Assembly: GCF_031760065.1 (NCBI RefSeq)
Contig: NZ_CP134500.1
Coordinates: forward strand, 3,348,001 to 3,412,000
Source: Streptomyces durocortorensis
GTDB taxonomy: Bacteria; Actinomycetota; Actinomycetes; Streptomycetales; Streptomycetaceae
Direction of reading: 5' to 3'
Length of the DNA: 64,000 nt
Shown here: positions 1 through 64,000 of the stretch, in pieces
Layout of the letters: each line of letters opens with the position of its first letter
Position numbering within the stretch: position 1 is the stretch's first letter
Translations under genes and position numbers: made by a program
Notes under the pieces: generated by a model
What the model was told of the DNA's origin: nothing
What the model saw: the letters and a program-made list of their open reading frames with translations, nothing else
Databases searched by the model: none

Positions 1-15
1 TTGACGTATGCGTTC

Positions 16-420
16 TCAGAGTTCGGAGAGTCGGCTGCGCGGCACGGCGGGTACGTCGGTGTTCGGCGTCGACAGCGCGTCCACCTCCCGCTTCACATCC
101 GTCTCGACCTGGATCTTCCGTAGCTGTGCCATCACGTCCAGCTCCTGCTCCGAGAACCCGTCCCGGCTGAACCGCACGGCCTGTTCAAGTGCCTGGATGA
201 CCAGGCGGATACGTACGGCGTCCTCGGCCGCACCGCGGTGGAGGTCCCGATAGGCCTGCGCGGCTGGGCCCCGCCAGCCCGCCTCGATCCGGTCGACAAC
301 CACATCCATGCGTTTGACCTGTTTATCCAGGTAGTCCTGCATACCGTCGAGGTCATCGGCAAGGTCCGTCAGCCGGTCTGTCTTCACTCGAAGTCGTGGC
401 TGTTCGCCTGCGCCGCTCAT
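16..420 (-). CDS. WXG100-family (ESAT-6-like) protein
   Basis: This 134-residue protein has the WXG100 organisation: two amphipathic helices around a central turn with Gly-Trp-Arg-Gly (E-A-G-W-R-G-P-A-A), followed by A-x-x-Y-R-D-L. Such proteins are usually substrates or partners of ESX/type VII secretion, or are fused to toxins. The tail after about residue 95 is charged and has no recognisable toxin domain. The ATG at 420 is chosen because the family start lies close to the first helix; the open frame upstream has no family-like sequence. No ESX core gene is visible in the window. It is probably unrelated to the biosynthetic locus. Confidence 0.7.
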   Translation of the reverse strand: MSGAGEQPRLRVKTDRLTDLADDLDGMQDYLDKQVKRMDVVVDRIEAGWRGPAAQAYRDLHRGAAEDAVRIRLVIQALEQAVRFSRDGFSEQELDVMAQLRKIQVETDVKREVDALSTPNTDVPAVPRSRLSEL

Positions 421-859
421 CGCACCCCCCGGTCTGCGTCTCTTGACGTCGCTTCGTCGCAGCCTACTTCGGCTGTCTCGGCCCCCGACTTCTGGCCGGA
501 CGATGACGGCGGCGGCCCGGAACGCGATGAGCACGCTCGCCGCCGAACCGAGGACCGGCCGGCGCAGGGCCGCCGGCCGAGACAGTCGCCCCGGCGACTG
601 GCAACCGAGACGACACGGCCGAACTCCGGGACAGTCACGGTTCGGTGAGGGCCGGACTGAATGACTCACAGCATCGCATACGCGCAGTTCGGGCAGTGTA
701 CGAGGCGAGGAGACCGGGAACCGCCGACCCCCGAGCCTGGTGCGTGAGGTCCATTCCTGATCACCCGCTCCACGGCCAAGACCCAGGTCACGACCCGGGT
801 TTCGCGCGCCCCATCCCGCTGTCACGGGTCGCCTCAGGGCGACGCCCTCTGTGGCTCGT
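421..859. other. Intergenic stretch with nothing recognised
   Basis: Open frames cross this stretch on both strands, but none has a convincing start, ribosome binding site or recognisable protein family, and they overlap one another. I see no RNA gene here apart from the riboswitch that begins just downstream. Confidence 0.5.
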
Positions 860-1060
860 CGCACAGATGTGGGTCGGCGTGGTCGTGGCCGGTTCTGCGA
901 CGCTTCCGTCCGACAAGCGACGGCGGAACGAGGAAGCCGGTGGGATTCCGGCACAGTACCGCCACTGTGCAGGGGGAGCGACTCCGCCATGGCCACCGCC
1001 CCGTCCGGGGTGGGAAGGCCGGAGAAGCTTTGATCCCGAGTCAGGAGACCCACGCCGTCG
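860..1060 (+). promoter_or_regulatory. Cobalamin (B12) riboswitch, orphaned
   Basis: The stretch at 931-968 has the hallmark AdoCbl-riboswitch core: GGAA, then CCGGTGGGATTCC, then CAGTACCGCCACTGT. The B12-box-like AGTCAGGAGACC lies at 1039-1050. The spacing and order match the cobalamin riboswitch family, read on the plus strand. A strong ribosome binding site (AAGGAGGAG) lies at 1124-1132, followed by a GTG at 1140. The reading frame from that GTG only runs antisense through the histidine kinase gene, so the riboswitch has no plausible target. The outer boundaries given are approximate. Confidence 0.8.
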
Positions 1061-1148
1061 CACCTCGATGCACGGGGCGGATCTCCCCAGGAGAGACGGT
1101 GGCACGCGTGTGCCGGCGTACCCAAGGAGGAGCTCGCTTGTGAGGCGA

Positions 1149-2417
1149 TCACACAGGCAAGCGCACCGGCAGCCGGACCGTGAGCCGCCAGTGCTCCGGG
1201 CCTTCCGGACCGGCCTCCATTTCGCCGTTCAGCAGCCGCACGCGCTCAAAGAGGCCGGGCAGGCCGTGCCCGGACGTCGGGAAGGCCCCCCGGGTCATGG
1301 CGCTCCCGGCTCCGGTCCGGTTGACCACGTCGAGCTCCAGCGAGTCCGGGGCGGTCGCCACCTTGACCCGGATCGGGCCGCCCGCTCCGTGCCGCAGCGC
1401 GTTCGTCAGGCCTTCCTGGAGAATGCGGTACGCCGCCCTGGACAGCGTCCCCTGCACCTGCGCGCAGTCGCCCGACATCTCAGGCTCCACCTCCGCGCCC
1501 GCGTGCCGCATGCGGTCGAACAGCTCGGGCAGGTCGGTCAGGGCCCGGGCCGGGGCCGTTCCCGCCTTCTCCTCGCGCAGCATGCCCAGCACGTAGTCCA
1601 GATCCTCAAGGGCGGCCCGGGTCGACTCCTCGATGCTGCGCAGGGCGGCCCGGGCCGCCACCGGGTCGGCACCGAGCACCTCGCCCGCCACCGCCGCCTG
1701 GATCGTGGCGGACGTCAGCGTGTGGCCGATCGAGTCGTGCAACTCGTGGGCCAGCCGGTTGCGTTCGGCCAGTGCCCGCTCCCGCTCGGCGGCCAGCGCG
1801 AGCCGCTCGGCCGACGACGGACCCAGCAGCCTGGGGGCCAGCCACCGCAGGGCGTGCGTCACCGCCAGGCACAGAGCCGCCGCCAGCAGCAGACAGAAAA
1901 GCGCCGCCGCCCAGCTCTGCCAGCCGCTATCCGCCCGCAGCGTCCAGCCGTTCACACTCAGCCCGGCCTCGGCGCCCGCCCAACCGCCGGGAAGGAGCAG
2001 GCCCGCGATGAACAGCAGGACGCTCAGCTGCGCCCCCGCCCACCCCAGCGCCACCTGCGACAGCAGCCAGAGCGGGGTCCGCAGGCGGTCGGCGCCCGAC
2101 GCCATGGAAGAGCCGTCACCGGGCGAGCCCGTGCGCCGACGCTCGACCACAGGATCAGGCAACGGCACCCCCAGCATCCGCCGGGCGCAGGCGATCAGCA
2201 CCCGCCGCGTGGTACGGGCCAGCCCGATCACCGCGATCAGTACGGACCAGACCAGCACGGTCAGAGCGAACTGCACTCCCGCTGAAGCCGATGACCACGC
2301 CATCGCCGGCAGTGCTGCGAAAGGCAGCAGGGGAAGGCTCGCCAACGCGCCGCAATAGGCGAACAGGGCACCCGCATACGTGGAGCCGCGCAGCAGCGAC
2401 CGGATTCCTCTGAGCAT
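1149..2417 (-). CDS. NarL/DesK-type sensor histidine kinase (orphan)
   Basis: A 422-residue membrane histidine kinase. The N-terminal half has several hydrophobic segments (about residues 15-70 and 130-215). The HisKA_3 phosphoacceptor is A-H-E-L-H-D-S-I-G-H near residue 245, and a HATPase region follows with N-A-L-R-H-G and a G-H-G-L-P-G-L G-box. These features define the kinase partner of LuxR-type response regulators. No response regulator is adjacent in the window, which is unusual for the family. The ATG at 2417 gives the normal start just before the first membrane segment. Its 3' end abuts the remnant start site left by the cobalamin riboswitch. Confidence 0.8.
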   Translation of the reverse strand: MLRGIRSLLRGSTYAGALFAYCGALASLPLLPFAALPAMAWSSASAGVQFALTVLVWSVLIAVIGLARTTRRVLIACARRMLGVPLPDPVVERRRTGSPGDGSSMASGADRLRTPLWLLSQVALGWAGAQLSVLLFIAGLLLPGGWAGAEAGLSVNGWTLRADSGWQSWAAALFCLLLAAALCLAVTHALRWLAPRLLGPSSAERLALAAERERALAERNRLAHELHDSIGHTLTSATIQAAVAGEVLGADPVAARAALRSIEESTRAALEDLDYVLGMLREEKAGTAPARALTDLPELFDRMRHAGAEVEPEMSGDCAQVQGTLSRAAYRILQEGLTNALRHGAGGPIRVKVATAPDSLELDVVNRTGAGSAMTRGAFPTSGHGLPGLFERVRLLNGEMEAGPEGPEHWRLTVRLPVRLPV

Positions 2418-2560
2418 GGTCAGGCAAGTATGACCGGACGTCCCACCGGCGGCCTCCCCCGATCGGGGGAGCGCATTCTCCCGCCTTCCCGCGATGTGCC
2501 CGTGGGCCCCCGAAACCAGAATCGATCCCTCACAGGCTGGCAGGACGGAAGGACGGGCTG

Positions 2561-3013
2561 ATGGACGCTCAGGGAATCGGGACGGCGCTGGACCACGCGG
2601 TGTCCGCTCAGGATCAGGCCGTACGGGATCGGACGGCGCCGAACCGCATGGCACCGAACCGCATGGCACCGAACGGAATGGCGCCGGGCCTGACGGCACC
2701 GAGGAACAGCCTGGCCACGGCCGCCCTGACGCTGGGCGTCATCAGCCTGTGCACCTCGGTCGTCTTCATCGGCGGGCTGCTCTCGGTGATCGGCCTGATC
2801 CTGGGCATCGCCGCGCTGATAGCGGCCAAGCAGACCGGTGCGGGCCGGCGCAGGGCCGTCGCCGCCGTGGTGACGTCGTCCCTCGCGATCGTGGTGTCCG
2901 GGCTGGTCGCCGTCTTCATGGTCTGGTACGCGAACAAGACGCAGGAGTGCTACCAGCCCGACAGCTTCCAGCAGTACACGCAGTGCGTCCGCGCGCAGCT
3001 GAACGCAGACTGA
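2561..3013 (+). CDS. DUF4190-like small membrane protein
   Basis: A 150-residue protein with two hydrophobic segments (about residues 52-85 and 98-125), separated by a basic loop A-K-Q-T-G-A-G-R-R-R. This is the layout of DUF4190 membrane proteins common in actinomycetes. The N-terminus carries an in-frame tandem repeat (R-M-A-P-N, R-M-A-P-N, G-M-A-P-G) made by about 15-bp DNA repeats at 2641-2690. The C-terminal tail has two Cys residues. Function is unknown. The ATG at 2561 is the first start after the ribosome-binding-like GGACGG. Confidence 0.6.
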   Translation: MDAQGIGTALDHAVSAQDQAVRDRTAPNRMAPNRMAPNGMAPGLTAPRNSLATAALTLGVISLCTSVVFIGGLLSVIGLILGIAALIAAKQTGAGRRRAVAAVVTSSLAIVVSGLVAVFMVWYANKTQECYQPDSFQQYTQCVRAQLNAD

Positions 3014-3075
3014 ACGGCCTTCCCCTTCCCTCACCGGTCGGCTGCCCGCTCTCCTCGGCAAGGACGAACATCACC

Positions 3076-3985
3076 GTGCGAAGCAGAGCAAACCGTAAGG
3101 CCCCCCCCTACTCGCCGCCGGCCTCGCGGCGGTCGTGCTTTCGGCGCTGGCACCCTCGACGGCCTTCACCGCGTCCACGGCATTCGACGCCTCCCCCGCC
3201 AAGGACCCTCTGCGGCGGTACACGCAGCAGAAGCTCCCTTGGAAACGCTGCGGCGCGAAGGGCCCTACCTCGGCGCTGTCTACATGCAGTTGTTCCCCCA
3301 GCGGGCCGACCGGATCGTGCTGGACAGCGCGACCGACCCCACCTGGGTCTACCGGGGAATGTTCCAGGACATGGCGAAGGCGGCCGAGCAGGCTTTCACG
3401 CGGTGGACCGCATGGACCGCCCGCCGGCACACGGCCTACGGGCTGGGCGGCACTCCGGCCGAGGTCCGCAAGTCCTACTGGGACCTGATCGTGCGGGCGA
3501 ACCGCAAGCTCGTCCCTTTTGAGGGACGATCCCTCACCGGCGACGGCATCCGTGCCGACAACGGCAGGTTCTTCCACGTCCAGAAGGCCGCCGAACGGAT
3601 CGCCGGACTGAAAGAGGCGGCCGAAGGCAGGAACCCGGGTCCTTCCGGCACGGCCGGTCAGGTCCAGGAGTCCGACGACAACTACGCCTCGATCGCCTGG
3701 TCCTTCATGTGCGCTGACACCCGCACCTGGTCGCACGACCCCGAGGAGTACCGCCGCGAGGCGATCCGCGACAAGGCCCGGTATCCGCTGTACGGCGACT
3801 TCGCCGCCGCCATCAGGCCCTGCGCCTTCTGGGAGCAGGGCAGTGAGCCGCAGACCAGGATCGACAACAAGGCCGGTGCGCTGATCACGCAGAGCGAGTG
3901 GGGCTCCCAGACGCCCCTCTTCGCCGCTCAGGCCATGCACCGGGCCCTGCGCGGCTTCCGGCGGGTGACGGTGAACTCTTCATGA
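3076..3985 (+). pseudogene. Decayed secreted alpha/beta-hydrolase (tripeptidyl-aminopeptidase-like)
   Basis: Pieces of one exported S33/TAP-type peptidase are spread over three frames. The GTG at 3076 begins a basic signal-peptide start, V-R-S-R-A-N-R-K. After a run of eight C at 3101-3108 the frame shifts and continues as a hydrophobic signal core, then R-R-Y-T-Q-Q-K-L-P-W-K-R-C, typical of the mature start. The next recognisable piece, in a third frame, starts at Y-L-G-A-V-Y and runs to 3985. The segment between them, which should hold the serine nucleophile elbow, is missing, and the C-terminus stops before the catalytic His region. It is almost certainly non-functional. Confidence 0.75.
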
Positions 3986-4100
3986 TCCAGGTCGTGAGCG
4001 GGTCATGGGCCATCGAGGAGAGCGGCACTGTTCCCCCGGGCGGGCGGAGTGAAACGGTCTGGACATCGGGTCCACCGTCAGCTTCCGGTCTGGAGACACC

Positions 4101-4907
4101 ATGGAAATCAGCCTGCTGGGACCGCTCGACGCCGAATCGGCAGGGGCTCGGATCCTGCCCACCGCGGCCAAGCAGCGGCAGTTGCTGGCCCTCCTCGCCC
4201 TGCACGCCAACCGGGGTGTGCCGGTGTCGATGCTCATGGAGGAGATATGGGAGGACGATCCGCCGCGCAGCGCGTCCACCACGCTCCAGACGTACATCCT
4301 CCAGCTGCGCAGACTCATCAGCTCCTCGCTCGGGGACCGCAGCGGCATCGTCGCCAAGGAGATCCTCGTGTACCAGCACGGCGGGTACCAGCTCAGGATG
4401 CTGCCGGGGACGGTCGATGCCCAGGAGTACGACCGGATCGCGGCCCGGGGGCAGGCGGCGTTCGACGCGGGTGACGACGAGCGGGCGGTGGCGGCGTTCC
4501 GCCGGGCGCTCGATCTCTGGCAGGGGCCCGCGCTCGCCGACGTCCGGGCCGGGACGTTCCTGGAAATGGAGCGGGTACGGCTGGAGGAGAGCAGGCTCGG
4601 CATCCTGGAGCGGCGCATCGACGTCGAGCTGAGCATGGGGCGGCACACCGAACTGCTGCCGGAGCTCACCGTTCTGACGGCACGTCACGGACTGCACGAG
4701 GGGCTGCACGCGCTGCGTGTGATCGCGCTCTACCGGGCCGGGCGGCCGTCCGAGGCGCTGTCGGCCTTCAGCACACTGCGGACCCGGCTGAACGAGACCT
4801 TGGGCATCGAGCCCTCTCCCCGGCTCCAGCGGCTCAACCGTGCCGTGCTCGCCGGGGACCAGCTGCTGGAGCAGGGGCGGCGGCTGGGGCAGCAACGCGG
4901 CGTCTGA
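4101..4907 (+). CDS. SARP-family transcriptional activator
   Basis: A 268-residue protein with the SARP layout: an OmpR-like winged helix over about residues 1-95 (start M-E-I-S-L-L-G-P-L, core Q-L-L-A-L-L-A-L-H-A-N) followed by a bacterial transcriptional activation domain (about 100-250, with A-L-D-L-W-Q-G-P-A-L and a final L-G-I-E-P-S-P). SARPs activate antibiotic operons by binding direct repeats at the -35 region. Triple GTCAG repeats lie 49 bp downstream of this gene, before the PKS operon, and at three other promoters, so this protein or the second SARP is the likely activator of the core biosynthetic operons. It has no TTA codon. Confidence 0.88.
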   Translation: MEISLLGPLDAESAGARILPTAAKQRQLLALLALHANRGVPVSMLMEEIWEDDPPRSASTTLQTYILQLRRLISSSLGDRSGIVAKEILVYQHGGYQLRMLPGTVDAQEYDRIAARGQAAFDAGDDERAVAAFRRALDLWQGPALADVRAGTFLEMERVRLEESRLGILERRIDVELSMGRHTELLPELTVLTARHGLHEGLHALRVIALYRAGRPSEALSAFSTLRTRLNETLGIEPSPRLQRLNRAVLAGDQLLEQGRRLGQQRGV

Positions 4908-4955
4908 CCGGCCGGGCCCGGCCGGTCCGCCGCATCCAGGGCTCGGGTACGGGGT

Positions 4956-4982
4956 GTCAGCCTCCGGTCAGTTCCGCGTCAG
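4956..4982 (+). promoter_or_regulatory. SARP-type triple direct repeat, PKS operon promoter
   Basis: GTCAG occurs at 4956, 4967 and 4978, exactly 11 bp apart, which is one helical turn. An A-rich -10-like stretch (AAGAAT) follows at the usual distance, upstream of the ACP gene. The same arrangement occurs at three other promoters in the window, which makes chance unlikely. This is a predicted SARP operator. Confidence 0.75.
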
Positions 4983-5035
4983 GGACACCGAGAAGAATCG
5001 TTTACGTCCAGCGACACACACCACTTGGAGGAACC

Positions 5036-5296
5036 ATGTCCAGCACCGTCACCATCGGCACCGACCAGCGCGCACAGATCAAGGAGATCGTCTGCGACAT
5101 CCTCGAAATCGAGGCCGCGGATGTGACGGACACCAGCCTTTTCAAGGAGAACCACGGCGCCGACTCGCTGGGTGCCATCGAGATCCTCTCCTCGCTGGAG
5201 CGCACCTTCGACATCGAGATCGACCAGGCCGAGCTGACCCGCATGGTCAACCTCGACGGTGTGGTCGCCGTGGTCGAAGAGGGCCTGGCCAAGTAG
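5036..5296 (+). CDS. Acyl carrier protein of the type II PKS
   Basis: An 86-residue acyl carrier protein with the phosphopantetheine site G-A-D-S-L-G-A-I-E near residue 43. The following acidic helix (I-L-S-S-L-E-R-T-F-D-I-E-I) would dock the partner enzymes. It is the first gene of the operon that continues with KS and CLF, so it should carry the growing polyketide chain. The Sfp-type PPTase at 47.4 kb could install the prosthetic group. The start follows a strong ribosome binding site (TTGGAGGAACC). Confidence 0.9.
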   Translation: MSSTVTIGTDQRAQIKEIVCDILEIEAADVTDTSLFKENHGADSLGAIEILSSLERTFDIEIDQAELTRMVNLDGVVAVVEEGLAK

Positions 5297-5354
5297 TCCG
5301 CGGAAGCCGGATGCCGACAGGCATGTCGGCAGAGTTGACAGAGGGGAGGCAGTG

Positions 5355-6626
5355 ATGGACAACAACCACCGGACTCCGCGCCGGGTCGTCATCACGGGGC
5401 TGGGTGTGGTCACCAGCATCGGCACCGGGCCGGCGGAATTCCTTTCCGGACTCCGGACCGGCCGCAGTGGGGTAAAGCCGATCACTTCCTTTGATACGGC
5501 TGGCTACGCGCACTCCAACGGCTGCGAGATCGACGACTTCGACCCGGCCGAGTGGATCGAGCACATCGACCCCGAGGAACTCGGCCGGGCCAGTCAGTTC
5601 TCCGTGGCCGCGGCGCGCATGGCCGTGTCCGACTCGGGCATCGACCCGGCGGAACTGAAGCGTCGGCGGACCCTGGTCTCGGTCGGCACCACCGACGGCG
5701 AATCCCGCGACCTGGACAACCTGATGGGCGTTCAGCTCGATGTGGGGCCGGAGCAGTTGGACGCGCATGTCGCTCGGCGCTCCTCGGCGGGGCTGCTTTC
5801 GAGCAGCGTCGTACGCGAACTGCGCCTCACCGACGTGGAAGCCGTCACCATCCCGACCGCCTGCGCCGCGGGCAACTACGCCATCGGCTCCGGCTTCGAC
5901 GCCATCCGGGCCGGGGAGGTGGACGTGGCCCTCTCCGGAGGCGCCGACGCCGTCTGCCGCAAGACCTTCACCGGGTTCTACCGGCTCGGCACGATCGCCC
6001 CCGAGCTGAGCCAGCCGTTCGACGTGAACCGCAAGGGCATCCTCACCGGGGAGGGCGCGGGCATCCTCTTCATGGAGAGCCTGGACTCGGCCCTGGAGCG
6101 CGGCGCCCGGATCTACGCCGAGGTGCTCGGCTACGGGCTGAACTGCGACGCCCACCATCCGGTGGCCCCGGACCAGGACAGCCTCGCCGCCTGCATCGAG
6201 GTGGCGCACCGCAACGCCGGGATCAAGCCCGAGGACATCGACTTCATCTCGGCGCACGGCACCGGCACCAAGGCCAACGACGTGACGGAGGCGGGAGCCA
6301 TCCGCCAGGTGTTCGCACAGCCGCCGCCGACCGTCTCCATCAAGTCGATGCTCGGCCACACCATGGGCGCCGCCAGCGCCCTGGCCTCGGCCGCCTGTGC
6401 CCTGGCCATCACGGAGGGATTCATCCCGCCGACCATCAACCATCAGGAGACCGACCCGGACTGCGGTCTGGACCCGGTCCCCAACGAGGCGCGGCCCGCC
6501 GATGTGCGCATCGTTCAGAACAACGCGCTCGCCTTCGCGGGCAACAACGCGGTGCTGATCCTCGGCCGGTACGAGGCCGGCACGGGGCGCTCGGGCCGCA
6601 CTGGGCACGCAGCGGACGCGACGTGA
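5355..6626 (+). CDS. Ketosynthase (KS alpha) of a highly reducing type II PKS
   Basis: A 423-residue FabF-like ketosynthase with a complete catalytic triad: Cys in I-P-T-A-C-A-A-G-N (about residue 171), His in S-A-H-G-T-G-T-K-A-N-D (about 300) and His in M-L-G-H-T-M-G-A-A (about 336). It performs decarboxylative Claisen condensations on ACP-bound chains. The CLF partner is encoded two genes downstream rather than immediately adjacent. With dedicated KR and DH genes in the same operon the expected chain is a polyene rather than an aromatic poly-beta-ketone, as in ishigamide and similar highly reducing type II systems (family knowledge). The ATG at 5355 follows GGGGAGG. Confidence 0.9.
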   Translation: MDNNHRTPRRVVITGLGVVTSIGTGPAEFLSGLRTGRSGVKPITSFDTAGYAHSNGCEIDDFDPAEWIEHIDPEELGRASQFSVAAARMAVSDSGIDPAELKRRRTLVSVGTTDGESRDLDNLMGVQLDVGPEQLDAHVARRSSAGLLSSSVVRELRLTDVEAVTIPTACAAGNYAIGSGFDAIRAGEVDVALSGGADAVCRKTFTGFYRLGTIAPELSQPFDVNRKGILTGEGAGILFMESLDSALERGARIYAEVLGYGLNCDAHHPVAPDQDSLAACIEVAHRNAGIKPEDIDFISAHGTGTKANDVTEAGAIRQVFAQPPPTVSIKSMLGHTMGAASALASAACALAITEGFIPPTINHQETDPDCGLDPVPNEARPADVRIVQNNALAFAGNNAVLILGRYEAGTGRSGRTGHAADAT

Positions 6627-7402
6627 GCGAGATCCTGCCGCGCTTACGCAGGCCGGCCCGATCGGACACGCCCGTGCGGGTGCTGCTGCTGCACGGTCTC
6701 GGAGGCAAGAGCACCGTGTGGGACCGGTTCGTGGACCGGGCCGACGAGACGTTCGAACTGTGGGACGCGGACCTGCCGTGGCGGGCCATGTCCGACAGCG
6801 ACGGATGGGGCTCGCTGCCCGATCCGGCACAGATCCTCGTCGATCTGGTGGGCGACGAGTTCGACGCGGTCGTGGCACATTCGTACGCCGCCAATCTGCT
6901 CACCGAAGCCGTCGCGGCCGGACGGATCGCACCGCGTCCGACCGTGCTGGTGAGCCCCTTCTACCGCGCCAGCACCCGGGAGTTCGACTGGTCGGTGATC
7001 TCGTACTACCTCAATGACTTCCACCGCGTCTTCGAGGAGGCGCTGGAGGTCGGCGAGACGGGCAGGTTCGCGAAGTCGCACCGCGACTGGATGGCGCTGC
7101 GGCTGCGCGACCAGATAGGGCCGTACGGCTGGATGCGGTTCTTCGAGACCTATCTGCGCTCTCCCTTCCTCGATCTCGACGCCGTGCGCTCCCCGCTGCT
7201 CGTGCTGTCGGGGGCGAAGGACATCGCGGCCCGTCCCGAGGACGGCCGCGCGCTCGCCTCGGGCGTTCCGTACGCCCGGTTCGAACTCCTCGACGGATGC
7301 CGCCACTTCCCGATGGTGGAACGGCCCGCGCACGTCACCCGGCTGGTCTGCGACTTCCTCGCCGCCGCCGTATCCCCATCCCCTCGACTGGAGATGTCAT
7401 GA
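6623..7402 (+). CDS. Alpha/beta hydrolase (possible chain-release or editing thioesterase)
   Basis: A 259-residue alpha/beta hydrolase. The oxyanion stretch is L-L-L-H-G-L-G-G, the nucleophile Ser lies in V-V-A-H-S-Y-A-A-N (a GxSxG variant), the acid is Asp in S-G-A-K-D-I, and the base is His in C-R-H-F-P-M-V-E-R-P. It overlaps the KS stop by GTGA and the next gene by ATGA, so it is made in step with the PKS. It may hydrolyse or transfer stalled or finished acyl chains. Codon 8 (6644-6646) is TTA, the rare Leu codon that requires bldA tRNA in Streptomyces, so translation may depend on developmental stage. Confidence 0.78.
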   Translation: MSEILPRLRRPARSDTPVRVLLLHGLGGKSTVWDRFVDRADETFELWDADLPWRAMSDSDGWGSLPDPAQILVDLVGDEFDAVVAHSYAANLLTEAVAAGRIAPRPTVLVSPFYRASTREFDWSVISYYLNDFHRVFEEALEVGETGRFAKSHRDWMALRLRDQIGPYGWMRFFETYLRSPFLDLDAVRSPLLVLSGAKDIAARPEDGRALASGVPYARFELLDGCRHFPMVERPAHVTRLVCDFLAAAVSPSPRLEMS

Positions 7403-8370
7403 GCAACAGCAACCTCGCCAAGGACGGCGCCACGCAGGTCGAGATCCGCCCCCGCTACGAGGGGTCGAACATCTGCACCTGGATCGGCTTCAAGCATGTC
7501 AACTACATGGTGGAAGAGGCTGTCTACGACCACCTGAGGCAGCACGGCCTCCCGGCCGGGAAGCTGTACGAGCGCTTCGGCCTCGGTGTCGACATCACCG
7601 ACATCGACACCAAGATCCTCACCGCGTTCCACATCGACGACCTGGCCACGGCAACCGTGCGCCCGGGTCCCGACAAGGGCGACGGCAAGCGCTTCCTGGT
7701 GGAGTTCACCGTCGAGCGCGAGGGCCAGCCGGTCAAGGCGGTCGCTTCCAAGGTGGCCGTGCAGCTGCGCCTGGACCCGCGCGGCCACTCGGTGGAGGAG
7801 CCGCCCGCGGAGCTCGCGGAGTTCGTCGTGGACCGCCTCGGCGCCGGTGCGGAGCCGGTCGTACTGGAGCCCGGCGCGGACCCGCTGGACCAGCTGACCG
7901 CGGGCACGAACTCCTTCGGCTGGGCCTGGCGGATGCCGTACTTCTACTGCCACTTCACCGAGCGCGTCCAGATGTCCGGCTACCTGCGGCAGATGGAGGA
8001 GGTCGTCGACCTGTTCCTGGAGGACCGGGGCGTCTCCATCAAGACCCTGCTCGACGAGCAGGACTGGATCCCGGTGGTGCCCCACTCCAGGATCACCATC
8101 CTCGACGAGGCCCGGATGGAGGAGACGCTCTACACGGTCTACACCGTCGAGAACGTCTTCAAGCGCTACACCTACACCGCACGCATGGACTGCTACGTAC
8201 TGCGCGACGGTGTGCTGGTGCCGACCGCGACCGGCCGGATCACCCACGGCTGGGCCGTCATCGAGAACCGTCGCGACTGGAGCCTGGTGAACTTCGACGA
8301 CCGGCTCACCGACGCGCTGAACGGCAAGGCGGGTACGGGCACGGCCGCCGGCCGGGGAGCCACGGCGTGA
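7399..8370 (+). CDS. Double-hotdog acyl thioesterase-like protein
   Basis: A 323-residue protein made of two hotdog-like halves. The first includes F-K-H-V-N-Y-M-V-E-E-A and the second Y-C-H-F-T-E-R-V-Q-M-S-G-Y-L-R-Q-M-E-E, resembling the helix regions of 4-hydroxybenzoyl-CoA/YbgC-type thioesterases. In a type II PKS operon it could hydrolyse acyl-ACP, hand the polyene to the NRPS, or edit chain length. The ATG at 7399 overlaps the upstream stop; the next gene starts in its stop codon. A dehydratase-type role cannot be excluded because hotdog folds serve both reactions. Confidence 0.6.
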   Translation: MSNSNLAKDGATQVEIRPRYEGSNICTWIGFKHVNYMVEEAVYDHLRQHGLPAGKLYERFGLGVDITDIDTKILTAFHIDDLATATVRPGPDKGDGKRFLVEFTVEREGQPVKAVASKVAVQLRLDPRGHSVEEPPAELAEFVVDRLGAGAEPVVLEPGADPLDQLTAGTNSFGWAWRMPYFYCHFTERVQMSGYLRQMEEVVDLFLEDRGVSIKTLLDEQDWIPVVPHSRITILDEARMEETLYTVYTVENVFKRYTYTARMDCYVLRDGVLVPTATGRITHGWAVIENRRDWSLVNFDDRLTDALNGKAGTGTAAGRGATA

Positions 8371-9488
8371 GTGCCGTCGGCACGCTGGAGACGGCCACAC
8401 CCCTCGACGCGCCGCGCGCCACCGGTGAGCTCGTCCTGTCCGCCTGGTCCGCGGTCTCCCCCTTCGGGGTGGGCACCCGGGCCTACACGGAAGGGATACG
8501 GGATGCCGGGAGCGCCGTGGGCGCCCTCGACCTCGACACGTACCCGGGGCCGTACGAACAGGGAGCCCTGGTGCCCGGCTTCAGTGCCGCCGGGGCGCTG
8601 GGGAAGAAGGGCACCAGGACCATGGACCGGGTCACGGCGCTCGCCGTGTCCACCGTGGGCCAGCTGGTGGAGAACTGCGGGCCCCGGCTGCTCGACCGGC
8701 CCGAGCGGGTCGGCCTGGTCTTCGGCACCGGATCGGGCAGCGTACAGAGCATCATGGACTTCACCCGGGATTCGCTGACCGGGTCGCGGCCCTACCTCGT
8801 GGACCCGGCCCGGTTCCCCGACACGGTGATGAACCGGGCGACCGGCCAGAGCGCCATCTGGCACGGCATCAAGGGCCCGAACACCACGATCGCGGGCGGC
8901 TGGCTGACCGGACTGCTCGCTCTGGGGTACGCCGCCCGGCTGTACCGGGGCGGGCACTGCGACCGCGTACTGTGCGGCGCGGCCGAGGAGTACTCGGTGC
9001 AGCGGGCCTGGCTGGAGTGGCATGCGGCTTCCGGCGGCCCGAAGCCGCCACTCGGTGAGGGCGGCGCGGCCTGGCTGCTGGAGCCCGCCGACGAAGCGCG
9101 TACCGCTGGGCGTACGCCGTCGGCCCGGCTGCTCGGCACCCGCTTCCGGGCGTACCACCAGCCGCGGGACGCCGCCGGGGCACTGGAGCGGTGCGTGCGC
9201 GACGCACTGGCCGAGGCCGGGGTGAGCGGTGCGGACGTGTCGATCGTGGCTCCGCTGGGCACCGAGGGCGAGGAGTCCGCCGTGCTCGGTGCGCTGCCGC
9301 CCGGCGCGGCGCCCAGGTGGGTCCGGTGCCGCCCCCTCCTCGGCGACACCTCCGCCGCTTCGTCCGCGTTCCAGCTGACGGCCGTGCTCGCCGCGGCCGC
9401 CGAGGGGCACCTGCCTCCGGGGCGGTTGGCCCTGGTGACCGGTATCGACCGGGACGGCACGGTGGGCTGCGCGCTGCTGGCCGGCTGA
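8367..9488 (+). CDS. Chain length factor-like ketosynthase (KS beta)
   Basis: A 373-residue KS-fold protein that lacks the catalytic Cys. The elbow reads N-T-T-I-A-G-G-W-L-T-G, where the KS alpha has T-A-C-A-A-G-N, so Gly replaces Cys. The His motifs are also absent. This is the pattern of a chain length factor, the inactive partner that forms the heterodimer tunnel and sets chain length. Type II CLFs usually have Gln at the Cys position, so Gly is a notable variant. The GTG at 8367 overlaps the upstream stop (GTGA). Confidence 0.85.
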   Translation: MSAVGTLETATPLDAPRATGELVLSAWSAVSPFGVGTRAYTEGIRDAGSAVGALDLDTYPGPYEQGALVPGFSAAGALGKKGTRTMDRVTALAVSTVGQLVENCGPRLLDRPERVGLVFGTGSGSVQSIMDFTRDSLTGSRPYLVDPARFPDTVMNRATGQSAIWHGIKGPNTTIAGGWLTGLLALGYAARLYRGGHCDRVLCGAAEEYSVQRAWLEWHAASGGPKPPLGEGGAAWLLEPADEARTAGRTPSARLLGTRFRAYHQPRDAAGALERCVRDALAEAGVSGADVSIVAPLGTEGEESAVLGALPPGAAPRWVRCRPLLGDTSAASSAFQLTAVLAAAAEGHLPPGRLALVTGIDRDGTVGCALLAG

Positions 9489-9560
9489 TCCCCTCGTCCC
9501 GCTCCCCGCCCCGCCCGAAAGCAGGCCGCTCGTAGCCGCCCCTTCTCCCCAGGAGAGTTC

Positions 9561-9962
9561 ATGATGCTTGAATCAGCTCTGGTCCTCGCCGATGTGGACG
9601 TGTATCCCGCGCCCACCGCGGCAGCGCAGGAACCCCAGGCGGCGGTCGTGCGCGGGAGCGTCGTCGTCGATCCCCTCGACCCGGCACTCGCCGGCCACTA
9701 TCCGGGCTTCCCCCTGGTGCCGGGCTTCAGCCTGGTGCAGTACGTGCACGACCTGGTCGCAGGCTCCACGGCACAGCCTCCCGAGCAGCCCGTCGTACTG
9801 GAGAAGGCCCGCTTCCTGAGCCCGGTCCGGCCGGGCGAGCGCATCGACATCGAGGCCCGGATCGACCGGGACGAGACCGGTATCCGCAGCACGGCGGCGG
9901 TGTCCGCCGACGACCGGCCCGCGGCGGAGATCCGGATCCACTATCCCAAGGAGACTTCGTGA
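9561..9962 (+). CDS. FabZ-like dehydratase subunit 1 (His subunit)
   Basis: A 133-residue hotdog protein with a FabZ-type His motif, A-G-H-Y-P-G-F-P-L-V-P-G. The position that should hold the catalytic Glu (after P-G-x-x-x-x) instead reads F-S-L-V-Q-Y-V-H-D, giving Gln. The next gene has the opposite defect, so the two probably form a heterodimer with one composite active site, as described for ApeI/ApeP of aryl polyene synthesis (family knowledge). It would dehydrate 3-hydroxyacyl-ACP to the enoyl form. A ribosome binding site AGGAGAG precedes the ATG; 72 bp separate it from the CLF. Confidence 0.75.
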   Translation: MMLESALVLADVDVYPAPTAAAQEPQAAVVRGSVVVDPLDPALAGHYPGFPLVPGFSLVQYVHDLVAGSTAQPPEQPVVLEKARFLSPVRPGERIDIEARIDRDETGIRSTAAVSADDRPAAEIRIHYPKETS

Positions 9963-10489
9963 GCGGCGTCGCTCAGATCACCTGCGTTCTTCCGCATCGC
10001 CACCCCGCACTGCTGATCGACCGGATCTCCGGGATCGAGCCGGGGGTGGGCGTGCGCACGCAGAAGGCGGTCAGCGTCACCGACCCGGGCTACCGCACGC
10101 TCAGCAACAAGGCGTCCGAGCTGGAGTACGTGTACCCGGTCGGCCGCCTCCTGGAGTCCTGGGCCCAGTCGGCGGTACTTCTCGCCTGCTGGGAGGAGCC
10201 CAATCCGGATGTGCTGGAAGGAAAGGTCGCGCTGCTGGCCGGGGTGAAGAACGCCCGGACGTTCGGCCCGGTCTATCCGGGACAGGTCGTCGACCACGAG
10301 GTCCGGGTGGTCCGCGACCTCGGCGACACCTTGATCATCACTGGTGGCAGCTCGGTGGCGGGCAGGCAGGTGCTGGAGGTCGGACAGCTCGTGCTGGCGT
10401 TGCGCGGCACGGAGGCCCTGACCCCGCAGCCGGAGCCCACGGCCGCCCCGCGGCTGTCATCGCCGACGACAACGGACAAGAGGTCATGA
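9959..10489 (+). CDS. FabZ-like dehydratase subunit 2 (Glu subunit)
   Basis: A 176-residue hotdog protein starting C-V-L-P-H-R-H-P-A-L-L-I-D-R, the classic FabZ N-terminus. Where FabZ has the catalytic His-Phe-Pro-Gly, this protein reads Y-V-Y-P-V-G-R, so the His is lost. It keeps the Glu in R-L-L-E-S-W-A-Q-S-A. It therefore supplies the half active site missing from subunit 1. The gene overlaps subunit 1 by GTGA, which favours equal production. The C-terminal 25 residues are Pro/Thr/Ser-rich and probably disordered. Confidence 0.77.
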   Translation: MSGVAQITCVLPHRHPALLIDRISGIEPGVGVRTQKAVSVTDPGYRTLSNKASELEYVYPVGRLLESWAQSAVLLACWEEPNPDVLEGKVALLAGVKNARTFGPVYPGQVVDHEVRVVRDLGDTLIITGGSSVAGRQVLEVGQLVLALRGTEALTPQPEPTAAPRLSSPTTTDKRS

Positions 10490-11235
10490 TGTCCGCGGAG
10501 AACCGCAGAGTCGCACTGGTCACGGGAGGCTCCCGGGGCATCGGACGCAGCGTGGTGACCCGGCTCGCCGCCGACGGCTACGACGTCGCGTTCTGCTACC
10601 AGTCCAACCGCGAGGCGGCCGACCAGGTCGTCAAGGAGGCCGGCGCCGCGGGAGCCGCGGTACTGGCCCAGCAGGTCGACGTGTCGAGCCAGGCCGAGGT
10701 CCAGGCGTTCGTACGGGCGACCGAGAAGGAGCTCGGGCCGGTCCACGCCGTCGTCTCCTCGGCCGGCATCGTCCGGGACAATCCGCTGATCATGCTCACC
10801 GAGGACGCCTGGCAGGACGTGCTGCGGGTCAATCTGGACGGTACGTACAACGTCTGCCGCGCGGCCGTGTTCGCGATGATGAAGCGACGGGCCGGCACTC
10901 TGGTCACGCTGTCCTCGGTGGCCGGGGTCCACGGCAACGCCACCCAGACGAACTACTCGGCCTCCAAGGCCGGAATCATCGGCTTCTCCAAGGCGCTGGC
11001 CAAGGAGGTCGGCCCGCGCGGCATCCGGGTCAACTCGGTGGCGCCCGGCTTCATCGACACCGACATGACGTCGCAGCTCTCCGAGGACGTCGGCGCCAGG
11101 ATGGCCGACCGCATCCCGCTGGGCCGGTTCGGCCGGCCCGAGGAGGTCGCCGACACCGTCTCCTTCCTCGTGTCGGACCGGGCCTCGTACATCACGGGCC
11201 AGGTGTTCGGCGTCGACGGCGGACTGGTGCTCTGA
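10486..11235 (+). CDS. 3-oxoacyl-ACP reductase (KR), FabG family
   Basis: A 249-residue short-chain dehydrogenase with the NADPH motif T-G-G-S-R-G-I-G and the catalytic Ser-Tyr-Lys set (L-S-S-V-A-G, then N-Y-S-A-S-K). The C-terminus G-Q-V-F-G-V-D-G-G-L-V-L is the FabG signature. It reduces the beta-keto group after each KS/CLF condensation and hands 3-hydroxyacyl-ACP to the dehydratase pair. The start could be 10486 or the second ATG at 10489; both overlap the upstream stop. Confidence 0.9.
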   Translation: MMSAENRRVALVTGGSRGIGRSVVTRLAADGYDVAFCYQSNREAADQVVKEAGAAGAAVLAQQVDVSSQAEVQAFVRATEKELGPVHAVVSSAGIVRDNPLIMLTEDAWQDVLRVNLDGTYNVCRAAVFAMMKRRAGTLVTLSSVAGVHGNATQTNYSASKAGIIGFSKALAKEVGPRGIRVNSVAPGFIDTDMTSQLSEDVGARMADRIPLGRFGRPEEVADTVSFLVSDRASYITGQVFGVDGGLVL

Positions 11236-11945
11236 TGGCCGCCGAGAAGATCCCGCGGTTCTACTTCTCCCTGCGCAGCCCGTACTCCTGGCTCGCCTAC
11301 CGGGAACTCCTCGATCAGTACCCGGACGTGGCGGCCGCCGTGGAATGGCGGCCGTTCTTCGAACCGGACCGGGAGAGCGAACGGATGCTCACCGAGCGGG
11401 GCGGCTCCTTCCCGTACGCCGCCATGTCGCGTGCGAAGCATCTGTACGTCCTCCAGGACGTCGGGCGCATCGCCAAGGAGCGGGGCGTCGACCTGGTGTG
11501 GCCGGTGGACAAGGACCCGGTGTGGGAGATCCCGCATCTGGCCTACCTGGTGGCGCTGCGCGGGGGACAGGGGCCGGAGTTCATCGCTGCCGCGTACCGG
11601 GCGCGCTGGGAAGAGGGACGCAATATCTGCGACCGGTCGGTGATCGCCGGGATCGGGGCCGGACTCGGCCTCGACCCGGCGGAGTTCGCGGGGGCGAGCG
11701 ACGACCCGCGGCTACGGGCCGAGGGGGTGCGGCTGCTCCTGGACATCGACCGGGACGGGGTGTTCGGCGTGCCCTTCTTCGTCCACGGGTTCAGCCGGTT
11801 CTGGGGACTGGACCGGCTGCCCGGCTTCGCCGCTCACCTGCGGGCGCGGACCGCGCCCGCGCGCGGGCTGCCCGAGCCGGTGGCCGGCGCGGTCGGAGCC
11901 GGTAAGCGCGCGACGGACGACGGCCATGCGGGCGGCTGCGGATGA
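11235..11945 (+). CDS. DsbA-family 2-hydroxychromene-2-carboxylate isomerase-like protein
   Basis: A 236-residue DsbA-fold protein. It opens R-F-Y-F-S-L-R-S-P-Y-S-W-L-A-Y, the Ser-Pro-Tyr-x-x-L signature of the HCCA isomerase/kappa-GST group, and has F-G-V-P-F-F-V-H-G near residue 180. Family members isomerise C=C bonds with a thiol cofactor. Inside a polyene PKS operon the obvious hypothesis is E/Z isomerisation of a chain double bond. The region after about residue 208 is Ala/Pro/Arg-rich. The start overlaps the KR stop. Confidence 0.72.
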   Translation: MAAEKIPRFYFSLRSPYSWLAYRELLDQYPDVAAAVEWRPFFEPDRESERMLTERGGSFPYAAMSRAKHLYVLQDVGRIAKERGVDLVWPVDKDPVWEIPHLAYLVALRGGQGPEFIAAAYRARWEEGRNICDRSVIAGIGAGLGLDPAEFAGASDDPRLRAEGVRLLLDIDRDGVFGVPFFVHGFSRFWGLDRLPGFAAHLRARTAPARGLPEPVAGAVGAGKRATDDGHAGGCG

Positions 11946-11982
11946 CCACACACAGCGGCGACGACTCACGGGGAGCGGGCAG

Positions 11983-13200
11983 ATGATCGATTCGGATGAG
12001 CGTCTTGGCCTGCTGCGCGGGAAGTTCCAGGAGTGGGGGCACGACTTCCGCGAGCACGCGCTGGAGTTGGACTCCGACCCCGAGGCGATCCGCCGGTACT
12101 TCGATCTGCCCGCCGCCCGGTACCTGGCGACGATGGGCATCCCCGCCGAGTACGGCAACGATCCCGAGCCCATCGGCGGGCACCGCTTCTTCGGCGACAA
12201 GGCCCTGGAACGCGCGGTGATCATGGAGGAGCTGGCGTACGCGGACGCGGGCATGCTGGTCGCGTCGCCGGGTCCGCTGCTCGCCGGTGTGCTGGTCGAC
12301 CTGCTCGGCGACCGCCGGCAGAAGGAGTGGTTCTACGGGCGGATGACCGCCGAGCCGCTGTGGACGTGCTTCGCGCTGACCGAGCCCGACCACGGCTCGG
12401 ACGCCGGCTCCTTGACGACCTCGCTGACCCCGAAGGACGGCGGGTTCGTGCTGAACGGCACCAAGCGGTACGTGGGCAACGCGGCCCGGGCCCAGATCGG
12501 CGTGGTCTTCGCGCGGACCCGGCCGGGCCCGCTGGGCGTGACCGCCGTGCTGACGGAGGGCTCGGCCCCCGGTTTCCACGCCGAGGCGCTGCCCATGATC
12601 GGGCTGCGGGGCGCCCTGATCAGCTCGATCGAGCTCGACGGGGTGGAGATCGCGGAGGACCGGGTGCTCGGCCGCCACCTGTCCCCGAGCCGGCGCGGCA
12701 ACTGGGCGTTCATGCAGACCTTCAACCGGCTGCGCCCCGGGGTGGCCGCCATCGCCCTGGGCATCGCGCGGGCGGCGTACACCTATGTGCTGGCCAACCG
12801 GCGCGCGATCGGCCGCTTCGACCGGGACCGGCTCGACGAGCTGGGCCGCCGCATCGTCGCGACCCGCAAGCTGGTGCACCGCGCGGCCGCCGCGGTGGAC
12901 CTCAACTCCACCAACGGGCACCTGGCCTCGGCCGCGAAGGTGCGGGCCGCCCAGCTCGCCGAGGACGCGACGCTGCTGGCCTGCTCCTTCTTCGGTCCCG
13001 GCGCCCGGCTCGACCACCCGCTCCTCGACAAGCTCACGCGTGACGCCCGCGCGATGGAGTTCCTGGAGGGCACCGGCCATATGCAGCGGCTCAACCTCTT
13101 CCAGGGCTACCTGTCGGGCAGGTTCGACCGGGACGCGCCGTTTCCGGCGGCGCCCGGCCTCCTGGACTCCGGTGCGGCTCAGCCGAGCACCGCTTCCTGA
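11983..13200 (+). CDS. Acyl-CoA dehydrogenase family flavoprotein
   Basis: A 405-residue acyl-CoA dehydrogenase. The FAD/substrate segment is W-T-C-F-A-L-T-E-P-D-H-G-S-D-A, and the C-terminal base region reads A-M-E-F-L-E-G-T-G-H-M-Q-R, matching the Y-E-G-T motif with the catalytic Glu. It is the last gene of the PKS operon and probably oxidises an acyl-ACP/CoA intermediate, for example to add a double bond or desaturate the starter. The ATG at 11983 is preferred because GGGAGCGGGCAG precedes it and the family start follows; an upstream start would add 19 unlikely residues. Its end overlaps the convergent SARP gene by 22 bp. Confidence 0.82.
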   Translation: MIDSDERLGLLRGKFQEWGHDFREHALELDSDPEAIRRYFDLPAARYLATMGIPAEYGNDPEPIGGHRFFGDKALERAVIMEELAYADAGMLVASPGPLLAGVLVDLLGDRRQKEWFYGRMTAEPLWTCFALTEPDHGSDAGSLTTSLTPKDGGFVLNGTKRYVGNAARAQIGVVFARTRPGPLGVTAVLTEGSAPGFHAEALPMIGLRGALISSIELDGVEIAEDRVLGRHLSPSRRGNWAFMQTFNRLRPGVAAIALGIARAAYTYVLANRRAIGRFDRDRLDELGRRIVATRKLVHRAAAAVDLNSTNGHLASAAKVRAAQLAEDATLLACSFFGPGARLDHPLLDKLTRDARAMEFLEGTGHMQRLNLFQGYLSGRFDRDAPFPAAPGLLDSGAAQPSTAS

Positions 13201-13937
13201 GTGAGGATCGACTGGTAGAGCCGGTAGAGGTTGCGGCCGGGATCCAGACCGAGCTCCTTGACGAGCCACTCACGTGTGTGGTGGAAGACGTCGAGGGCCT
13301 CGGTCTGTCTGCCGTTGCGGTAGAGAGCGAGCATCAGCTGCTCGCTGAACCGTTCGCGACCGGGGTGCTGGGCGATCAGCTGGCGCAACTCGGCGATGAC
13401 ACCGCGCTCCTCCCCCATGCCGAGCTTCGCGGCGACCAGGTCCTCCCGGGCGCACAGCCGCTGCTCCTCCAGATGGGCCGCCTCCAGTTGGAGCCGCGGC
13501 CCTTCGTACATTCCGAAGAGGGCCGGTCCGTGCCACAGGTTGAGGGCCGCCTCCAGCAGCCGTACCGCCTCGGCGGGGTCGCTCTCCACCCGCGCCGAGC
13601 CGCGGGCTGCCAGTGACAGGAACCGGTGGGCGTCGACGGCGTCCGGCGGCAGGTCGAGCAGATAGCCGCCGCTGACGGTGCGCAGCAGTTCGTCGCCGCG
13701 CCGACCGGTCAGCTGGGCCAGGATCTTGCGCAGCCTGACGGCGTTCGCCTGGAGCGCGTTGCGCATGTTCTCCAGCTCCCTCTCGCCCCAGAGCTCCTCC
13801 ATGAGCTGCTCGAACAGGACGGGTGTGCCGGAGGGCAGCGAGAGCAGTGCCAGCACGGTACGCACGCGCTTGGACACGACGTGGTGCTGCTCCTGCCCCT
13901 GGATGAGCGTCAGTGTTCCGAGCATCTGAACTTCCAC
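13179..13937 (-). CDS. Second SARP-family transcriptional activator
   Basis: A 252-residue SARP with the winged-helix start M-E-V-Q-M-L-G-T-L-T-L, then R-V-R-T-V-L-A-L-L-S-L, and a BTAD domain (A-L-N-L-W-H-G-P-A-L, then W-L-V-K-E-L-G-L-D-P-G). The GTG at 13937 follows GGGGGAGAGG and keeps the canonical beta-strand start; the ATG at 13925 would cut into it. It lies convergent to the PKS operon. Which promoters each SARP recognises cannot be decided from sequence; the GTCAG triple repeats and the CGCTTAAG motif are both candidates. Confidence 0.87.
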   Translation of the reverse strand: MEVQMLGTLTLIQGQEQHHVVSKRVRTVLALLSLPSGTPVLFEQLMEELWGERELENMRNALQANAVRLRKILAQLTGRRGDELLRTVSGGYLLDLPPDAVDAHRFLSLAARGSARVESDPAEAVRLLEAALNLWHGPALFGMYEGPRLQLEAAHLEEQRLCAREDLVAAKLGMGEERGVIAELRQLIAQHPGRERFSEQLMLALYRNGRQTEALDVFHHTREWLVKELGLDPGRNLYRLYQSILTQEAVLG

Positions 13938-14050
13938 AGCCTCTCCCCCGTACAGGCCCCGTCCATGTCAACGAAGCGGCTCAGCCCATTGATGCACGGC
14001 TGACTTGACCGCCACTCGGGCGCGGCCCGCACCGGCGGTGGACCGGACAA

Positions 14051-14097
14051 CGACAGGGCCCCGGCCCGCGCGGTGTGCGCAGGTCGGGGCCCTGTCG
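14051..14097 (-). terminator. Stem-loop terminator after the MMPL gene
   Basis: CGACAGGGCCCCG (14051-14063) pairs perfectly with CGGGGCCCTGTCG (14085-14097), leaving a 21-base loop that could pair further. It lies just past the stop of the minus-strand MMPL gene. There is no clear U-tract, as is common in Streptomyces. Confidence 0.65.
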
Positions 14098-14135
14098 TAG
14101 TGGGGGGAGCGCTCTTGTGCCGCCGTGCGGCGGTG

Positions 14136-16340
14136 TCAGCGAACCTGCTGCGGTGCGGACACGGGCTCACCGACCGGGGCGTCGGCGACCCGTGCGGCGA
14201 CCCGGCGGTCCGGCCACCAGAGCACCGGGGCGAGCAGCTTCAGCATGGCCGGCAGGATCACGATCCGTACCAGTACGACGTCGATCAGGACGGCCGCGCA
14301 GAGCCCGAAGCCGAGCTGCTTCATCTCCAGCAGGTTGGTGAACATGAAGCTCGCGAAGACCGAGACCATGACCAGGGCCCCGCCGGTGACCACCCCGGCC
14401 GACTTGGCGATGCCCTCCAGGAGCGCGTCGGAGGTCGAACGGCCCTTCTGCATGGCCTCCTTGATGCGGCTGACCATGAACACGTTGTAGTCGGTGGAGA
14501 GCCCGAAGAGGATGACGAAGAGGAAGAGCGGGACGCGCGAGACGATGAAGCCGTCGGCGTCGTAGCCGAGCATGTCCTGCACCCGGTCGGACTGGAAGAC
14601 CAGCACCAGCAGGCCCAGGGCTCCGGCCGCGGAGATCACGCTCAGCAGGGTGGAGACGATGGCGATCGGCACCGAGCGGAAGGCGACGAGCATCACCACG
14701 AGGCTGAGTACGAGAACCGCGCCGATCACCAGGGGTAGCGCGTCCATCTGACGTTCCAGCACATCCGCGTTGCGGGCGACATCGCCGGACACTCCGGTCT
14801 CGGCCGTGTCGATGGCGCCGACGGTGGCCGGGACGAGCTCCTCACGGAGGAGCTCCAGCGTCTGCTGGGCCTCGTCCGAGTCGAGGGCGTACGGGGTGTG
14901 GAGCAGTACGGTGCCGGTGCGTCCGTCCGCGGAGACCTCGGTCTCGGCCGGCTCCTGCGAGCGCAGCAGCGGCTGCCCGTGCGCCGCGTCGACGAGTGCG
15001 TCCATGGCCTTCGGCAGCTCGGCGCGGTGCGCCTGGTCCGTTTTGACGGCAACCAGGTAGGAGGCCCCCTGGGACGGGAACTGCTCCACGAGGCGGTCGC
15101 GGGCCTTGACCGCGGTGACCTTCGGCAGGGTGCTGACCTCGGTGGACGAGAGCTGCATGCCCAGGGCGGGCAGCGAGAGCCCGGCGATCACGAGGAGGCC
15201 GATGACCAGTGAGGCCGCCGGGCGGCGCATCGCGGGGCCCAGCAGCCGCGGCCACATCCGTCCGGTCTCCGGGGAGCCGGCGGAGCGGTCGGCGATCCGG
15301 CCGAGGAACGGCAGCTTGGGGCGGTCGATGGCCCGGCCCAGCTTGACCAGGAGGGCGGGGAGCACGGTGAGCGAGGCGGTCATGACGATGGCCACGACGG
15401 TGATGGAGCTGATGGCCAGCGAGGAGAAGACCACGTCGCCGACGACGAACAGGGCGGCGAGGGAGACCATGACCGCGAAACCGGCGACCATGACGGTGTG
15501 TCCGGCGGTCGTGGCGGCGACCCTGACCGCGCCCTCCTGGTCGAGGCGGCCGCCGCTGCGGGCCCGCTCCTCCCGGACCCGCTTGATGAAGAGCAGGGAG
15601 TAGTCGACGCCGACCGCCATGCCCATCAGCAGGATCAGGCTGTTGTTGGCGCCGACGCTCGGGAAGAGGTGGGAGAAGAGCTGGGAGAGGCCCATCGCGG
15701 CGCCTACCGCGGACAGGGCGATCAGCACGGGCACGCCGGCCGCGACGACGGCCCCGAAGACGACCATCAGAATGACGAGGGTGAGGGGAAGGGTGATCCG
15801 CTCGGCGGTGGCGAGGTCCTCGCCCATCGACTCGGAGACGCCCATGCCCATGGAGAAGTGGCCGGTCTGGGCGATCTCCAGGCCGGGGTGGGCCTTCTGG
15901 ACGGCCGCGGTGCGCTCCAGGAGGGCGGGGATGTCGTCGGAGATCTCCGCATCCTCGCCCTTCATGGTGAGCGGGACCAGGACGGCCTGTCCGCCCGGCG
16001 CCCGCTCCGGGTCGCCCACCTCGGATACCGAGGGCGCGCCCTTCATACGGGCCGCGACGTCCTTGGCGGCCGCGTCGGCCGCTTCGGCGTCCAGTTCGGC
16101 GCCGGAACGCGGGGTGATGACCACGCTCTCCTTCAGCGGGTCGAGGATTCCGGCGTCGTCCGCGATCGCTTCGGCGCGGCCGGCCTCGCCCGCGCGGTAG
16201 TCCACGCTGTCGGCCGATCGGGTGCCTGCAAGCGAGCCCAGAACCAGGCACGCCACTACGAAGACCAGCCAGCCGGCCATGGCACGCCAGGGATTACGGG
16301 CGCTCCACATGGCCATCCGGACGGTAAACCGCTGTTCCAT
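14136..16340 (-). CDS. MMPL/RND-family membrane exporter
   Basis: A 734-residue protein with the MMPL plan: two repeats, each with one transmembrane segment, a large outer loop and a block of about five more segments. Signature stretches are M-G-M-A-V-G-V-D-Y-S-L-L-F in the first half and F-G-L-S-T-D-Y-N-V-F-M-V-S-R in the second. Such pumps export lipids and hydrophobic metabolites using the proton gradient, so it is a good candidate exporter of the lipopeptide. The ATG at 16340 is the start of a typical N-terminus (M-E-Q-R-F-T-V); the longer open frame has no family sequence. Confidence 0.87.
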   Translation of the reverse strand: MEQRFTVRMAMWSARNPWRAMAGWLVFVVACLVLGSLAGTRSADSVDYRAGEAGRAEAIADDAGILDPLKESVVITPRSGAELDAEAADAAAKDVAARMKGAPSVSEVGDPERAPGGQAVLVPLTMKGEDAEISDDIPALLERTAAVQKAHPGLEIAQTGHFSMGMGVSESMGEDLATAERITLPLTLVILMVVFGAVVAAGVPVLIALSAVGAAMGLSQLFSHLFPSVGANNSLILLMGMAVGVDYSLLFIKRVREERARSGGRLDQEGAVRVAATTAGHTVMVAGFAVMVSLAALFVVGDVVFSSLAISSITVVAIVMTASLTVLPALLVKLGRAIDRPKLPFLGRIADRSAGSPETGRMWPRLLGPAMRRPAASLVIGLLVIAGLSLPALGMQLSSTEVSTLPKVTAVKARDRLVEQFPSQGASYLVAVKTDQAHRAELPKAMDALVDAAHGQPLLRSQEPAETEVSADGRTGTVLLHTPYALDSDEAQQTLELLREELVPATVGAIDTAETGVSGDVARNADVLERQMDALPLVIGAVLVLSLVVMLVAFRSVPIAIVSTLLSVISAAGALGLLVLVFQSDRVQDMLGYDADGFIVSRVPLFLFVILFGLSTDYNVFMVSRIKEAMQKGRSTSDALLEGIAKSAGVVTGGALVMVSVFASFMFTNLLEMKQLGFGLCAAVLIDVVLVRIVILPAMLKLLAPVLWWPDRRVAARVADAPVGEPVSAPQQVR

Positions 16341-16399
16341 CACGACTCCCCCAGTTCTGGGATCACGGGCTCGGGACCTGCTGGACCACTCGAAGCTAG

Positions 16400-16417
16400 T
16401 TACGCTTTCGTATGTAA
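16400..16417. promoter_or_regulatory. Inverted repeat in the MMPL promoter (TetR-like operator)
   Basis: TTAC-N10-GTAA forms an inverted repeat at 16400-16417, within an AT-richer island about 60 bp upstream of the MMPL start. This resembles operators of TetR-family repressors of exporters. No TetR gene is seen in the window, so the binding protein is unknown. Confidence 0.35.
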
Positions 16418-16514
16418 GTTCAGGCTGACAGGTGGTTGTCTGGACCGTCAACTGTCGGATGGGCTGTCTTGAAATGTGTCCGGAAGGCACCGCTCCGGCA
16501 GACGGGCAAAGAGA

Positions 16515-16547
16515 AGGGCCGGAGTGCGTCGTCCGCACCCCGGCCCT
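16515..16547 (-). terminator. Stem-loop terminator of the aminoacyl-ACP operon
   Basis: AGGGCCGG-A-GTGCG (16515-16528) pairs with CGCAC-C-CCGGCCCT (16534-16547), with a single mismatch and a short loop. It sits 17 bp beyond the stop of the last minus-strand gene of the 16.5-22.1 kb operon. Confidence 0.6.
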
Positions 16548-16563
16548 GAACCCGTGCCGGTGC

Positions 16564-17268
16564 CTACCAGCATCTGCCTCCGGTCGCGCCGGCCCGCGGG
16601 GCCGACGACTCCTCCTTCCTGCCCGGCGCCGCGTACGCCTCGGCCAGCAGCTCCGAGACATAGGCGACCTGTCCGGGGCCGGTCGACAGATATCCGCTCG
16701 CGCCCAGCAGCTTCACCTGGGCGCGGTCAACGGCCGTCAGCCGCCTCTGCAGGTCCTCAAGCCCCGCCTGAGGCAGCCCGCCGGGCCCCGTGTCCTCCAG
16801 GACGGCACGGATCTCCAGTTGGTCGATGAGCGCGTCGGCGACCGCCGACTTGACCAGCTGCATCTGCAACAGCGGGACATCGCCCGAGGTACGGTCACCG
16901 AGATGGGCCACCACGGCCTCGCGCAGGCCCTCGGACAGGCCCAGCCGCAGCCACACGAGGCCCCGCGCCCAGCCGATGCCGCGGTCCCCCGGGCCGAACT
17001 CCGCGGAGCCGGGCACCTCGTGCCGCACCATCACCACCTCGCCGCCCGGCAGCGACTCGGTCGCCAGGATCTCCGGTCCGCCGGGCGCCAGCTCCGACAA
17101 CCGGCCGTTGTACCAGGCCCGGCCGGCCTTGAGCAGCGTCTCGGGAGTGACCACGCCGTGCCCGTGCGGACCGCACGGCAGCATGCCCGGCAGCAGGGAC
17201 TCGCACAGTCCGGTCAGGGCGGGCGCCAGCCCCTGGTCGCGGGCGAGGCGGTGCAGAGCGAGCGTCAT
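16564..17268 (-). CDS. Acyl-CoA dehydrogenase C-terminal-domain-like protein
   Basis: A 234-residue protein that resembles only the C-terminal helical half of acyl-CoA dehydrogenases: an arginine-rich helix with W-A-R-G-L-V-W-L-R-L-G-L-S, then L-P-L-L-Q-M-Q-L-V-K-S-A-V-A-D, and a last-helix-like L-L-G-A-S-G-Y-L-S. The N-terminal FAD/substrate domains are absent, so classical dehydrogenation is doubtful. It overlaps the KAS-like gene by ATGA and so probably works with it. It could be a structural partner or an ACP-level dehydratase/desaturase component. The assignment is tentative. Confidence 0.42.
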   Translation of the reverse strand: MTLALHRLARDQGLAPALTGLCESLLPGMLPCGPHGHGVVTPETLLKAGRAWYNGRLSELAPGGPEILATESLPGGEVVMVRHEVPGSAEFGPGDRGIGWARGLVWLRLGLSEGLREAVVAHLGDRTSGDVPLLQMQLVKSAVADALIDQLEIRAVLEDTGPGGLPQAGLEDLQRRLTAVDRAQVKLLGASGYLSTGPGQVAYVSELLAEAYAAPGRKEESSAPRAGATGGRCW

Positions 17269-18137
17269 GGCGCATCACCGGCCACGCAGACCCCGAGGTC
17301 CCCGGTCGTCGGGTCGTGCTCGACCAGCACCAGCGGCCGGGGGCCCGCGGGCCCGGCCAGCTCGGCCCAGAGCGCGGAGCAGGGGAATCCCTTGGCGGCC
17401 CCCCTGACCTCGGCGAGGCCGTCCGGCAGGTCGCGGCCCGGGTCGATGCCGGAGCCCGCGACGACCGTGATGTCGCGGCCGTACGGGCTCAGCTGCTCGG
17501 CGAGCAGCGCCCGGACGTCCTCCGTGGACACACCCGGCGTGTGCCGCAGGTCCGGCCGCACCCCACGGCCCTCGCCCGGCCCGTCGCCCGTCGACAGCAG
17601 CAGCGCCACTCCCGCGTCACCCCGAAGGGCCTGATCGCCGACGAGGCCGGTGTCGTAGGGCAGCGCGGCCTGGTCCAGTACGAGGACCAGGGCACGGCCG
17701 AGGGCATGCCTGCGGGCGAACTCGGTGGCGAGCCGCAGTGCGACGAACGGTGTGCAGCTGCCCTGCTCCGACACCCCGAACGCCAGCGGGCTGTGCGGCC
17801 ACGCCTCGGACAGATAGGTGGCCGCCGCATACCGGCAGTCGAGGTCCGGTGTGCAGTGCGCGACGATCGCCACTCCGACCGGGTCGCCGTCGAGGTCCAG
17901 GGACTCGACCAGCTCGCGGGACATCGCGGCGAAGGTGTTGCCCGTGCCGCCCGGTACCAGGCCCGGGCGGTACTCGACGCCGTACTGCGTGGTCAGATCG
18001 GTGAAGTGCCGCTCGGAGAAGGCGTCGTCGATCCGGTTGCGGCCGGCCGGGAAGGCCCGGTGGACGACCCGTTCGAGCCGCAGCGGCGGCGCCGGCACGC
18101 CGCGCGCCGCCACAGGAGGCGCCACGGTTCGGTACAT
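17265..18137 (-). CDS. Degenerate KAS III/thiolase-like protein
   Basis: A 290-residue thiolase-fold protein. A Cys occurs in V-S-E-Q-G-S-C-T-P-F, at the nucleophile position of KAS III enzymes, but the usual His (PHQxN) is replaced around V-V-A-G-S-G-I-D, and the Asn/Ser loop is not recognisable. It lies between the operon ACP and the ACAD-like gene, with a 2-bp gap and an ATGA overlap. It may be a non-condensing acyltransferase or an inactive partner for the FabH-like enzyme at 21.2 kb. Confidence 0.5.
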   Translation of the reverse strand: MYRTVAPPVAARGVPAPPLRLERVVHRAFPAGRNRIDDAFSERHFTDLTTQYGVEYRPGLVPGGTGNTFAAMSRELVESLDLDGDPVGVAIVAHCTPDLDCRYAAATYLSEAWPHSPLAFGVSEQGSCTPFVALRLATEFARRHALGRALVLVLDQAALPYDTGLVGDQALRGDAGVALLLSTGDGPGEGRGVRPDLRHTPGVSTEDVRALLAEQLSPYGRDITVVAGSGIDPGRDLPDGLAEVRGAAKGFPCSALWAELAGPAGPRPLVLVEHDPTTGDLGVCVAGDAP

Positions 18138-18139
18138 GG

Positions 18140-18424
18140 CTAGGCGCCCGTCTCGGCGAGCAGGAAGTCGGCCAGCGTACGCACCGACTCGAAGTGGCTC
18201 ATCTCCAGCTGGTCGGTGTCCAGCTCGATGCCGAGCCTCTCCTCCAGGCCCATCAGGAGTTCGAAGACCCCGCTGGAGTCGAGGCCGACCTGGTCGAACA
18301 GCCGGAGGTCCTCGTGAAGGCCGGGGATCTCCCGGCCGAGGACCTCGCGGAGGGCCGAGCCGATCGCTTCCACGGCCTTGTCGCGGTCGACGGCGTTCTC
18401 AAGGGGAACAGCGGTTTCGGACAT
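18140..18424 (-). CDS. Acyl carrier protein for the aminoacyl starter
   Basis: A 94-residue carrier protein with the phosphopantetheine Ser in Q-V-G-L-D-S-S-G-V-F-E-L-L. It is distinct from the PKS ACP at 5.0 kb. By analogy with BtrI of butirosin synthesis, it would be charged with glutamate by the ATP-grasp enzyme and carry the product of the PLP decarboxylase. It lies directly downstream of that decarboxylase and 2 bp upstream of the KAS-like gene. Confidence 0.82.
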   Translation of the reverse strand: MSETAVPLENAVDRDKAVEAIGSALREVLGREIPGLHEDLRLFDQVGLDSSGVFELLMGLEERLGIELDTDQLEMSHFESVRTLADFLLAETGA

Positions 18425-18491
18425 GACGTGACGGTCCTTTCGGTGGTGGCGTTGAGAGGAAGGGAGCGGGGTCCGGGAAGGGGGGCGGGGT

Positions 18492-19781
18492 TCAGCGACC
18501 GGCCCGGGACAGCGCCTCGGTCTCCGGGAGGTGCTGGTTGCGCAACAGGTCGTCGGGGCGGTCGCGGTCGCGGACCGCGTGCGAGCGGCCGTCGAGGACC
18601 AGCACCTCGGCCGGGTGGCCATGGCTGAGGAAGTTGACCGGGGACGCACTCGGTCCGTACGCGCCCGAGCAGCCCACGCCGATCAGGTCGCCCGGCCGCA
18701 CCTCCGGCAGCTGGACCTTCTTGCCGAGGGTGTCGTTCGGGGTGCACAGCGGTCCGGTGATGTTCCAGACGCCGGTCGCGGGCTCCTCGGCCCGGTTGAG
18801 CACCCGCATGGGGAAGTTGCGCTTGACGAAGGAGCCGATGCCGACCGCCGCCATGTGGTGGTTGGTGCCGCCGTCGGCGACCGCGAAGTTCTCCCCCATG
18901 GACGTCTTCACATAGCGCACGCGTGTGACGTACGTGCCGAAGGGTGCCGTCAGATAGCGGCCGAGCTCCATCACCAGGCGGGTCTCGGGGTGCCGGGAGA
19001 CGAACGCTTCGAGGAGCGGATTGAGCTGCGCGGCCAGGACCTCGAAGTCCAGGTCCTTCTCGTTGTCGAAGTACGCGACGCCGAGACCGCCGCCGATGTC
19101 GACCATCTCCAGCGGGAAGTCCAGTGCCGCGGAAAGGCGTTCGGCGAGGGCGAGGATGCGCTCGGTGTTCTCCGCGACGGCGTCCTCGCTGAGGATGCGG
19201 GTGCCCATGTAGACCTGGACACCCATCAGCCGGACGTTGGTGAGCCCGGCCACCGCACCGGGACCGTCGACGAGCTGGGCCTCGTCGATGCCGAACTGGC
19301 GCGGCTTGCCCCCCATGGTGAGCCCGGAGCCCTTGACCGCGAACTCCGGATTGACCCGCAGCGCGACGCGCGCGGTGACGGAGCGCTCGCGGGCCAGCTG
19401 GTCGATGAGCTCCAGTTCGCCGAACGACTCGCAGATGATCGTGTAGACGCCCTCGTCCAAGCAGGCGGCCAGCTCGGCGCGGCTCTTGCCGGGTCCCAGG
19501 AAGATGATGTCGGCCGGCTCGACGCCTGCCCTGCGGGCGGTGGCCAGCTCGGTCAGGGAGGAGATCTCGGCGCGGGCGCCGTGCGCGTGCAGCAGCGCGC
19601 AGATGGCGATGTTCGGGTTGGCCTTCAGCGAGAAGAAGATCTCAAGCTTCGGATGCAGCCGCTCGCGGATCGAGACGATCCGCTCGCGCAGGCCGTCGCC
19701 GTCGTAGACGTAGAGCGGCGTTCCGTACTGCTCCGCGAGCTCCGATATCCCGATTCCCTGCACGGTGTACTCAGTGGGCAC
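18492..19781 (-). CDS. PLP-dependent aminoacyl-ACP decarboxylase (BtrK-like)
   Basis: A 429-residue fold-III PLP decarboxylase related to diaminopimelate decarboxylase. The PLP lysine is in F-F-S-L-K-A-N-P-N, the Gly-rich phosphate loop is V-D-I-G-G-G-L-G-V-A-Y-F, and the C-terminal signature is G-P-L-C-T-P-N-D-T-L-G-K-K. That last stretch and the C-terminal S-G-A-Y-G-P-S-A-S-P-V-N-F-L resemble BtrK, which decarboxylates glutamyl-ACP to GABA-ACP. The amino acid here could still differ from Glu. GTG start at 19781; its first 11 bp overlap the ATP-grasp gene. Confidence 0.78.
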   Translation of the reverse strand: MPTEYTVQGIGISELAEQYGTPLYVYDGDGLRERIVSIRERLHPKLEIFFSLKANPNIAICALLHAHGARAEISSLTELATARRAGVEPADIIFLGPGKSRAELAACLDEGVYTIICESFGELELIDQLARERSVTARVALRVNPEFAVKGSGLTMGGKPRQFGIDEAQLVDGPGAVAGLTNVRLMGVQVYMGTRILSEDAVAENTERILALAERLSAALDFPLEMVDIGGGLGVAYFDNEKDLDFEVLAAQLNPLLEAFVSRHPETRLVMELGRYLTAPFGTYVTRVRYVKTSMGENFAVADGGTNHHMAAVGIGSFVKRNFPMRVLNRAEEPATGVWNITGPLCTPNDTLGKKVQLPEVRPGDLIGVGCSGAYGPSASPVNFLSHGHPAEVLVLDGRSHAVRDRDRPDDLLRNQHLPETEALSRAGR

Positions 19782-21156
19782 GACTCACTCCTTCAGCCAC
19801 GAGCCGGGCGGTGACGCCCTCGTCGAGGGCGGTCAGCTCGGTGGCCGAGTCGGCCACCACGATTCCGTAGAGGCGGCCGTCGAACGGCTCGCCGGGACGC
19901 TCCTGACCGCCCGCGTTGACGGTCGCGTAGTTGTTGATCACCAGGCCCGAGCCGCCCGCCTCGGTGAGGAGCAGCGGGCCGAGGACGCGGCGCATCTCCT
20001 CGAAGCCGATCGGGCCGTTCAGGCGCAGCGGGTAGTGGCGGGCCAGCCCGGCCCTCCCCGGACCCACCAGTCTTTCCTGGAGGCGCACTTGGTAGGTCGA
20101 CATGTTGTTGCGGGCATTGATCTCGATGACCGGGAACACCCCGTCGGCGTCGTCGAGAAGCGCGTCGACGCCGACCACCCCGATGTATCCGTCGGCGGCC
20201 AGTCGCTTGCCCAGCAGCGCGGCGGCCTCGCGGAGCGCGGCGAGGCGGCTCTCGGAGAGCTGGGCCGGGATGCGGTGGCCCTTGTGCACGCCGCCCTCGG
20301 TGACCGCGCGCTTGACGAAGTCGAAGTGCACCGACTGGTCGCGTCCGACGGTGAACTGGTAGTTCAGATCACCCTGGTTGGGAACCCACTCCTCCACGAC
20401 GAAGGCGATGCGCGGCTGTCCGGATCGCTCCACACGCTGGGTGACCATGCGCAGCACACGGTCCATCCGGCGTTCGTTCTCCAGGACGACGATGCCCTTG
20501 CCCGAGACGCCGAAGGCCTCCTTGACGACGGTCCTGCGCCCCTCGGCGAGCAGTTCCCGGGCCCGGCCGAGTGCTTCGCCCAGCTCGTCGACCGTCTCGC
20601 AGGTCCATCCCGCGGGCTGGCGCAACCCCAGCTCGTCCGCGGCCCGGCGGCTGTAGATCTTGCTGTTGACGGCCTTGCAGAGACCGGCTCCGGGCGCTGC
20701 CAGAGGCATACCGGTACGCCGCGAGAGCTCCTCCTCCACGACGGAGATGCCGTGTGCCGTGAGGTGTGCCCCCTGCCCGGCCAGCTCGGTGAGGGTGGCG
20801 AGCAGCGCGGGGTCGTGCAGTACGTCCTCGGTGACGTTGCGCTGGGAGTCCTGCCGGGCGACGGCATGGACCGCGGGCAGGCCGAGACCGAGCTCGGCGA
20901 GGTAGGCGAGGTACGCCTCGTCCGGCGCGGTCTTGAGCACCACGTGGTCGCCTTCGCCCGCGAGCAGCAGCGCGAACTCGTCCATGCGGTTGACCACGGC
21001 ATTGCCCGAGGCCCCGGAGAAGCGGGGCAGGGTGTGCTCGCCCTGCGCCCACACCTCCTCGACCTCGAAATTGCCCAGGAACACCAGCGGCGTATCGGGC
21101 GAGCCGGTCACGGCGCGCTTGAGCCGGCCGGTGAAACCGGCACTGAATTCGTCCAT
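19771..21156 (-). CDS. ATP-grasp amino acid-ACP ligase (BtrJ-like)
   Basis: A 461-residue ATP-grasp protein with a pre-ATP-grasp N-domain. The ATP-grasp core includes V-V-K-E-A-F-G-V-S-G-K-G-I-V and the metal-binding V-I-E-I-N-A-R-N-N-M. This is the architecture of BtrJ, which loads glutamate on a carrier protein. The adjacent BtrK-like decarboxylase and ACP support the same reaction here: amino acid + ATP + holo-ACP to aminoacyl-ACP. It is translationally coupled to the decarboxylase. Confidence 0.75.
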   Translation of the reverse strand: MDEFSAGFTGRLKRAVTGSPDTPLVFLGNFEVEEVWAQGEHTLPRFSGASGNAVVNRMDEFALLLAGEGDHVVLKTAPDEAYLAYLAELGLGLPAVHAVARQDSQRNVTEDVLHDPALLATLTELAGQGAHLTAHGISVVEEELSRRTGMPLAAPGAGLCKAVNSKIYSRRAADELGLRQPAGWTCETVDELGEALGRARELLAEGRRTVVKEAFGVSGKGIVVLENERRMDRVLRMVTQRVERSGQPRIAFVVEEWVPNQGDLNYQFTVGRDQSVHFDFVKRAVTEGGVHKGHRIPAQLSESRLAALREAAALLGKRLAADGYIGVVGVDALLDDADGVFPVIEINARNNMSTYQVRLQERLVGPGRAGLARHYPLRLNGPIGFEEMRRVLGPLLLTEAGGSGLVINNYATVNAGGQERPGEPFDGRLYGIVVADSATELTALDEGVTARLVAEGVSRAH

Positions 21157-21216
21157 GTCTTCTCTCCCACGTCCCGTTCTGCTGTGGCGTCGGCCTTGGG
21201 CGTGTCCGCCGGACCC

Positions 21217-22146
21217 TTAGTGCTGGAGGACCATCGCGGCGAACGCCTGGCCGAGGCCCGCCGCGGTCATCAGGTAGTGGTTGCCCGGCTTGAGCAGCCC
21301 CAGATCACGTACCGACCGGTAGTTGATGAAGGGGTCGGCGCAGAAGGCGTGCCCCGAGAGCGCGATGTTGTCGAGATGGATCGTGTCGGTGCTGATGCCG
21401 AGGTTCTTGGCCGCGACCGTCCAGGAGACCCGGTTGACGTTGTGGGGCAGGACGAGGGCGAGGTCCGCGACGCTGATCCCGGCCTCCTCCGTCGCCGCGA
21501 GCACGACCTCCTCCAGGGCGCCCTGGTAGATGCGTACGGCCTCCTTGGCGAGGTCCCCCACCAGGTCGATCAGGCCGTCGTCGCGGCCGTGGATGCGGGC
21601 GGCGTAGCCGAGCATCCGGTCGCGGTCCCCGCCGGGGCCGACCAGAACGGCCGCGGTGGCCTCGCTCATGATCGACACGTCGGCGACCCACTGGGAGAAG
21701 GGCGTGAGCGTCTTGTCCCCGGCCAGCACCAGCGCGAGCGCGTCGGGGTCGCCGTCCGCTTCCAGGAGCATCCCGGCCACGTCGACGGCGAGCAGTCCGG
21801 TCGCACAGCCGTGGTCGGCGACCGCGAAGGTCCGGGCGTTCCTCAGGCCGAGCGCGTCGCACACGTCCCGGACCGGGCTCACCGGATAGGGCGCGGTGGT
21901 ACGAAGGCCCTTGGCCCGGATCACGTAGCGGACCCGGTCCTCCTGCCCGGCCAGGCCCTCCAGCTTGCCGGCCGCGGCCAGCAGCAGGTCCGCCTCGGAC
22001 CGGTCGGGCGCCTGGCAGATCCCGTCCAGCCCGTAGAGCCGGGTGAACCGGCGCACCTGCTGGTCACTGATCCCGAGGGTTTCCTTGAGGGCATCCACCG
22101 GCACCGTATCCGGCAGATGACTTGACACCGCCACCAATGAGGTCAT
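21217..22146 (-). CDS. FabH-like beta-ketoacyl-ACP synthase III
   Basis: A 309-residue KAS III with the nucleophile in A-D-H-G-C-A-T-G-L-L and the His motif L-P-H-N-V-N-R-V. The third catalytic position, usually Asn in G-N-T-S, reads S-G-H-A-F-C-A-D-P-F, giving His. It heads the aminoacyl-ACP operon, so it may condense the aminoacyl starter with malonyl-ACP or pass it to the PKS. The changed third residue would also fit acyl transfer without condensation. The ATG at 22146 lies only 7 bp after a TAGCTT -10 element, suggesting a leaderless message. Confidence 0.72.
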   Translation of the reverse strand: MTSLVAVSSHLPDTVPVDALKETLGISDQQVRRFTRLYGLDGICQAPDRSEADLLLAAAGKLEGLAGQEDRVRYVIRAKGLRTTAPYPVSPVRDVCDALGLRNARTFAVADHGCATGLLAVDVAGMLLEADGDPDALALVLAGDKTLTPFSQWVADVSIMSEATAAVLVGPGGDRDRMLGYAARIHGRDDGLIDLVGDLAKEAVRIYQGALEEVVLAATEEAGISVADLALVLPHNVNRVSWTVAAKNLGISTDTIHLDNIALSGHAFCADPFINYRSVRDLGLLKPGNHYLMTAAGLGQAFAAMVLQH

Positions 22147-22169
22147 GCGCCGCAAGCTACGCAGCGCGA

Positions 22170-22196
22170 CTGACGGGTGGCTGACACGACGCTGAC
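22170..22196 (-). promoter_or_regulatory. SARP-type triple direct repeat, aminoacyl-ACP operon promoter
   Basis: On the minus strand GTCAG occurs three times (22196-22192, 22185-22181, 22174-22170), in exact 11-bp steps. Nine bp after the last GTCAGT is TAGCTT at 22160-22155. It is back-to-back with the plus-strand repeat for the Dap/NRPS operon, forming a bidirectional SARP promoter. Confidence 0.75.
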
Positions 22197-22216
22197 CGTG
22201 GCTCCCCGCGCCGCCG

Positions 22217-22243
22217 GTCAGTTCCCGGTCAGCGGGGCGTCAG
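22217..22243 (+). promoter_or_regulatory. SARP-type triple direct repeat, Dap/NRPS operon promoter
   Basis: GTCAG occurs at 22217, 22228 and 22239, exactly 11 bp apart, followed about 9 bp later by a GAGCAT -10-like hexamer. The SbnB-like gene starts 57 bp after the last repeat. Confidence 0.75.
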
Positions 22244-22299
22244 TGGTGTTGCCGAGCATGGGCGGTGTCCGAATCACCTGCCAGGGAGCGTGGATTGAC

Positions 22300-23358
22300 A
22301 TGTCGGTGTCGCAGTCGGAACCAGGACCGGTCAGGCGGCCGACGTTCGCGGTGGTACCGGGAGCGCAGGTCAACAGCGTCCTGCAAGGACGGGAGAAGCA
22401 GGTCATCGACCTGGTCGAGGCCACCTACCGGCTGCACGGCACGGGCGCCACCGTGAACCCGCCCTCGTACTTCCTGCGCTTCCCGGACCGCCCCGATGCG
22501 CGGATCATCGCGCTGCCCGCCTCGCTGGGCGGGGAGTCGGGCGTCGACGGGCTGAAGTGGATCTCCAGCTTCCCCGCCAACATCGAGTCGGGCCTGCCGC
22601 GCGCCTCAGCGGTGCTCATCCTCAACGACCCGGCGACCGGCTACCCCTTCGCCTGCCTTGAGTCGTCCGTCATCAGCGCGGTACGCACCGCGGCGTCGGC
22701 GGCCCTGGCCGCCGACGTACTGAGCCGCGGTCGCGGTGACCGGCCCCGGCGGGTCGGTTTCGTCGGGACCGGCCTGATCGCCCGCTTCATCCACACCTAT
22801 CTGGCCGCGGCGGGCTGGGACTTCGACGAGGTGGGCGTACACGATCTGAAGCCCGAGCACGCCGACCGCTTCCGCGGCTACGTGGAGGGCGGACACGGCG
22901 GTCGGGTGGTGGTGCACGACAGCGCCGAGTCGCTGATCCGGGCGAGTGACCTGGTGGTGTTCGCCACGGTCGCGGGGGCCCCGCACATCAGCGACCCCGG
23001 GTGGTTCGCGCACGCGCCACTGGTACTGAACGTCTCGCTGCGCGACCTCGCGCCCGAGATCGTCCTCTCGGCCGTCAACGTCGTCGACGACGTCGAGCAC
23101 TGCCTCAAGGCCAACACGTCCGTGCACCTGGCCGAACAGCTGACGGGCGGCCGGGAGTTCCTGTCGGGGACTCTGTACGACGTGATGTCCGGGGCGGTGC
23201 GGCCACCGGCCGGCCGGACCCTGGTGTTCTCCCCCTTCGGGCTCGGCGTCCTCGATCTGGCCGTCGGCTCGTATGTGTACGACGAGATCGACCGCAAGGG
23301 TGAACTGCGTGTCGCCGACGGATTCTTCGATGAGCTCGACCGTTACGGAAAGAGCTGA
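22300..23358 (+). CDS. SbnB-like dehydrogenase of 2,3-diaminopropionate synthesis
   Basis: A 352-residue protein of the ornithine cyclodeaminase/mu-crystallin family with an NAD-binding motif, V-G-F-V-G-T-G-L-I-A-R-F. The preceding S-S-V-I-S-A-V-R-T-A-A-S-A-A is typical of the family. In staphyloferrin B synthesis SbnB oxidises N-(2-amino-2-carboxyethyl)-glutamate to L-2,3-diaminopropionate and 2-oxoglutarate. An SbnA-like gene follows after 35 bp, which strongly supports that role. The ATG at 22300 is chosen because it follows CAGGGAG; a frame open to 22177 runs through the SARP repeats and has no family sequence. Confidence 0.85.
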   Translation: MSVSQSEPGPVRRPTFAVVPGAQVNSVLQGREKQVIDLVEATYRLHGTGATVNPPSYFLRFPDRPDARIIALPASLGGESGVDGLKWISSFPANIESGLPRASAVLILNDPATGYPFACLESSVISAVRTAASAALAADVLSRGRGDRPRRVGFVGTGLIARFIHTYLAAAGWDFDEVGVHDLKPEHADRFRGYVEGGHGGRVVVHDSAESLIRASDLVVFATVAGAPHISDPGWFAHAPLVLNVSLRDLAPEIVLSAVNVVDDVEHCLKANTSVHLAEQLTGGREFLSGTLYDVMSGAVRPPAGRTLVFSPFGLGVLDLAVGSYVYDEIDRKGELRVADGFFDELDRYGKS

Positions 23359-23393
23359 GCCGCGGCTCACCGGTCGTGGATGGGAGTCGTCCT

Positions 23394-24389
23394 GTGCCAG
23401 TCATATCCGCACCACAGGAATTCAACGTCGACGATCTCTACGTTGACCTCCAGTGGGTTTCCGGGCAACCGCTCTACCTCAAGTGCGAAGGGTTCAACTT
23501 CGCCGGATCCATCAAACTCAAGGCCGCTTCCGAGATGATCGCCATGGCGGAGCGCAGCGGCGAGCTACAGCCCGGCGACATGCTCGTCGAGAGCTCGTCG
23601 GGCAACATGGGAGTCGCCATCAGCCTGCTGGCGAGCAGCCGGGGCTACCGGTTCACCTGTGTGACGGACTCCCGCTGCACCCTGAGCGCCCGGCAGCTGA
23701 TGGAGGCACTCGGCACCGAGGTGCACGTCATCACGGAGCCGCACCCCGAGGACGGTCTCCTGGGGGCGCGCATCAACCGCGTCAAGAAGCTGTGCGCGGA
23801 CAACTACGACTACGTGTGGCTCAACCAGTATTTCAATCCCGGGAACTGGCTGGCGCATTTCCAGACGACCGGCCCCGAGATACTGAAGAGTTTCCCCGAG
23901 GTCGACGTGGTGTTCGTCGGCGCGGGCACGACGGGCACCCTCATGGGCTGCGCACGCTATCTGCGCCAGGCCAAGCCGTCCGTGCGGATCGTCGCGATCG
24001 ACACGGTGGGCTCGGTGACCTTCGGTACGCCCGCGGCCCCGCGGTCCATTCCCGGTCTCGGCACGGGGGTGCGTCCGCACATCCTCGACGAGTCCTTCGT
24101 GGACGACGTGGTGCATGTGCCCGAGACCGAGACGCTGCGGCTCTGCCGAAGCCTCGCCGACCGCGGCTTCCTCTTCGGCGGGTCCACCGGAACGGTGGTC
24201 GGCGGCGCGCTGAGCTGGCTGGAGCGGAACCGCCCCGAGGGCGGGATCACCGCGGTGGCCATCGCTCCGGATCTCGGCGACCGCTATCTGGACACCATCT
24301 ACAACGACCAGTGGGTCGAGGAGATCTACGGGTCCGGCGCGCTCAAGGCCGCCGACTCCGCGCGGCTACTGACCAGGGGAACCCCATGA
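23394..24389 (+). CDS. SbnA-like PLP synthase of 2,3-diaminopropionate synthesis
   Basis: A 331-residue cysteine synthase-fold enzyme. The PLP lysine lies in [11 protein letters not shown] and the substrate loop is [10 protein letters not shown]; a phosphate-binding G-A-G-T-T-G-T-L follows. SbnA condenses O-phosphoserine with glutamate to N-(2-amino-2-carboxyethyl)-glutamate, the SbnB substrate. The pair should supply Dap to the NRPS whose ATG overlaps this gene's stop. The GTG at 23394 follows GGGAG at 7-bp spacing and is preferred to the GTG at 23376. Confidence 0.85.
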
Positions 24390-27300
24390 CGAAATCCGCA
24401 GACCTGGCACTCTCCGCGGGCCAGACCGACATCTGGTTCGACGAGAAGCTCTCCGGGGGAAGTCTCGCCTACAACACCGCCGGATACCTGGACATCCGCG
24501 GCCCGCTGGACGCCGAGCTGTTCCGCGAGGCGGCGCGGCAGCTGACCGACGAGGCCGAGTGCACCCGCTCCCGGTTCCTGGAGGGCGAGGGCCGGCCGCG
24601 TCAGAGCATCCAGCCTCTAGCCGAACTGCCCTACAAGGTGCTGGACTTCAGCGGCGATAGCGACCCGCTCGGGGCGGCGCGCGACTGGATGCTCGCGGAC
24701 CTCGACACTCCGTTCACTCTCACCGACTTCCCGCTGTTCCGGCTCGCGCTGCTCAGGACCGGCGCGGACCGCTCGTACTTCTACATGTGCATCCACCACT
24801 TCCTGTGCGACGGCTACAGCCAGGTCGTCTTCTGGCGACGCCTCTCGGAGATCTACGGCGCCCTCGTCGCGGGCAGGACCGGTGACGAGGGGCGACTGCC
24901 GCCGTTGAGCGCGCTGCTGGACGCGGAGCAGGCGTACACCGCATCGCCGCAGGCCGCCAGGGACGCCGCGTTCTGGGCCGCCAGGTTCCCGGTGCCGCCC
25001 GCCCCGGTGAGCCTCTCCGAGAGCGACTCCGAGCCCGGCCAGGGCTTCGTACGCGAGGAGTTCTCCCTCTCCCAGGAGCTGACCGGCGCCCTGCGCGACC
25101 TTGCCAGGCGGGCCTCGGTGACCTGGCCGACCGTGGTGATGGCCGCCATCGGCGCCTACACCCAGCGCAGTACGGGCCGACGGGATGTGCTGCTGACGGT
25201 GCCCGTCACCACCCGCGTGGGCGCGCTGATGCGCGCGGTGCCCGGCATGGTCGCCAACACCCTGCCGCTCCACCTGCGGGTGTCGCCCGCCACCACCCGG
25301 CAGGAGCTGCTGAAGCAGACCTCCCGCGAGTTCACCCGCGTGCTCAAGCACCAGCGGCACCGGGTCAGCAGGATCCGCGGCGCGATGGGGCTGCGCAGCG
25401 ACGACCGGCGTCCCTTCGGGCCGCTCGTCAACATCCTCCCCCAGGACACCCGGATGACCCTGGGGCCCTGCGACGTGACGGTCAACAACCTGTCCACCGG
25501 TCTCATCGACGACTTCGAGATCACCGTGGTCGACTCGGCCGACGGTGGCTCCACCCTGCACCTCAGCGGAAACTCCGGGCTCTACACACAGGCGGAGCTG
25601 TCCGGGCACGCGGACCGGCTCGCCCGGTTCGTCGAGGCGTTCGTGGCCGCGGCCGACGACACCCCGCTGGGCCGCCTCGCCGCCATGGCAGGGCCCGCGC
25701 TCGCGCGGACCCTGGCGGCGGGCACCGGTCCGGTCCGCACCGCGCCCTTCGAGGGGGTGGTCGAGCGGGTGCGCCGCACCGCCGACACCTACCCCGGCGG
25801 AGTGGCCGTCATCGACGACAGCGGCGAGATCACCTACTCCTCGCTGGTACGCCGGGCCGGCGCCCTCTCGCGCAGGCTGGACGCGGGCACGGCCGCAGTC
25901 CTCGCGGCCCCCGGCATCGGTTTCGTCACCGCGGTGCTGGGCGCGCTCAACGCGGGTGGCTCCTACCTGCCGCTGGACCCCGGCGCTCCCGCGGACCGGC
26001 TCGTCGCGCTGCTGCGCGACAGCGGCGCCCGACTGCTGGTGACCGACCCGGCGCACCGGGACTCGGCGGCGCGGATCGCGGAGCTGGCCGGGCCGGGAAT
26101 CCGTCTGGTCCTCCTGGACGACTCCGAGGACCCGGCGGACGCGCTCGCCGAACCGCGCGGCGGCGGCCAGGACCTGGCGTACACGATCTTCACCTCGGGC
26201 TCCACCGGGCGGCCCAAGGGCGCCATGGTGCACCGTGCGGGAATGGTCAACCACCTGCTGGCCAAGGTGGAGGACCTCGATCTGTGCGAGAGCGACACGC
26301 TGGTGCAGAACGCCCCGGTGACCTTCGACATCTCCGTCTGGCAGATGCTCGCGCCGCTGCTCGTCGGCGGCCGGGTGCGGGTGGTCGGGCGGGCCGTCGC
26401 CGCCGACCCCGAGCTGCTGTTCCCGCTCACCGCCGACGAGGACGTGACGGTCCTGGAAGTGGTGCCCTCGCTGCTGCGGGCCGCGCTCGACTCCTGGGAC
26501 GCCTGTGGCCAGTACCCCCCGCTCCCCTCACTGCGGTGGCTGATGGTGACCGGCGAGGCGCTGCCCGCCGATCTGTGCACGCGCTGGAGCGCCCGATTCC
26601 CCCGCATCCCCCTGATCAACGCCTACGGCCCCACCGAGTGCTCGGACGACGTGACCCACGCCGTGATCACCTCGGACGGCCCGCCTGCCGGGCGCACGAC
26701 CGCGCCCATCGGCCGCACCGTGCGCAACACCCGGCTGGTCGTGCTCAGCGACGAGCTCCAGCCGCTGCCGGCGGGGACCGCGGGTGAGCTGTACGTCGCC
26801 GGAGACGGCGTCGGTCGCGGCTACCTCGGGGACCCGGCACGTACCGCCGCGGTCTTCGTGCCCGACCCGTACGGCCCGCCCGGCACCAGGATGTACCGCA
26901 CCGGGGACCGGGTGGTGCTCCACCCGGACGGCCAGTTCGAGTTCCTGGAGCGCCGGGACCACCAAGTCAAGGTGCGCGGCCACCGGATCGAGCTGGGCGA
27001 GATCGAGGCCGCGCTGCGTGAGCTGCCGCAGCTCGCGGACGCCGCCGTCGCGGTCCACCAGGACACCGCCGGGCGCAAGCGGCTCACCGGCTACCTCGTC
27101 CCCCGCGGCGGCGGGGAGGCGGACACCGGCCGGGTCCGGGAGCTGCTGGGCCGCAAGCTGCCCGGCTACATGGTGCCCGCGGAGTTCCTGACGCTGGACG
27201 CCCTGCCGCTGACCGCCCACGGCAAGGTGGACCGCAAGGCTCTGCCCGCACCGGAACACGTCGCTCCCGAGGCATCCGGCGAAGCGCCGCGCGGCCGCGC

Positions 27301-30300
27301 GGAGGAGATCCTCACGGCCGCGATGGCCGAGACGCTCGGCCGTGTCTCCGTCGGCCCGGACGACAACTTCTTCGAGCTCGGCGGCGACAGCATCAACGCC
27401 ATCCAGGTCGTCGGTCTGGCCCGCCGGGCGGGCCTGGCCATCAGCGCCCGCGATGTCTTCGAGCGCCGCACTCCGGCGTCCCTCGCCGCGATCGCCGGGC
27501 CGCTGCGGGAGCAGCCCGCCGCCGCACCGGACGACGGCATCGGCGAGAGCGAACTGCTCCCCATAGCTCACCAGTTGCGCGACTCGCTGGGGACCGCCGA
27601 GGGGCCGGTCCGCGAGTACAGCCAGTACGTCGCGGTCGAGGTGCCGGCCGGGGCGGGACAGGAGCGGCTGACGGCCGCGCTGCAAGCGGTGATCGACCAC
27701 CACGACGCGCTGCGGCTGCGGCTGACGGTGCCCGTGCCCGGCGTGTGGACGCTGGAGGTCCGTCCGGTGGGCACGGTGGACGCCGCCGGAATCCTCACCC
27801 GGGTCGCGGCCGCCGACGGACCGCTCGCCGGTCAGATCACGGAGCAGGTCGCGGCGGCCCGTGCCCTGCTCGCGCCCGAGGACGGCACCGTACTGCGGGC
27901 CGTCCACATCGACGCGGGCCCGGACCTCCCCGGCCGGCTGGTCCTGGTGGCCCACCACCTCGCCGTGGACGGGGTGTCCTGGCGCATCCTGGTGCCCGAC
28001 CTGAAGGCCGCCCACGAGGCCCTCGAAGCCGGGGCCACGGTGGCCCTCGATCCGGTCCCCACATCACTGCGCCGCTGGTCGCGGGAGCTGTCCGAGCACG
28101 CCCGCTCCGCCCGCAGGGTCAGCGAACTCCCCATATGGACAAGCCAGTTGACGGGCACGGACCCGCTGCTCGGGGATCGGCTGCCGGACCCGGCGAAGGA
28201 CGTGCAGTCCACCGCCCGCCGACTGCGCACCGAGCTGCCCGCGGACCGCACCGCGGAGCTGCTGACCGCCGTGCCCGCCGCCGTGCACGCCGACATCAAC
28301 GACATCATGCTCACCGCACTCGCCCTGGCCACGGCCGACTGGCGGCGCAACCGGGGCGCGGAAGGCTCCGAGCTGCTGGTCGAGATCGAGGGCCACGGCC
28401 GCGAGGAGTTCGCCGAAGGCCTGGACCTGACACGCACGGCCGGCTGGTTCACCAGCACGTTTCCCGTACGCCTCACCCCGGGCGAGATCGACTGGTCCGA
28501 CGTGTGGTCCGGCGGCCCGTCCACGGGCGCCGCGCTGAAGCGGATCAAGGAGCAGCTGCGCGAACTGCCCGACCAGGGCATCGGGTTCGGTCTGCTGCGC
28601 CACCTCAACCCCCAGACGCAAGGCGCGCTCGCCCGGTTCGCGACCCCGCAGATCGGCTTCAACTACCTGGGCCGGTTCGGCGGTTCGGGCGCCGGCGGCA
28701 GCTGGTCGCTGGACGGCTCGGACGCCGTGGTCGGCCTCGGCGCCCACCCGCTGACCCCGCTGCGGCACGTGGTGGAGCTCTCCGCGGTCACCGAGGAGCG
28801 GTCCGGCGGCCCAGTGCTGGTCGCCGAGTGGGCCTGGGCGGGCGAGCTGCTGGACCAGCGCGACGTCAGCGAGCTGGCCCGCGGCTGGTTCCGCGCGCTG
28901 GAGGCGCTGATCGGCTACGCCCGTACCGCGGGCGACGGCGGCCGGACCCCGTCCGACTTCCCGCTGGTCCAACTGAGCCAGCAGGAGATCGAGGGGTTCG
29001 AGCGCGACCTGGGCCCGCTGGCCGACGTGCTCCCCGCCTCGCCGCTCCAGCAAGGACTGCTGTTCTCGGCGGAGTTCGACGCCGAGGGGCTGGACCCGTA
29101 CACCTTGCAGATCGGCGTGGACACGCAGGGGCCGCTCGACACGGCCGTGCTGCGCGCGTCCGCCGAGGCCCTGCTGCGCCGCCACGACAATCTGCGCGCC
29201 TGCTTCCCCGACCGGACCGGCGGTGACCCGGTACAGGTCATCCCGGCCACGGCCGCCGTGGGCTGGCGCGAGATCGACCTGACAGGCCTGACCGGGCCCG
29301 AGCGGGACGCCGAGCTGGCCCGGGTGAGCGAGGCCGAGTGGCGCGGCCGCTTCGACATACGGCGCTCGCCGCTGGTCCGGTTCACCGTCGTACGGATCGA
29401 CGACACCGGACCCGTACGCCACCGGCTGCTGTGGTCGGTCCACCACGCGCTGGTGGACGGCTGGTCGATGGCGATCTTCGCGCAGGAGCTGTTCACGCTG
29501 TACGCGCGGGGTGCCGCGCCGGACGCGCTGCCCGAGGTCACGCCGTACCGCGGCTATGTGGACTGGCTGTCCGCACGCGACGACGAGGCGGCTCGTACCG
29601 CCTGGAAGGCGGTGCTCTCCGGCATCGAGGAGCCGACCAGGCTGGTGCAGTCGGGGCGGTCCGCGGAACTCTCCCTGCCCGACGAGCTGGTGGTCGAAGT
29701 GGACGAGGAGCTCACCGCGGCGCTCGGCACCTGGGCCGGGGCCCGCGGCCTCACGGTCAACACCGTGATGCAGGGCGCCTGGGCGGTGCTGCTGGGCCGC
29801 CTGACCGGCCGCCGGGACGTGGTGTTCGGCGCGGTCAACTCGGGCCGCCCCGCCGACCTGGCCGGGGTCGAGTCGATCGTCGGCTCGTTCCTGAACACGC
29901 TGCCGGTACGCGTTTGCCTGCGCCCCGACCGCACGCTCCCCGAGGTGCTCGCCGAACTCCAGGAGCAGCAGTTCGCGATGGCCGAACACCAGCACCTGGG
30001 GCTGGCCGAGGTGCAGCAGATCGCAGGGGTCGGTGAGCTCTTCGACACGGTTCTCAGCTACAACAACTACCCGATGTCCGACGTCGGCGCGCTCGCCGGA
30101 CTGGTGCCCGGCCTGAGCTTCGGCGGCGGCCACGCCAAGGTCGTCGCGGAGTACCCCTTCGCGCTGTCGGTCTACCCCGGTGCCCGGATGCAGCTGCACA
30201 CGCAGTACGCCCCGGGATCGCTCACCCGCGCCGAGGCCGAGTCGGTGACCGGCCGGCTGGTGCGTCTGCTGCACCGGATCGTCGAAGGGCCGGACACACC

Positions 30301-33300
30301 GCTGGGCCGGCTCGACGTACTGGAGCCCGATGAGCGGCGGACCCTGCTCGGCGACTGGGCGGGCGAGGTGACGGCGGCCCCGCGGACACCGGTCACCGCC
30401 CTCTTCGAGGACTGGGCGGCGCGTACGCCCGACGCGCCCGCGGTGCTGTTCGACGGCGCCGAGATCACGTACCGCGAAGTCAACGCCCGCGCCAACCGGC
30501 TCGCCAGGCTGCTGATCGACCGCGGCGTCGGACCCGAGCAGCTCGTCGCCCTCGCGCTGCCCCGGACGCCCGAGATGGTGATCGCCGCACTCGGGGTACT
30601 CAAGACCGGCGCGGGCTATCTGCCGATCGACGCGGGCTACCCGCCGGAGCGGATCGCGTACATGCTCGCCGACTCCCGGCCCGTGGCCCTGCTGACGACG
30701 GCCGAGCCGGCGCTCGACCTGGACGTGCCGGACACTCCGGTGGTGGTACTGGACAACGGGTCCACCACCCGGGCGCTGGCCGGGTACCCGGACACCGACG
30801 TCCGGGACGAGGAGCGCACCACGCCGCTGCTGGCGCAGCACGCGGCCTACACCATCTACACCTCCGGGTCGACGGGACAGCCCAAGGGCGTCCTGGTGGA
30901 CCACGCCGGATTCGCCGCCATGATCGTCAGCCTGACCGAGCGGTTCGGTCTGGACAACTCGGTGCGGGTGCTCCAGTTCGCCTCCTTCAGCTTCGACGCC
31001 TCGGCGTGGGAGCTGGGACTCGCCCTGTTCAACGGGGGCGCCGTGGTGGTCGCCGACGACGAGTGCCGTGACCCCGGGCAGCCACTGGTGGACCTGATCA
31101 ACGACTGCGGTGTCACCCTCGCCGGACTGCCGCCCGTCGTCGCGGGCGCACTGCCCGAGGGGACGGTGCTGCCGGCCGGACTGACCATCGCGGTCGCGGG
31201 CGAAGCCTGCCCGCCGGAGGTGGTGGCGCGCTGGGCACCGCACGTACGGCTGTTCAACGGGTACGGACCCACGGAGGCGGTGGTCGCCTCCACCGTGGGC
31301 GGCCCGCTGAGCGCCACGGGCCGCCCGCCGATCGGGCGTCCGACCGCCGCCCACCGGGTGTACGTGCTCGACCGTGACCTGCGGCCCGTCCCCCAGGGCG
31401 TGATCGGTGAGCTGTACGTCGCCGGGGGCCTCGCCCGCGGCTATCTGAACCGGGCCGGGCTGACCGCGCAGCGCTTCCTGGCCGACCCGTACGGCACGCC
31501 GGGCACCCGGATGTACCGGACGGGCGACCTGGTGCGCTGGCTGCCCGAGGGCCGCCTCGACTACGTCGGCCGCAGCGACGACCAGGTGCAGCTGCGCGGC
31601 TTCCGCATCGAGCTGGGCGAGATCGAGTCGGTTCTCGCCGCACACCCGGAGGTGGCCGCCGCGGTCGTCATGGTCCGCGAGGACGCCCCGGGCGACAAGC
31701 GGGTGATCGCCTACCTGCTGCCGGACGGGGACGATGCGGCAGGCCCCTCGGCGGGCCCGTCCGAGCTCGCCGCGGCCGTACGTGAGCACGCCGCGAACGC
31801 GCTGCCGCAGCACATGGTGCCCTCCGCGTTCCTGGTGCTCGACGCACTGCCGCTGACCTCGGCGGGCAAGGTGGACCGCAAGGCCCTGCCCGCACCGGAG
31901 TCCGCCGGGCGGACCGAGGGCAGGGCGCCGCGCACTCCCGTCGAGGAGATCCTGTGCGGGCTGTTCGCGGACGTCCTGGGGCTGGACCGGATCGGCGTCG
32001 ACGAGGACTTCTTCGCTTCGGGCGGTCACTCGCTGCTCGCCACCCGTGTGGTCAGCAGGGCCCGCTCGCTGCTCGGTGTGGAGCTGCCGATCCGGACCCT
32101 CTTCGAGGCGCGTACGGTCGCCGGGCTCGCCGAGCGGGTGGCCGTCGCGGCCGAGGCGAGGCCCGCACCGCGCCTCGCACCGAGGACCGGCGGCGTCGGG
32201 GACGGTGTGTCACCGCTGTCCTGGGCCCAGCAGCGGCTGTGGTTCGCCAACCGTCTGGAGCAGGGCCGGCGGGGCACGTACAACGTGCCCTTCGCCATCC
32301 GGCTGACCGGTGAACTCGACCTCCAGGCGCTCCAGTCCGCGCTGAACGACCTCGTCGGACGCCACGAGGTGCTGCGCTCGCTGTTCCCCGCCGTCGACGA
32401 CGTGGCCTACCAGCGGGTGATGGACGCCCCGGCGGGCGACCCGGTGCTCGTGGCGCGCCGGGTCTCCGCGGCCGGGCTCGACCAGGCCCTCACCGAAGAG
32501 GCGGAGACCGGGTTCGACCTGACCGCCGCGCCGCCGCTGCGGGCCAGGCTGTTCGCACTGGAGGAGTCGGACGACACCTACGTCCTGCTGCTGGTCTTCC
32601 ATCACATCGCCTTCGACGGCTGGTCGATCGCCCCGCTGGTGCACGACCTGACGGTCGGCTACCGGGCGAGGGCCGCGGGCCGGGAACCGCAGTGGACACC
32701 GCTGCCGGTGCAGTACGCCGACTACGCGGTGTGGCAGCGCCTCCTCCTCGGCTCCGCGGACGACCCCGACAGCATGCTGTCCGGGCAACTGGCCTACTGG
32801 ACCGGGCATCTGGACGGGCTTCCGGACGAACTCCGGCTTCCCAGGGACTTCCGGCGGCCCGCCGTCGCCACCCATGACGGCGGCACGGTGGAGTTCACAC
32901 TCGACGCGGAGCTGTACGCGGAGCTCGGCGGCGTGGCCCGGCAGTCGGGGGCGACGCTGTTCATGGTCCTCCAGGCGGCGTTCGCCGCGCTGCTGACGAG
33001 GCTCGGCTCCGGTACGGACATCGTGCTGGGCAGTCCGATCGCCGGCCGCACGGACGAGGGGCTCGCCGACCTGATCGGCACGTTCATCAACACCCTGGTG
33101 CTGCGGACCGACACGTCCGGCGACCCGGCCTTCCACGAGCTGGTGGACCGGGTCAGGGAAGTGAACCTGTCCGCGTACGCCAACCAGGACGTGCCCTTCG
33201 ACCAGATCGTCGAGGCGCTCAACCCGGCACGCTCGCTGGCCCGGCATCCCCTGTTCCAGGTGATGCTCGTGATGCAGAACACCGACGACGCCGCACCGGC

Positions 33301-35782
33301 CGCCCTGCCGGGTCTCGACCTGACCATGCAGCCCGTGCCGCAGCGCATGACCAAGTTCGATCTGCGTCTGCAGTTCGACGAGTCGGACGACCCCGGGGCC
33401 AGGCTGCGCGGAGTGCTGGAGTACGCGACGGACCTGTTCACCCGCTCCACGGCCACCGTCCTGGTGGGTCACCTGCAACAAGTACTGCGAGCCGTGGCCG
33501 CCGACCCCGGGGCGCGGATCTCGACCATCGATCTTCTCGAAGGAAAGGAACGGCGGCTCGTGCTGACCGAGGGGAACCACACAGATCATGAGGCGGCCAC
33601 GGGCACTCTGCCGGAGCTGTTCGAGGCTGCCGCCCGGCGCACCCCCGACGCCCCGGCCCTGGTCGCGGACGGTGCCACACTGACCTACCGGGAGCTGGAC
33701 GCCAGGTCCAACCGTCTGGCGCGTCATCTGCTCGCCCTGGGCGCGGGGCCCGAACGGATCGTGGGCATCTCCCTGCCCCGCTCCCCCGACCTCGTCGTCG
33801 CGCTGCTCGCCACGGTCAAGTCCGGTGCGGCCTACACCCTGTTCGAGCCGACGCTGCCGGCCGGGCGGGTCGAGTCGCTGGCCGGGCAGGCCCGCCCGGT
33901 GGCGCTCGTCACCACGCCCGCATCGGCGACCCGGATGCCGCCCGGACACCCCCGGGTGCTGCTGGGCTCCCCGGCGCTCGACACCGTGCTGGACGAGCTG
34001 CCGGACACCCCACTGGTTTCGGCGGAGCGCGGGGACCCGGCCCCCGCCGACCCCGCGTGCGTCGTGTACGCCTCCGACGCCGACGGGCGGCTGCTCGGCA
34101 CGGTCGTGGAGCACCGGTCGCTGGCCGCCCAGGTCTCCTGGGCCGCCGGGGACGAGGCGTCGGCGGGCGCCCGGACGCTGCCGTCGGCGCTGACGTTCGC
34201 CGGCACGGTGAGCGAGGTGTTCGGCCCGCTGGCCGCCGGTGGCTCCGTACTGCTCGACGAGCCCGCGGAGCAGCGTCACCTCTCCGTGGTGGACGGCGGC
34301 TTCACCATCGAGCCGGACGACCGGGTGCCCGCCGGCATCCTGGCCGGAGGGCGCCCCGGTGCCCACACCCACGCCTACGTCCTGGACGAGAAGCTGGCAC
34401 CGGTACCGGTCGGGGCCTTCGGGGAACTTCACCTGGCGGGCGGCCTGCTGGCCCGCGGCTACCTGGGCAGGCCGGGCCAGACGGCGGAGCGCTTCGTCGC
34501 CGATCCGTACGGGCCCGCGGGCAGCCGGATGTTCCGCACCGGTGAGACGATGCGCTGGACCGAGGACGGCGTCCTGGTCCCGGCCGATCCCACAGCCGTA
34601 CGTCCCGAGGTGACCGCACCGGACAGGGCCCCGGCGGCTCCCGCCCGCAGGGCGCCGCGGACCCGCCACGAGGACGTGCTGTGCGGGGTGCTCGCGGAGG
34701 CCCTGGGCCGGGACACGATCGGGATCGACGACAACTTCTTCGACACCGGCATGGACTCCATCCGGTCCATGCGGGTCGTCAGCGGCGCCCGCAAGGCCGG
34801 CATCGACATCAGCATCGCGGATGTGTTCGCGCATCAGACGGTGGCGGCGCTGGCCGCCGAGGTGGACCGCAAGGAGGGCCCGGTCCGGCAGGACCCGCCG
34901 CGCGGCTCGGTCATCGACGAGGTCTTCTCGGCGCTCGGTTCGCCGGACGAGCACGACCCGTTCGCGACGGTGGTCCCGCTCAAGCCGACCGGCACCAGGC
35001 CCCCGCTGTTCTGCCTGCACAGCGGTGTCGGCTTCGCCCTGCCGTATGTCGGCCTCGCCCGGCACATCGGCGACGACCACCCGATCTACGGCATCCAGGC
35101 GCCGAGCATCACCGAACTGGCCCCGCTCCCCGGGAGCGTGCGGGAGATGGCCGCGCAGTACGCCGCACTGATCAAGGAGGTTCGCCCGCAGGGCCCGTAC
35201 CACCTGCTCGGCTGGTCGTTCGGCGGCTCGCTCGCGTACGAGATCGCCGTGGAGCTCCAGCGCGGCGGCGACGAGGTCGGCCTGGTCGCCGACCTGGACT
35301 CCTACCCGCGCACCAAGGACGACGAGGTCGGCGACGACCAGTCGCTGCTCGGCTGGGTGGTGGAGCTCGTCGGCCACGACAAGTCCGAGTTCGCCGGGCG
35401 GGAGCTGACCCCGGCGGACGTGGTCGGCGTGCTGCGGCGCGGAAACAGCCCGATGGCAGCGCTCGGCGAGGAGCGGGTGCTCGCGATGCTGGCGACGATG
35501 CGCAACAACGGGCGGCTGCTCAGCGAGTACGAGCCGCGTGCCTTCGAGGGGAAGCTCGACCTCTTCGTCGCCACGGCGAACCTCTCCGATCCGGAGATCG
35601 CCGACCGGGTCGGGCAGTGGACCCCGCATGTCAAGGACGCCCGGGTCGCCGTGCACCAAGTGCCGTGCAGCCACGACTACATGATGCACCCCGACCCGCT
35701 CGCCCTGGTCGGCGCGGCCGTCGCTGCCGAGCTTCGGCGGCTGCACATGACCGCGGCGCTCGCCGCGGGTGGCACCTCATGA
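24386..35782 (+). CDS. Trimodular non-ribosomal peptide synthetase with thioesterase
   Basis: A 3798-residue NRPS. Approximate domains: C1 1-440 (H-H-F-L-C-D-G), A1 450-955, PCP1 at 999 (G-G-D-S), E 1050-1525 (H-H-L-A-V-D-G; E-G-H-G-R-E), C2 1530-1980, A2 1995-2508, PCP2 at 2546, C3 2609-3050, broken A3 3075-3400, PCP3 at 3455 (M-D-S-I), TE 3530-3790 (G-W-S-F-G-G). My reading of the A1 pocket, DIWEMTADDK, is acidic, suiting a diamino acid such as Dap. The A2 pocket, DAWGAAGVAK, is roomy and could take (chloro)Trp. A3 lacks a good A3 motif (Y-A-S-D-A-D-G), the A4-A7 pocket and the A10 Lys, so PCP3 must be loaded in trans. C1 starts the protein, as expected for N-acylation. Confidence 0.93.
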
Positions 35783-36624
35783 CCGCCACGGTCACCGCCG
35801 AAGCGGCCCGCTCGCTCGCGGAACCCGCCGGCAGGGGGCCCGCCGCCGCCGTCACCGAGACGCTGGCCGTGGCGGGCCGGCGCCTGCGGCATCTGCGCCG
35901 GGCGCCGGGCCGGTTCCTCGGCATCACCCTCAACCCGCTGCTGACCATGCTCGTCCTCGGATTCCTGCTGGAGAAGTCGCTGGTCATCCCCGGCTCGGGC
36001 GACTACCGGGAGTACCTGTTCGCGGGCGCCGTGGTGCAGGGCGCCCTGGCCGGAGTGGGGCCGACCGCCATCGCGGTGGCCAGTGACGTCCGGGGCGGGG
36101 TGATCGACCGGTTCCGGTCGATGCCCGTCTCGCGCGGGTCGGTGCTCTTCGGGCACACGCTGGCCGACTTCGTGGTCGGCCTCGGCGGTCTGGTGGTCGT
36201 CACCGGATTCGGGCTGCTGCTGGGGTGGCGTCCGCACGCCGGCCCGGCCGCCGTGCTCGCGGGCTTCGGGCTGATCGCGGTCTTCCTCTACGTCATGCTC
36301 TGGGTCGGTGTCCTGCTCGGCCTGACCTCGCGCAGCCTGGAGACGATCAGCTCGGTCACCCCGCTCGTGGTCACCGTGCTCCCGTTCCTGTCCAGCGCCT
36401 TCCTGGCACCGGCGAACCTCCCGTCCTGGCTGCGGACCTTCGCCGAGTGGAACCCGGTCAGCGCGGTGGCCCAGGCCTGCCGTGAGCTGTGGGGGAACCC
36501 GGTGGCCGAGGGCTCCGGCTTCCCGGCCGAGCACCCGGTGCTCGTCCTGGCACTGACGCTGGGCACCGTGTTCGTCCTCGCCGCCGCCACGGCGCTGCGC
36601 CGCTACCGCACCGTCGGCACCTGA
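35779..36624 (+). CDS. ABC-2 type transporter permease (DrrB-like)
   Basis: A 281-residue ABC-2 permease with about six hydrophobic segments and the family features [16 protein letters not shown] and [11 protein letters not shown]. It overlaps the NRPS stop by ATGA, so exporter and synthetase are co-translated. Its ATPase partner is encoded at 37.1 kb, after a terminator, in the next SARP-controlled operon. It probably exports the product or gives self-protection. Confidence 0.85.
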
Positions 36625-36645
36625 CCCCCCGCGAACCACCCTCCC

Positions 36646-36681
36646 GAGAGCCCGGCCGTCTCCCCCGACGGCCGGGCTCTC
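36646..36681 (+). terminator. Strong stem-loop terminator after the NRPS operon
   Basis: GAGAGCCCGGCCGTC (36646-36660) pairs perfectly over 15 bp with GACGGCCGGGCTCTC (36667-36681), with a 6-base loop and CCCCCTTGT after it. It closes the Dap/NRPS/permease operon. Confidence 0.8.
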
Positions 36682-36729
36682 CCCCTTGTACGTGCGTCGT
36701 TCACGTGGACCGGCGCACTCAAGCGGTCC

Positions 36730-36756
36730 ATCAGGCAGCGGTCAGCTCCGCGTCAG
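36730..36756 (+). promoter_or_regulatory. SARP-type triple direct repeat, mbtH/ABC operon promoter
   Basis: ATCAG at 36730, GTCAG at 36741 and GTCAG at 36752 are spaced by exactly 11 bp. A CATGAT -10-like hexamer follows about 10 bp after the last repeat, upstream of the MbtH gene. Confidence 0.7.
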
Positions 36757-36838
36757 CTGGCCGGGACATGATCTGAAACGTACGGCGGTACCGCCGTAGC
36801 GAAGTGCGGCAGTCGAAGACAGAAACGGAGAGTGCGCT

Positions 36839-37057
36839 GTGAGCAACCCCTTTGACGACGCGGACGGCTTCTTCCTCGTACTGGTCAACGAGGAGGACCA
36901 GCACAGCATCTGGCCCTCGTTCGCCACGGTGCCCGACGGCTGGACCGTGGCACTGGAGGCCAGTACCCGGGAGACCGCGGTGGCCTTCGTGGAGAACAAC
37001 TGGACCGATCTGCGCCCGCGTAGCCTGCGGGAGCAGAGCGCCGGCCCGAGCCGCTGA
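36839..37057 (+). CDS. MbtH-like protein
   Basis: A 72-residue protein with the complete MbtH signature, N-E-E-D-Q-H-S-I-W-P, then V-P-D-G-W and a late N-N-W-T-D-L-R-P-R. MbtH proteins bind adenylation domains and are needed for their solubility or activity. Likely clients are A1 and A2 of the NRPS and perhaps the free-standing A protein at 48.0 kb. GTG start at 36839. Confidence 0.95.
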   Translation: MSNPFDDADGFFLVLVNEEDQHSIWPSFATVPDGWTVALEASTRETAVAFVENNWTDLRPRSLREQSAGPSR

Positions 37058-37061
37058 CCCC

Positions 37062-38015
37062 ATGGGCTCCGAACTGGCGATAGAGGCGACCGGGCTGCGC
37101 AAGCGCCACAAGGAGAAGCAGGCACTCGACGGCATCGACCTGTCGGTGCCGTCCGGCAGCGTACTGGGACTGCTCGGCCCCAACGGGGCGGGCAAGACCA
37201 CCACCGTGCGGGTCCTGTCGACCCTGCTGGCTCCGGACTCCGGTTCGGCCCGGGTCGCGGGCTTCGACGTGGTGCGAGAGCCCCACGAGGTGCGCCGCAG
37301 AATCGCGCTGGCCGGTCAGTACGCTGCGGTCGACGAGCTGCTGACGGGCCGCCAGAACCTGGTCCTGATCGGGACCATGCTGCACCTGGGCCGGGCGGAA
37401 GCACGCCGTCGCGCCACCGAGCTGCTCGCGCAGTACGGGCTTCAGGACGCTGCCGACCATCCCGTACGTACCTACTCGGGCGGTATGCGGCGGCGGCTCG
37501 ACCTGGCGAGCTGCCTGGTCTCGCGGCCCTCCGTGCTCTTTCTCGACGAGCCGACCACCGGCCTCGACCCGGCCAGCCGAATCCTGCTGTGGGCGGCGGT
37601 GCGCGACCTCGTGAACGAGGGCGTGACCGTACTGCTGACCACGCAGTACCTCGAAGAGGCCGACCAGCTGGCCGACCGCATCGTGGTGATCGCCGACGGG
37701 CGGGTGATCGCCGACGGCACGGCGGAGCAGCTCAAGGGCAAGGTGGGCCGGGCGAGGTTGCAGTTCTCCGTCGCCGACCGCTCCGAACTGCCGGCGGCGC
37801 TCGCGGCCCTGGCGCCCGTCACCGCGGCGGGCCCGCACGTGGACGAACAGCGCGGCACGGTCACACTGCCGGTCGTCGCAGGGCTGGAAGACGTCGCCGC
37901 GGCGGCGGCCGCACTCAGGGACGCCGGTGTGCAGGTCGCCGACTTCGGTCTGCGTCAGCCCACACTCGACGACGTCTTCCTCCATCTGACCGGCCATGCG
38001 TCGACACAGACGTAG
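37062..38015 (+). CDS. ABC transporter ATPase (DrrA-like)
   Basis: A 317-residue ATPase with Walker A G-P-N-G-A-G-K-T-T, signature Y-S-G-G-M-R-R-R-L-D, Walker B L-F-L-D-E-P-T-T-G-L-D and the DrrA-type C-terminal extension. It matches the ABC-2 permease at 35.8 kb and should power it. It lies 4 bp downstream of the MbtH gene, so the exporter ATPase and the NRPS chaperone share one SARP-controlled message. Confidence 0.88.
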   Translation: MGSELAIEATGLRKRHKEKQALDGIDLSVPSGSVLGLLGPNGAGKTTTVRVLSTLLAPDSGSARVAGFDVVREPHEVRRRIALAGQYAAVDELLTGRQNLVLIGTMLHLGRAEARRRATELLAQYGLQDAADHPVRTYSGGMRRRLDLASCLVSRPSVLFLDEPTTGLDPASRILLWAAVRDLVNEGVTVLLTTQYLEEADQLADRIVVIADGRVIADGTAEQLKGKVGRARLQFSVADRSELPAALAALAPVTAAGPHVDEQRGTVTLPVVAGLEDVAAAAAALRDAGVQVADFGLRQPTLDDVFLHLTGHASTQT

Positions 38016-38063
38016 GGCGCCTCTCCCGGAACTCCACGACACCGCACAGCGGGGGCGAGACCC

Positions 38064-39023
38064 ATGCAGAGAATCCACTTCACCGCGTCCGACCTGGCCC
38101 GTACCCGGTTGCAGAGCACTCTCGGCCCCGTCGCCGAAGGTGTCTTCGCACTCGGGGTACTGGCCAGGTCGGGCCATGCCGACTACGCGAGATGGCGGGG
38201 CGAGGTCCTTGGGCGGCTTCGCGGGCGGGCCTCCTCCGGGCCTCCGCTCGCCCAGCTGCTGCGTAACCTCAGCGCCCCGGACGATCTGCTGTTCCTGCTG
38301 GAGCGGACGCCGCCGGCCGACGGCACCAGGCAGCCGGCGCTGCCCCGCTCCGATGCCGCCAGGCTGGCTCTCGACGTGTGGCGCACCGGCGTCGCGCCGT
38401 ACTGGGAGCGCATCCAGGAGCGGCTGGAGGCCGAGTGCGAGGCCCGGGGCCGGATCGCCATGACCGGTGGGGTCGAGCGGCTGCTGGCCACCCTGCACCC
38501 CAGAATCCTGTGGAACGCGCCGGTCCTGGAGATCCACGACGGCCCGGACCGCGAGGTGCGCCTGGACGGCCGTGGTGTTCTGCTGTGCCCCTCGGTCTTC
38601 ATGCCGGGGCGGGCCGGCCGGATCGTCGAGTCCGAGCGGGAGTCCGGCATGGCCGCGCTCGTGTTCGCCACTCCCGCATCCGCCACCCGCGCCGCCGACC
38701 TGTGGGGCAGCCCCGACAACAGTGTGCAGGCGCTCAGCGCGCTGGTCGGGCAGACCCGGGCGGCCGCACTGCGGGCGCTGACGGCCGCCTGCACCACCAG
38801 CCAGCTCGCCGACCGGCTCGGGATCTCCTCGGCGGGCGCCAGCCAGCATGCCGCCATCCTGCGGCAGTCGGGGCTGATCACCACGCGCCGGGTGCGCAAC
38901 AACGTGCTGCACATCGTCACTCCCCTCGGCATGGCGCTGCTCGGCGGCCGGTTGCGCGACACGATGGCCCCTTCCGCGGGCAGGACCGCGGCGGACCTCG
39001 TGCAGAGGTCCGCCGCGAGCTGA
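38064..39023 (+). CDS. ArsR-like winged-helix regulator
   Basis: A 319-residue protein whose C-terminal 90 residues form an ArsR-type winged helix (R-A-A-A-L-R-A-L, then S-Q-L-A-D-R-L-G-I-S-S-A-G-A-S-Q-H-A-A-I-L-R-Q-S-G-L-I). The N-terminal 220 residues are a family-specific domain seen in other Streptomyces ArsR-like regulators. It follows the ABC ATPase by 48 bp and might control the exporter, but I see no operator that can be tied to it. Confidence 0.72.
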   Translation: MQRIHFTASDLARTRLQSTLGPVAEGVFALGVLARSGHADYARWRGEVLGRLRGRASSGPPLAQLLRNLSAPDDLLFLLERTPPADGTRQPALPRSDAARLALDVWRTGVAPYWERIQERLEAECEARGRIAMTGGVERLLATLHPRILWNAPVLEIHDGPDREVRLDGRGVLLCPSVFMPGRAGRIVESERESGMAALVFATPASATRAADLWGSPDNSVQALSALVGQTRAAALRALTAACTTSQLADRLGISSAGASQHAAILRQSGLITTRRVRNNVLHIVTPLGMALLGGRLRDTMAPSAGRTAADLVQRSAAS

Positions 39024-39060
39024 CGGCCGCTCCCGTCCCGCCGCCTCCCGTTCGCGCGGC

Positions 39061-39576
39061 TCAGTCCTGCGGCCAGCTGCGGAACTGCCGCAGGCCGTAC
39101 AGCAGCGGAGCCCGGTCCACCCGCCGGGTGACCCGGCGGATCTGTCCGTACACCGTGACGTGGTCACCCACCCGCTGGGTCAGCAGCACATCGCAGTCGG
39201 CGACGGTGTGGGCGTCCTGCGTCAGGTGCGGTCCCGCCCCGTCCGGCTCGGACTCCCACGGGACCAGCTTGAAGCGGTGCTGGTTGCCGGAGGCGAAGAG
39301 CTCCGCGGTCTGCTGGGCACTGTTGTGCAGCAGGTTCACCGCGAAGCCGCCGGAGGACAGGACCGCGTCCAGGGTGGGGCTGCCGTGGCGGAGGCAGACC
39401 AGCAGGACGGGCGGTTCGAGCGAGACGCTGCACACCGACGAGCAGGTCATGCCGCGCGGCGTACCGTCGGGGTCCATGGCCGTGACGATGCTGACCCCGG
39501 TGGGGAATCCGCTCATCATCGTCCGGAAGTCGTTCGAGGTCGCCGTATCCGGCGTCCTGGTGGCCGAGTCGGTCAT
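39061..39576 (-). CDS. Flavin reductase
   Basis: A 171-residue flavin reductase-like protein with the family core F-P-T-G-V-S-I-V-T-A, then R-G-M-T-C-S-S-V-C-S-V-S-L-E-P-P-V-L-L and F-A-V-N-L-L. It should supply FADH2 to the tryptophan halogenase two genes upstream, the usual partner arrangement. Its ATG overlaps the stop of the antiporter gene, so the three-gene operon is tightly coupled. Confidence 0.88.
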   Translation of the reverse strand: MTDSATRTPDTATSNDFRTMMSGFPTGVSIVTAMDPDGTPRGMTCSSVCSVSLEPPVLLVCLRHGSPTLDAVLSSGGFAVNLLHNSAQQTAELFASGNQHRFKLVPWESEPDGAGPHLTQDAHTVADCDVLLTQRVGDHVTVYGQIRRVTRRVDRAPLLYGLRQFRSWPQD

Positions 39577-40883
39577 CGCGCTCCGCTTTCTGTCGGTACG
39601 GGAATTTCCGTCGGTGCGGGCCGTTCCGCCGGTAGGGGCCGTAGCCCGCGGCGCGCTTCCGTACGGCCGTCGGCAGCCCGGTCGAGGAGCAGGAGCAGCG
39701 GCCCGGTCATGACCGTGGTGGCCAGCGCCATCACGATCAGGGCCAGGGTCAGGGGCGCGGTGAGCAGCCCCGCGCTCACCCCGGCCTGAAGGACGATGAG
39801 TTCGGTGAGGCCGCGGGTGTTCATCAGCACCCCGATCCGGCCCGCCACCAGCGGCGGACTGCCGCTGAGGCGCGCCCCGCCGTACCCTCCGAGGACCTTG
39901 CCCAGGGTGCCCAGGACGACGGTGAGCACGATCAGCGTCCAGGAGGCGGTGGTGAGCGCTTCGGTGAGCACCGTGACGCCGGTGACCACGAAGAACGCCG
40001 GCACCAGTGCCCGGCCCGCGCGGGAGACCGTGGCCACGGCGCCCGCCCAGGGGGTCGAGGTGCCGCCCGGGATGGCCAGGCCGATCAGCGCGGACCCGAG
40101 GATCGCCGTCATGCCCAGGTGCTCCATGCCGAACGCCACCAGCAGGGCCGCGGTGCCCAGCAGCGCCGCGGCGCATCTCGGCAGCTTCAGGAGCATGCGC
40201 CCCGCCGCCGGGGTACGCAGCCCGTACCGGACGGCCAGGGCGCAGGCCACGCCCAGGACGACGGCCGCACCGGAGCTCAGTACCCCGGCGACCGTTCCGG
40301 CGCCCGCGGCGACCGCCACCGTGAGGAGCAGCCAGCCGATGGAGTCGATGAGGATGGCGGAGGTGAGCGCGAGGCGCCCGGCCGCCGACTCGGACATCCC
40401 CCGGTCGGCAAGGACGCGCGCCATGACCGGCACCGCGGTGATGGACATCGCCACCATCACCATCAGGAAGAACGCGGGAAGTGGCGCGCTTCCGCGTACC
40501 GCGGGGTCCCCGGTCGCCACCACCCATCCGGCCAGAGCGGCACCGGAGAGCAGTGGCAGGACCAGGGAGCCCGCGCTGACCCAGGCGGTGGTCCGCCCGG
40601 GCGGCCCGGCGGAGTCGCCGTGCAGTCCGTGGGCCAGGCCGACCAGGAAGAGCACCAGGCCGGCCTTCGCCACGAAGGTGAGGGCTTCGAGCACCGCGTC
40701 GGGCAGTGCGGCCTCGAACGCCCCGGGGCCGAGCAGGGCGAGCGCGGCGGGGCCGGCCAGCAGCCCCACCACGATCTCCCCGACGACCTCCGGCTGCCGG
40801 AGCAGCCGGGCGACCGCACGGCCCAGCACGGCGATCGACAGGACCACGGCGAGCGCCACGGCCACATGGGTGAAGTACAGCAT
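39573..40883 (-). CDS. Kef/CPA2-type cation:proton antiporter
   Basis: A 436-residue membrane protein with about 12 hydrophobic segments and the CPA2 signatures R-Q-P-E-V-V-G-E-I-V-V-G-L and N-T-R-G-L-T-E-L-I-V. Family members exchange K+ or Na+ for protons. It sits between halogenase and flavin reductase with ATGA overlaps on both sides, so it is clearly part of the tailoring operon. Related antiporters occur in some antibiotic clusters, where their role is usually put down to self-resistance or export; its substrate here is unknown. Confidence 0.82.
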   Translation of the reverse strand: MLYFTHVAVALAVVLSIAVLGRAVARLLRQPEVVGEIVVGLLAGPAALALLGPGAFEAALPDAVLEALTFVAKAGLVLFLVGLAHGLHGDSAGPPGRTTAWVSAGSLVLPLLSGAALAGWVVATGDPAVRGSAPLPAFFLMVMVAMSITAVPVMARVLADRGMSESAAGRLALTSAILIDSIGWLLLTVAVAAGAGTVAGVLSSGAAVVLGVACALAVRYGLRTPAAGRMLLKLPRCAAALLGTAALLVAFGMEHLGMTAILGSALIGLAIPGGTSTPWAGAVATVSRAGRALVPAFFVVTGVTVLTEALTTASWTLIVLTVVLGTLGKVLGGYGGARLSGSPPLVAGRIGVLMNTRGLTELIVLQAGVSAGLLTAPLTLALIVMALATTVMTGPLLLLLDRAADGRTEARRGLRPLPAERPAPTEIPVPTESGAR

Positions 40884-42433
40884 CAGCTCAACTGTGAGAA
40901 GTAGTCGTAGGCCTTGGGCAGTGTCCTGGTCAGGTGCTCGGTCTTCTCCCGGATCGCCTCGAATTCCCGCTGCGCGGCGCTGGAGTCGGAAATCCTGAGT
41001 GCCGGAGACGGTTTCACTTCGATACCGCCGGTGCCGAGCAGGATGCAGCCCCACGAGTACGGCGGCAGCCCGTGGTAGTACGGGAACACCGTCTCGCTGT
41101 CCGGAAGCTGGGTCTTCCACTTCTCGATACGCTCGGCGAGACCGTCGGGCATCTTCCGGGTCTTGGCGTCTCGCCAGTACTGCGTGTCGTTCCGCTTGGC
41201 CCCCACGTAGTGAAGTACCAGGAATTCCCGGACACCGTCCATCACATGGGCGATGGCATCGTTGTAACGGTCGCGGTGGGTCTCGTTCCAGTTGTCGTCC
41301 GGGAAATTCTTGGCGAGCTGCTCGATCGCGTGGTGGATGAAGAAGATCCCGGTCGATTCCAGCGGCTCGACGAATCCACTGGTGAGGCCGATCCCCACGC
41401 AGTTCTTGACCCAGGAGTTCCGGCTGCGCCCGATGCGCATCTTGATGTGGTTGGCCTCGGCGTCGGCCGCGGCCGGGCCGACGAACTCGCGCAGGGTGCG
41501 CTCGGCCTCCTCGGGCGATATGTAGTCCTTGGCGTAGACGTAGCCGGTGCCGACACGGCCCATGAGCGGGATCGTCCAGATCCAGCCGGCGTCCTGGGCG
41601 GTGGCGGTGGTGCAGGGGCGGATACCGCGCTTCTCCATGTCCATGGGGACCTGGAGGGCGACGGCGCTGTCGTTGGGCAGCGTGTCCTGGTAGGAGATGA
41701 AGGGCTCTTCGAGAGCCTTGTTCAGCAGCACTCCGCGGAAGCCGGTGCAGTCGATGTACAGGTCACCGGAGATGTCGCCGTGCTCGCCGGTCCGCACCCC
41801 GGTGATCCAGCCGCGGCTGTCGAGGTCCACGCTCTCGACGTCGTCGATGATGTGCTTGACGCCGCGCTCCACCGAGTACGTCGTGAGGTACTTGGCCAGC
41901 AGGGCGGCCTCGAAGTGGTAGGCGTACGGGAACTGGGTCTTGCCCTGGTGCTCGGACATCGTCAGCCCCTGCATCTCGTCCGCGCCCTCGACGAAGGGCT
42001 GGTCGATCAGCGTGCCGTCGAGCTGCCGGGGGCTGAGCCCCGCGTCGATGACCGAGGGCATCACGAAGCAGTCCTTGTCGAACCGGCTCGTGGGCCCTTC
42101 CTGGAGCCACCAGTCCGTCAGCGGGAAGCCGTTGACCGACCGCATCTGCTCGAAGGGGTGGTAGAAGTAGTGGCCCTGCTCCCGCCAGTTCTCGAATCGC
42201 ACTGCCAGCTTGTACGTGGCATTGCAGGCGGGCATCCAGTCCTTCTCCTTGAGGCCCAGGAATTCGAAGAAATGCCGAATGTCGCTGAATGTGGCCTCTC
42301 CCACGCCCACGGTCCCGAGGTGACCGGACTCCACCAGCGTGATGTCGATCCGGTCACCGAATGCAGCCTTGAAGTACGAGGCTGTCATCCAGCCCGCCGT
42401 GCCTCCGCCCACGATGACAACTCGGTTGATCAT
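40883..42433 (-). CDS. FAD-dependent tryptophan halogenase (PyrH-like, probably 5-position)
   Basis: A 516-residue flavin halogenase. It starts M-I-N-R-V-V-I-V-G-G-G-T-A-G-W (FAD GxGxxG), contains W-I-W-T-I-P at about residues 284-289, has the essential Lys75 in N-A-T-Y-K-L-A-V, and the catalytic Glu359-Ser360 in E-P-L-E-S-T-G. Recalled from memory, the closest resemblance is to PyrH, a free-tryptophan 5-halogenase. It would make 5-chlorotryptophan for the NRPS; halogenation of a carrier-bound or peptide Trp is also possible. The operon supplies its flavin reductase, and the window holds a dedicated tryptophan pathway. Confidence 0.88.
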   Translation of the reverse strand: MINRVVIVGGGTAGWMTASYFKAAFGDRIDITLVESGHLGTVGVGEATFSDIRHFFEFLGLKEKDWMPACNATYKLAVRFENWREQGHYFYHPFEQMRSVNGFPLTDWWLQEGPTSRFDKDCFVMPSVIDAGLSPRQLDGTLIDQPFVEGADEMQGLTMSEHQGKTQFPYAYHFEAALLAKYLTTYSVERGVKHIIDDVESVDLDSRGWITGVRTGEHGDISGDLYIDCTGFRGVLLNKALEEPFISYQDTLPNDSAVALQVPMDMEKRGIRPCTTATAQDAGWIWTIPLMGRVGTGYVYAKDYISPEEAERTLREFVGPAAADAEANHIKMRIGRSRNSWVKNCVGIGLTSGFVEPLESTGIFFIHHAIEQLAKNFPDDNWNETHRDRYNDAIAHVMDGVREFLVLHYVGAKRNDTQYWRDAKTRKMPDGLAERIEKWKTQLPDSETVFPYYHGLPPYSWGCILLGTGGIEVKPSPALRISDSSAAQREFEAIREKTEHLTRTLPKAYDYFSQLS

Positions 42434-42481
42434 GCGTGCCCCCAATTCCGGTAATTGCGCGAGTTCCGACTGCAATTGAGG

Positions 42482-42519
42482 CTAGGGGCCGCCGGGCGGC
42501 ATCGGTACATTCTTAAGCG
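42482..42519 (-). promoter_or_regulatory. CGCTTAAG-N27-TAG promoter motif, halogenase operon
   Basis: Read on the minus strand, CGCTTAAG (42519-42512) is followed after exactly 27 bp by TAGCCT (42484-42479), a -10-like hexamer. The identical octamer and spacing occur before the hydroxylase and trpC genes, and a TTC triplet precedes each octamer at about the same distance. It is probably an activator site centred just upstream of -35. Confidence 0.7.
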
Positions 42520-42574
42520 TGCAACGAAAGTCGCAGGTGGTCCGCTTGATTTCGGCCACGCGATTCGCCGACGG

Positions 42575-42608
42575 CAGACGGCCGGGTCCCTCGGGACCCG
42601 GCCGTCTG
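42575..42608 (-). terminator. Stem-loop terminator after the FtsX permease gene
   Basis: CAGACGGCCGGGTCCC (42575-42590) pairs perfectly with GGGACCCGGCCGTCTG (42593-42608) around a nominal 2-base loop. It separates the FtsX module from the halogenase promoter. Confidence 0.75.
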
Positions 42609-42634
42609 CGTCACCTCACCGCTTCAGCACCGCC

Positions 42635-45172
42635 TCACTCCACCGCCACCGCCTCGGCCGGCCGGGAACGCATCGCGTACCGGGCCGGCAACAAGGTGGC
42701 GCCCAGCGTCAGCACACCGGCGAAGCCGATGACGGCGAAGTAGATCCAGGCGGGCCCCTGAGGCATCCAGGAGCCGCCCAGGGCGATCCCGAAGGGGGCG
42801 AGGGTGGCGATGGCCACGACCGTGCCCAGCACGATGCCCGACACGGCGACCAGTACCGATTCGACCGTCATCACCCGCAGGATCTGGCCGGGGGTGGCTC
42901 CGACGAGCCGTTGCAGGGCGAACTCCCTGCGCCGTTCGGCGGAGGACACGATCAATGTGTTGACCAGGGAGATCACCGCGTAGCCGATGATCGTGCCCGC
43001 CAGCAGGTAGTTGATCCAAGCACTGGTCCCGCTGTCCTGGCCGGACGCCTCGGCAGTGACCCGGTCCACGACCTGGAGGCCGGGCTGCACCTTCCCCAAC
43101 TCGCTGATCGAGGAGACGAGTTCGGAGGGTGCGACACCGTCCCTGCCGGACACCAGAATCTGCGGCACCAGCCCGGTGGTGGAGTGCTTCAGCATCAGCT
43201 CGGCGGGCAGGAAGGCGGTTTCGAAGCCGGACCTGGCCTCGTACGAGGCGACCACCTTGAGCGGCAGCTTCGTGCCGTCGCCCAGCAGCACGGAGACGGT
43301 GTCGCCCACCGCCTGCCCGTTCTCCGAGGTGAGCGAGGCCGGCAGGACGATCGTGTCGCCGCGCAGATCCTTGAAGGAGCCCTTGTCCGGCGAGACCGCG
43401 AGGGTCGTGTCGGCGCTGCTCCCGGTGATGCCCAGCACGACCAGCTCGGTGTTGTCCGGGTCGTCCACCTCGTCCTCGTCCGTGGGCGGCTCGATGATGT
43501 ACGCCGTACCGGAGGAATAGGCCGATGCCCCTGCCACGCCCGGGACTTCGGAGATCCTCTCCACGAGTCCCGGCTGCATCCCGCCGGTCGAGGAGCTCAC
43601 CATGACGTCCGCGCCCAGCAGTTCGGCAGCGGCGTCCTTGGACGCGGCCGCCTGCGAGGTCTGCATGTAGATCAGGGCGGTGGCGAGCCCGGTGGCCAGC
43701 ATCACGGGGGTGACCGCGGCGGCCACCCGGATCCGGCGGGCCCGCACGTTGTTCATGGCGAGCTCGCCCGCGAAGCCGGTGAAGGCGCGCAGCGGCCAGC
43801 GCAGGACGGCGATGAGCACACGGGTCAGTCCGGGGCTGATCAGCGCGATCCCGCCGGCCCACAGCAGGGCGGCGGGCCCGGTGGTGGCCGCTCCGATCGT
43901 GCCGTGCATGACGACTGCGGTGACGACCGCGAGAGCGGCGCCGCCGATGAAGCACAGCAGGGCCCAGGTCAGCCGGGAGCCGCTCAGCCAGCGGGTCTGG
44001 AGCCCGGACTCGGTGAGTGCGGCGGCCGGGCTGGCGACCGAGGCGCGGCGCGAGGCGATGTGTGCCGCGGCCACGGCGGAGGCCAGCGAGGCACCGGCCG
44101 CGACGATCACCGGCACGAAGCCCGCCCTGTAGACGATCTCGGGGGCGACGACCCCGCCACCGGCCAGCTGCTCCAGCATCCAGCGTCCGGCGAGCCGGCC
44201 GGGCACGATGGCCAGGGCGATGGCGGCGACGGCGATGACGAGGGTCTCGCCCACGACCATGCGGCGGATCTGCGCCGGCATCGAGCCGATCGCGCGGAGC
44301 ATGGCCATCTCGCGCATCCGCCCCTGAACCAGCAGGGCGAGCGTGGAGCCGACGACGAACACCGCGACCATGACGGCGAGTCCGCCGAAGACGGCCGACA
44401 TGGAGATCAGGTTGGTGGATGCCTGGAGCGCTTCGGGGAATTCGGCGACGCCGCGTGCGTGACCGGTGAGGGTCACGGCGGTCGCCCCCTTCACGGCGCC
44501 CTCGACCTGGGATGCCAACTCCCCTTCGGAGGTACCCGGCTTGGGCAGCACGGCGATGGAGTCGACCTGGTCCGGCTGCCCGAGCAGCCGTCCGGCCTCG
44601 GCGTCGGTGAAGTACAGGGCCTGCTCGGTGCCGGTCGAGGAGCGGACGGTGCCGGTCACCCTGACCGTCTCGGCCGTTCCGGCGACCGCGAGCCGCAGCT
44701 CGTCGCCGGTCCTGGCGCCGAGCCTCCCGGCCAGCTCCGCGTCGAGAGCCGCCTCGCCCGCGGCGCTCGGTGCCGCGCCGTCGGCGAGCCGGCCGCCGGT
44801 CAGTTCGGCGGACGACCAGCCGTGCCCGACCAGGCCGTCGCCGCCCGGGGCGGCCCGGTCGTCCTTGAGCGCGGAGACGGGGAAGCTGACGTCGGGCAGT
44901 GCGCGCTCGACGCCCGGCAGCGCCGCGATCCGCTGCGTCAGTGACGCGTCGAGGCGGGCGCGCTCGGGCAGCACGTCGTGGTCGAAGGACTGGTCGCCGG
45001 TGACGACGACGGGTGCGGCGGCGAGCCGCTGGGGCGGTACGACACTGCGGATGCCGGTTTCCATCAGGGCGCCGCAGGCCATCAGGACGGTGGCGCCGAA
45101 GAACAGCGCGACGAAGGAGGCGACGAAGCTGCCCTTGCGGAACTTCAGTGTTTCCCAGGCGAGTCCCAACAT
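42635..45172 (-). CDS. FtsX-like ABC transporter permease
   Basis: An 845-residue permease with the duplicated FtsX/MacB plan: an N-terminal transmembrane segment, a large external domain, three central segments, a second external domain and three C-terminal segments. It ends in a typical L-P-A-R-Y-A-M-R-S-R-P-A-E-A-V. The ATPase gene stop overlaps its start. Such transporters export or sense lipids and antimicrobial peptides, so it may give self-protection, but the whole five-gene module is also common in Streptomyces outside clusters. The start may be the ATG at 45172 or the adjacent GTG at 45175. Confidence 0.85.
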   Translation of the reverse strand: MLGLAWETLKFRKGSFVASFVALFFGATVLMACGALMETGIRSVVPPQRLAAAPVVVTGDQSFDHDVLPERARLDASLTQRIAALPGVERALPDVSFPVSALKDDRAAPGGDGLVGHGWSSAELTGGRLADGAAPSAAGEAALDAELAGRLGARTGDELRLAVAGTAETVRVTGTVRSSTGTEQALYFTDAEAGRLLGQPDQVDSIAVLPKPGTSEGELASQVEGAVKGATAVTLTGHARGVAEFPEALQASTNLISMSAVFGGLAVMVAVFVVGSTLALLVQGRMREMAMLRAIGSMPAQIRRMVVGETLVIAVAAIALAIVPGRLAGRWMLEQLAGGGVVAPEIVYRAGFVPVIVAAGASLASAVAAAHIASRRASVASPAAALTESGLQTRWLSGSRLTWALLCFIGGAALAVVTAVVMHGTIGAATTGPAALLWAGGIALISPGLTRVLIAVLRWPLRAFTGFAGELAMNNVRARRIRVAAAVTPVMLATGLATALIYMQTSQAAASKDAAAELLGADVMVSSSTGGMQPGLVERISEVPGVAGASAYSSGTAYIIEPPTDEDEVDDPDNTELVVLGITGSSADTTLAVSPDKGSFKDLRGDTIVLPASLTSENGQAVGDTVSVLLGDGTKLPLKVVASYEARSGFETAFLPAELMLKHSTTGLVPQILVSGRDGVAPSELVSSISELGKVQPGLQVVDRVTAEASGQDSGTSAWINYLLAGTIIGYAVISLVNTLIVSSAERRREFALQRLVGATPGQILRVMTVESVLVAVSGIVLGTVVAIATLAPFGIALGGSWMPQGPAWIYFAVIGFAGVLTLGATLLPARYAMRSRPAEAVAVE

Positions 45173-45963
45173 CACACGACCCCTTCGGCAAAGCCGGCCG
45201 CGGCGGGGTCGCCCCAGGCGCCCAGGTGGGTCATGCGCTCGGCGATCGCATCGGCGGACGCGCCGTACAGCTCGTTCACGATCCGTCCGTCGGCGAGGAA
45301 GACCACCCGGTCGGCGTGCGAGGCGGCGACCGGGTCGTGGGTGACGATGATGGCGGTCTGCCCGCCCCGGTGCACGGTCTCCCGCAGCAGGCGCAGCACC
45401 TCCAGCGCCGTACGGGTGTCCAGGGCGCCGGTCGGCTCATCGCCGAAGATCACCGCGGGCCTGGTGATCAGCGCGCGGGCGATCGCGACGCGCTGCTGCT
45501 GGCCGCCGGAGAGCTCACCGGGCCGGTGGGACTTGCGCGAGCCGAGTCCGACGCGCTCCAACACCGCGTCCACAGCGCCGCGTTCGGGCTTGCGCCCGGC
45601 CAGCCGCAGCGGCAGGGCGACATTGTCGGCGACGGTCAGCGCGGGCAGCAGGTTGAAGGCCTGGAACACGAAGCCGATCCGCTCCCGGCGCAGCCTGGTG
45701 AGTTCCTTCTCGTCCAGCCCGGTGAGCTCCTGGCCGTCCAGGACGACCGAGCCCGCCGAGGGCTGGTCCAGTCCCGCCGCGCACTGCAACAGGGTCGTCT
45801 TGCCGGAGCCGGAGGGCCCCATCACCGCGGTGAAGGTGCCGCGCCGGAAGCCGATGGACACGTCGTCGAGGGCCACCACACGGTTGCGCTCGGTGCCGTA
45901 GTGCCGACTGACCTTGTCCAGCCGTACGACGTCGTCGTTGCCTTGCGCGGGTGCGGTGGTCAT
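45172..45963 (-). CDS. ABC transporter ATPase (LolD/MacB type)
   Basis: A 263-residue ATPase with Walker A G-P-S-G-S-G-K-T-T, signature L-S-G-G-Q-Q-Q-R-V-A and Walker B V-I-F-G-D-E-P-T-G-A-L-D. The R-R-E-R-I-G-F-V-F-Q-A-F-N-L-L stretch marks the LolD/MacB subfamily, which pairs with FtsX-like permeases such as the one encoded next. Confidence 0.88.
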   Translation of the reverse strand: MTTAPAQGNDDVVRLDKVSRHYGTERNRVVALDDVSIGFRRGTFTAVMGPSGSGKTTLLQCAAGLDQPSAGSVVLDGQELTGLDEKELTRLRRERIGFVFQAFNLLPALTVADNVALPLRLAGRKPERGAVDAVLERVGLGSRKSHRPGELSGGQQQRVAIARALITRPAVIFGDEPTGALDTRTALEVLRLLRETVHRGGQTAIIVTHDPVAASHADRVVFLADGRIVNELYGASADAIAERMTHLGAWGDPAAAGFAEGVV

Positions 45964-46718
45964 GGAGTCATCCCCCTGGAAGGACTGGAAGGGCCGGCGG
46001 AGCTTTCGGGAACTGTCGGCCCGGCAAGCGGTCCGGGCTCGGCGAGCAGGCGCTTGGCCTCGGACAGCGGGTCGGAGCGCGGGCCGAGAACCTTGTGTGC
46101 CACGGTGGAGTGGAGCCTCGCCGCACCGACCACCGCGTAGACGGAGAGCGAGGTCAGAGCGAGAGCGACCGCGGCTGCCGCGAAGGCGGTGGGCAGGTCG
46201 TCGACGCTCAGCAGGCCGAGCGCGCCGCCATCCGGAACGGCCCAGTACCAGGCGGGTACGAGGACCAGGGCGATGGTGGTCAGCCAGATGAGGAGTGCCA
46301 CGGCGTCCAGCAGCAGCAGCGGGACGAACAGGGCGATCAGATAGGCGCAGTCGCGCAGCGTGGTGGGGTCGCTCCAGCGGGCCTTCACCCCGGCGAGGAC
46401 ACCGGCGGGGGCGATGGTCCGGTACTCGGCCCTGACGGGGCCCGAGAACATCCGGGTGCGGGCCCGCTCGATCCGGGCACAGCCGCGCACGAGGGCCGCG
46501 GCGCCGATCAGGAGCGGCAGCCCGAGCATCGTGATGTTGAGCGTGAAGGACACGACCAGGACGGCCAGGCAGAAGGCGAACATGACCGGGCCGATCAGCA
46601 GATACCCGGCCAGGTAGGCGGTGGCCGCCCAGGGCTCCGACGAGCGGAGCAGACGTAAGGGGCTCTCGCCTAACCGCAGTTGGCCGGGGCCGCGTTCGCT
46701 TGTCTCAGTAGTGGTCAT
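45960..46718 (-). CDS. Sensor-domain-type integral membrane protein
   Basis: A 252-residue protein with four hydrophobic segments in two pairs (about residues 33-75 and 125-195). This layout matches the 'putative sensor' domain often fused to actinobacterial histidine kinases, but the kinase is absent. It overlaps both neighbours. Two TTA codons (codons 16 and 21, at 46673-46671 and 46658-46656) lie close to the start, which may tie expression of this module to bldA. Confidence 0.62.
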   Translation of the reverse strand: MTTTETSERGPGQLRLGESPLRLLRSSEPWAATAYLAGYLLIGPVMFAFCLAVLVVSFTLNITMLGLPLLIGAAALVRGCARIERARTRMFSGPVRAEYRTIAPAGVLAGVKARWSDPTTLRDCAYLIALFVPLLLLDAVALLIWLTTIALVLVPAWYWAVPDGGALGLLSVDDLPTAFAAAAVALALTSLSVYAVVGAARLHSTVAHKVLGPRSDPLSEAKRLLAEPGPLAGPTVPESSAGPSSPSRGMTP

Positions 46719-46951
46719 CAGTCGACACTTCGCAGCAGTCCCTCGACGGCGGTGAGCCGCGACGTCAGCTCCTTGAGCTCCTCACGGAGCGCCTCCTGTC
46801 CGGCGACGGCCTCTTCGGCGAGCTTGCGGTAGCCCGCCATCGCTACGGCGTCGGCACGATGCCGCTGAAGGGTGAAATAGGCGACCGTGCTCACACTGAT
46901 GCCGCCGACCACCGTCAGGGTGAGCAGGATGGCGATGATGCCGCCAGTCAT
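46718..46951 (-). CDS. Small single-pass membrane protein with coiled coil
   Basis: A 77-residue protein: one transmembrane segment (about residues 3-28), then a heptad-like charged helix (E-A-L-R-E-E-L-K-E-L-T-S-R-L-T-A-V-E) likely to form a coiled coil. Its stop overlaps the sensor protein start, and its own start overlaps the HTH gene. Function is unknown; it probably assists the membrane sensor or transporter. Confidence 0.6.
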   Translation of the reverse strand: MTGGIIAILLTLTVVGGISVSTVAYFTLQRHRADAVAMAGYRKLAEEAVAGQEALREELKELTSRLTAVEGLLRSVD

Positions 46952-47313
46952 GTGGGGGTTCCCTTCTTCTTTCCTGTGTCGCGTTCCGCTGCCGCAGGCT
47001 GCATCCGGTCCTCCCGCAGCGCGGACAGGACGGTGTCGACCGTTACATGAACATCGAAGGGTGCCAGGGCGAAGAACTTCATCGCCTTGCCGTCGTCGGA
47101 GAGCTCCAGCGCCCCGGTGACGAGGCCGGCCTTCTCAAGCCGTTCCAAGTGCATGTAAAGAAGCGGCCTGGACAGGCCGAGCCTGCGGGCGAGTTCGCTC
47201 ACGTGCACCCGCCCCTGAGCCAACTCCCCGATGATCCTAAGCCGTTGGGCATGCCCAACGGCAGCAAGCAGCGCAAGGAGCTCTTCGCTCGTCAGTGCAC
47301 TCACCCCCTTCAC
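46948..47313 (-). CDS. Winged-helix (ArsR/PadR-like) transcriptional regulator
   Basis: A 121-residue regulator with the winged helix core H-A-Q-R-L-R-I-I-G-E-L, then V-S-E-L-A-R-R-L-G-L-S-R-P-L-L-Y-M-H-L-E-R-L-E-K-A-G-L-V. It is the first gene of the five-gene module and probably its autoregulator. The promoter region holds an imperfect inverted repeat, CTGTAA...TTACAG (47321-47340), that could be its operator. Start GTG at 47313, with GTG at 47304 an alternative. Confidence 0.72.
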   Translation of the reverse strand: MKGVSALTSEELLALLAAVGHAQRLRIIGELAQGRVHVSELARRLGLSRPLLYMHLERLEKAGLVTGALELSDDGKAMKFFALAPFDVHVTVDTVLSALREDRMQPAAAERDTGKKKGTPT

Positions 47314-47394
47314 TCCACCTGTAACTCAAGCCTTACAGGTGTCATGCGGGATGTCAATCGATACCGTGCCCGCGGTCACCGCTCCGCCCCGGGG

Positions 47395-48027
47395 TCAGGG
47401 GGGACGCAGATGCACATCGACGGGCGCGCCCCGTGCGTGCCGCCCCAGGACGGCGACGGCGAGCATGACATGCCGGTCGACGAAGGGAGCCGCGACCACC
47501 AGGTCCGCGAGATCCGGCAGCGGGAACAGCCGGGACGACCGGGGCAGGAACAGGAACCGACCCGCCGGAACGGGGCCGGGCCGCAGCAGTCCGCCGCGCC
47601 CGAGCCCCGTACCGTACGCCTTGCCCATGGCCTCCTTGTGGGTCCACAGCCAGAAGAACGCGGCGACCCGCTCCCGCTCCGGCCTGCCGCGCACCCAGGC
47701 CGCCTCCACCTCGGTGAACCAGCGGTCGGCCATGCGCTGCGCCCGGACCGGCCGCTCCACCTCCACGTCGACACCCAGCGGTCCGAGCCCGGTCAGCGCC
47801 AGCGCGGCGACGCCCCGCCCGTGGCTGAGGCTCACGTACGCGCCGCCACCGAGCCCGAACAGGTGGGGGCGCCCGTTGACCTCGTGGCCGAGCCGGAGGC
47901 TGCCGGGCTCCACACCGACCACACCGGCCGCAGCGGTCAGCACCCGGGCGCGGGACGCGTCGTTGCTGAGCCCGTCCGTCGCGGTGACGACCACGGTGAC
48001 CCGGTGGGGAGCGAACAGGGTGCTCAT
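47395..48027 (-). CDS. Sfp-type 4'-phosphopantetheinyl transferase
   Basis: A 210-residue PPTase with the Sfp signatures L-G-V-D-V-E (Mg2+ and CoA site) and F-W-L-W-T-H-K-E-A-M-G-K-A-Y-G. It activates the PCPs of the NRPS and probably both ACPs by transferring phosphopantetheine from CoA. It is coupled by ATGA to the adenylation protein, in the operon headed by the hydroxylase. Confidence 0.87.
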   Translation of the reverse strand: MSTLFAPHRVTVVVTATDGLSNDASRARVLTAAAGVVGVEPGSLRLGHEVNGRPHLFGLGGGAYVSLSHGRGVAALALTGLGPLGVDVEVERPVRAQRMADRWFTEVEAAWVRGRPERERVAAFFWLWTHKEAMGKAYGTGLGRGGLLRPGPVPAGRFLFLPRSSRLFPLPDLADLVVAAPFVDRHVMLAVAVLGRHARGAPVDVHLRPP

Positions 48028-49595
48028 CGCTCCCCGGCCAGTTCCTGGAAACGTCGCCGGGTGGCCCGTACGTCGCACTTCCCGTTGGCGTTGACGACCA
48101 GGCGTTCGACCACATGCACCTCGTTCGGCACCAGTACCGAGGGCAGTACACCGGCGAGCACGGTACGCACCAGGGCGGCGAACTCCTTCGCGTCGGGCGG
48201 CGGTCCGGCCGGCACGACGAAGGCCTCCAGGGTGTCCACCGGCCCCCGCACCACTTCGAAGGCGGCATCGGCCACGCCCGGCACGGACAGCACATGGTGG
48301 CGCAGCTCGCCGAGCTCGACACGGTGACCGCTGACCTTCAACTGGTCGTCCCCCCGCCCGAGGTACAGCAGCGTCCCGTCGGCGAGCAGTTCCACCATGT
48401 CACCGGTGCGGTACGCCCTCCCCGGGGTGCCCCCCAGGTCGCTCTCGTCGATGAATCCGCCGTCGGAGCCCCGCCCGCCGAGGTAGCCCGCGGCGACCGA
48501 ACGCCCGGCGATCACCAGCTCCCCCGGGGCGCCGGGAGCGACCGGGCGCAGCTCGTCGTCGACCACATAGGCCCGGGTGTTCCAGGCCGGGGTCCCGATG
48601 GGCACCGTGGGGGTCGACGGCACACTGCCGCGGTCGAAGACATGGGCGCAGCAGCCGATGGTGGTCTCCGTCGGCCCGTAGTGGTTGATCAGCCGCACTC
48701 CGGCCAGCCGGGGCGCCAGCGTCCCCAGCAGGGCCGGGTCCAGTCCCTCGCCGCCGAACATCAGCGTGCGGGTCGCCCGGCCGTACTGCGGCGGCTCCGC
48801 CAGCACGTCGAAGAAGCGGGCGTGCGAGGGGGTCAGCTTCATGAAGGTGTACCGCCCGCCGCGCTCCCCGAACAGGGTGTCCTGGTCCCACATCCCGGCC
48901 ACGGCCACCACCCGCCGCCCCTGGGCCAGCGGCACCCAGAGCGAGGTCATCGCGAGATCGAAGCCGAGACTGGCGAAGAGCGGGCTCCCGCCCCCCGACC
49001 GGCCGACGAGCGAGCCGCACCAGGCCACGTAGTTGGCGAGCGAACCGTGTTCGACCATCACGCCCTTGGGCACCCCGGTGGAGCCCGAGGTGAACACCAC
49101 GTAGGCGATGTCGTCCGGGCGCGGCAGCGGCGGCTCCGGCGGCGCCGCCACCTCGGCGAGCGCGGCCACGTCCACGACGGGCACAGCGGGCCCCGCGGCG
49201 GGAATCCCGTCCGCGGCTCCGTCGTGCACCACGGCCGCCGGCCGCGCGCACCCGACCACGGTCGCGGTCCGCTCTTCCGGGTGGGTCGGATCGACCGGTA
49301 CGTACACGGCGCGCAGCGTCATCACCGCGAGCGCGCCGGCGATCACTCCGGCCGTACGGTCGGCCCTGACGACCACCCGGTCGCCGGGCCCGACGCCGGC
49401 CTCGGCCAGGGCGGCCGCGATCACCAGCACGCGGTGCCAGAGGCCGGAGAAGGTCAGGACGGTACCCGCGCTCTCCACCGCGACGGCGTCCGGCCGCAGG
49501 CGGGCGTGTTCACGCACCAGGTGGATCACCGAGTCGGCCTCGACCGTGCGCACTGCTCCGCGCACCGGACCCGGATGTTGCACCGACGAGGACAT
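48024..49595 (-). CDS. Free-standing adenylation protein, predicted aspartate-specific
   Basis: A 523-residue adenylation enzyme with no fused PCP. Core motifs are F-T-S-G-S-T-G-V-P-K-G (A3), N-H-Y-G-P-T-E (A5), Y-R-T-G-D (A7) and N-A-N-G-K-C-D (A10). The ten pocket residues read D-L-T-K-M-G-H-I-G-K, within one or two residues of codes known for Asp-activating domains. It should form Asp-AMP and load a carrier in trans. PCP3 of the NRPS, whose own A domain is broken, is the obvious acceptor. The upstream SyrP-like hydroxylase fits Asp beta-hydroxylation. Confidence 0.88.
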   Translation of the reverse strand: MSSSVQHPGPVRGAVRTVEADSVIHLVREHARLRPDAVAVESAGTVLTFSGLWHRVLVIAAALAEAGVGPGDRVVVRADRTAGVIAGALAVMTLRAVYVPVDPTHPEERTATVVGCARPAAVVHDGAADGIPAAGPAVPVVDVAALAEVAAPPEPPLPRPDDIAYVVFTSGSTGVPKGVMVEHGSLANYVAWCGSLVGRSGGGSPLFASLGFDLAMTSLWVPLAQGRRVVAVAGMWDQDTLFGERGGRYTFMKLTPSHARFFDVLAEPPQYGRATRTLMFGGEGLDPALLGTLAPRLAGVRLINHYGPTETTIGCCAHVFDRGSVPSTPTVPIGTPAWNTRAYVVDDELRPVAPGAPGELVIAGRSVAAGYLGGRGSDGGFIDESDLGGTPGRAYRTGDMVELLADGTLLYLGRGDDQLKVSGHRVELGELRHHVLSVPGVADAAFEVVRGPVDTLEAFVVPAGPPPDAKEFAALVRTVLAGVLPSVLVPNEVHVVERLVVNANGKCDVRATRRRFQELAGER

Positions 49596-49657
49596 CGCTA
49601 CTCCCTGCTTCTCCTCGATGACCCCGTTCCGGGGCCTCCTGTTGGCGCGCCCGTTCG

Positions 49658-50662
49658 TCAGACGGCCGCGGACCGTCCGCTGCCCGGCTCGCCGAGCAGC
49701 TCGCGACGGGTGACCATGTCGCCCATCGCGACCATGATCTTCCGCTCGCCCCCGAACGGGTCACGGCCGTGCGACACGAGCATGTTGTCGATCACGACCA
49801 CGTCACCCTTCTCCCAGCTGAAGCGGCGGGCGAGGGCGTCGTAGAGCCCGCGCAGGAGGTCGACCGTCGCCTTGTCGATCGACGTGCCGTCGCCGTATGC
49901 GGCGCTGCGCGGGAAGGCCGCCTCGTCCTCCCCGAAGAGGGAGGCCATCAGCTCCCGTACGGAGTCGTCCAGGCAAGCCGTGTGGTGCAGGAACAACTGG
50001 TTGAAGAAGACCGGATCGCCGCTGCCCGGGTGGCGGACGACGGCGGGCGCCCACTGCCGGGTGCGCAGTGTCCCGTCCGGGAGCCACTCGCACTCCACGC
50101 CCTGCGCGCCGCAGCGCCGCTCCACCTCGGCCCGGTCGTCGGTGCCGAACATGTCCTGCCAGCCGACGTCGAGGCCGTCGATGAAGTTCCGTACGTAGCG
50201 GATGCCGGCCGTCTCGAAACGCGCCCTGATGTCCTCGGGCAGCGCCGCGTACACCTCGCGACCGTCCACGATCGGTGTCGCACCGCCCTCACTCGCGGGC
50301 TGGACGCAGCAGAAGAACTGCCGGCTCGGCCACTGCGGCATGTGCGAGCTCTCGTGGTGGAAGAGGATCGACTGCTCGGCCGGATACGGGGTGGACTTGT
50401 AGACGCGATCGGCGTCCTTCTCGTGCGGCAGGTCGCCGTAGTCGCCGTACAGATCCGAGACGAGCGAGCCCGCCACCCCCTCGAAGGTCTCCGCGTCGGT
50501 GACCCCGAAACCGCGCAGCAGCAGCGCCCCGGACTCGCGCAGGACCGCATCGACCGCTTCCCGGTTGGCGGCCGCCCATTCCCGGGCATCGATTCCCGGT
50601 ACCGCGCAGCGGACCACCGGAGGAAATACCTCCTTGTCGAATTGCACACCGCCACCGAACAT
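49658..50662 (-). CDS. SyrP-like Fe(II)/2-oxoglutarate hydroxylase (aspartyl beta-hydroxylase candidate)
   Basis: A 334-residue TauD/TfdA-family oxygenase. The metal motif is F-H-H-E-S-S-H-M (His-x-Glu), and the distal His and 2-oxoglutarate Arg lie in N-M-L-V-S-H-G-R-D-P-F. The stretch R-Q-F-F-C-C-V-Q-P-A-S-E-G-G-A-T-P-I is typical of the SyrP/AsnO-type enzymes that hydroxylate carrier-bound amino acids. SyrP itself acts on PCP-bound Asp (established). Its coupling to an Asp-type adenylation gene makes 3-hydroxyaspartate the best prediction. Confidence 0.82.
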   Translation of the reverse strand: MFGGGVQFDKEVFPPVVRCAVPGIDAREWAAANREAVDAVLRESGALLLRGFGVTDAETFEGVAGSLVSDLYGDYGDLPHEKDADRVYKSTPYPAEQSILFHHESSHMPQWPSRQFFCCVQPASEGGATPIVDGREVYAALPEDIRARFETAGIRYVRNFIDGLDVGWQDMFGTDDRAEVERRCGAQGVECEWLPDGTLRTRQWAPAVVRHPGSGDPVFFNQLFLHHTACLDDSVRELMASLFGEDEAAFPRSAAYGDGTSIDKATVDLLRGLYDALARRFSWEKGDVVVIDNMLVSHGRDPFGGERKIMVAMGDMVTRRELLGEPGSGRSAAV

Positions 50663-50704
50663 CGCTTACCACCCTCTCGCTCGCCCGCTCCAGTGAGATG
50701 GAGC

Positions 50705-50742
50705 CTAAAGTCGCCGAAAGCTGCCCGCCAGACCCTTAAGCG
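50705..50742 (-). promoter_or_regulatory. CGCTTAAG-N27-TAG promoter motif, hydroxylase operon
   Basis: On the minus strand CGCTTAAG (50742-50735) precedes TAGGCT (50707-50702) by exactly 27 bp. An ATTCA element lies 10 bp upstream of the octamer, as in the trpC copy. A leader of about 35-40 bases with GAGAGGGTGGT precedes the ATG at 50662. Confidence 0.7.
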
Positions 50743-50787
50743 ACGGGTGAATCACCCAGGTGGGGAAGGCTTTTCCCGGGCTTTCCG

Positions 50788-50822
50788 ATTGGACCGGAAA
50801 ACAGCCGCCGGATTGGTCTGGA
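50788..50822 (+). promoter_or_regulatory. Predicted MocR operator, trpE promoter
   Basis: ATTGGACCGG (50788-50797) is followed 24 bp later by ATTGGTCTGGA (50812-50822). The same pair with the same 24-bp step lies between the MocR gene and trpD. Paired TGGAC/TGGTC half sites are typical of MocR/GabR/PdxR-type regulators. Confidence 0.65.
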
Positions 50823-50878
50823 TGTTCCTGCCGAAGAGCTGCTTCGCTGAATGGACTCGAAGCCACGGGGAGGACACC

Positions 50879-52378
50879 ATGCCAGGAAATACAGCGATCG
50901 AGGTACGGGTCACGACGGCGACGCTGCCCGCGCACGACCCGCTCGAACTCTACGTACGGTTACGCGACGCGCTCCCGGCCGATGATGTCTTCCTCTTCGA
51001 GAACATCAACGGGCCTGGCCAGGACCGGAGTTCGGCCGTGGTCGGGCACGGCAGGCTGTGCGAGATCCGGGTGTACGCGGGCCATGTGGAGATCGACGGC
51101 GTCCCGGCCCTGACCGAGGCCCTCGTGGCGCTCGCCCAGGACGCCGGCCTCTCACCCGGGCTGGAGTTCACCGAACCGGACCGGGTGTGGGAACTGCTGT
51201 CCGCCGCCCAGCGGCTGTTCGCGGTGGAGAGCGACATCCCCGTCACGGAGTACGCCTTCGGCTTCCTGACGACCCTCTCGTACGAGTCCGCCTGGCACAT
51301 GGAGACGCTGCCGCCGCGCACCAAGGCGCCCCGCTGCCCCGACATCACCCTCACCCTCTTCAGGGACACGGTCTGGTACGACCCCGAGTCGGGCTCGGTG
51401 CGTCATCTCACCGCTCGCAGCCGCCACTTCGCGGCCTCGGCCGACGTGGCCTGCGCCACGTTCGCGCGGGACGCGGCCGCCGCCGGGCCCGCCTTCGTTC
51501 CGGAGGCCGACGCCCCCCGGTCGGTCCACGACACCCTGGACCGGGCCACGTTCCTGAAGTGGGCCGAACAGTGCCTGGAGCACATCCGGGTGGGCGACAT
51601 CTACCAGATCCAGATCGGTCACCGCATCGACGTCGAGACCGCCCTCACCCCGGTCGACGTCTACCGGCGGCTGCGCCACCGCAACCCGTCGCCGCACATG
51701 TACCTGCTGCCCCGCGCGGGCCTCACCCCGGACGGAGACGGGGACGGGGCGGCGCTGATCGGTGCCAGCCCCGAGCTGTTCTTCCGCGTCGTGGGCGACG
51801 AGATCGTCATGCGCCCCATCGCGGGCACCGCCCGGCGCGGCGCCGACGAGAGCGAGAACGAGCGGCGCGTCAAGGAGCTGCGGGAGTCCACCAAGGAGCA
51901 GGCCGAGCACATCATGCTGGTCGACCTGTGCCGCAACGACGTCGGCCGGGTCAGCCGTCCCAGCACCCAGCCGGTGGACCGGCTGATGGCCGTGGAGAGC
52001 TTCTCGCACGTGTTCCACCTGGTCTCGACGGTCGCCGGGACGCTGGAGGAGCGCGTCGACACCTGGGAGGCGGTACGTGCCACGTTCCCGGCCGGCACCA
52101 TGACCGGCGCGCCGAAGATACGCGCCATGGAGATCATCGACGGCCTGGAGCGGGAGGCCCGAGGCAACTACGCGGGGGCCGTCGGCCTCGTCGACGTACG
52201 CGGCTGGAGCGAGCTCGCGCTGTGCATCCGCACGGTCGAGTACGACGGCAGGCGGTACACCACCCAGAGTTCGGCCGGTCTGGTCGCCCAGTCGCTGCCC
52301 GAGTCGGAGTGGCTGGAGACCCTGGTGAAGATGGGTGCCGCCTACTGGGCGCTCACCGGTGAGGAGCTGCTGTCATGA
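50879..52378 (+). CDS. trpE: Anthranilate synthase component I
   Basis: A 499-residue chorismate-binding enzyme with the catalytic block M-R-P-I-A-G-T-A-R-R-G, D-L-C-R-N-D-V-G-R-V and T-F-P-A-G-T-M-T-G-A-P-K. With TrpG it converts chorismate and glutamine to anthranilate. The N-terminal feedback motif L-L-E-S of ordinary TrpE is here L-F-E-N, so Trp inhibition may be weakened. Codon 28 (50960-50962) is TTA, a likely bldA checkpoint. The ATG at 50879 follows GGGGAGGA. This is a pathway copy that would boost Trp for the halogenase. Confidence 0.9.
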   Translation: MPGNTAIEVRVTTATLPAHDPLELYVRLRDALPADDVFLFENINGPGQDRSSAVVGHGRLCEIRVYAGHVEIDGVPALTEALVALAQDAGLSPGLEFTEPDRVWELLSAAQRLFAVESDIPVTEYAFGFLTTLSYESAWHMETLPPRTKAPRCPDITLTLFRDTVWYDPESGSVRHLTARSRHFAASADVACATFARDAAAAGPAFVPEADAPRSVHDTLDRATFLKWAEQCLEHIRVGDIYQIQIGHRIDVETALTPVDVYRRLRHRNPSPHMYLLPRAGLTPDGDGDGAALIGASPELFFRVVGDEIVMRPIAGTARRGADESENERRVKELRESTKEQAEHIMLVDLCRNDVGRVSRPSTQPVDRLMAVESFSHVFHLVSTVAGTLEERVDTWEAVRATFPAGTMTGAPKIRAMEIIDGLEREARGNYAGAVGLVDVRGWSELALCIRTVEYDGRRYTTQSSAGLVAQSLPESEWLETLVKMGAAYWALTGEELLS

Positions 52379-52977
52379 AGGTCCTGCTGATCGACGCGTA
52401 CGACAGCTTCGTGCACATCATCGACCAGTACCTGCGCACGCTCGGCGCGCGGACCGAGGTCGTACGCTCCCACACCCGCTCTCCCGACGAACTGGCAGCG
52501 CTGGCTCCGGACGCCCTGGTGCTCGGTCCGGGCCCCGGGCACCCCGCCGCGTCCGGGCATGTGGAACTCGTCCACCGGTTCGCCGGCCGGGTGCCGCTGC
52601 TCGGGGTGTGCCTGGGGCACCAGGCGATCGCGCTGGCGTACGGCGGTCGCGTCGAAGTCGCCCCGCAGGTCATGCACGGGCGGACCAGCACGGTGAGCCA
52701 CGACGGCGTCGCCCTCTTCCAGGGCCTCGGCAACACCCTGGAGGCCACCCGCTACCACTCGCTGATCGTCGCCGAGCCGCTCCCCGACGAGCTGGTCAGC
52801 ACGGCCGTCTCCACCGACCACGGCTATCTGATGGGGCTGCGGCACCGCACGCTGGCGGTCGAAGGCGTGCAGTTCCACCCGGAGTCGGTGACGACCACCG
52901 GCGGCCTTCAGATGATGGAGAACTTCCTGGACAGCGCCCGCCCGGCGAGGAACGGCGTCCCGGTCACCAACGGCTGA
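52375..52977 (+). CDS. trpG: Anthranilate synthase component II (glutamine amidotransferase)
   Basis: A 200-residue class I glutamine amidotransferase with the nucleophile in G-V-C-L-G-H-Q and the His-Glu pair in V-Q-F-H-P-E-S. It releases ammonia from glutamine for TrpE. The gene overlaps trpE by ATGA and ends convergently with the MocR gene, overlapping it by 14 bp. Confidence 0.92.
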   Translation: MKVLLIDAYDSFVHIIDQYLRTLGARTEVVRSHTRSPDELAALAPDALVLGPGPGHPAASGHVELVHRFAGRVPLLGVCLGHQAIALAYGGRVEVAPQVMHGRTSTVSHDGVALFQGLGNTLEATRYHSLIVAEPLPDELVSTAVSTDHGYLMGLRHRTLAVEGVQFHPESVTTTGGLQMMENFLDSARPARNGVPVTNG

Positions 52978-54352
52978 CCTCACCGAGCACCTGGACCGCC
53001 TCGGCCACACCACCGCGCGGCAGGTGGGCGTGGCCGATCACCAGCGCGGGCTCGTCCGGACGCGGCAGGCAGGTGAAGGCCGCGCCGCCGCGCACCAGGA
53101 CCGAGCGGAGCAGTGCCCCGGCCACCAGCGCCCCCTCGTCGGTGTGCCGGGGCAGCCGCACACTGGCGTGCAGCCCGGCGGCGGGGCCGAGCACCTCGGC
53201 CCCGGGCAGATGCCGCACCACCGCCTCCTCCAACGCCTGTCTGCGGCTGTGGGCGACCTCCCTGAGCCGCCGCAGGTGCCGGTCGAGCAGCCCGCTTCGC
53301 AGAAGTTCGGCGAACGCGAGCTGGGTGTACGTGTCCGAGCCGAGGTCGTGCCGGCCGCGGGCGCGCGCGAGCTCGCCGAGGAGCCGCTCCGGGGCCGCCA
53401 GCCAGCCGAGCCGCAGCCCGGGGGCGAGGGTCTTGCTGGCCGTGCCCGCGTACACCACCCGATCGGGCGCCAGGCGCTGCAACGCGATCGGCGCGGCCCC
53501 GCGGTCGTACCAGAGCCCTCCGTCGTAGTCGTCCTCGATCACCCAGCTGTCGGTGGCGCGGGCCCACTCCACCAGTGCCTCGCGGCGCGCCGCGGAGAGC
53601 ACGGCGCCGCTGGGGAACTGGTGCGCGGGAGTGACCAGTACGGCCCGCACTCCGGTCGCGGCCAGCGCGCCGACGTTGATCCCCTCCTCGTCGACGGGCA
53701 CCGGAACCGGCGCGATACCGGCTTCCCTGATGAACTGCCGCTGCCCGGGGTGGCCCGGGTCCTCCACCGCGAGCACGTCGACCCCGAGGCGGGGCAGCGC
53801 GGCGCACAGCAGAGCGAGGGCCTGGGCGAATCCGGAGACCACCATCAGCCGGCCCGCATCGGTGCGCACTCCCCGCAGCCGGCCCGCGTACTGGGCGAGT
53901 TCGGCCCGCAGGGCGAGCTCACCGGCCAGCGGCGGGTAGCCGTGGCCCGTGGTGCCCGCGGACTCCAGCACCCTCGTGTAGCAGGTGAGCCATTCACGGC
54001 GCGGGAAGGCGAGGGTGTTGCGCCCGCCCGTGCGGAGATCCCACCGGATACCCGGTACCCGCCCCTCGTCCAGCAGCGCGGACGGGCCGGGGCGGCCGGG
54101 CAGGCGGCCGTTCACGCGGGTGCCCGAGCCCTGTGCCGCGTCGAGGTAGCCCTCCGCGACCAGTTGCCCGTAAGCCTCCACGACGACGCTGCGTGAGACG
54201 CCCAGGTCGTCGGCGAGGCGGCGGCTGGACGGCAGCCGGGTTCCGGGGTGCAGCGCACCTTCGGCTATTTCCCGCTTGATGAAACTCTGGATCTGCGCGG
54301 TCAGGGATTCACGGGAATCCCTGGCCACGTCGACGGCCATATGCAGGGACAT
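52964..54352 (-). CDS. MocR-family (GntR/aminotransferase fusion) regulator
   Basis: A 462-residue MocR protein: a GntR winged helix over about residues 10-80 ([18 protein letters not shown]) and a fold-I aminotransferase domain with the PLP lysine in [16 protein letters not shown]. These regulators sense PLP or amino compounds. It lies between the trpE-trpG and trpD operons, and matching paired operators lie at both. It is the likely specific controller of tryptophan supply. The ATG at 54352 is followed by the normal helix; the longer open frame extends antisense into trpD. Confidence 0.87.
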
Positions 54353-54371
54353 GTCTTCTCCCTTCTCCGGA

Positions 54372-54406
54372 ATTGGACTGGCATTCCTCGCGCCTACTGG
54401 TCTGGA
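54372..54406. promoter_or_regulatory. Predicted MocR operator between the MocR gene and trpD
   Basis: ATTGGACTGG (54372-54381) and ACTGGTCTGGA (54396-54406) repeat the arrangement seen before trpE, with the same 24-bp step. It starts 20 bp from the MocR start, so it could serve autoregulation and trpD control. Confidence 0.65.
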
Positions 54407-54475
54407 GTCCTGCGGCGGGACTTCGCAGACTGGATCTCGGACAACGCATCCGGCGCAGTTCGAGGGGGATCTCCC

Positions 54476-55585
54476 ATGACTACACAGCTGACCGAACAGT
54501 TTCCCGGCCACATGGCCGCTGACGTGGCGGCGCACCCCAGACGCCGTTCCTGGGCGGAAATCATCAACTCGCTGCTGGCCGGACGGAATCTGACCGGCGC
54601 CGAGACCGCCTGGGCGATGGACCAGGTGATGTCGGGACAGGCGGGCGGGGCGCGGCTGGCCGGCCTCCTGGTGGCGCTGCGTGCGAAGGGCGAGACCGTC
54701 GAGGAGGTCGAGGGCCTGGTGCGCGCCATGTACTGGCACGCCGTCCCCCTCGATGTCCCCGGGCCGACCCTGGACATCGTCGGGACCGGCGGTGACGGCT
54801 CGGACAGCCTCAACATCTCCACCATGTCCGCGGTGGTCGCCGCCGCCGCGGGTGCCCGTGTCGTCAAGCACGGCAACCGCTCGGCGTCCTCCGCCTGCGG
54901 CTCGGCCGACGTGCTCGAAGAACTCGGGGTCCGCCTGGACGTACCGGCGTCCGAACTGCCGGCGCTGGTGGACGAGAGCGGCATCGTGTTCTGCTTCGCC
55001 CCGAACTTCCACCCGGCGATGAGGCACGCGGCCGGTCCACGCCGGGAGCTGGGCATCCGTACGGTCTTCAACGCGCTCGGTCCGCTGACCAATCCCGCCT
55101 CCCCCACCGCCCAGGCCGTCGGGGTCGCCGACGCCTCTCTCGCGCCGCTCATCGCGGACGTGCTGGCCCGGCGCGGCGTCTCGGCCCTGGTGTTCCGGGG
55201 TGACGACGGCATGGACGAGCTGACGGTCACCACCACGTCCACCGTCTGGTCGGTGAGCGAAGGCGACGTACGGCGGGAGACCTTCGACCCGCGCGACATC
55301 GGGATACCGCTGTCGCCCGCGGGGGCGCTGCGCGGCGGCGACCGGACCCACAACGCGGGGGCGGCGCGCCGCATCCTGGCGGGCGGGCAGGGCCCGGGCC
55401 GCGACGCCGTCCTGCTGTCCGCCGCCGCAGGCCTGGCGGCCCTGGCCCCGTCGCACGCCCCGATCGCCGAGCGGCTGGCCACGGGCGTCCGGCAGGCGGC
55501 CGCGGCCATCGACTCCGGCGCGGCCGAAGCCACCTTGGAGCGGTGGGCGGCGCTCACCGGGAAGCTGACGGCGAACGCCGGTTGA
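54476..55585 (+). CDS. trpD: Anthranilate phosphoribosyltransferase
   Basis: A 369-residue TrpD with the PRPP motif D-I-V-G-T-G-G-D-G and the substrate motifs [15 protein letters not shown] and [10 protein letters not shown]. It couples anthranilate to PRPP. The ATG at 54476 follows GAGGGGGA; an open frame extends upstream through the operator but has no TrpD sequence. The last 20 residues (about 350-369) are an Ala-rich helix. Confidence 0.92.
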
Positions 55586-55625
55586 CCGGCTCCCCGCGGT
55601 GCGGCGGGGACGGGCGTCCCCGGGC

Positions 55626-56450
55626 TCATCGCGCCGCCGGCCCGCCCGCACCCCGGCGGCCGGCGGCAACCAGGGCAGCCACCGCCTCCCGCGGGTTCCC
55701 GCCGGTGACCAGTGCCTCGCCGACGAGCACGGCGTCCGCGCCGAGGGCGGCGAAGCGCGCCGCGTCCCCCGGCCCCCGCACCCCGGACTCGGCTATCCGG
55801 ACGACGGTGTCGGGGATGGCCGGGGCGATGCGCGCGAAGGCCGTCCGGTCCACCTCCAGCGTGCGCAGGTCGCGGGAGTTGACGCCGATCACCCGCGCAC
55901 CGGCCGCCAGGGCCCGCCCGGCCTCGACCTCGTCATGCACCTCGACGAGCGGGGTGAGGCCGATCTCCTTTGCCGACGCCACCAGTTCGGCAAGCTGCGG
56001 CTGTTCGAGCAGGGCCACGATCAGCAGCACCAGATCCGCGCCGTGCGCCCGCGCCTCCCACAGCTGGTACGCGTCGAGGACGAAGTCCTTGCGGAGTACG
56101 GGGATACCGCACCGGCCGCTCACCAGGTCCAGGTCGTCCAGGCTGCCCAGGAACCGGCGCCGCTCGGTCAGCACGCTCACCGCCGCCGCGCCGCCCGCCT
56201 CGTACTCGGCCGCCAGCGAGGCCGGGTCCCGGATGTCGGCCAGCGGCCCCTTCGCCGGACTCGCGCGCTTGACCTCGGCGATCACGTTCAGCCCCCCGGT
56301 GCCGCGCAGCAGGGACACACAGTCCCGCCCCGGGGCGCCGGACGTCGGCAAGGCCGCGACAACGTCCGCCAACGCGGCCTGCGACACCGATTTCTGACGT
56401 ATCGACATGTCCTCGCGCACGCCGGCGGCGATCTGCTCCAGTACGTTCAT
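55626..56450 (-). CDS. trpC: Indole-3-glycerol phosphate synthase
   Basis: A 274-residue TIM-barrel TrpC with [22 protein letters not shown] and I-G-V-N-S-R-D-L, the family's catalytic Lys/Glu positions. It forms indole-3-glycerol phosphate. No trpF, trpA or trpB is in the window; the host enzymes (PriA, TrpAB) must complete the route. The promoter has the CGCTTAAG motif, and the TAGGGT -10 lies 7 bp before the ATG, suggesting a leaderless message. Confidence 0.92.
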
Positions 56451-56460
56451 GGGGCGAACC

Positions 56461-56498
56461 CTAGGGAGCGCCGGGGACCCGGTACATGCGCTTAAGCG
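56461..56498 (-). promoter_or_regulatory. CGCTTAAG-N27-TAG promoter motif, trpC
   Basis: On the minus strand CGCTTAAG (56498-56491) precedes TAGGGT (56463-56458) by exactly 27 bp, with ATTCA 10 bp upstream of the octamer. The octamer is part of a longer palindrome, CGCTTAAGCG. Confidence 0.7.
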
Positions 56499-56639
56499 GA
56501 CGCTGAATGCCCCAGGACGCCGCATGAAATCTTCACCTCCCGATGGTGAGCCCGGCACTTTCTGCGCAGGTCCCCGCTTCGCAGAATCAGGTGTGCAAGG
56601 GCAACCCGACAGGCACACCAAGAACGGGGATCGACCACC

Positions 56640-56810
56640 ATGAACGACATCACCTCGTCCGACAACCTGTGGACCGCCGACTCGGCCGGTGCCGTCCACC
56701 CCGGGCTCAGCCTGGTGATCGAGGACCTCGACGGCCTCGGCGAGCACACCACCGCCCTGTTCACCGTCTGCGTCCTCGCCACCCCGGACACAGGGCTCCT
56801 CGCAGCATGA
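56640..56810 (+). CDS. Candidate TOMM-type RiPP precursor peptide
   Basis: A 56-residue peptide too short for routine gene calling. An acidic leader-like part (residues 1-35, with the hydrophobic/acidic helix [12 protein letters not shown]) leads to a core-like C-terminus with Thr residues and one Cys ([15 protein letters not shown]). Its stop overlaps the cyclodehydratase start (ATGA at 56807-56810), the strongest argument that it is real. The core has no Gly-rich or Ser/Cys-dense stretch, which is unusual for azole peptides. No family resemblance was recognised. Confidence 0.6.
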
Positions 56811-59101
56811 CCGCCGCCGGGGGGCTCGGGCAGAACACGCTGGTGGGATTCAAGAGTCATCTACGGCCGACCATCGTCCCCGGTGAGGCGGCCTATCTGA
56901 TCTCGCCGCTCGGCATCACGGCACTCCACGGAGCGCACGCCGAGGTGCTGGTACCGCTGCTGGACGGCAGCCGCAGTCCGGACGCGGTGGTGCGGGACGC
57001 CGCCTGGGCGCTCAGTGCCGACGAGGCCCGCAGCGCGCTCGCCGCACTCGACATGGCGGGGCTGCTGCGACTGCGGCCCGAACCGCCCACCAGCCCGCCC
57101 CCCGGGAGGAACGACACGGCCGGCGAGGCGTACTGGGACCTCGCCGGTCTGGACGGCGGGCAGGCCGCCGCCGACCTCAGCGGCGCGCGGGTACGGATCG
57201 TCGCCCTGACCGACATCGACCCCGAGCGGCTGCGCACCGCCTGCCGCGACTCGGGCATCACCGTCGCGGAGCCCGGTGCCGCCGCGGACTTCGCGCTCGT
57301 CCTGTGCGACGACTACCTGTCCCCGCAACTGCGGGAGGTCGACAGCCTGCACCACGCTTCGGGCATGCCGTGGCTGCTCGCCAGGCTCGGCGGCGCCGAC
57401 CCCTGGGTCGGCCCCGTGTTCCGGCCCGGCGACGGCCCGTGCTGGTCCTGCCTGGCGGTCCGCCTGCGCGGCCACCGGCGTTCGGAGGAGCCGATCCAAC
57501 GGCACCTCGGCCTCGAAGGGCCGCCGGAGCGACCGCGCGCGGCGCTGGCGGCCTGCGAGAACATCGCGCTCCAACTGGCCGTCCTGGAAAGCGCCAAGTG
57601 GCTCGCCGGGGTGCGCAGGCCCTCGCAGAGTGCCGTGCACACCCTGGACACCCTCCAGCTGCGCGCCACCGCGCACCCTGTGGCGAGGCTGCCGCAGTGC
57701 ACCGTGTGCGGCGACCCGCAACTGGTCGAGCGCCGTGTGAAGGCGCCCTTCACCCCGGCGTCCCGGCCCAAGGCTGCGGGAGACCTGAACGGGCACCGCG
57801 CACTCACCCCCGAGCAGGTGCTCGACCGCTACGGCCATCTGGTGGACCCGGTCACCGGCATCATCAAGGAGATCCGCCGGGCCCCGCGCAGCCCCGCGTT
57901 CGTCAACTCCTTCCTCTCCGGCCACAATCTCGCGATGGGCCCGCAGTCCCTGGCCGGGCTGCGCGCCGGACTGCGCGCGCTCAGCGGCGGCAAGGGCCTC
58001 ACCGAGACCGAGGCGCGCACCAGTGCGCTGTGCGAGGCGGTCGAGCGCTACAGCGGGACCCGCCACGGCGACGAACCCGCCGTACGCGACACCTTCCGCG
58101 CACTGGGGCCGACGGCGGTCCACCCCAATGCCGTCCAGCTCTACGACGAGCGGCAGCTGCGGGAGAGGGACCGCTGGAACGCCCGCGGCTCCAAGCTCCA
58201 GTACGTACCGGACGTCTTCGACGAGAACCACCCCACGGAGTGGACGCACGTGTGGTCGCTCACCGGGAGGACCCAGCGGCTGCTGCCCACGTCGATGCTG
58301 TACTTCAACGAGGCCCGCGCACCGGACGGCCTGTGGGCCGACTCCAACGGCAACGCGGCCGGGAGCAGTCCCGAGGACGCGGTGGTGCAGGGCTTCCTCG
58401 AACTGGTCGAACGGGACGCGGTCGCGCTGTGGTGGTACAACCGCACCCGGCAGCCGGCGGTCGATCTGGACGCGGTTGACGAGCCGTACGTCGAACGGCT
58501 GCGTGACGGCTACCGGCAGGTGCACCGCGAGGTGTGGGTTCTCGACCTCACATCGGACTTCGGCATTCCGGTGATGGCCGCCCTGTCCCGGCGCACCGAC
58601 AAGCCTGCCCAGGACGTGATCTTCGGCTTCGGCGCCCACTTCGACCCGCGTGTCGCCCTGCGCCGGGCGCTGACCGAGATGGGACAGCTGCTTCCCGCGG
58701 TGTGCGACGCGAAGCCGGACGGCACCGGATACCGCGTCCAGGACCCGGACCCGCTCAACTGGTGGCTGCGGGCCACCCTCGCCAACCAGCCCTGGCTGAC
58801 GCCCGACCCGACGGCCCCCGCCCGCACGCCCGCGGACTGGGCGTACACGCCGCGCGGCGATCTGCTCGACGACGTCACCGCCATCACCGAGCTGGTACGG
58901 GAGCGGGGTATGGACCTGCTGGTGCTGGACCAGAGCAGGCCGGACCTGGGGCTGCCGGTGGTGAAAGTGATCGTGCCGGGGATGCGGCACTTCTGGTCCC
59001 GCTTCGCTCCGGGCCGGTTGTTCGACGTGCCGGTCGCACTAGGCCGGAGCTCGACGCCGACCAGCTACGAACTCCTGAACCCCATACCTCTGTTCGTATA
59101 A
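56807..59101 (+). CDS. Fused E1-like/YcaO azoline cyclodehydratase (TOMM)
   Basis: A 764-residue fusion. The N-terminal half (about 1-330) is the leader-binding, E1-like part with two CxxC pairs for zinc (G-P-C-W-S-C near 211 and Q-C-T-V-C near 298). The C-terminal half is a YcaO domain with ATP-binding motifs [17 protein letters not shown] (about 398) and [10 protein letters not shown] (about 530), and ends N-P-I-P-L-F-V. Family members use ATP to cyclise Cys/Ser/Thr to azolines in a leader-bearing peptide. Its placement inside an NRPS/PKS locus is unusual. Confidence 0.87.
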
Positions 59102-59188
59102 TCGGCCAATCTCCACGCGCCTCACACGTCCATCGCCTATGATCCGCGAAGGTGCGCGAACGGTGCGACAGAAGAGGCCGCGAAGACG

Positions 59189-60460
59189 ATGCCACCCCCC
59201 GAGCGATCCCCCCAACTGCCCGCGTCAGCACTAAAGTTGCAGGACATGGACAAGGACGAGGAGCAGAGGCGATCGGCGCCCATCGCCGGCCGTGACATCC
59301 CGGCGCCCCGACTGGCCCGTGTCATTCTCACCGCCGCCCTCCTGAGCTATCTGGCCATCACCACGCTCAACATCCTCGCGGCGGAGCTCAGCGGGCCCAC
59401 ACTCGCCGTGGGCCTGCTGAGCCTGGCCGCGATCTTCCTCATCCAGCTGCGCCACTCACAGGCCGGAGCCAACCGGGCACCGCTGCACCGACGCTGCACC
59501 ACCCTGGGCATCCAGGCACTGCTCACCTACCTCCCCATCGTCGTGTTCCGCGCCGAATGGGGCGCCATGGCGGGGTTCCTGGCCGGATCGCTTCTGCTGC
59601 TCCTGCCGTCCAGGGTGGCCTGGGTGATGTTCGGGGCGGTGGGGCTGTCCATGCTCCTGCCTCCCGCCCTCGACGGCAGGTCGGCGCTCGACAGCGTCTA
59701 TCTGTGCCAGTCCACGCTGCTCACCGGCCTAGTCGTCTACGGACTGTCCCGGCTGGCCGACCTGGTCAGCGTGCTGCACGAGACCCGTGACCAGCTCACG
59801 CGCATGGCCGTCACCAAGGAACGCCTCCGCTTCGCACGGGACCTGCACGACCTGCTCGGCTACAGCCTCTCGGCGATCACGCTCAAGAGCGAGCTGATCC
59901 ACCGTCTCGTACCCACTCATCCGCAGCGTGCCATGGAGGAGGTCCACGACGTGCTCGCCATCTCGCGGCAGTCGCTCGCCGACGTCCGGATGGTCGCCAG
60001 CGGGCTGCTCAGCATGTCGCTGGCGGACGAACTCGCCTCGGCCCAGTCCCTGCTCGACGCCGCCGGACTGGAGGTGCGGGCCGACATACGGCTGGGGGAG
60101 ATGAGCCAGCAGGTCGACACCGTGCTCGCGGCGGTCCTGCGCGAGGCGGTCACCAATCTCCTGCGGCACTCGAAGGCCAGCCGCTGCGAGATATCGGCCG
60201 TACGGGAGGACGGCCGGGTGAGGCTGTCCGTGGCCAACGACGGCGCCGACCCCACCTACCGTGACCCGTCGACACACATCGGCAGCGGCAGCGGTCTGGG
60301 AAACCTGATGATGCGGCTGAACGTCGTCTCGGGTGAACTGACCACGACCCGCGGGCCCGACGGATCGTTCCTGCTGCTGGCCGAAGCGCCGGCGGCCCCA
60401 TCGAGACATCCGCCCGACACGGAGGACGACGTGGTGTCCTCACAGAAGCCGGCTGCCTGA
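59189..60460 (+). CDS. DesK/NarL-type sensor histidine kinase
   Basis: A 423-residue membrane kinase with five or six hydrophobic segments (about residues 40-185), the phosphoacceptor in F-A-R-D-L-H-D-L-L-G-Y-S-L-S and a degenerate-length HATPase with R-E-A-V-T-N-L-L-R-H-S and G-S-G-L-G-N. It pairs with the response regulator 28 bp downstream. An internal ATG at 59246 is an alternative start. The pair follows the YcaO gene by 87 bp and may control the CGCTTAAG-type promoters, which is inference only. Confidence 0.85.
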   Translation: MPPPERSPQLPASALKLQDMDKDEEQRRSAPIAGRDIPAPRLARVILTAALLSYLAITTLNILAAELSGPTLAVGLLSLAAIFLIQLRHSQAGANRAPLHRRCTTLGIQALLTYLPIVVFRAEWGAMAGFLAGSLLLLLPSRVAWVMFGAVGLSMLLPPALDGRSALDSVYLCQSTLLTGLVVYGLSRLADLVSVLHETRDQLTRMAVTKERLRFARDLHDLLGYSLSAITLKSELIHRLVPTHPQRAMEEVHDVLAISRQSLADVRMVASGLLSMSLADELASAQSLLDAAGLEVRADIRLGEMSQQVDTVLAAVLREAVTNLLRHSKASRCEISAVREDGRVRLSVANDGADPTYRDPSTHIGSGSGLGNLMMRLNVVSGELTTTRGPDGSFLLLAEAPAAPSRHPPDTEDDVVSSQKPAA

Positions 60461-60488
60461 GCCGGAAACAGATAGGGGGGCTCGGTCA

Positions 60489-61100
60489 GTGGCGATACGC
60501 CTACTGCTCGCCGAGGACATGAACATGGTTCGGGGCGCACTGGTGGCGCTGCTGAATCTGGAGGACGACCTCGAAGTCGTCAGCGAACTGGCGCGAGGCG
60601 ACCAGATCGTGGACGCCGCCCTGGAGCACCGTCCCGACATCGCCATCATCGACATCGACCTGCCGGGCCTCGACGGCCTGAGCGCCGCCGCCCAGCTGCG
60701 CGAGAAGCTGCCGCAGTGCCGCACCCTGATCCTCACCAGTCTCGGCCGCCCGGGCACCCTGCGCCGGGCGCTGACGGCACAGGTGAACGGATACCTGCTC
60801 AAGGACGCCCCGCCCGGGGAACTCGCCCACGCGGTACGCCAGGTGGCGGCCGGGCACCGGGTCATCGACCCGCAGCTGGCCATCGCCGCCTGGGGCGGCG
60901 TCGAGACCCCGCTCACCGAGCGGGAGACCGAGGTGCTGCGGATGGCCGCGGAGGGCTCGGAGGCGGGTGAGATCGCCAGGCTGCTGCATCTGTCACCCGG
61001 CACCGTACGGAACTATCTGACGACGGTCGTGTCCAAGCTGAACGCCCGCAACCGGGTCGACGCAATCCGGATCGCCAGGGACTCGGGCTGGCTGCTCTGA
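60489..61100 (+). CDS. NarL/LuxR-family response regulator (DesR-like)
   Basis: A 203-residue response regulator: receiver domain with phosphoacceptor Asp in A-I-I-D-I-D-L-P-G-L-D-G and Lys in G-Y-L-L-K-D-A, then a LuxR helix-turn-helix, T-E-R-E-T-E-V-L-R-M-A-A, L-S-P-G-T-V-R-N-Y-L. GTG start at 60489. Partner of the adjacent kinase. Target promoters are unknown. Confidence 0.9.
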   Translation: MAIRLLLAEDMNMVRGALVALLNLEDDLEVVSELARGDQIVDAALEHRPDIAIIDIDLPGLDGLSAAAQLREKLPQCRTLILTSLGRPGTLRRALTAQVNGYLLKDAPPGELAHAVRQVAAGHRVIDPQLAIAAWGGVETPLTERETEVLRMAAEGSEAGEIARLLHLSPGTVRNYLTTVVSKLNARNRVDAIRIARDSGWLL

Positions 61101-61143
61101 AGAGTGCTTCCGCGTCAGGGACGCACAGTCGGGGGACTTCCGG

Positions 61144-61770
61144 TCAGGGGACTTCCACCGGCGACGCCATGCCCGCTGCGGCCAGATAGTCGAGGATGCT
61201 CTTCGTCACCGCGTCAGGCAGCGGAAGCGCCGCCGACGCGTCGGCCGGGCTGATCGGCCACGCCAGCATCGCGACCACCCACACCGCCTCGGGGCGGTGC
61301 AGCACCACCCGGTACGCGGACTCCGAGGACTCAAGCGCGAACCCCTTCGCGCACAACGAGAGCGACACGCCGGCCGGCAGCCGCACCGGGCGCCCGGCCG
61401 ACAGCCGCATCAGGGCGAGGGGGGCCGCGCGGGAAACCGGCGACACCGACAGCAGCGGGCCCCCGAGGTCGTCGAGGCCCAGGGTGCGCACGAGAAGATG
61501 GGACAGCCGGGTCAGCAACGGCAGCAGCACCAGATAGGTGCCGACCCGGCTCTCCGTCCGCTCGGTCCCCGCTTCCAGGTTGGCCAGCAGGACCGGGCCC
61601 AGCTCCATTCGGCGCAGTGCCTCACGCTCGACCGGGCCGGGACTCTCGATCCGTTCCGTGCCCCACGGCCCGGTCAGTACCAGCTGGTCGGTGTGCTCGC
61701 CGGGTTCGAGTACGACGTCTTCGCGCAGCGCCCACAGATGGACGGTGCGCTGCCCGGCCGTGATCGACAC
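61144..61770 (-). CDS. SagB N-terminal-domain-like protein without oxidoreductase domain
   Basis: A 208-residue protein starting with a small beta-rich segment (V-H-L-W-A-L-R-E-D-V-V-L-E-P-G) and W-G-T-E-R-I, then a winged-helix-like A-L-R-R-M-E-L-G-P-V. This resembles the N-terminal part that precedes the flavin domain in SagB/ThcOx-type TOMM dehydrogenases. The nitroreductase-fold FMN domain is absent. It could help substrate recognition for the YcaO fusion or be a remnant. It is convergent with the response regulator gene. The assignment is from remembered family features only. Confidence 0.45.
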   Translation of the reverse strand: MSITAGQRTVHLWALREDVVLEPGEHTDQLVLTGPWGTERIESPGPVEREALRRMELGPVLLANLEAGTERTESRVGTYLVLLPLLTRLSHLLVRTLGLDDLGGPLLSVSPVSRAAPLALMRLSAGRPVRLPAGVSLSLCAKGFALESSESAYRVVLHRPEAVWVVAMLAWPISPADASAALPLPDAVTKSILDYLAAAGMASPVEVP

Positions 61771-61910
61771 GGCGAGCTCCCTTCCTCAGGAATGAATCCT
61801 GTCGAGTATCCGGCTGCCCGCCCCGGCGCCGAAAGCCAGGCCGTCACGACCCGGGCATGAAGATTTCATGTCCTGGCCAGCAGTGCCGGAACCGGACCGG
61901 TCGCAGGGGT

Positions 61911-61958
61911 CTCACAGGCCTCACAGGCCTCACGGGCTCACGGCCTCACGGGCTCACG
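61911..61958. repeat. Short degenerate tandem repeat (CTCACRGGC type)
   Basis: CTCACAGGC, CTCACAGGC, CTCACGGGC, TCACGGC, CTCACGGGC and CTCAC follow one another directly in the intergenic stretch 3' of the lipoprotein gene. It is a low-complexity tandem repeat with no spacers. Confidence 0.6.
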
Positions 61959-62612
61959 TCACGGGGAAACCGTGGGCGCGCTTCCCGTGCCTGCCGTGCT
62001 TCCCGTGCTTCCCGGGGTGCGGTCGCAGGTGGTGGAGCTCGACGCCCCGTCCTGGCCCTTCAGCTCCACGACGATCCGGCCGTCGGCGGCCTGGCTGTAG
62101 GCGATCGTGCAGGTCAGCTGGCGTACAGCGGTGGCGTCCAGGGGTTTCAGGGGGAAGGGGAGGCGGATGGTGATCCTGCCGTCCGACGAGGGCTCCACTC
62201 GGACCTTCGCGCCGGGGCGGAGGGTGGGCAGGGACGTCGTCAGGCCCGCGGCCCGGTCCTTCTTCGCCGGTCCGGCGAGGAGGGTCCGGACGACCTTCTC
62301 CGTCGGTACCGGGCCGGGTTCGTCCTCGGAGCCCGGGGCGTCGGTGCCCGCCTCGAAGTACTCGCCGCCGAAGCCCCTCGCGGGCCCCGTCGTCCGGATC
62401 ACGGGGTTCACCCCTCCGTGGGGGGCGCGGAAGAAGAGCAGCATCTCGGTTTCGCGGATGAAGAACGCCTCGACCGTCGCGGGGCCGCCCGCCTCGACGA
62501 CGCCGGTCCCCTGGATGCCGCACCCGCCCAGCAGCAGCGGCACCGCTACCGCGACGGCAACGGCGGCCGTGCGTCGGGGACGCATGCGTCGAAACGGCCG
62601 TGCGCCGCTCAT
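61959..62612 (-). CDS. Secreted lipoprotein paired with a sensor kinase
   Basis: A 217-residue lipoprotein: basic N-terminus, hydrophobic core and lipobox L-L-L-G-G-C-G (Cys near residue 31). The mature part contains V-E-A-F-F-I-R and V-R-T-L-L-A-G-P, reminiscent of GerMN-like domains, and ends in a Ser/Thr/Gly-rich tail. It overlaps the upstream kinase gene by ATGA. Lipoproteins coupled to kinases in Streptomyces often tune signal sensing. It is not obviously part of the biosynthetic locus. Confidence 0.7.
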   Translation of the reverse strand: MSGARPFRRMRPRRTAAVAVAVAVPLLLGGCGIQGTGVVEAGGPATVEAFFIRETEMLLFFRAPHGGVNPVIRTTGPARGFGGEYFEAGTDAPGSEDEPGPVPTEKVVRTLLAGPAKKDRAAGLTTSLPTLRPGAKVRVEPSSDGRITIRLPFPLKPLDATAVRQLTCTIAYSQAADGRIVVELKGQDGASSSTTCDRTPGSTGSTAGTGSAPTVSP

Positions 62613-64000
62613 TCGGCCCTCTCCTCGGCTCGGAGCGCGGTCTCCGCGTGCAGCGGGATCTCGACGGTGAAGACGGCGCCGCCGCCGGGGGCGTTCCCCG
62701 CGCGGATCGTTCCCCCGTGCAGCCGTACGTTCTCCTGGGTGATCGCCAGCCCCAGGCCGCTGCCCGCCGAGCGGGTACGGGCCGCGTCGGCCTTGTAGAA
62801 GCGGTCGAAGATGTACGGGAACGATTCGGGGCGGATACCGGGGCCCCGGTCCGCCACCTCGGCGATCAGCACGGGCGTTCCCGAGGGGCGTTCCCCGGTG
62901 TGCAGGCGTACGGTGACCGGCGCGCCGCCGTGCCGCAGGGCGTTGCCGACCAGGTTGGCGATCACGATGTCGAAGCGGCGCGGGTCGAGCCGGGCCCGGA
63001 TGCCGGCGGGAAGTTCGGTGCGGACCCGGTCGTCGTCGTCCCAGTGCCGGGTCTGGAGGGTCTTGCGGATGGCCTCGGCGACGTCGACCTCGTCGGCGTT
63101 CAGCTCGGCCGCGCGGGCGTCAAAGCGGGAGATCTCCATCAGGTCCTCGACGAGCACGGCGAGCTTTCCGGTCTCCGCGCTGACCAGCCGGACCGCCCGG
63201 GCGGTGTCGGCGTCGAGGTGGTCCGCGCCCTCGTCGAGCACCTCGGTGACGGCGAGCATTCCGGCGAGAGGCGTGCGCAGTTCGTGCGAGACGTCGGAGG
63301 CGAACCGTCGGGCTCGCGCTTCGGCCTCGCGCAACTCGTGTACAGAATCCTCCAGTTGGCCCGCAGACTTGTTGAAGGTGCGTGCCATGTCCGCCAGTTC
63401 GTCACTCCCACGCACCGGAATCCGCGTGTCGAGCTTGCCGCTGCCCATGCTCCTGGCCGCCTGGCTCAGCTCCCGTACCGGGCGCAGCACACTGCGCGCG
63501 GCGATCAGGCCGGGTATCAGCGCGACGGCGAGGCCGGGCAGAGCTCCGTCCCGGGCCGCTACGAGGAGGGCGTCGACGTTGAGCTGCTCGTCGGTCAGCC
63601 GCATGACGGCGTACAGGACGAGTCCGCTGGGCAGCACGCTGTACGGGCCGGTCTTGAAGACCGTGGGCATAGCGATGGTCAGGTAGGGGACGCCGTCCTT
63701 CACGACCCGCTGGAAGCTGCCGTACGGGTTGTCCAGCGCGGCCCGGCGCAGTTCGGGGGTGATCACGGTGGAGACGGGGTTCTCGCCCGAGGACACGCGG
63801 ACCGAGCCGTACTCGGCGAACACCACCCACGGGCGCGGCTTGCCCCTGCGGGCGAGGTCCTGCAAGACCTCCTCGACGCCCTCCCCCTGTACGGGCAGCC
63901 CGAATCCCGTCTGCTGGACGTGCTCGCGGAACGTCGAGACCGCCGTGTCCTGGGCGGTCTGCAACAGCGCGTTGCGGGCCTCGCGGTAGGTCAGCGTGGC
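62609..64000 (-). CDS. Sensor histidine kinase, 5' end beyond the window
   Basis: At least 464 residues of a classical kinase. Visible parts are the end of an extracellular region, a transmembrane segment, a HAMP domain (P-V-R-E-L-S-Q-A-A-R-S-M), HisKA with F-A-S-D-V-S-H-E-L-R-T-P-L-A-G, and HATPase with N-L-V-G-N-A-L-R-H-G and G-S-G-L-G-L-A. The frame stays open through position 64000, so the true start is outside; the TTG at 63964 is not convincing. A response regulator gene is expected just upstream, off the window. Confidence 0.88.
   Translation of the reverse strand, partial: ATLTYREARNALLQTAQDTAVSTFREHVQQTGFGLPVQGEGVEEVLQDLARRGKPRPWVVFAEYGSVRVSSGENPVSTVITPELRRAALDNPYGSFQRVVKDGVPYLTIAMPTVFKTGPYSVLPSGLVLYAVMRLTDEQLNVDALLVAARDGALPGLAVALIPGLIAARSVLRPVRELSQAARSMGSGKLDTRIPVRGSDELADMARTFNKSAGQLEDSVHELREAEARARRFASDVSHELRTPLAGMLAVTEVLDEGADHLDADTARAVRLVSAETGKLAVLVEDLMEISRFDARAAELNADEVDVAEAIRKTLQTRHWDDDDRVRTELPAGIRARLDPRRFDIVIANLVGNALRHGGAPVTVRLHTGERPSGTPVLIAEVADRGPGIRPESFPYIFDRFYKADAARTRSAGSGLGLAITQENVRLHGGTIRAGNAPGGGAVFTVEIPLHAETALRAEERAE

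What the first reader, a model, noticed from the sequence alone, without database searches (positions are those of the whole stretch)
4101..61770. An apparently undescribed hybrid locus: amine-started polyene x D-Dap/(Cl)Trp/OH-Asp tripeptide
Seen in sequence: a highly reducing type II PKS set, a BtrJ/BtrK/BtrI-like aminoacyl-ACP cassette, SbnA/SbnB-like Dap genes, a C-A-PCP-E-C-A-PCP-C-(A)-PCP-TE synthetase, a PyrH-like halogenase, a trans Asp-type A protein, a SyrP-like hydroxylase and trpEGDC. Inference: an acylated tripeptide, acyl-D-Dap-(5-Cl)Trp-(3-OH)Asp, whose acyl chain may carry a terminal amine that the TE could use for macrolactamisation. I recognise no known product with this combination.
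Basis: partly seen in the sequence, partly recalled or inferred. Interest (0 to 1): 0.87.

Follow-up and report, generated by a model that had tools for sequence, protein, structure and literature searches.

The report
Gene cluster for polyene-enamide chlorinated lipotripeptide
A gene cluster from a Streptomyces-like bacterium that appears to join a polyene fatty chain, through a rare unsaturated beta-alanine link, to a short peptide containing a chlorinated tryptophan: a more elaborate relative of the enamidonin antibiotics rather than an amine-started polyene.

Summary
Its central inference is probably wrong. The KSIII/BtrJ/BtrK/ACP cassette does not look like a polyene starter. Three relatives carry it beside diaminopropionate (Dap) NRPSs with no KS/CLF hit in 35-47 kb; its KSIII has His where FabH has Asn in 72 of 72 sequences; ACAD-fold partners travel with it; bolagladin uses similar genes to make N-acyl-dehydro-beta-alanine (Dba). 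I read an enamidonin-type pathway: type II PKS polyene, Dba linker, D-Dap, chlorinated Trp, beta-OH-Asp. The halogenase is 87% identical to the 6-halogenase Th-Hal, so 6-Cl is likelier than 5-Cl. Adenylation domain A3 is eroded; a trans Asp-activating protein and a TauD-family enzyme were found in all three relatives seen with an eroded or deleted A3, and not in the fetched stretches of three with an intact Dap-type A3. No such product was seen in the open-access papers searched; MIBiG was not available. The chemistry is inferred.

The parts
4101..4907 (+). SARP-type regulator (SARP1); membership uncertain
   Evidence: BTAD + Trans_reg_C; best hit in S. lycii is the SARP2 gene
5036..5296 (+). 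ACP of the type II PKS
   Evidence: PF00550
5355..6626 (+). ketosynthase KS, highly reducing type II PKS
   Evidence: best PDB match 6kxd, 540 bits
6623..7402 (+). alpha/beta hydrolase (type II thioesterase-like)
   Evidence: PF00561, weak, below cut-off
7399..8370 (+). hot-dog fold protein (4HBT_2), dehydratase or thioesterase of the PKS
   Evidence: PF13279
8367..9488 (+). chain length factor (KS-like, active-site Cys absent by eye)
   Evidence: PF00109; sequence
9561..10489 (+). two small dehydratase-like proteins (9561-9962 and 9959-10489)
   Evidence: first: MaoC/FabA matches below cut-off; second: no Pfam match, FabZ-like motif by eye
10486..11235 (+). ketoreductase
   Evidence: adh_short_C2
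11235..11945 (+). DSBA-family (isomerase-like) protein
   Evidence: PF01323
11983..13200 (+). acyl-CoA dehydrogenase (ACAD), proposed N-acyl-beta-alanyl-ACP desaturase
   Evidence: PF02770/PF00441; member of the seven-gene cassette found whole in 42 of 80 loci
13179..13937 (-). SARP-type regulator (SARP2)
   Evidence: BTAD
14136..16343 (-). MMPL-family exporter
   Evidence: PF03176
16564..17268 (-). hypA: ACAD-like fold without the N-terminal domain; proposed partner subunit of the ACAD
17265..18137 (-). KSIIIb: KAS III-like fold, Cys not conserved (10 of 51)
18140..18424 (-). free ACP (ACP2, BtrI-like) of the aminoacyl cassette
   Evidence: PF00550; D47-S48 in 64 of 64
18492..19781 (-). BtrK-like PLP decarboxylase
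   Evidence: best PDB hits BtrK; lysine of SLKANP 71 of 71
19771..21156 (-). BtrJ-like preATP-grasp aminoacyl-ACP ligase
   Evidence: PF18604; relatives
21217..22155 (-). KSIIIa: acyltransferase-type KAS III, proposed N-acylating enzyme
   Evidence: C117, H238, H269, D274 each 72 of 72
22177..23358 (+). SbnB, 2,3-diaminopropionate biosynthesis
   Evidence: TIGR03944 above cut-off
23376..24389 (+). SbnA, 2,3-diaminopropionate biosynthesis
   Evidence: TIGR03945 above cut-off
24386..35782 (+). NRPS, 3,798 aa: C-A(Dap)-T-E-C-A(Trp-like)-T-C-[A3 defective]-T-TE
33596..34663 (+). A3 remnant inside the NRPS: no YGPTE core and no C-terminal lysine motif matched
35776..36624 (+). ABC-2 permease (start approximate)
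   Evidence: PF01061
37062..38015 (+). DrrA-type ABC ATPase (start approximate)
   Evidence: TIGR01188 above cut-off
38064..39023 (+). HTH (ArsR-like) regulator
   Evidence: HTH matches at or below cut-offs
39573..41120 (-). Na+/H+ exchanger family protein (ORF extent; start not fixed, the ORF overlaps the halogenase gene)
   Evidence: PF00999
40883..42433 (-). FADH2-dependent Trp halogenase, 87% identical to Th-Hal
42635..47313 (-). FtsX-type ABC exporter set (permease, ATPase), Sensor-domain protein, small protein, HTH regulator
   Evidence: syntenic in S. lycii and K. xanthocidica
47395..48078 (-). phosphopantetheinyl transferase
   Evidence: PF01648
48024..49595 (-). trans-acting adenylation protein, code DLTKMGHIG (Asp; meaning of the code recalled)
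49658..50662 (-). TauD/SyrP-like dioxygenase, proposed Asp beta-hydroxylase
   Evidence: PF02668 E 1.1e-46
50879..52977 (+). trpE (50879-52378) and trpG (52375-52977)
   Evidence: Chorismate_bind; trpG from sequence and its homologs
52964..54352 (-). PdxR/MocR-type regulator
   Evidence: NF052282 above cut-off
54476..55585 (+). trpD; another strong copy elsewhere in the genome
55626..56450 (-). trpC; another strong copy elsewhere in the genome

Best explanation
An enamidonin-type lipopeptide pathway with a built-in polyene synthase. Inferred steps: (1) KS/CLF/ACP1/KR/DH build a polyenoyl chain. (2) The BtrJ-like ligase loads an amino dicarboxylic acid, most likely Asp by its side-chain carboxyl, onto free ACP2; the BtrK-like enzyme removes the alpha-carboxylate, giving beta-alanyl-ACP2. 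(3) KSIIIa, perhaps with the degenerate KSIIIb, moves the polyenoyl group onto this amine. (4) The ACAD with its N-truncated partner desaturates it to an N-polyenoyl-dehydro-beta-alanine (Dba) thioester, an enamide conjugated with the polyene. (5) The first C domain acylates Dap (made by SbnA/B); E gives D-Dap; module 2 adds Trp, halogenated probably at C6 and supplied by the extra trp genes; module 3, whose own A domain is dead, receives Asp from the trans-A protein, hydroxylated by the TauD-family enzyme; the TE releases, possibly closing a ring on the free Dap amine. Predicted: polyenoyl-Dba-D-Dap-(6-Cl)Trp-(3-OH)Asp. Shown here: the genes, their conservation, the KSIIIa residues, the adenylation codes, the A3 loss and the halogenase relationship. 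Everything chemical is inferred.
For: All seven of KSIIIa, BtrJ, BtrK, ACP2, KSIIIb, hypA and ACAD occur in 42 of 80 loci; 55 of the 63 with KSIIIa+BtrJ+BtrK+ACP2 also have the ACAD. Three relatives (Streptomyces AC512_CC834, S. nigrescens HEK616, CG 926) have the cassette beside Dap-NRPSs and no KS or CLF hit at E 1e-20 in 35-47 kb; CG 926 reads Dap-Dap-Gly-x, the other two Dap, then a Gly-like and a Phe-like code, which fits D-Dpr, L-Dpr, Gly and L-Phe of the Dba-containing autucedines/olenamidonins (PMC11204786). Streptomyces olivaceus, the autucedine species, has a BtrJ of this type (P0131). KSIIIa: Cys, two His and Asp invariant in 72 of 72, His where FabH has Asn, as in ChlB3. hypA folds like an ACAD lacking its N-terminal domain. 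In bolagladins, deletion of the BtrK-like bolN abolishes the product and deletion of the ACAD gene bolQ gives the beta-Ala analogue (PMC7756342, passages). A3 erosion goes with trans-A and TauD genes in the window and in 3 of 3 relatives seen with eroded or missing A3. Halogenase 448 of 513 identical to 5lv9 Th-Hal, a 6-halogenase per PMC11015028 (passages).
Against: No product, expression or enzyme assay. Bolagladin and AFC-BC11 load Asp with a VinN-type adenylating enzyme, not an ATP-grasp ligase; I have no direct evidence for the BtrJ substrate, and butirosin's system uses Glu (PDB name). N-acylation by a KAS III-like protein is only proposed, for bolagladin and for autucedine; in AFC-BC11 the acyl chain is attached by a fatty acyl-AMP ligase and the KAS III-like AfcL does a later transfer, and the bolagladin KAS III proteins have Ser or Thr in place of Cys, unlike KSIIIa. 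The aut cluster could not be fetched, so the enamidonin link rests on NRPS codes and a species match. 24 of the 42 full-cassette loci show neither CLF nor a C+A ORF within their stretch (several of these end at contig edges or have a TE-like hit), so the cassette may serve other pathways. hypA was not matched to ACAD by hhalign. In CB02056 A3 is full length but has an aberrant code and no YGPTE match, yet no trans-A or TauD gene was found in its 80 kb. PyrH and the 5-halogenase 8fov are still close (662 and 825 bits).
Confidence: 0.64

Rival explanations
1. One reading: the BtrJ/BtrK/ACP cassette makes an aminoacyl starter, KSIII starts the polyene on it, and the terminal amine may close a macrolactam at the TE.
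For: Butirosin-type genes and KSIII beside a polyene PKS; amino acid starters are known for type I macrolactam PKSs (PMC11284099, listing and start of abstract only).
Against: Cassette with Dap-NRPS and no KS/CLF hit in 3 relatives; KSIIIa lacks the FabH Asn in 72 of 72; the ACAD travels with it; S. decoyicus keeps cassette and NRPS but shows no KS or CLF hit.
Confidence: 0.14
2. Same linker logic, but with glutamate: BtrJ/BtrK make 4-aminobutyryl-ACP (as in butirosin), giving an N-polyenoyl-aminobutyryl or aminocrotonyl linker instead of Dba.
For: The closest solved relative of the decarboxylase is BtrK, an L-glutamyl-ACP decarboxylase by its PDB name.
Against: Relatives with the cassette have NRPS codes fitting the Dba-containing enamidonin peptides; BtrK-like BolN is proposed to act on isoaspartyl-ACP (PMC7756342).
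Confidence: 0.15
3. Two neighbouring independent pathways: a polyene acid and a separate lipopeptide that uses ordinary fatty acids.
For: S. decoyicus has cassette, NRPS, halogenase and trans-A without KS/CLF hits, so the peptide part can exist without this PKS.
Against: KS/CLF, cassette and NRPS lie together in S. lycii, K. xanthocidica, CB02056, ASQP_92, Saccharopolyspora and Dactylosporangium.
Confidence: 0.07

Closest known systems
Enamidonin / autucedine / olenamidonin lipopeptides of Streptomyces (PMC11204786)
   Same: Acyl chain joined through dehydro-beta-alanine to a diaminopropionate peptide with a D-Dpr; a 3-oxoacyl-ACP-synthase-like enzyme (AutS/OleH) proposed to join acyl group and Dba-ACP; a BtrJ of this type exists in S. 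olivaceus.
   Different: Known members: fatty acyl chain and D-Dpr, L-Dpr, Gly, L-Phe, no halogen. Here: dedicated polyene type II PKS, three residues, Trp halogenase, trans Asp loading, hydroxylase.
Bolagladins of Burkholderia gladioli (PMC7756342)
   Same: BtrK-like decarboxylase, free ACP, two KAS III-like proteins and an ACAD; N-acyl-Dba starter for an NRPS.
   Different: Asp loaded by VinN-like BolO instead of an ATP-grasp ligase; KAS III proteins with Ser/Thr for Cys; citrate-derived fatty chain; different peptide.
AFC-BC11 (PMC12186527)
   Same: BtrK-type logic from Asp to beta-Ala on one carrier protein, a KAS III-like transferase with Cys/His/Asp, dehydro-beta-alanines.
   Different: Three Dba units, acyl chain attached by a fatty acyl-AMP ligase, no C-domain NRPS.
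Ishigamide highly reducing type II PKS (PDB 6kxd-6kxf)
   Same: Best PDB match of the KS (540 bits, next 374).
   Different: Ishigamide is, as I recall (no call), a polyenoyl-beta-alanine; here the linker is predicted to be desaturated and passed to an NRPS.
Th-Hal and SttH, Trp 6-halogenases
   Same: 87% identical to Th-Hal; SttH is the next best PDB match.
   Different: A 2021 review table gives no natural product for either, and its text puts SttH next to an NRPS cluster (PMC8407142, passages); this locus is a candidate natural setting.

Membership tests
Enamidonin-type acyl-Dba lipopeptide pathway | Genes for amino acid loading on a free ACP, decarboxylation, KAS III-like transfer and ACAD desaturation, with an NRPS | tested here: met
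   Genes present and conserved; chemistry not shown
Enamidonin-type acyl-Dba lipopeptide pathway | Diaminopropionate supply and a first module for D-Dap | tested here: met
   SbnA/B above cut-offs; C-A(DIWEMTADD)-T-E
Enamidonin (the compound itself) | NRPS for D-Dpr, L-Dpr, Gly, L-Phe | tested here: not met
   Codes Dap, Trp-like, trans Asp; three modules
Enamidonin-type acyl-Dba lipopeptide pathway | Dba present in the product | not testable with these tools
   needs isolation or assays
Enamidonin-type acyl-Dba lipopeptide pathway | Homology of all cassette genes to the aut cluster | not tested
   aut cluster not fetchable; only a BtrJ of S. olivaceus seen
Highly reducing type II PKS (ishigamide group) | KS related to Iga11, with CLF, KR and DH | tested here: met
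   the DH assignments are weak
Butirosin-type amino starter for a polyketide | KSIII with the FabH Cys-His-Asn triad for C-C bond formation | tested here: not met
   Asn position is His in 72 of 72
Butirosin-type amino starter for a polyketide | Cassette tied to a PKS | tested here: inconclusive
   It lies beside one here, but with an NRPS and no KS/CLF hit in three relatives
Bolagladin-type Dba pathway | VinN-like enzyme loading Asp on the free ACP | tested here: inconclusive
   An ATP-grasp ligase stands in the cassette; no VinN query was run
Trp 6-halogenase (Th-Hal group) | Close sequence relation to Th-Hal/SttH | tested here: met
   448 of 513 identical; regiochemistry not tested
PyrH-type Trp 5-halogenase | PyrH as the nearest characterised enzyme | tested here: not met
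   PyrH ranks after 5lv9, 5hy5, 6nsd and 8fov

The most novel reading that the evidence does not exclude
A new lipopeptide class in which a type II PKS polyene and a dehydro-beta-alanine enamide form one continuous chromophore capping a D-Dap-6-chloroTrp-beta-hydroxyAsp tripeptide, with a third module that changed from a built-in Dap adenylation domain to a trans-loaded, hydroxylated Asp: intact, eroded and deleted A3 all survive in living relatives. It would also give Th-Hal-type 6-halogenases a natural pathway.
Probability: 0.5. Interest if true: 0.72.

Novelty: new variant of a known kind. Interest (0 to 1): 0.6.

Why it matters
Few Dba-containing natural products are reported (enamidonins, bolagladins, AFC-BC11 in the papers seen), and the olenamidonins inhibit enterococci (PMC11204786). 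This locus would join Dba chemistry to a dedicated polyene synthase and a halogenated tryptophan. The relatives show in one gene how an NRPS module can lose its own adenylation domain and be served in trans with another amino acid, a natural design for module swapping. It also gives a testable home for Th-Hal-like 6-halogenases.

Tried and rejected
Amine as polyene starter: demoted. hypA as ACAD relative by sequence: hhalign gave no match (probability near 0, E 0.85) and Pfam only E 0.061; kept only because of the predicted fold. YcaO/TOMM module as part of the cluster: linked in the window, in TRM64462 (peptide and the start of a YcaO directly after trpD) and in Amycolatopsis RYN_118 (same contig); but the YcaO match is on other contigs in S. 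rimosus, ASQP_92, S. lycii and K. xanthocidica (draft assemblies), about 0.5 Mb away in Dactylosporangium, and there is none at E 1e-40 in 7 of the 14 searched; left out. Sciscionella: its joined tract had a 1.7-kb gap; it is one of the 16 tracts counted but carries no conclusion. A first regex reading of adenylation codes was unreliable at several positions and was replaced by aligned columns, whose positions I assigned by motif from recalled GrsA numbering. Foldseek and VIA-align lists do not exclude other folds. Paper searches: (all 10); no polyene-Dba-Dap-ClTrp product was seen. The autucedine and kutzneridine papers are cited in PMC12843350 (passages) but were not read; MIBiG was not available. 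Solanimycin (PMC10204066, passages) was looked at and set aside: its residues are dehydro-alpha-alanine.
Full report
WHAT IS THERE. The window lies at 3,348,001-3,412,000 of a 7,296,298-base single-contig genome, Streptomyces-like by its nearest protein matches. Gene models were fixed from ORFs, codon-position GC and translations and named with Pfam and NCBIfam. From left to right: SARP regulator; type II PKS block (ACP, KS, hydrolase, hot-dog protein, CLF, two small dehydratase-like proteins, KR, DSBA-family protein); ACAD; second SARP; MMPL exporter; then on the minus strand hypA, KSIIIb, ACP2, BtrK-like, BtrJ-like and KSIIIa; then SbnB, SbnA and the 3,798-aa NRPS; ABC exporter; HTH regulator; Na/H exchanger; Trp halogenase; FtsX-type exporter set; PPTase; stand-alone A protein; TauD-family protein; trpE, trpG, a PdxR-type regulator, trpD and trpC. 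The stretch 56,640-61,100, inside its range, is something else: a 56-aa peptide, a YcaO protein that passes the cut-offs of TIGR03604 and TIGR03882, and, by sequence, a histidine kinase and a response regulator.

CONSERVATION. BtrJ-like relatives were found in 8 of 394 genomes of the class at E 1e-20 (one of them only 28% identical) and, with the S. olivaceus protein as query, in 28 of 392 genomes of the genus at E 1e-60; both counts include the own genome. A pattern scan of the genome collection gave 91 loci that encode a relative, of which the best 80 were kept. In these 80 plus the S. decoyicus plasmid (81 loci; up to 10 kb each side, 20 kb for the plasmid) window genes were found by tblastn at half the query length or more: BtrJ 81, KSIIIa 72, BtrK 70, ACP2 64, ACAD 58, KSIIIb 54, hypA 52, SbnA 26, SbnB 21, CLF 19, KS 17. 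Of the 80, 42 have all seven of KSIIIa, BtrJ, BtrK, ACP2, KSIIIb, hypA and ACAD; 63 have KSIIIa, BtrJ, BtrK and ACP2, and 55 of those also the ACAD. In S. lycii the best hits of 38 genes from ACP1 to trpD have the same order and orientation; K. xanthocidica keeps the order up to the TauD gene, without a Na/H-exchanger hit.

WHY THE AMINE IS A LINKER. First, context: AC512_CC834, S. nigrescens HEK616 and CG 926 carry the cassette next to Dap-NRPSs, and no KS or CLF hit lies in the 35-47 kb fetched, so the cassette does not need a type II PKS beside it. Their adenylation codes read Dap, Dap, Gly, unassigned (CG 926), and Dap, then Gly-like, then Phe-like (AC512 and HEK616; the second Dap module is cut by the contig end in AC512 and has no recognisable A domain in HEK616). 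[quoted passage not shown] Streptomyces olivaceus, the autucedine species, has a BtrJ of this type, 68% identical to that of HEK616 (P0131); I could not fetch the aut cluster itself. Second, the enzyme: in 72 KSIIIa sequences (the window's and 71 loci's) Cys117, His238, His269 and Asp274 never vary. In the alignments the FabH Asn position is His269, and Asp274 aligns with an Asp of ChlB3. AfcL, a KAS III-like transferase with a Cys/His/Asp triad, handles beta-Ala chains in AFC-BC11 synthesis, although there the acyl chain itself is attached by a fatty acyl-AMP ligase (PMC12186527, passages); in bolagladin and autucedine a KAS III-like enzyme is proposed for that step, and the bolagladin ones have Ser or Thr for Cys. 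KSIIIb has a KAS III-like fold (AF2 pLDDT 91.2; Foldseek), but its Cys occurs in only 10 of 51, so it is probably a non-catalytic partner. Third, the desaturase: with the ACAD travels hypA, which has no clear family by sequence but a confident ACAD-like fold without the N-terminal domain; complexes of two ACAD-type chains (ChsE4-ChsE5, Tcur3481-3483, Fic32-33, by entry titles) are among its matches. In bolagladin biosynthesis, deletion of the ACAD gene bolQ turned Dba into beta-Ala, and deletion of the BtrK-like bolN abolished the product (PMC7756342, passages).

THE PEPTIDE. Aligned codes: A1 DIWEMTADD, an acidic diamino-acid code beside SbnA/B, hence Dap, followed by an E domain, hence D-Dap; A2 DAWGAAGVA, a roomy pocket; stand-alone A DLTKMGHIG, the Asp code (meanings of codes are recalled, not from a call). 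Trp at A2 is supported by the halogenase and by the trp genes, which duplicate strong trpC and trpD copies elsewhere in the genome. The third A domain lacks its YGPTE core and C-terminal motif. The distance from the C3 HHxxxDG motif to the third carrier motif is 874, 854 and 870 residues where A3 is intact and reads Dap (Saccharopolyspora, Dactylosporangium, Saccharothrix), 716 and 720 in the window and S. lycii, and 384 in K. xanthocidica, where A3 is gone; in S. decoyicus A3 matches the window's remnant at 53% and has no core motif. In the 16 tracts, a close TauD protein (70% or more) and a close trans-A (66% or more) occur together in 4: S. lycii, K. xanthocidica, S. decoyicus and one contig of TRM64462. 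The first three have an eroded or missing A3; for the fourth the NRPS was not seen. One tract, a different S. rimosus cluster, has a 35% TauD match; the other 11 have none, among them the three with an intact A3 (39 kb fetched each). One case does not fit simply: CB02056 has a full-length A3 with an aberrant code (IDTTISFAV) and no YGPTE match, and no trans-A or TauD gene in its 80 kb. The trans-A therefore most likely serves module 3 in the window's lineage.

THE HALOGENASE. Best solved match is Th-Hal 5lv9 (1,080 bits; 448 of 513 identical), then SttH 5hy5, 6nsd, the 5-halogenase 8fov, and PyrH (662 bits). Th-Hal and SttH are 6-halogenases (PMC11015028, passages). The Phe49 linked to 5-selectivity in PMC12894115 (passages) is present in the window enzyme, but also in Th-Hal and SttH (alignments), so it does not decide the position. 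A review lists no pathway for Th-Hal or SttH, and puts SttH next to an NRPS cluster (PMC8407142, passages). Enzymes at 79-88% identity lie on the same contig as the cassette in S. lycii, K. xanthocidica, the S. decoyicus plasmid, CB02056 and ASQP_92, and at 87% on a separate TRM64462 contig with trans-A, TauD and trp genes. Saccharothrix and Dactylosporangium relatives have a distant Trp halogenase (37-38%; 41-42%) in the cassette's neighbourhood; 7 of the 16 tracts have none.

LIMITS. No chemistry is shown. BtrJ substrate, polyene length, ring closure, timing of hydroxylation and halogenation, and Cl position are open. The literature was open-access PMC only and MIBiG was not available, so 'no known product' means none seen.

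Noticed in passing
window 56640-59101: A 56-aa peptide (MNDIT...[17 protein letters not shown]) followed directly by a YcaO/TOMM cyclodehydratase; a similar peptide follows trpD directly in Streptomyces sp. TRM64462 (L116), and a YcaO lies about 7 kb from KSIIIa on the same contig in Amycolatopsis RYN_118. Why this RiPP module neighbours the lipopeptide cluster in different genera is unexplained.
   Followed up: partly
L028, L032, L035, L036, L041, L044, L045, L056, L065: Nine Amycolatopsis loci with type II KS/CLF, SbnB/SbnA, BtrJ and ABC exporter hits but no BtrK match at half length: a BtrJ without the decarboxylase, perhaps a different aminoacyl pathway (gene order seen for L028 and L032).
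   Followed up: no
L058, L059, L060, L061, L067, L091: Full seven-gene cassette with neither type II CLF nor a C+A NRPS ORF in the fetched stretch (24 of 42 full-cassette loci in all, some of them cut or with a TE-like hit): the cassette may serve other products.
   Followed up: no
L017 (plasmid NZ_CP108348.1, Streptomyces decoyicus): The same cassette, NRPS with eroded A3, halogenase, trans-A and TauD gene on a 235-kb linear plasmid, without KS/CLF hits but with adenylate-forming and enoyl-CoA hydratase genes nearby: a natural swap of the acyl source, and a route for horizontal transfer.
   Followed up: partly
L111-L113, L128 (one contig of the genome of L027, S. rimosus): A separate NRPS cluster with a 64% Trp halogenase, its own trpE/G/D/C and a PdxR-like regulator: the halogenase + trp + PdxR set recurs outside this family.
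   Followed up: no
L075 and L119 (S. nigrescens HEK616): First NRPS reads C-A-T-C/E-C/E-T with no recognisable second A domain, although two Dap residues are expected; the first A may load both carriers.
   Followed up: no
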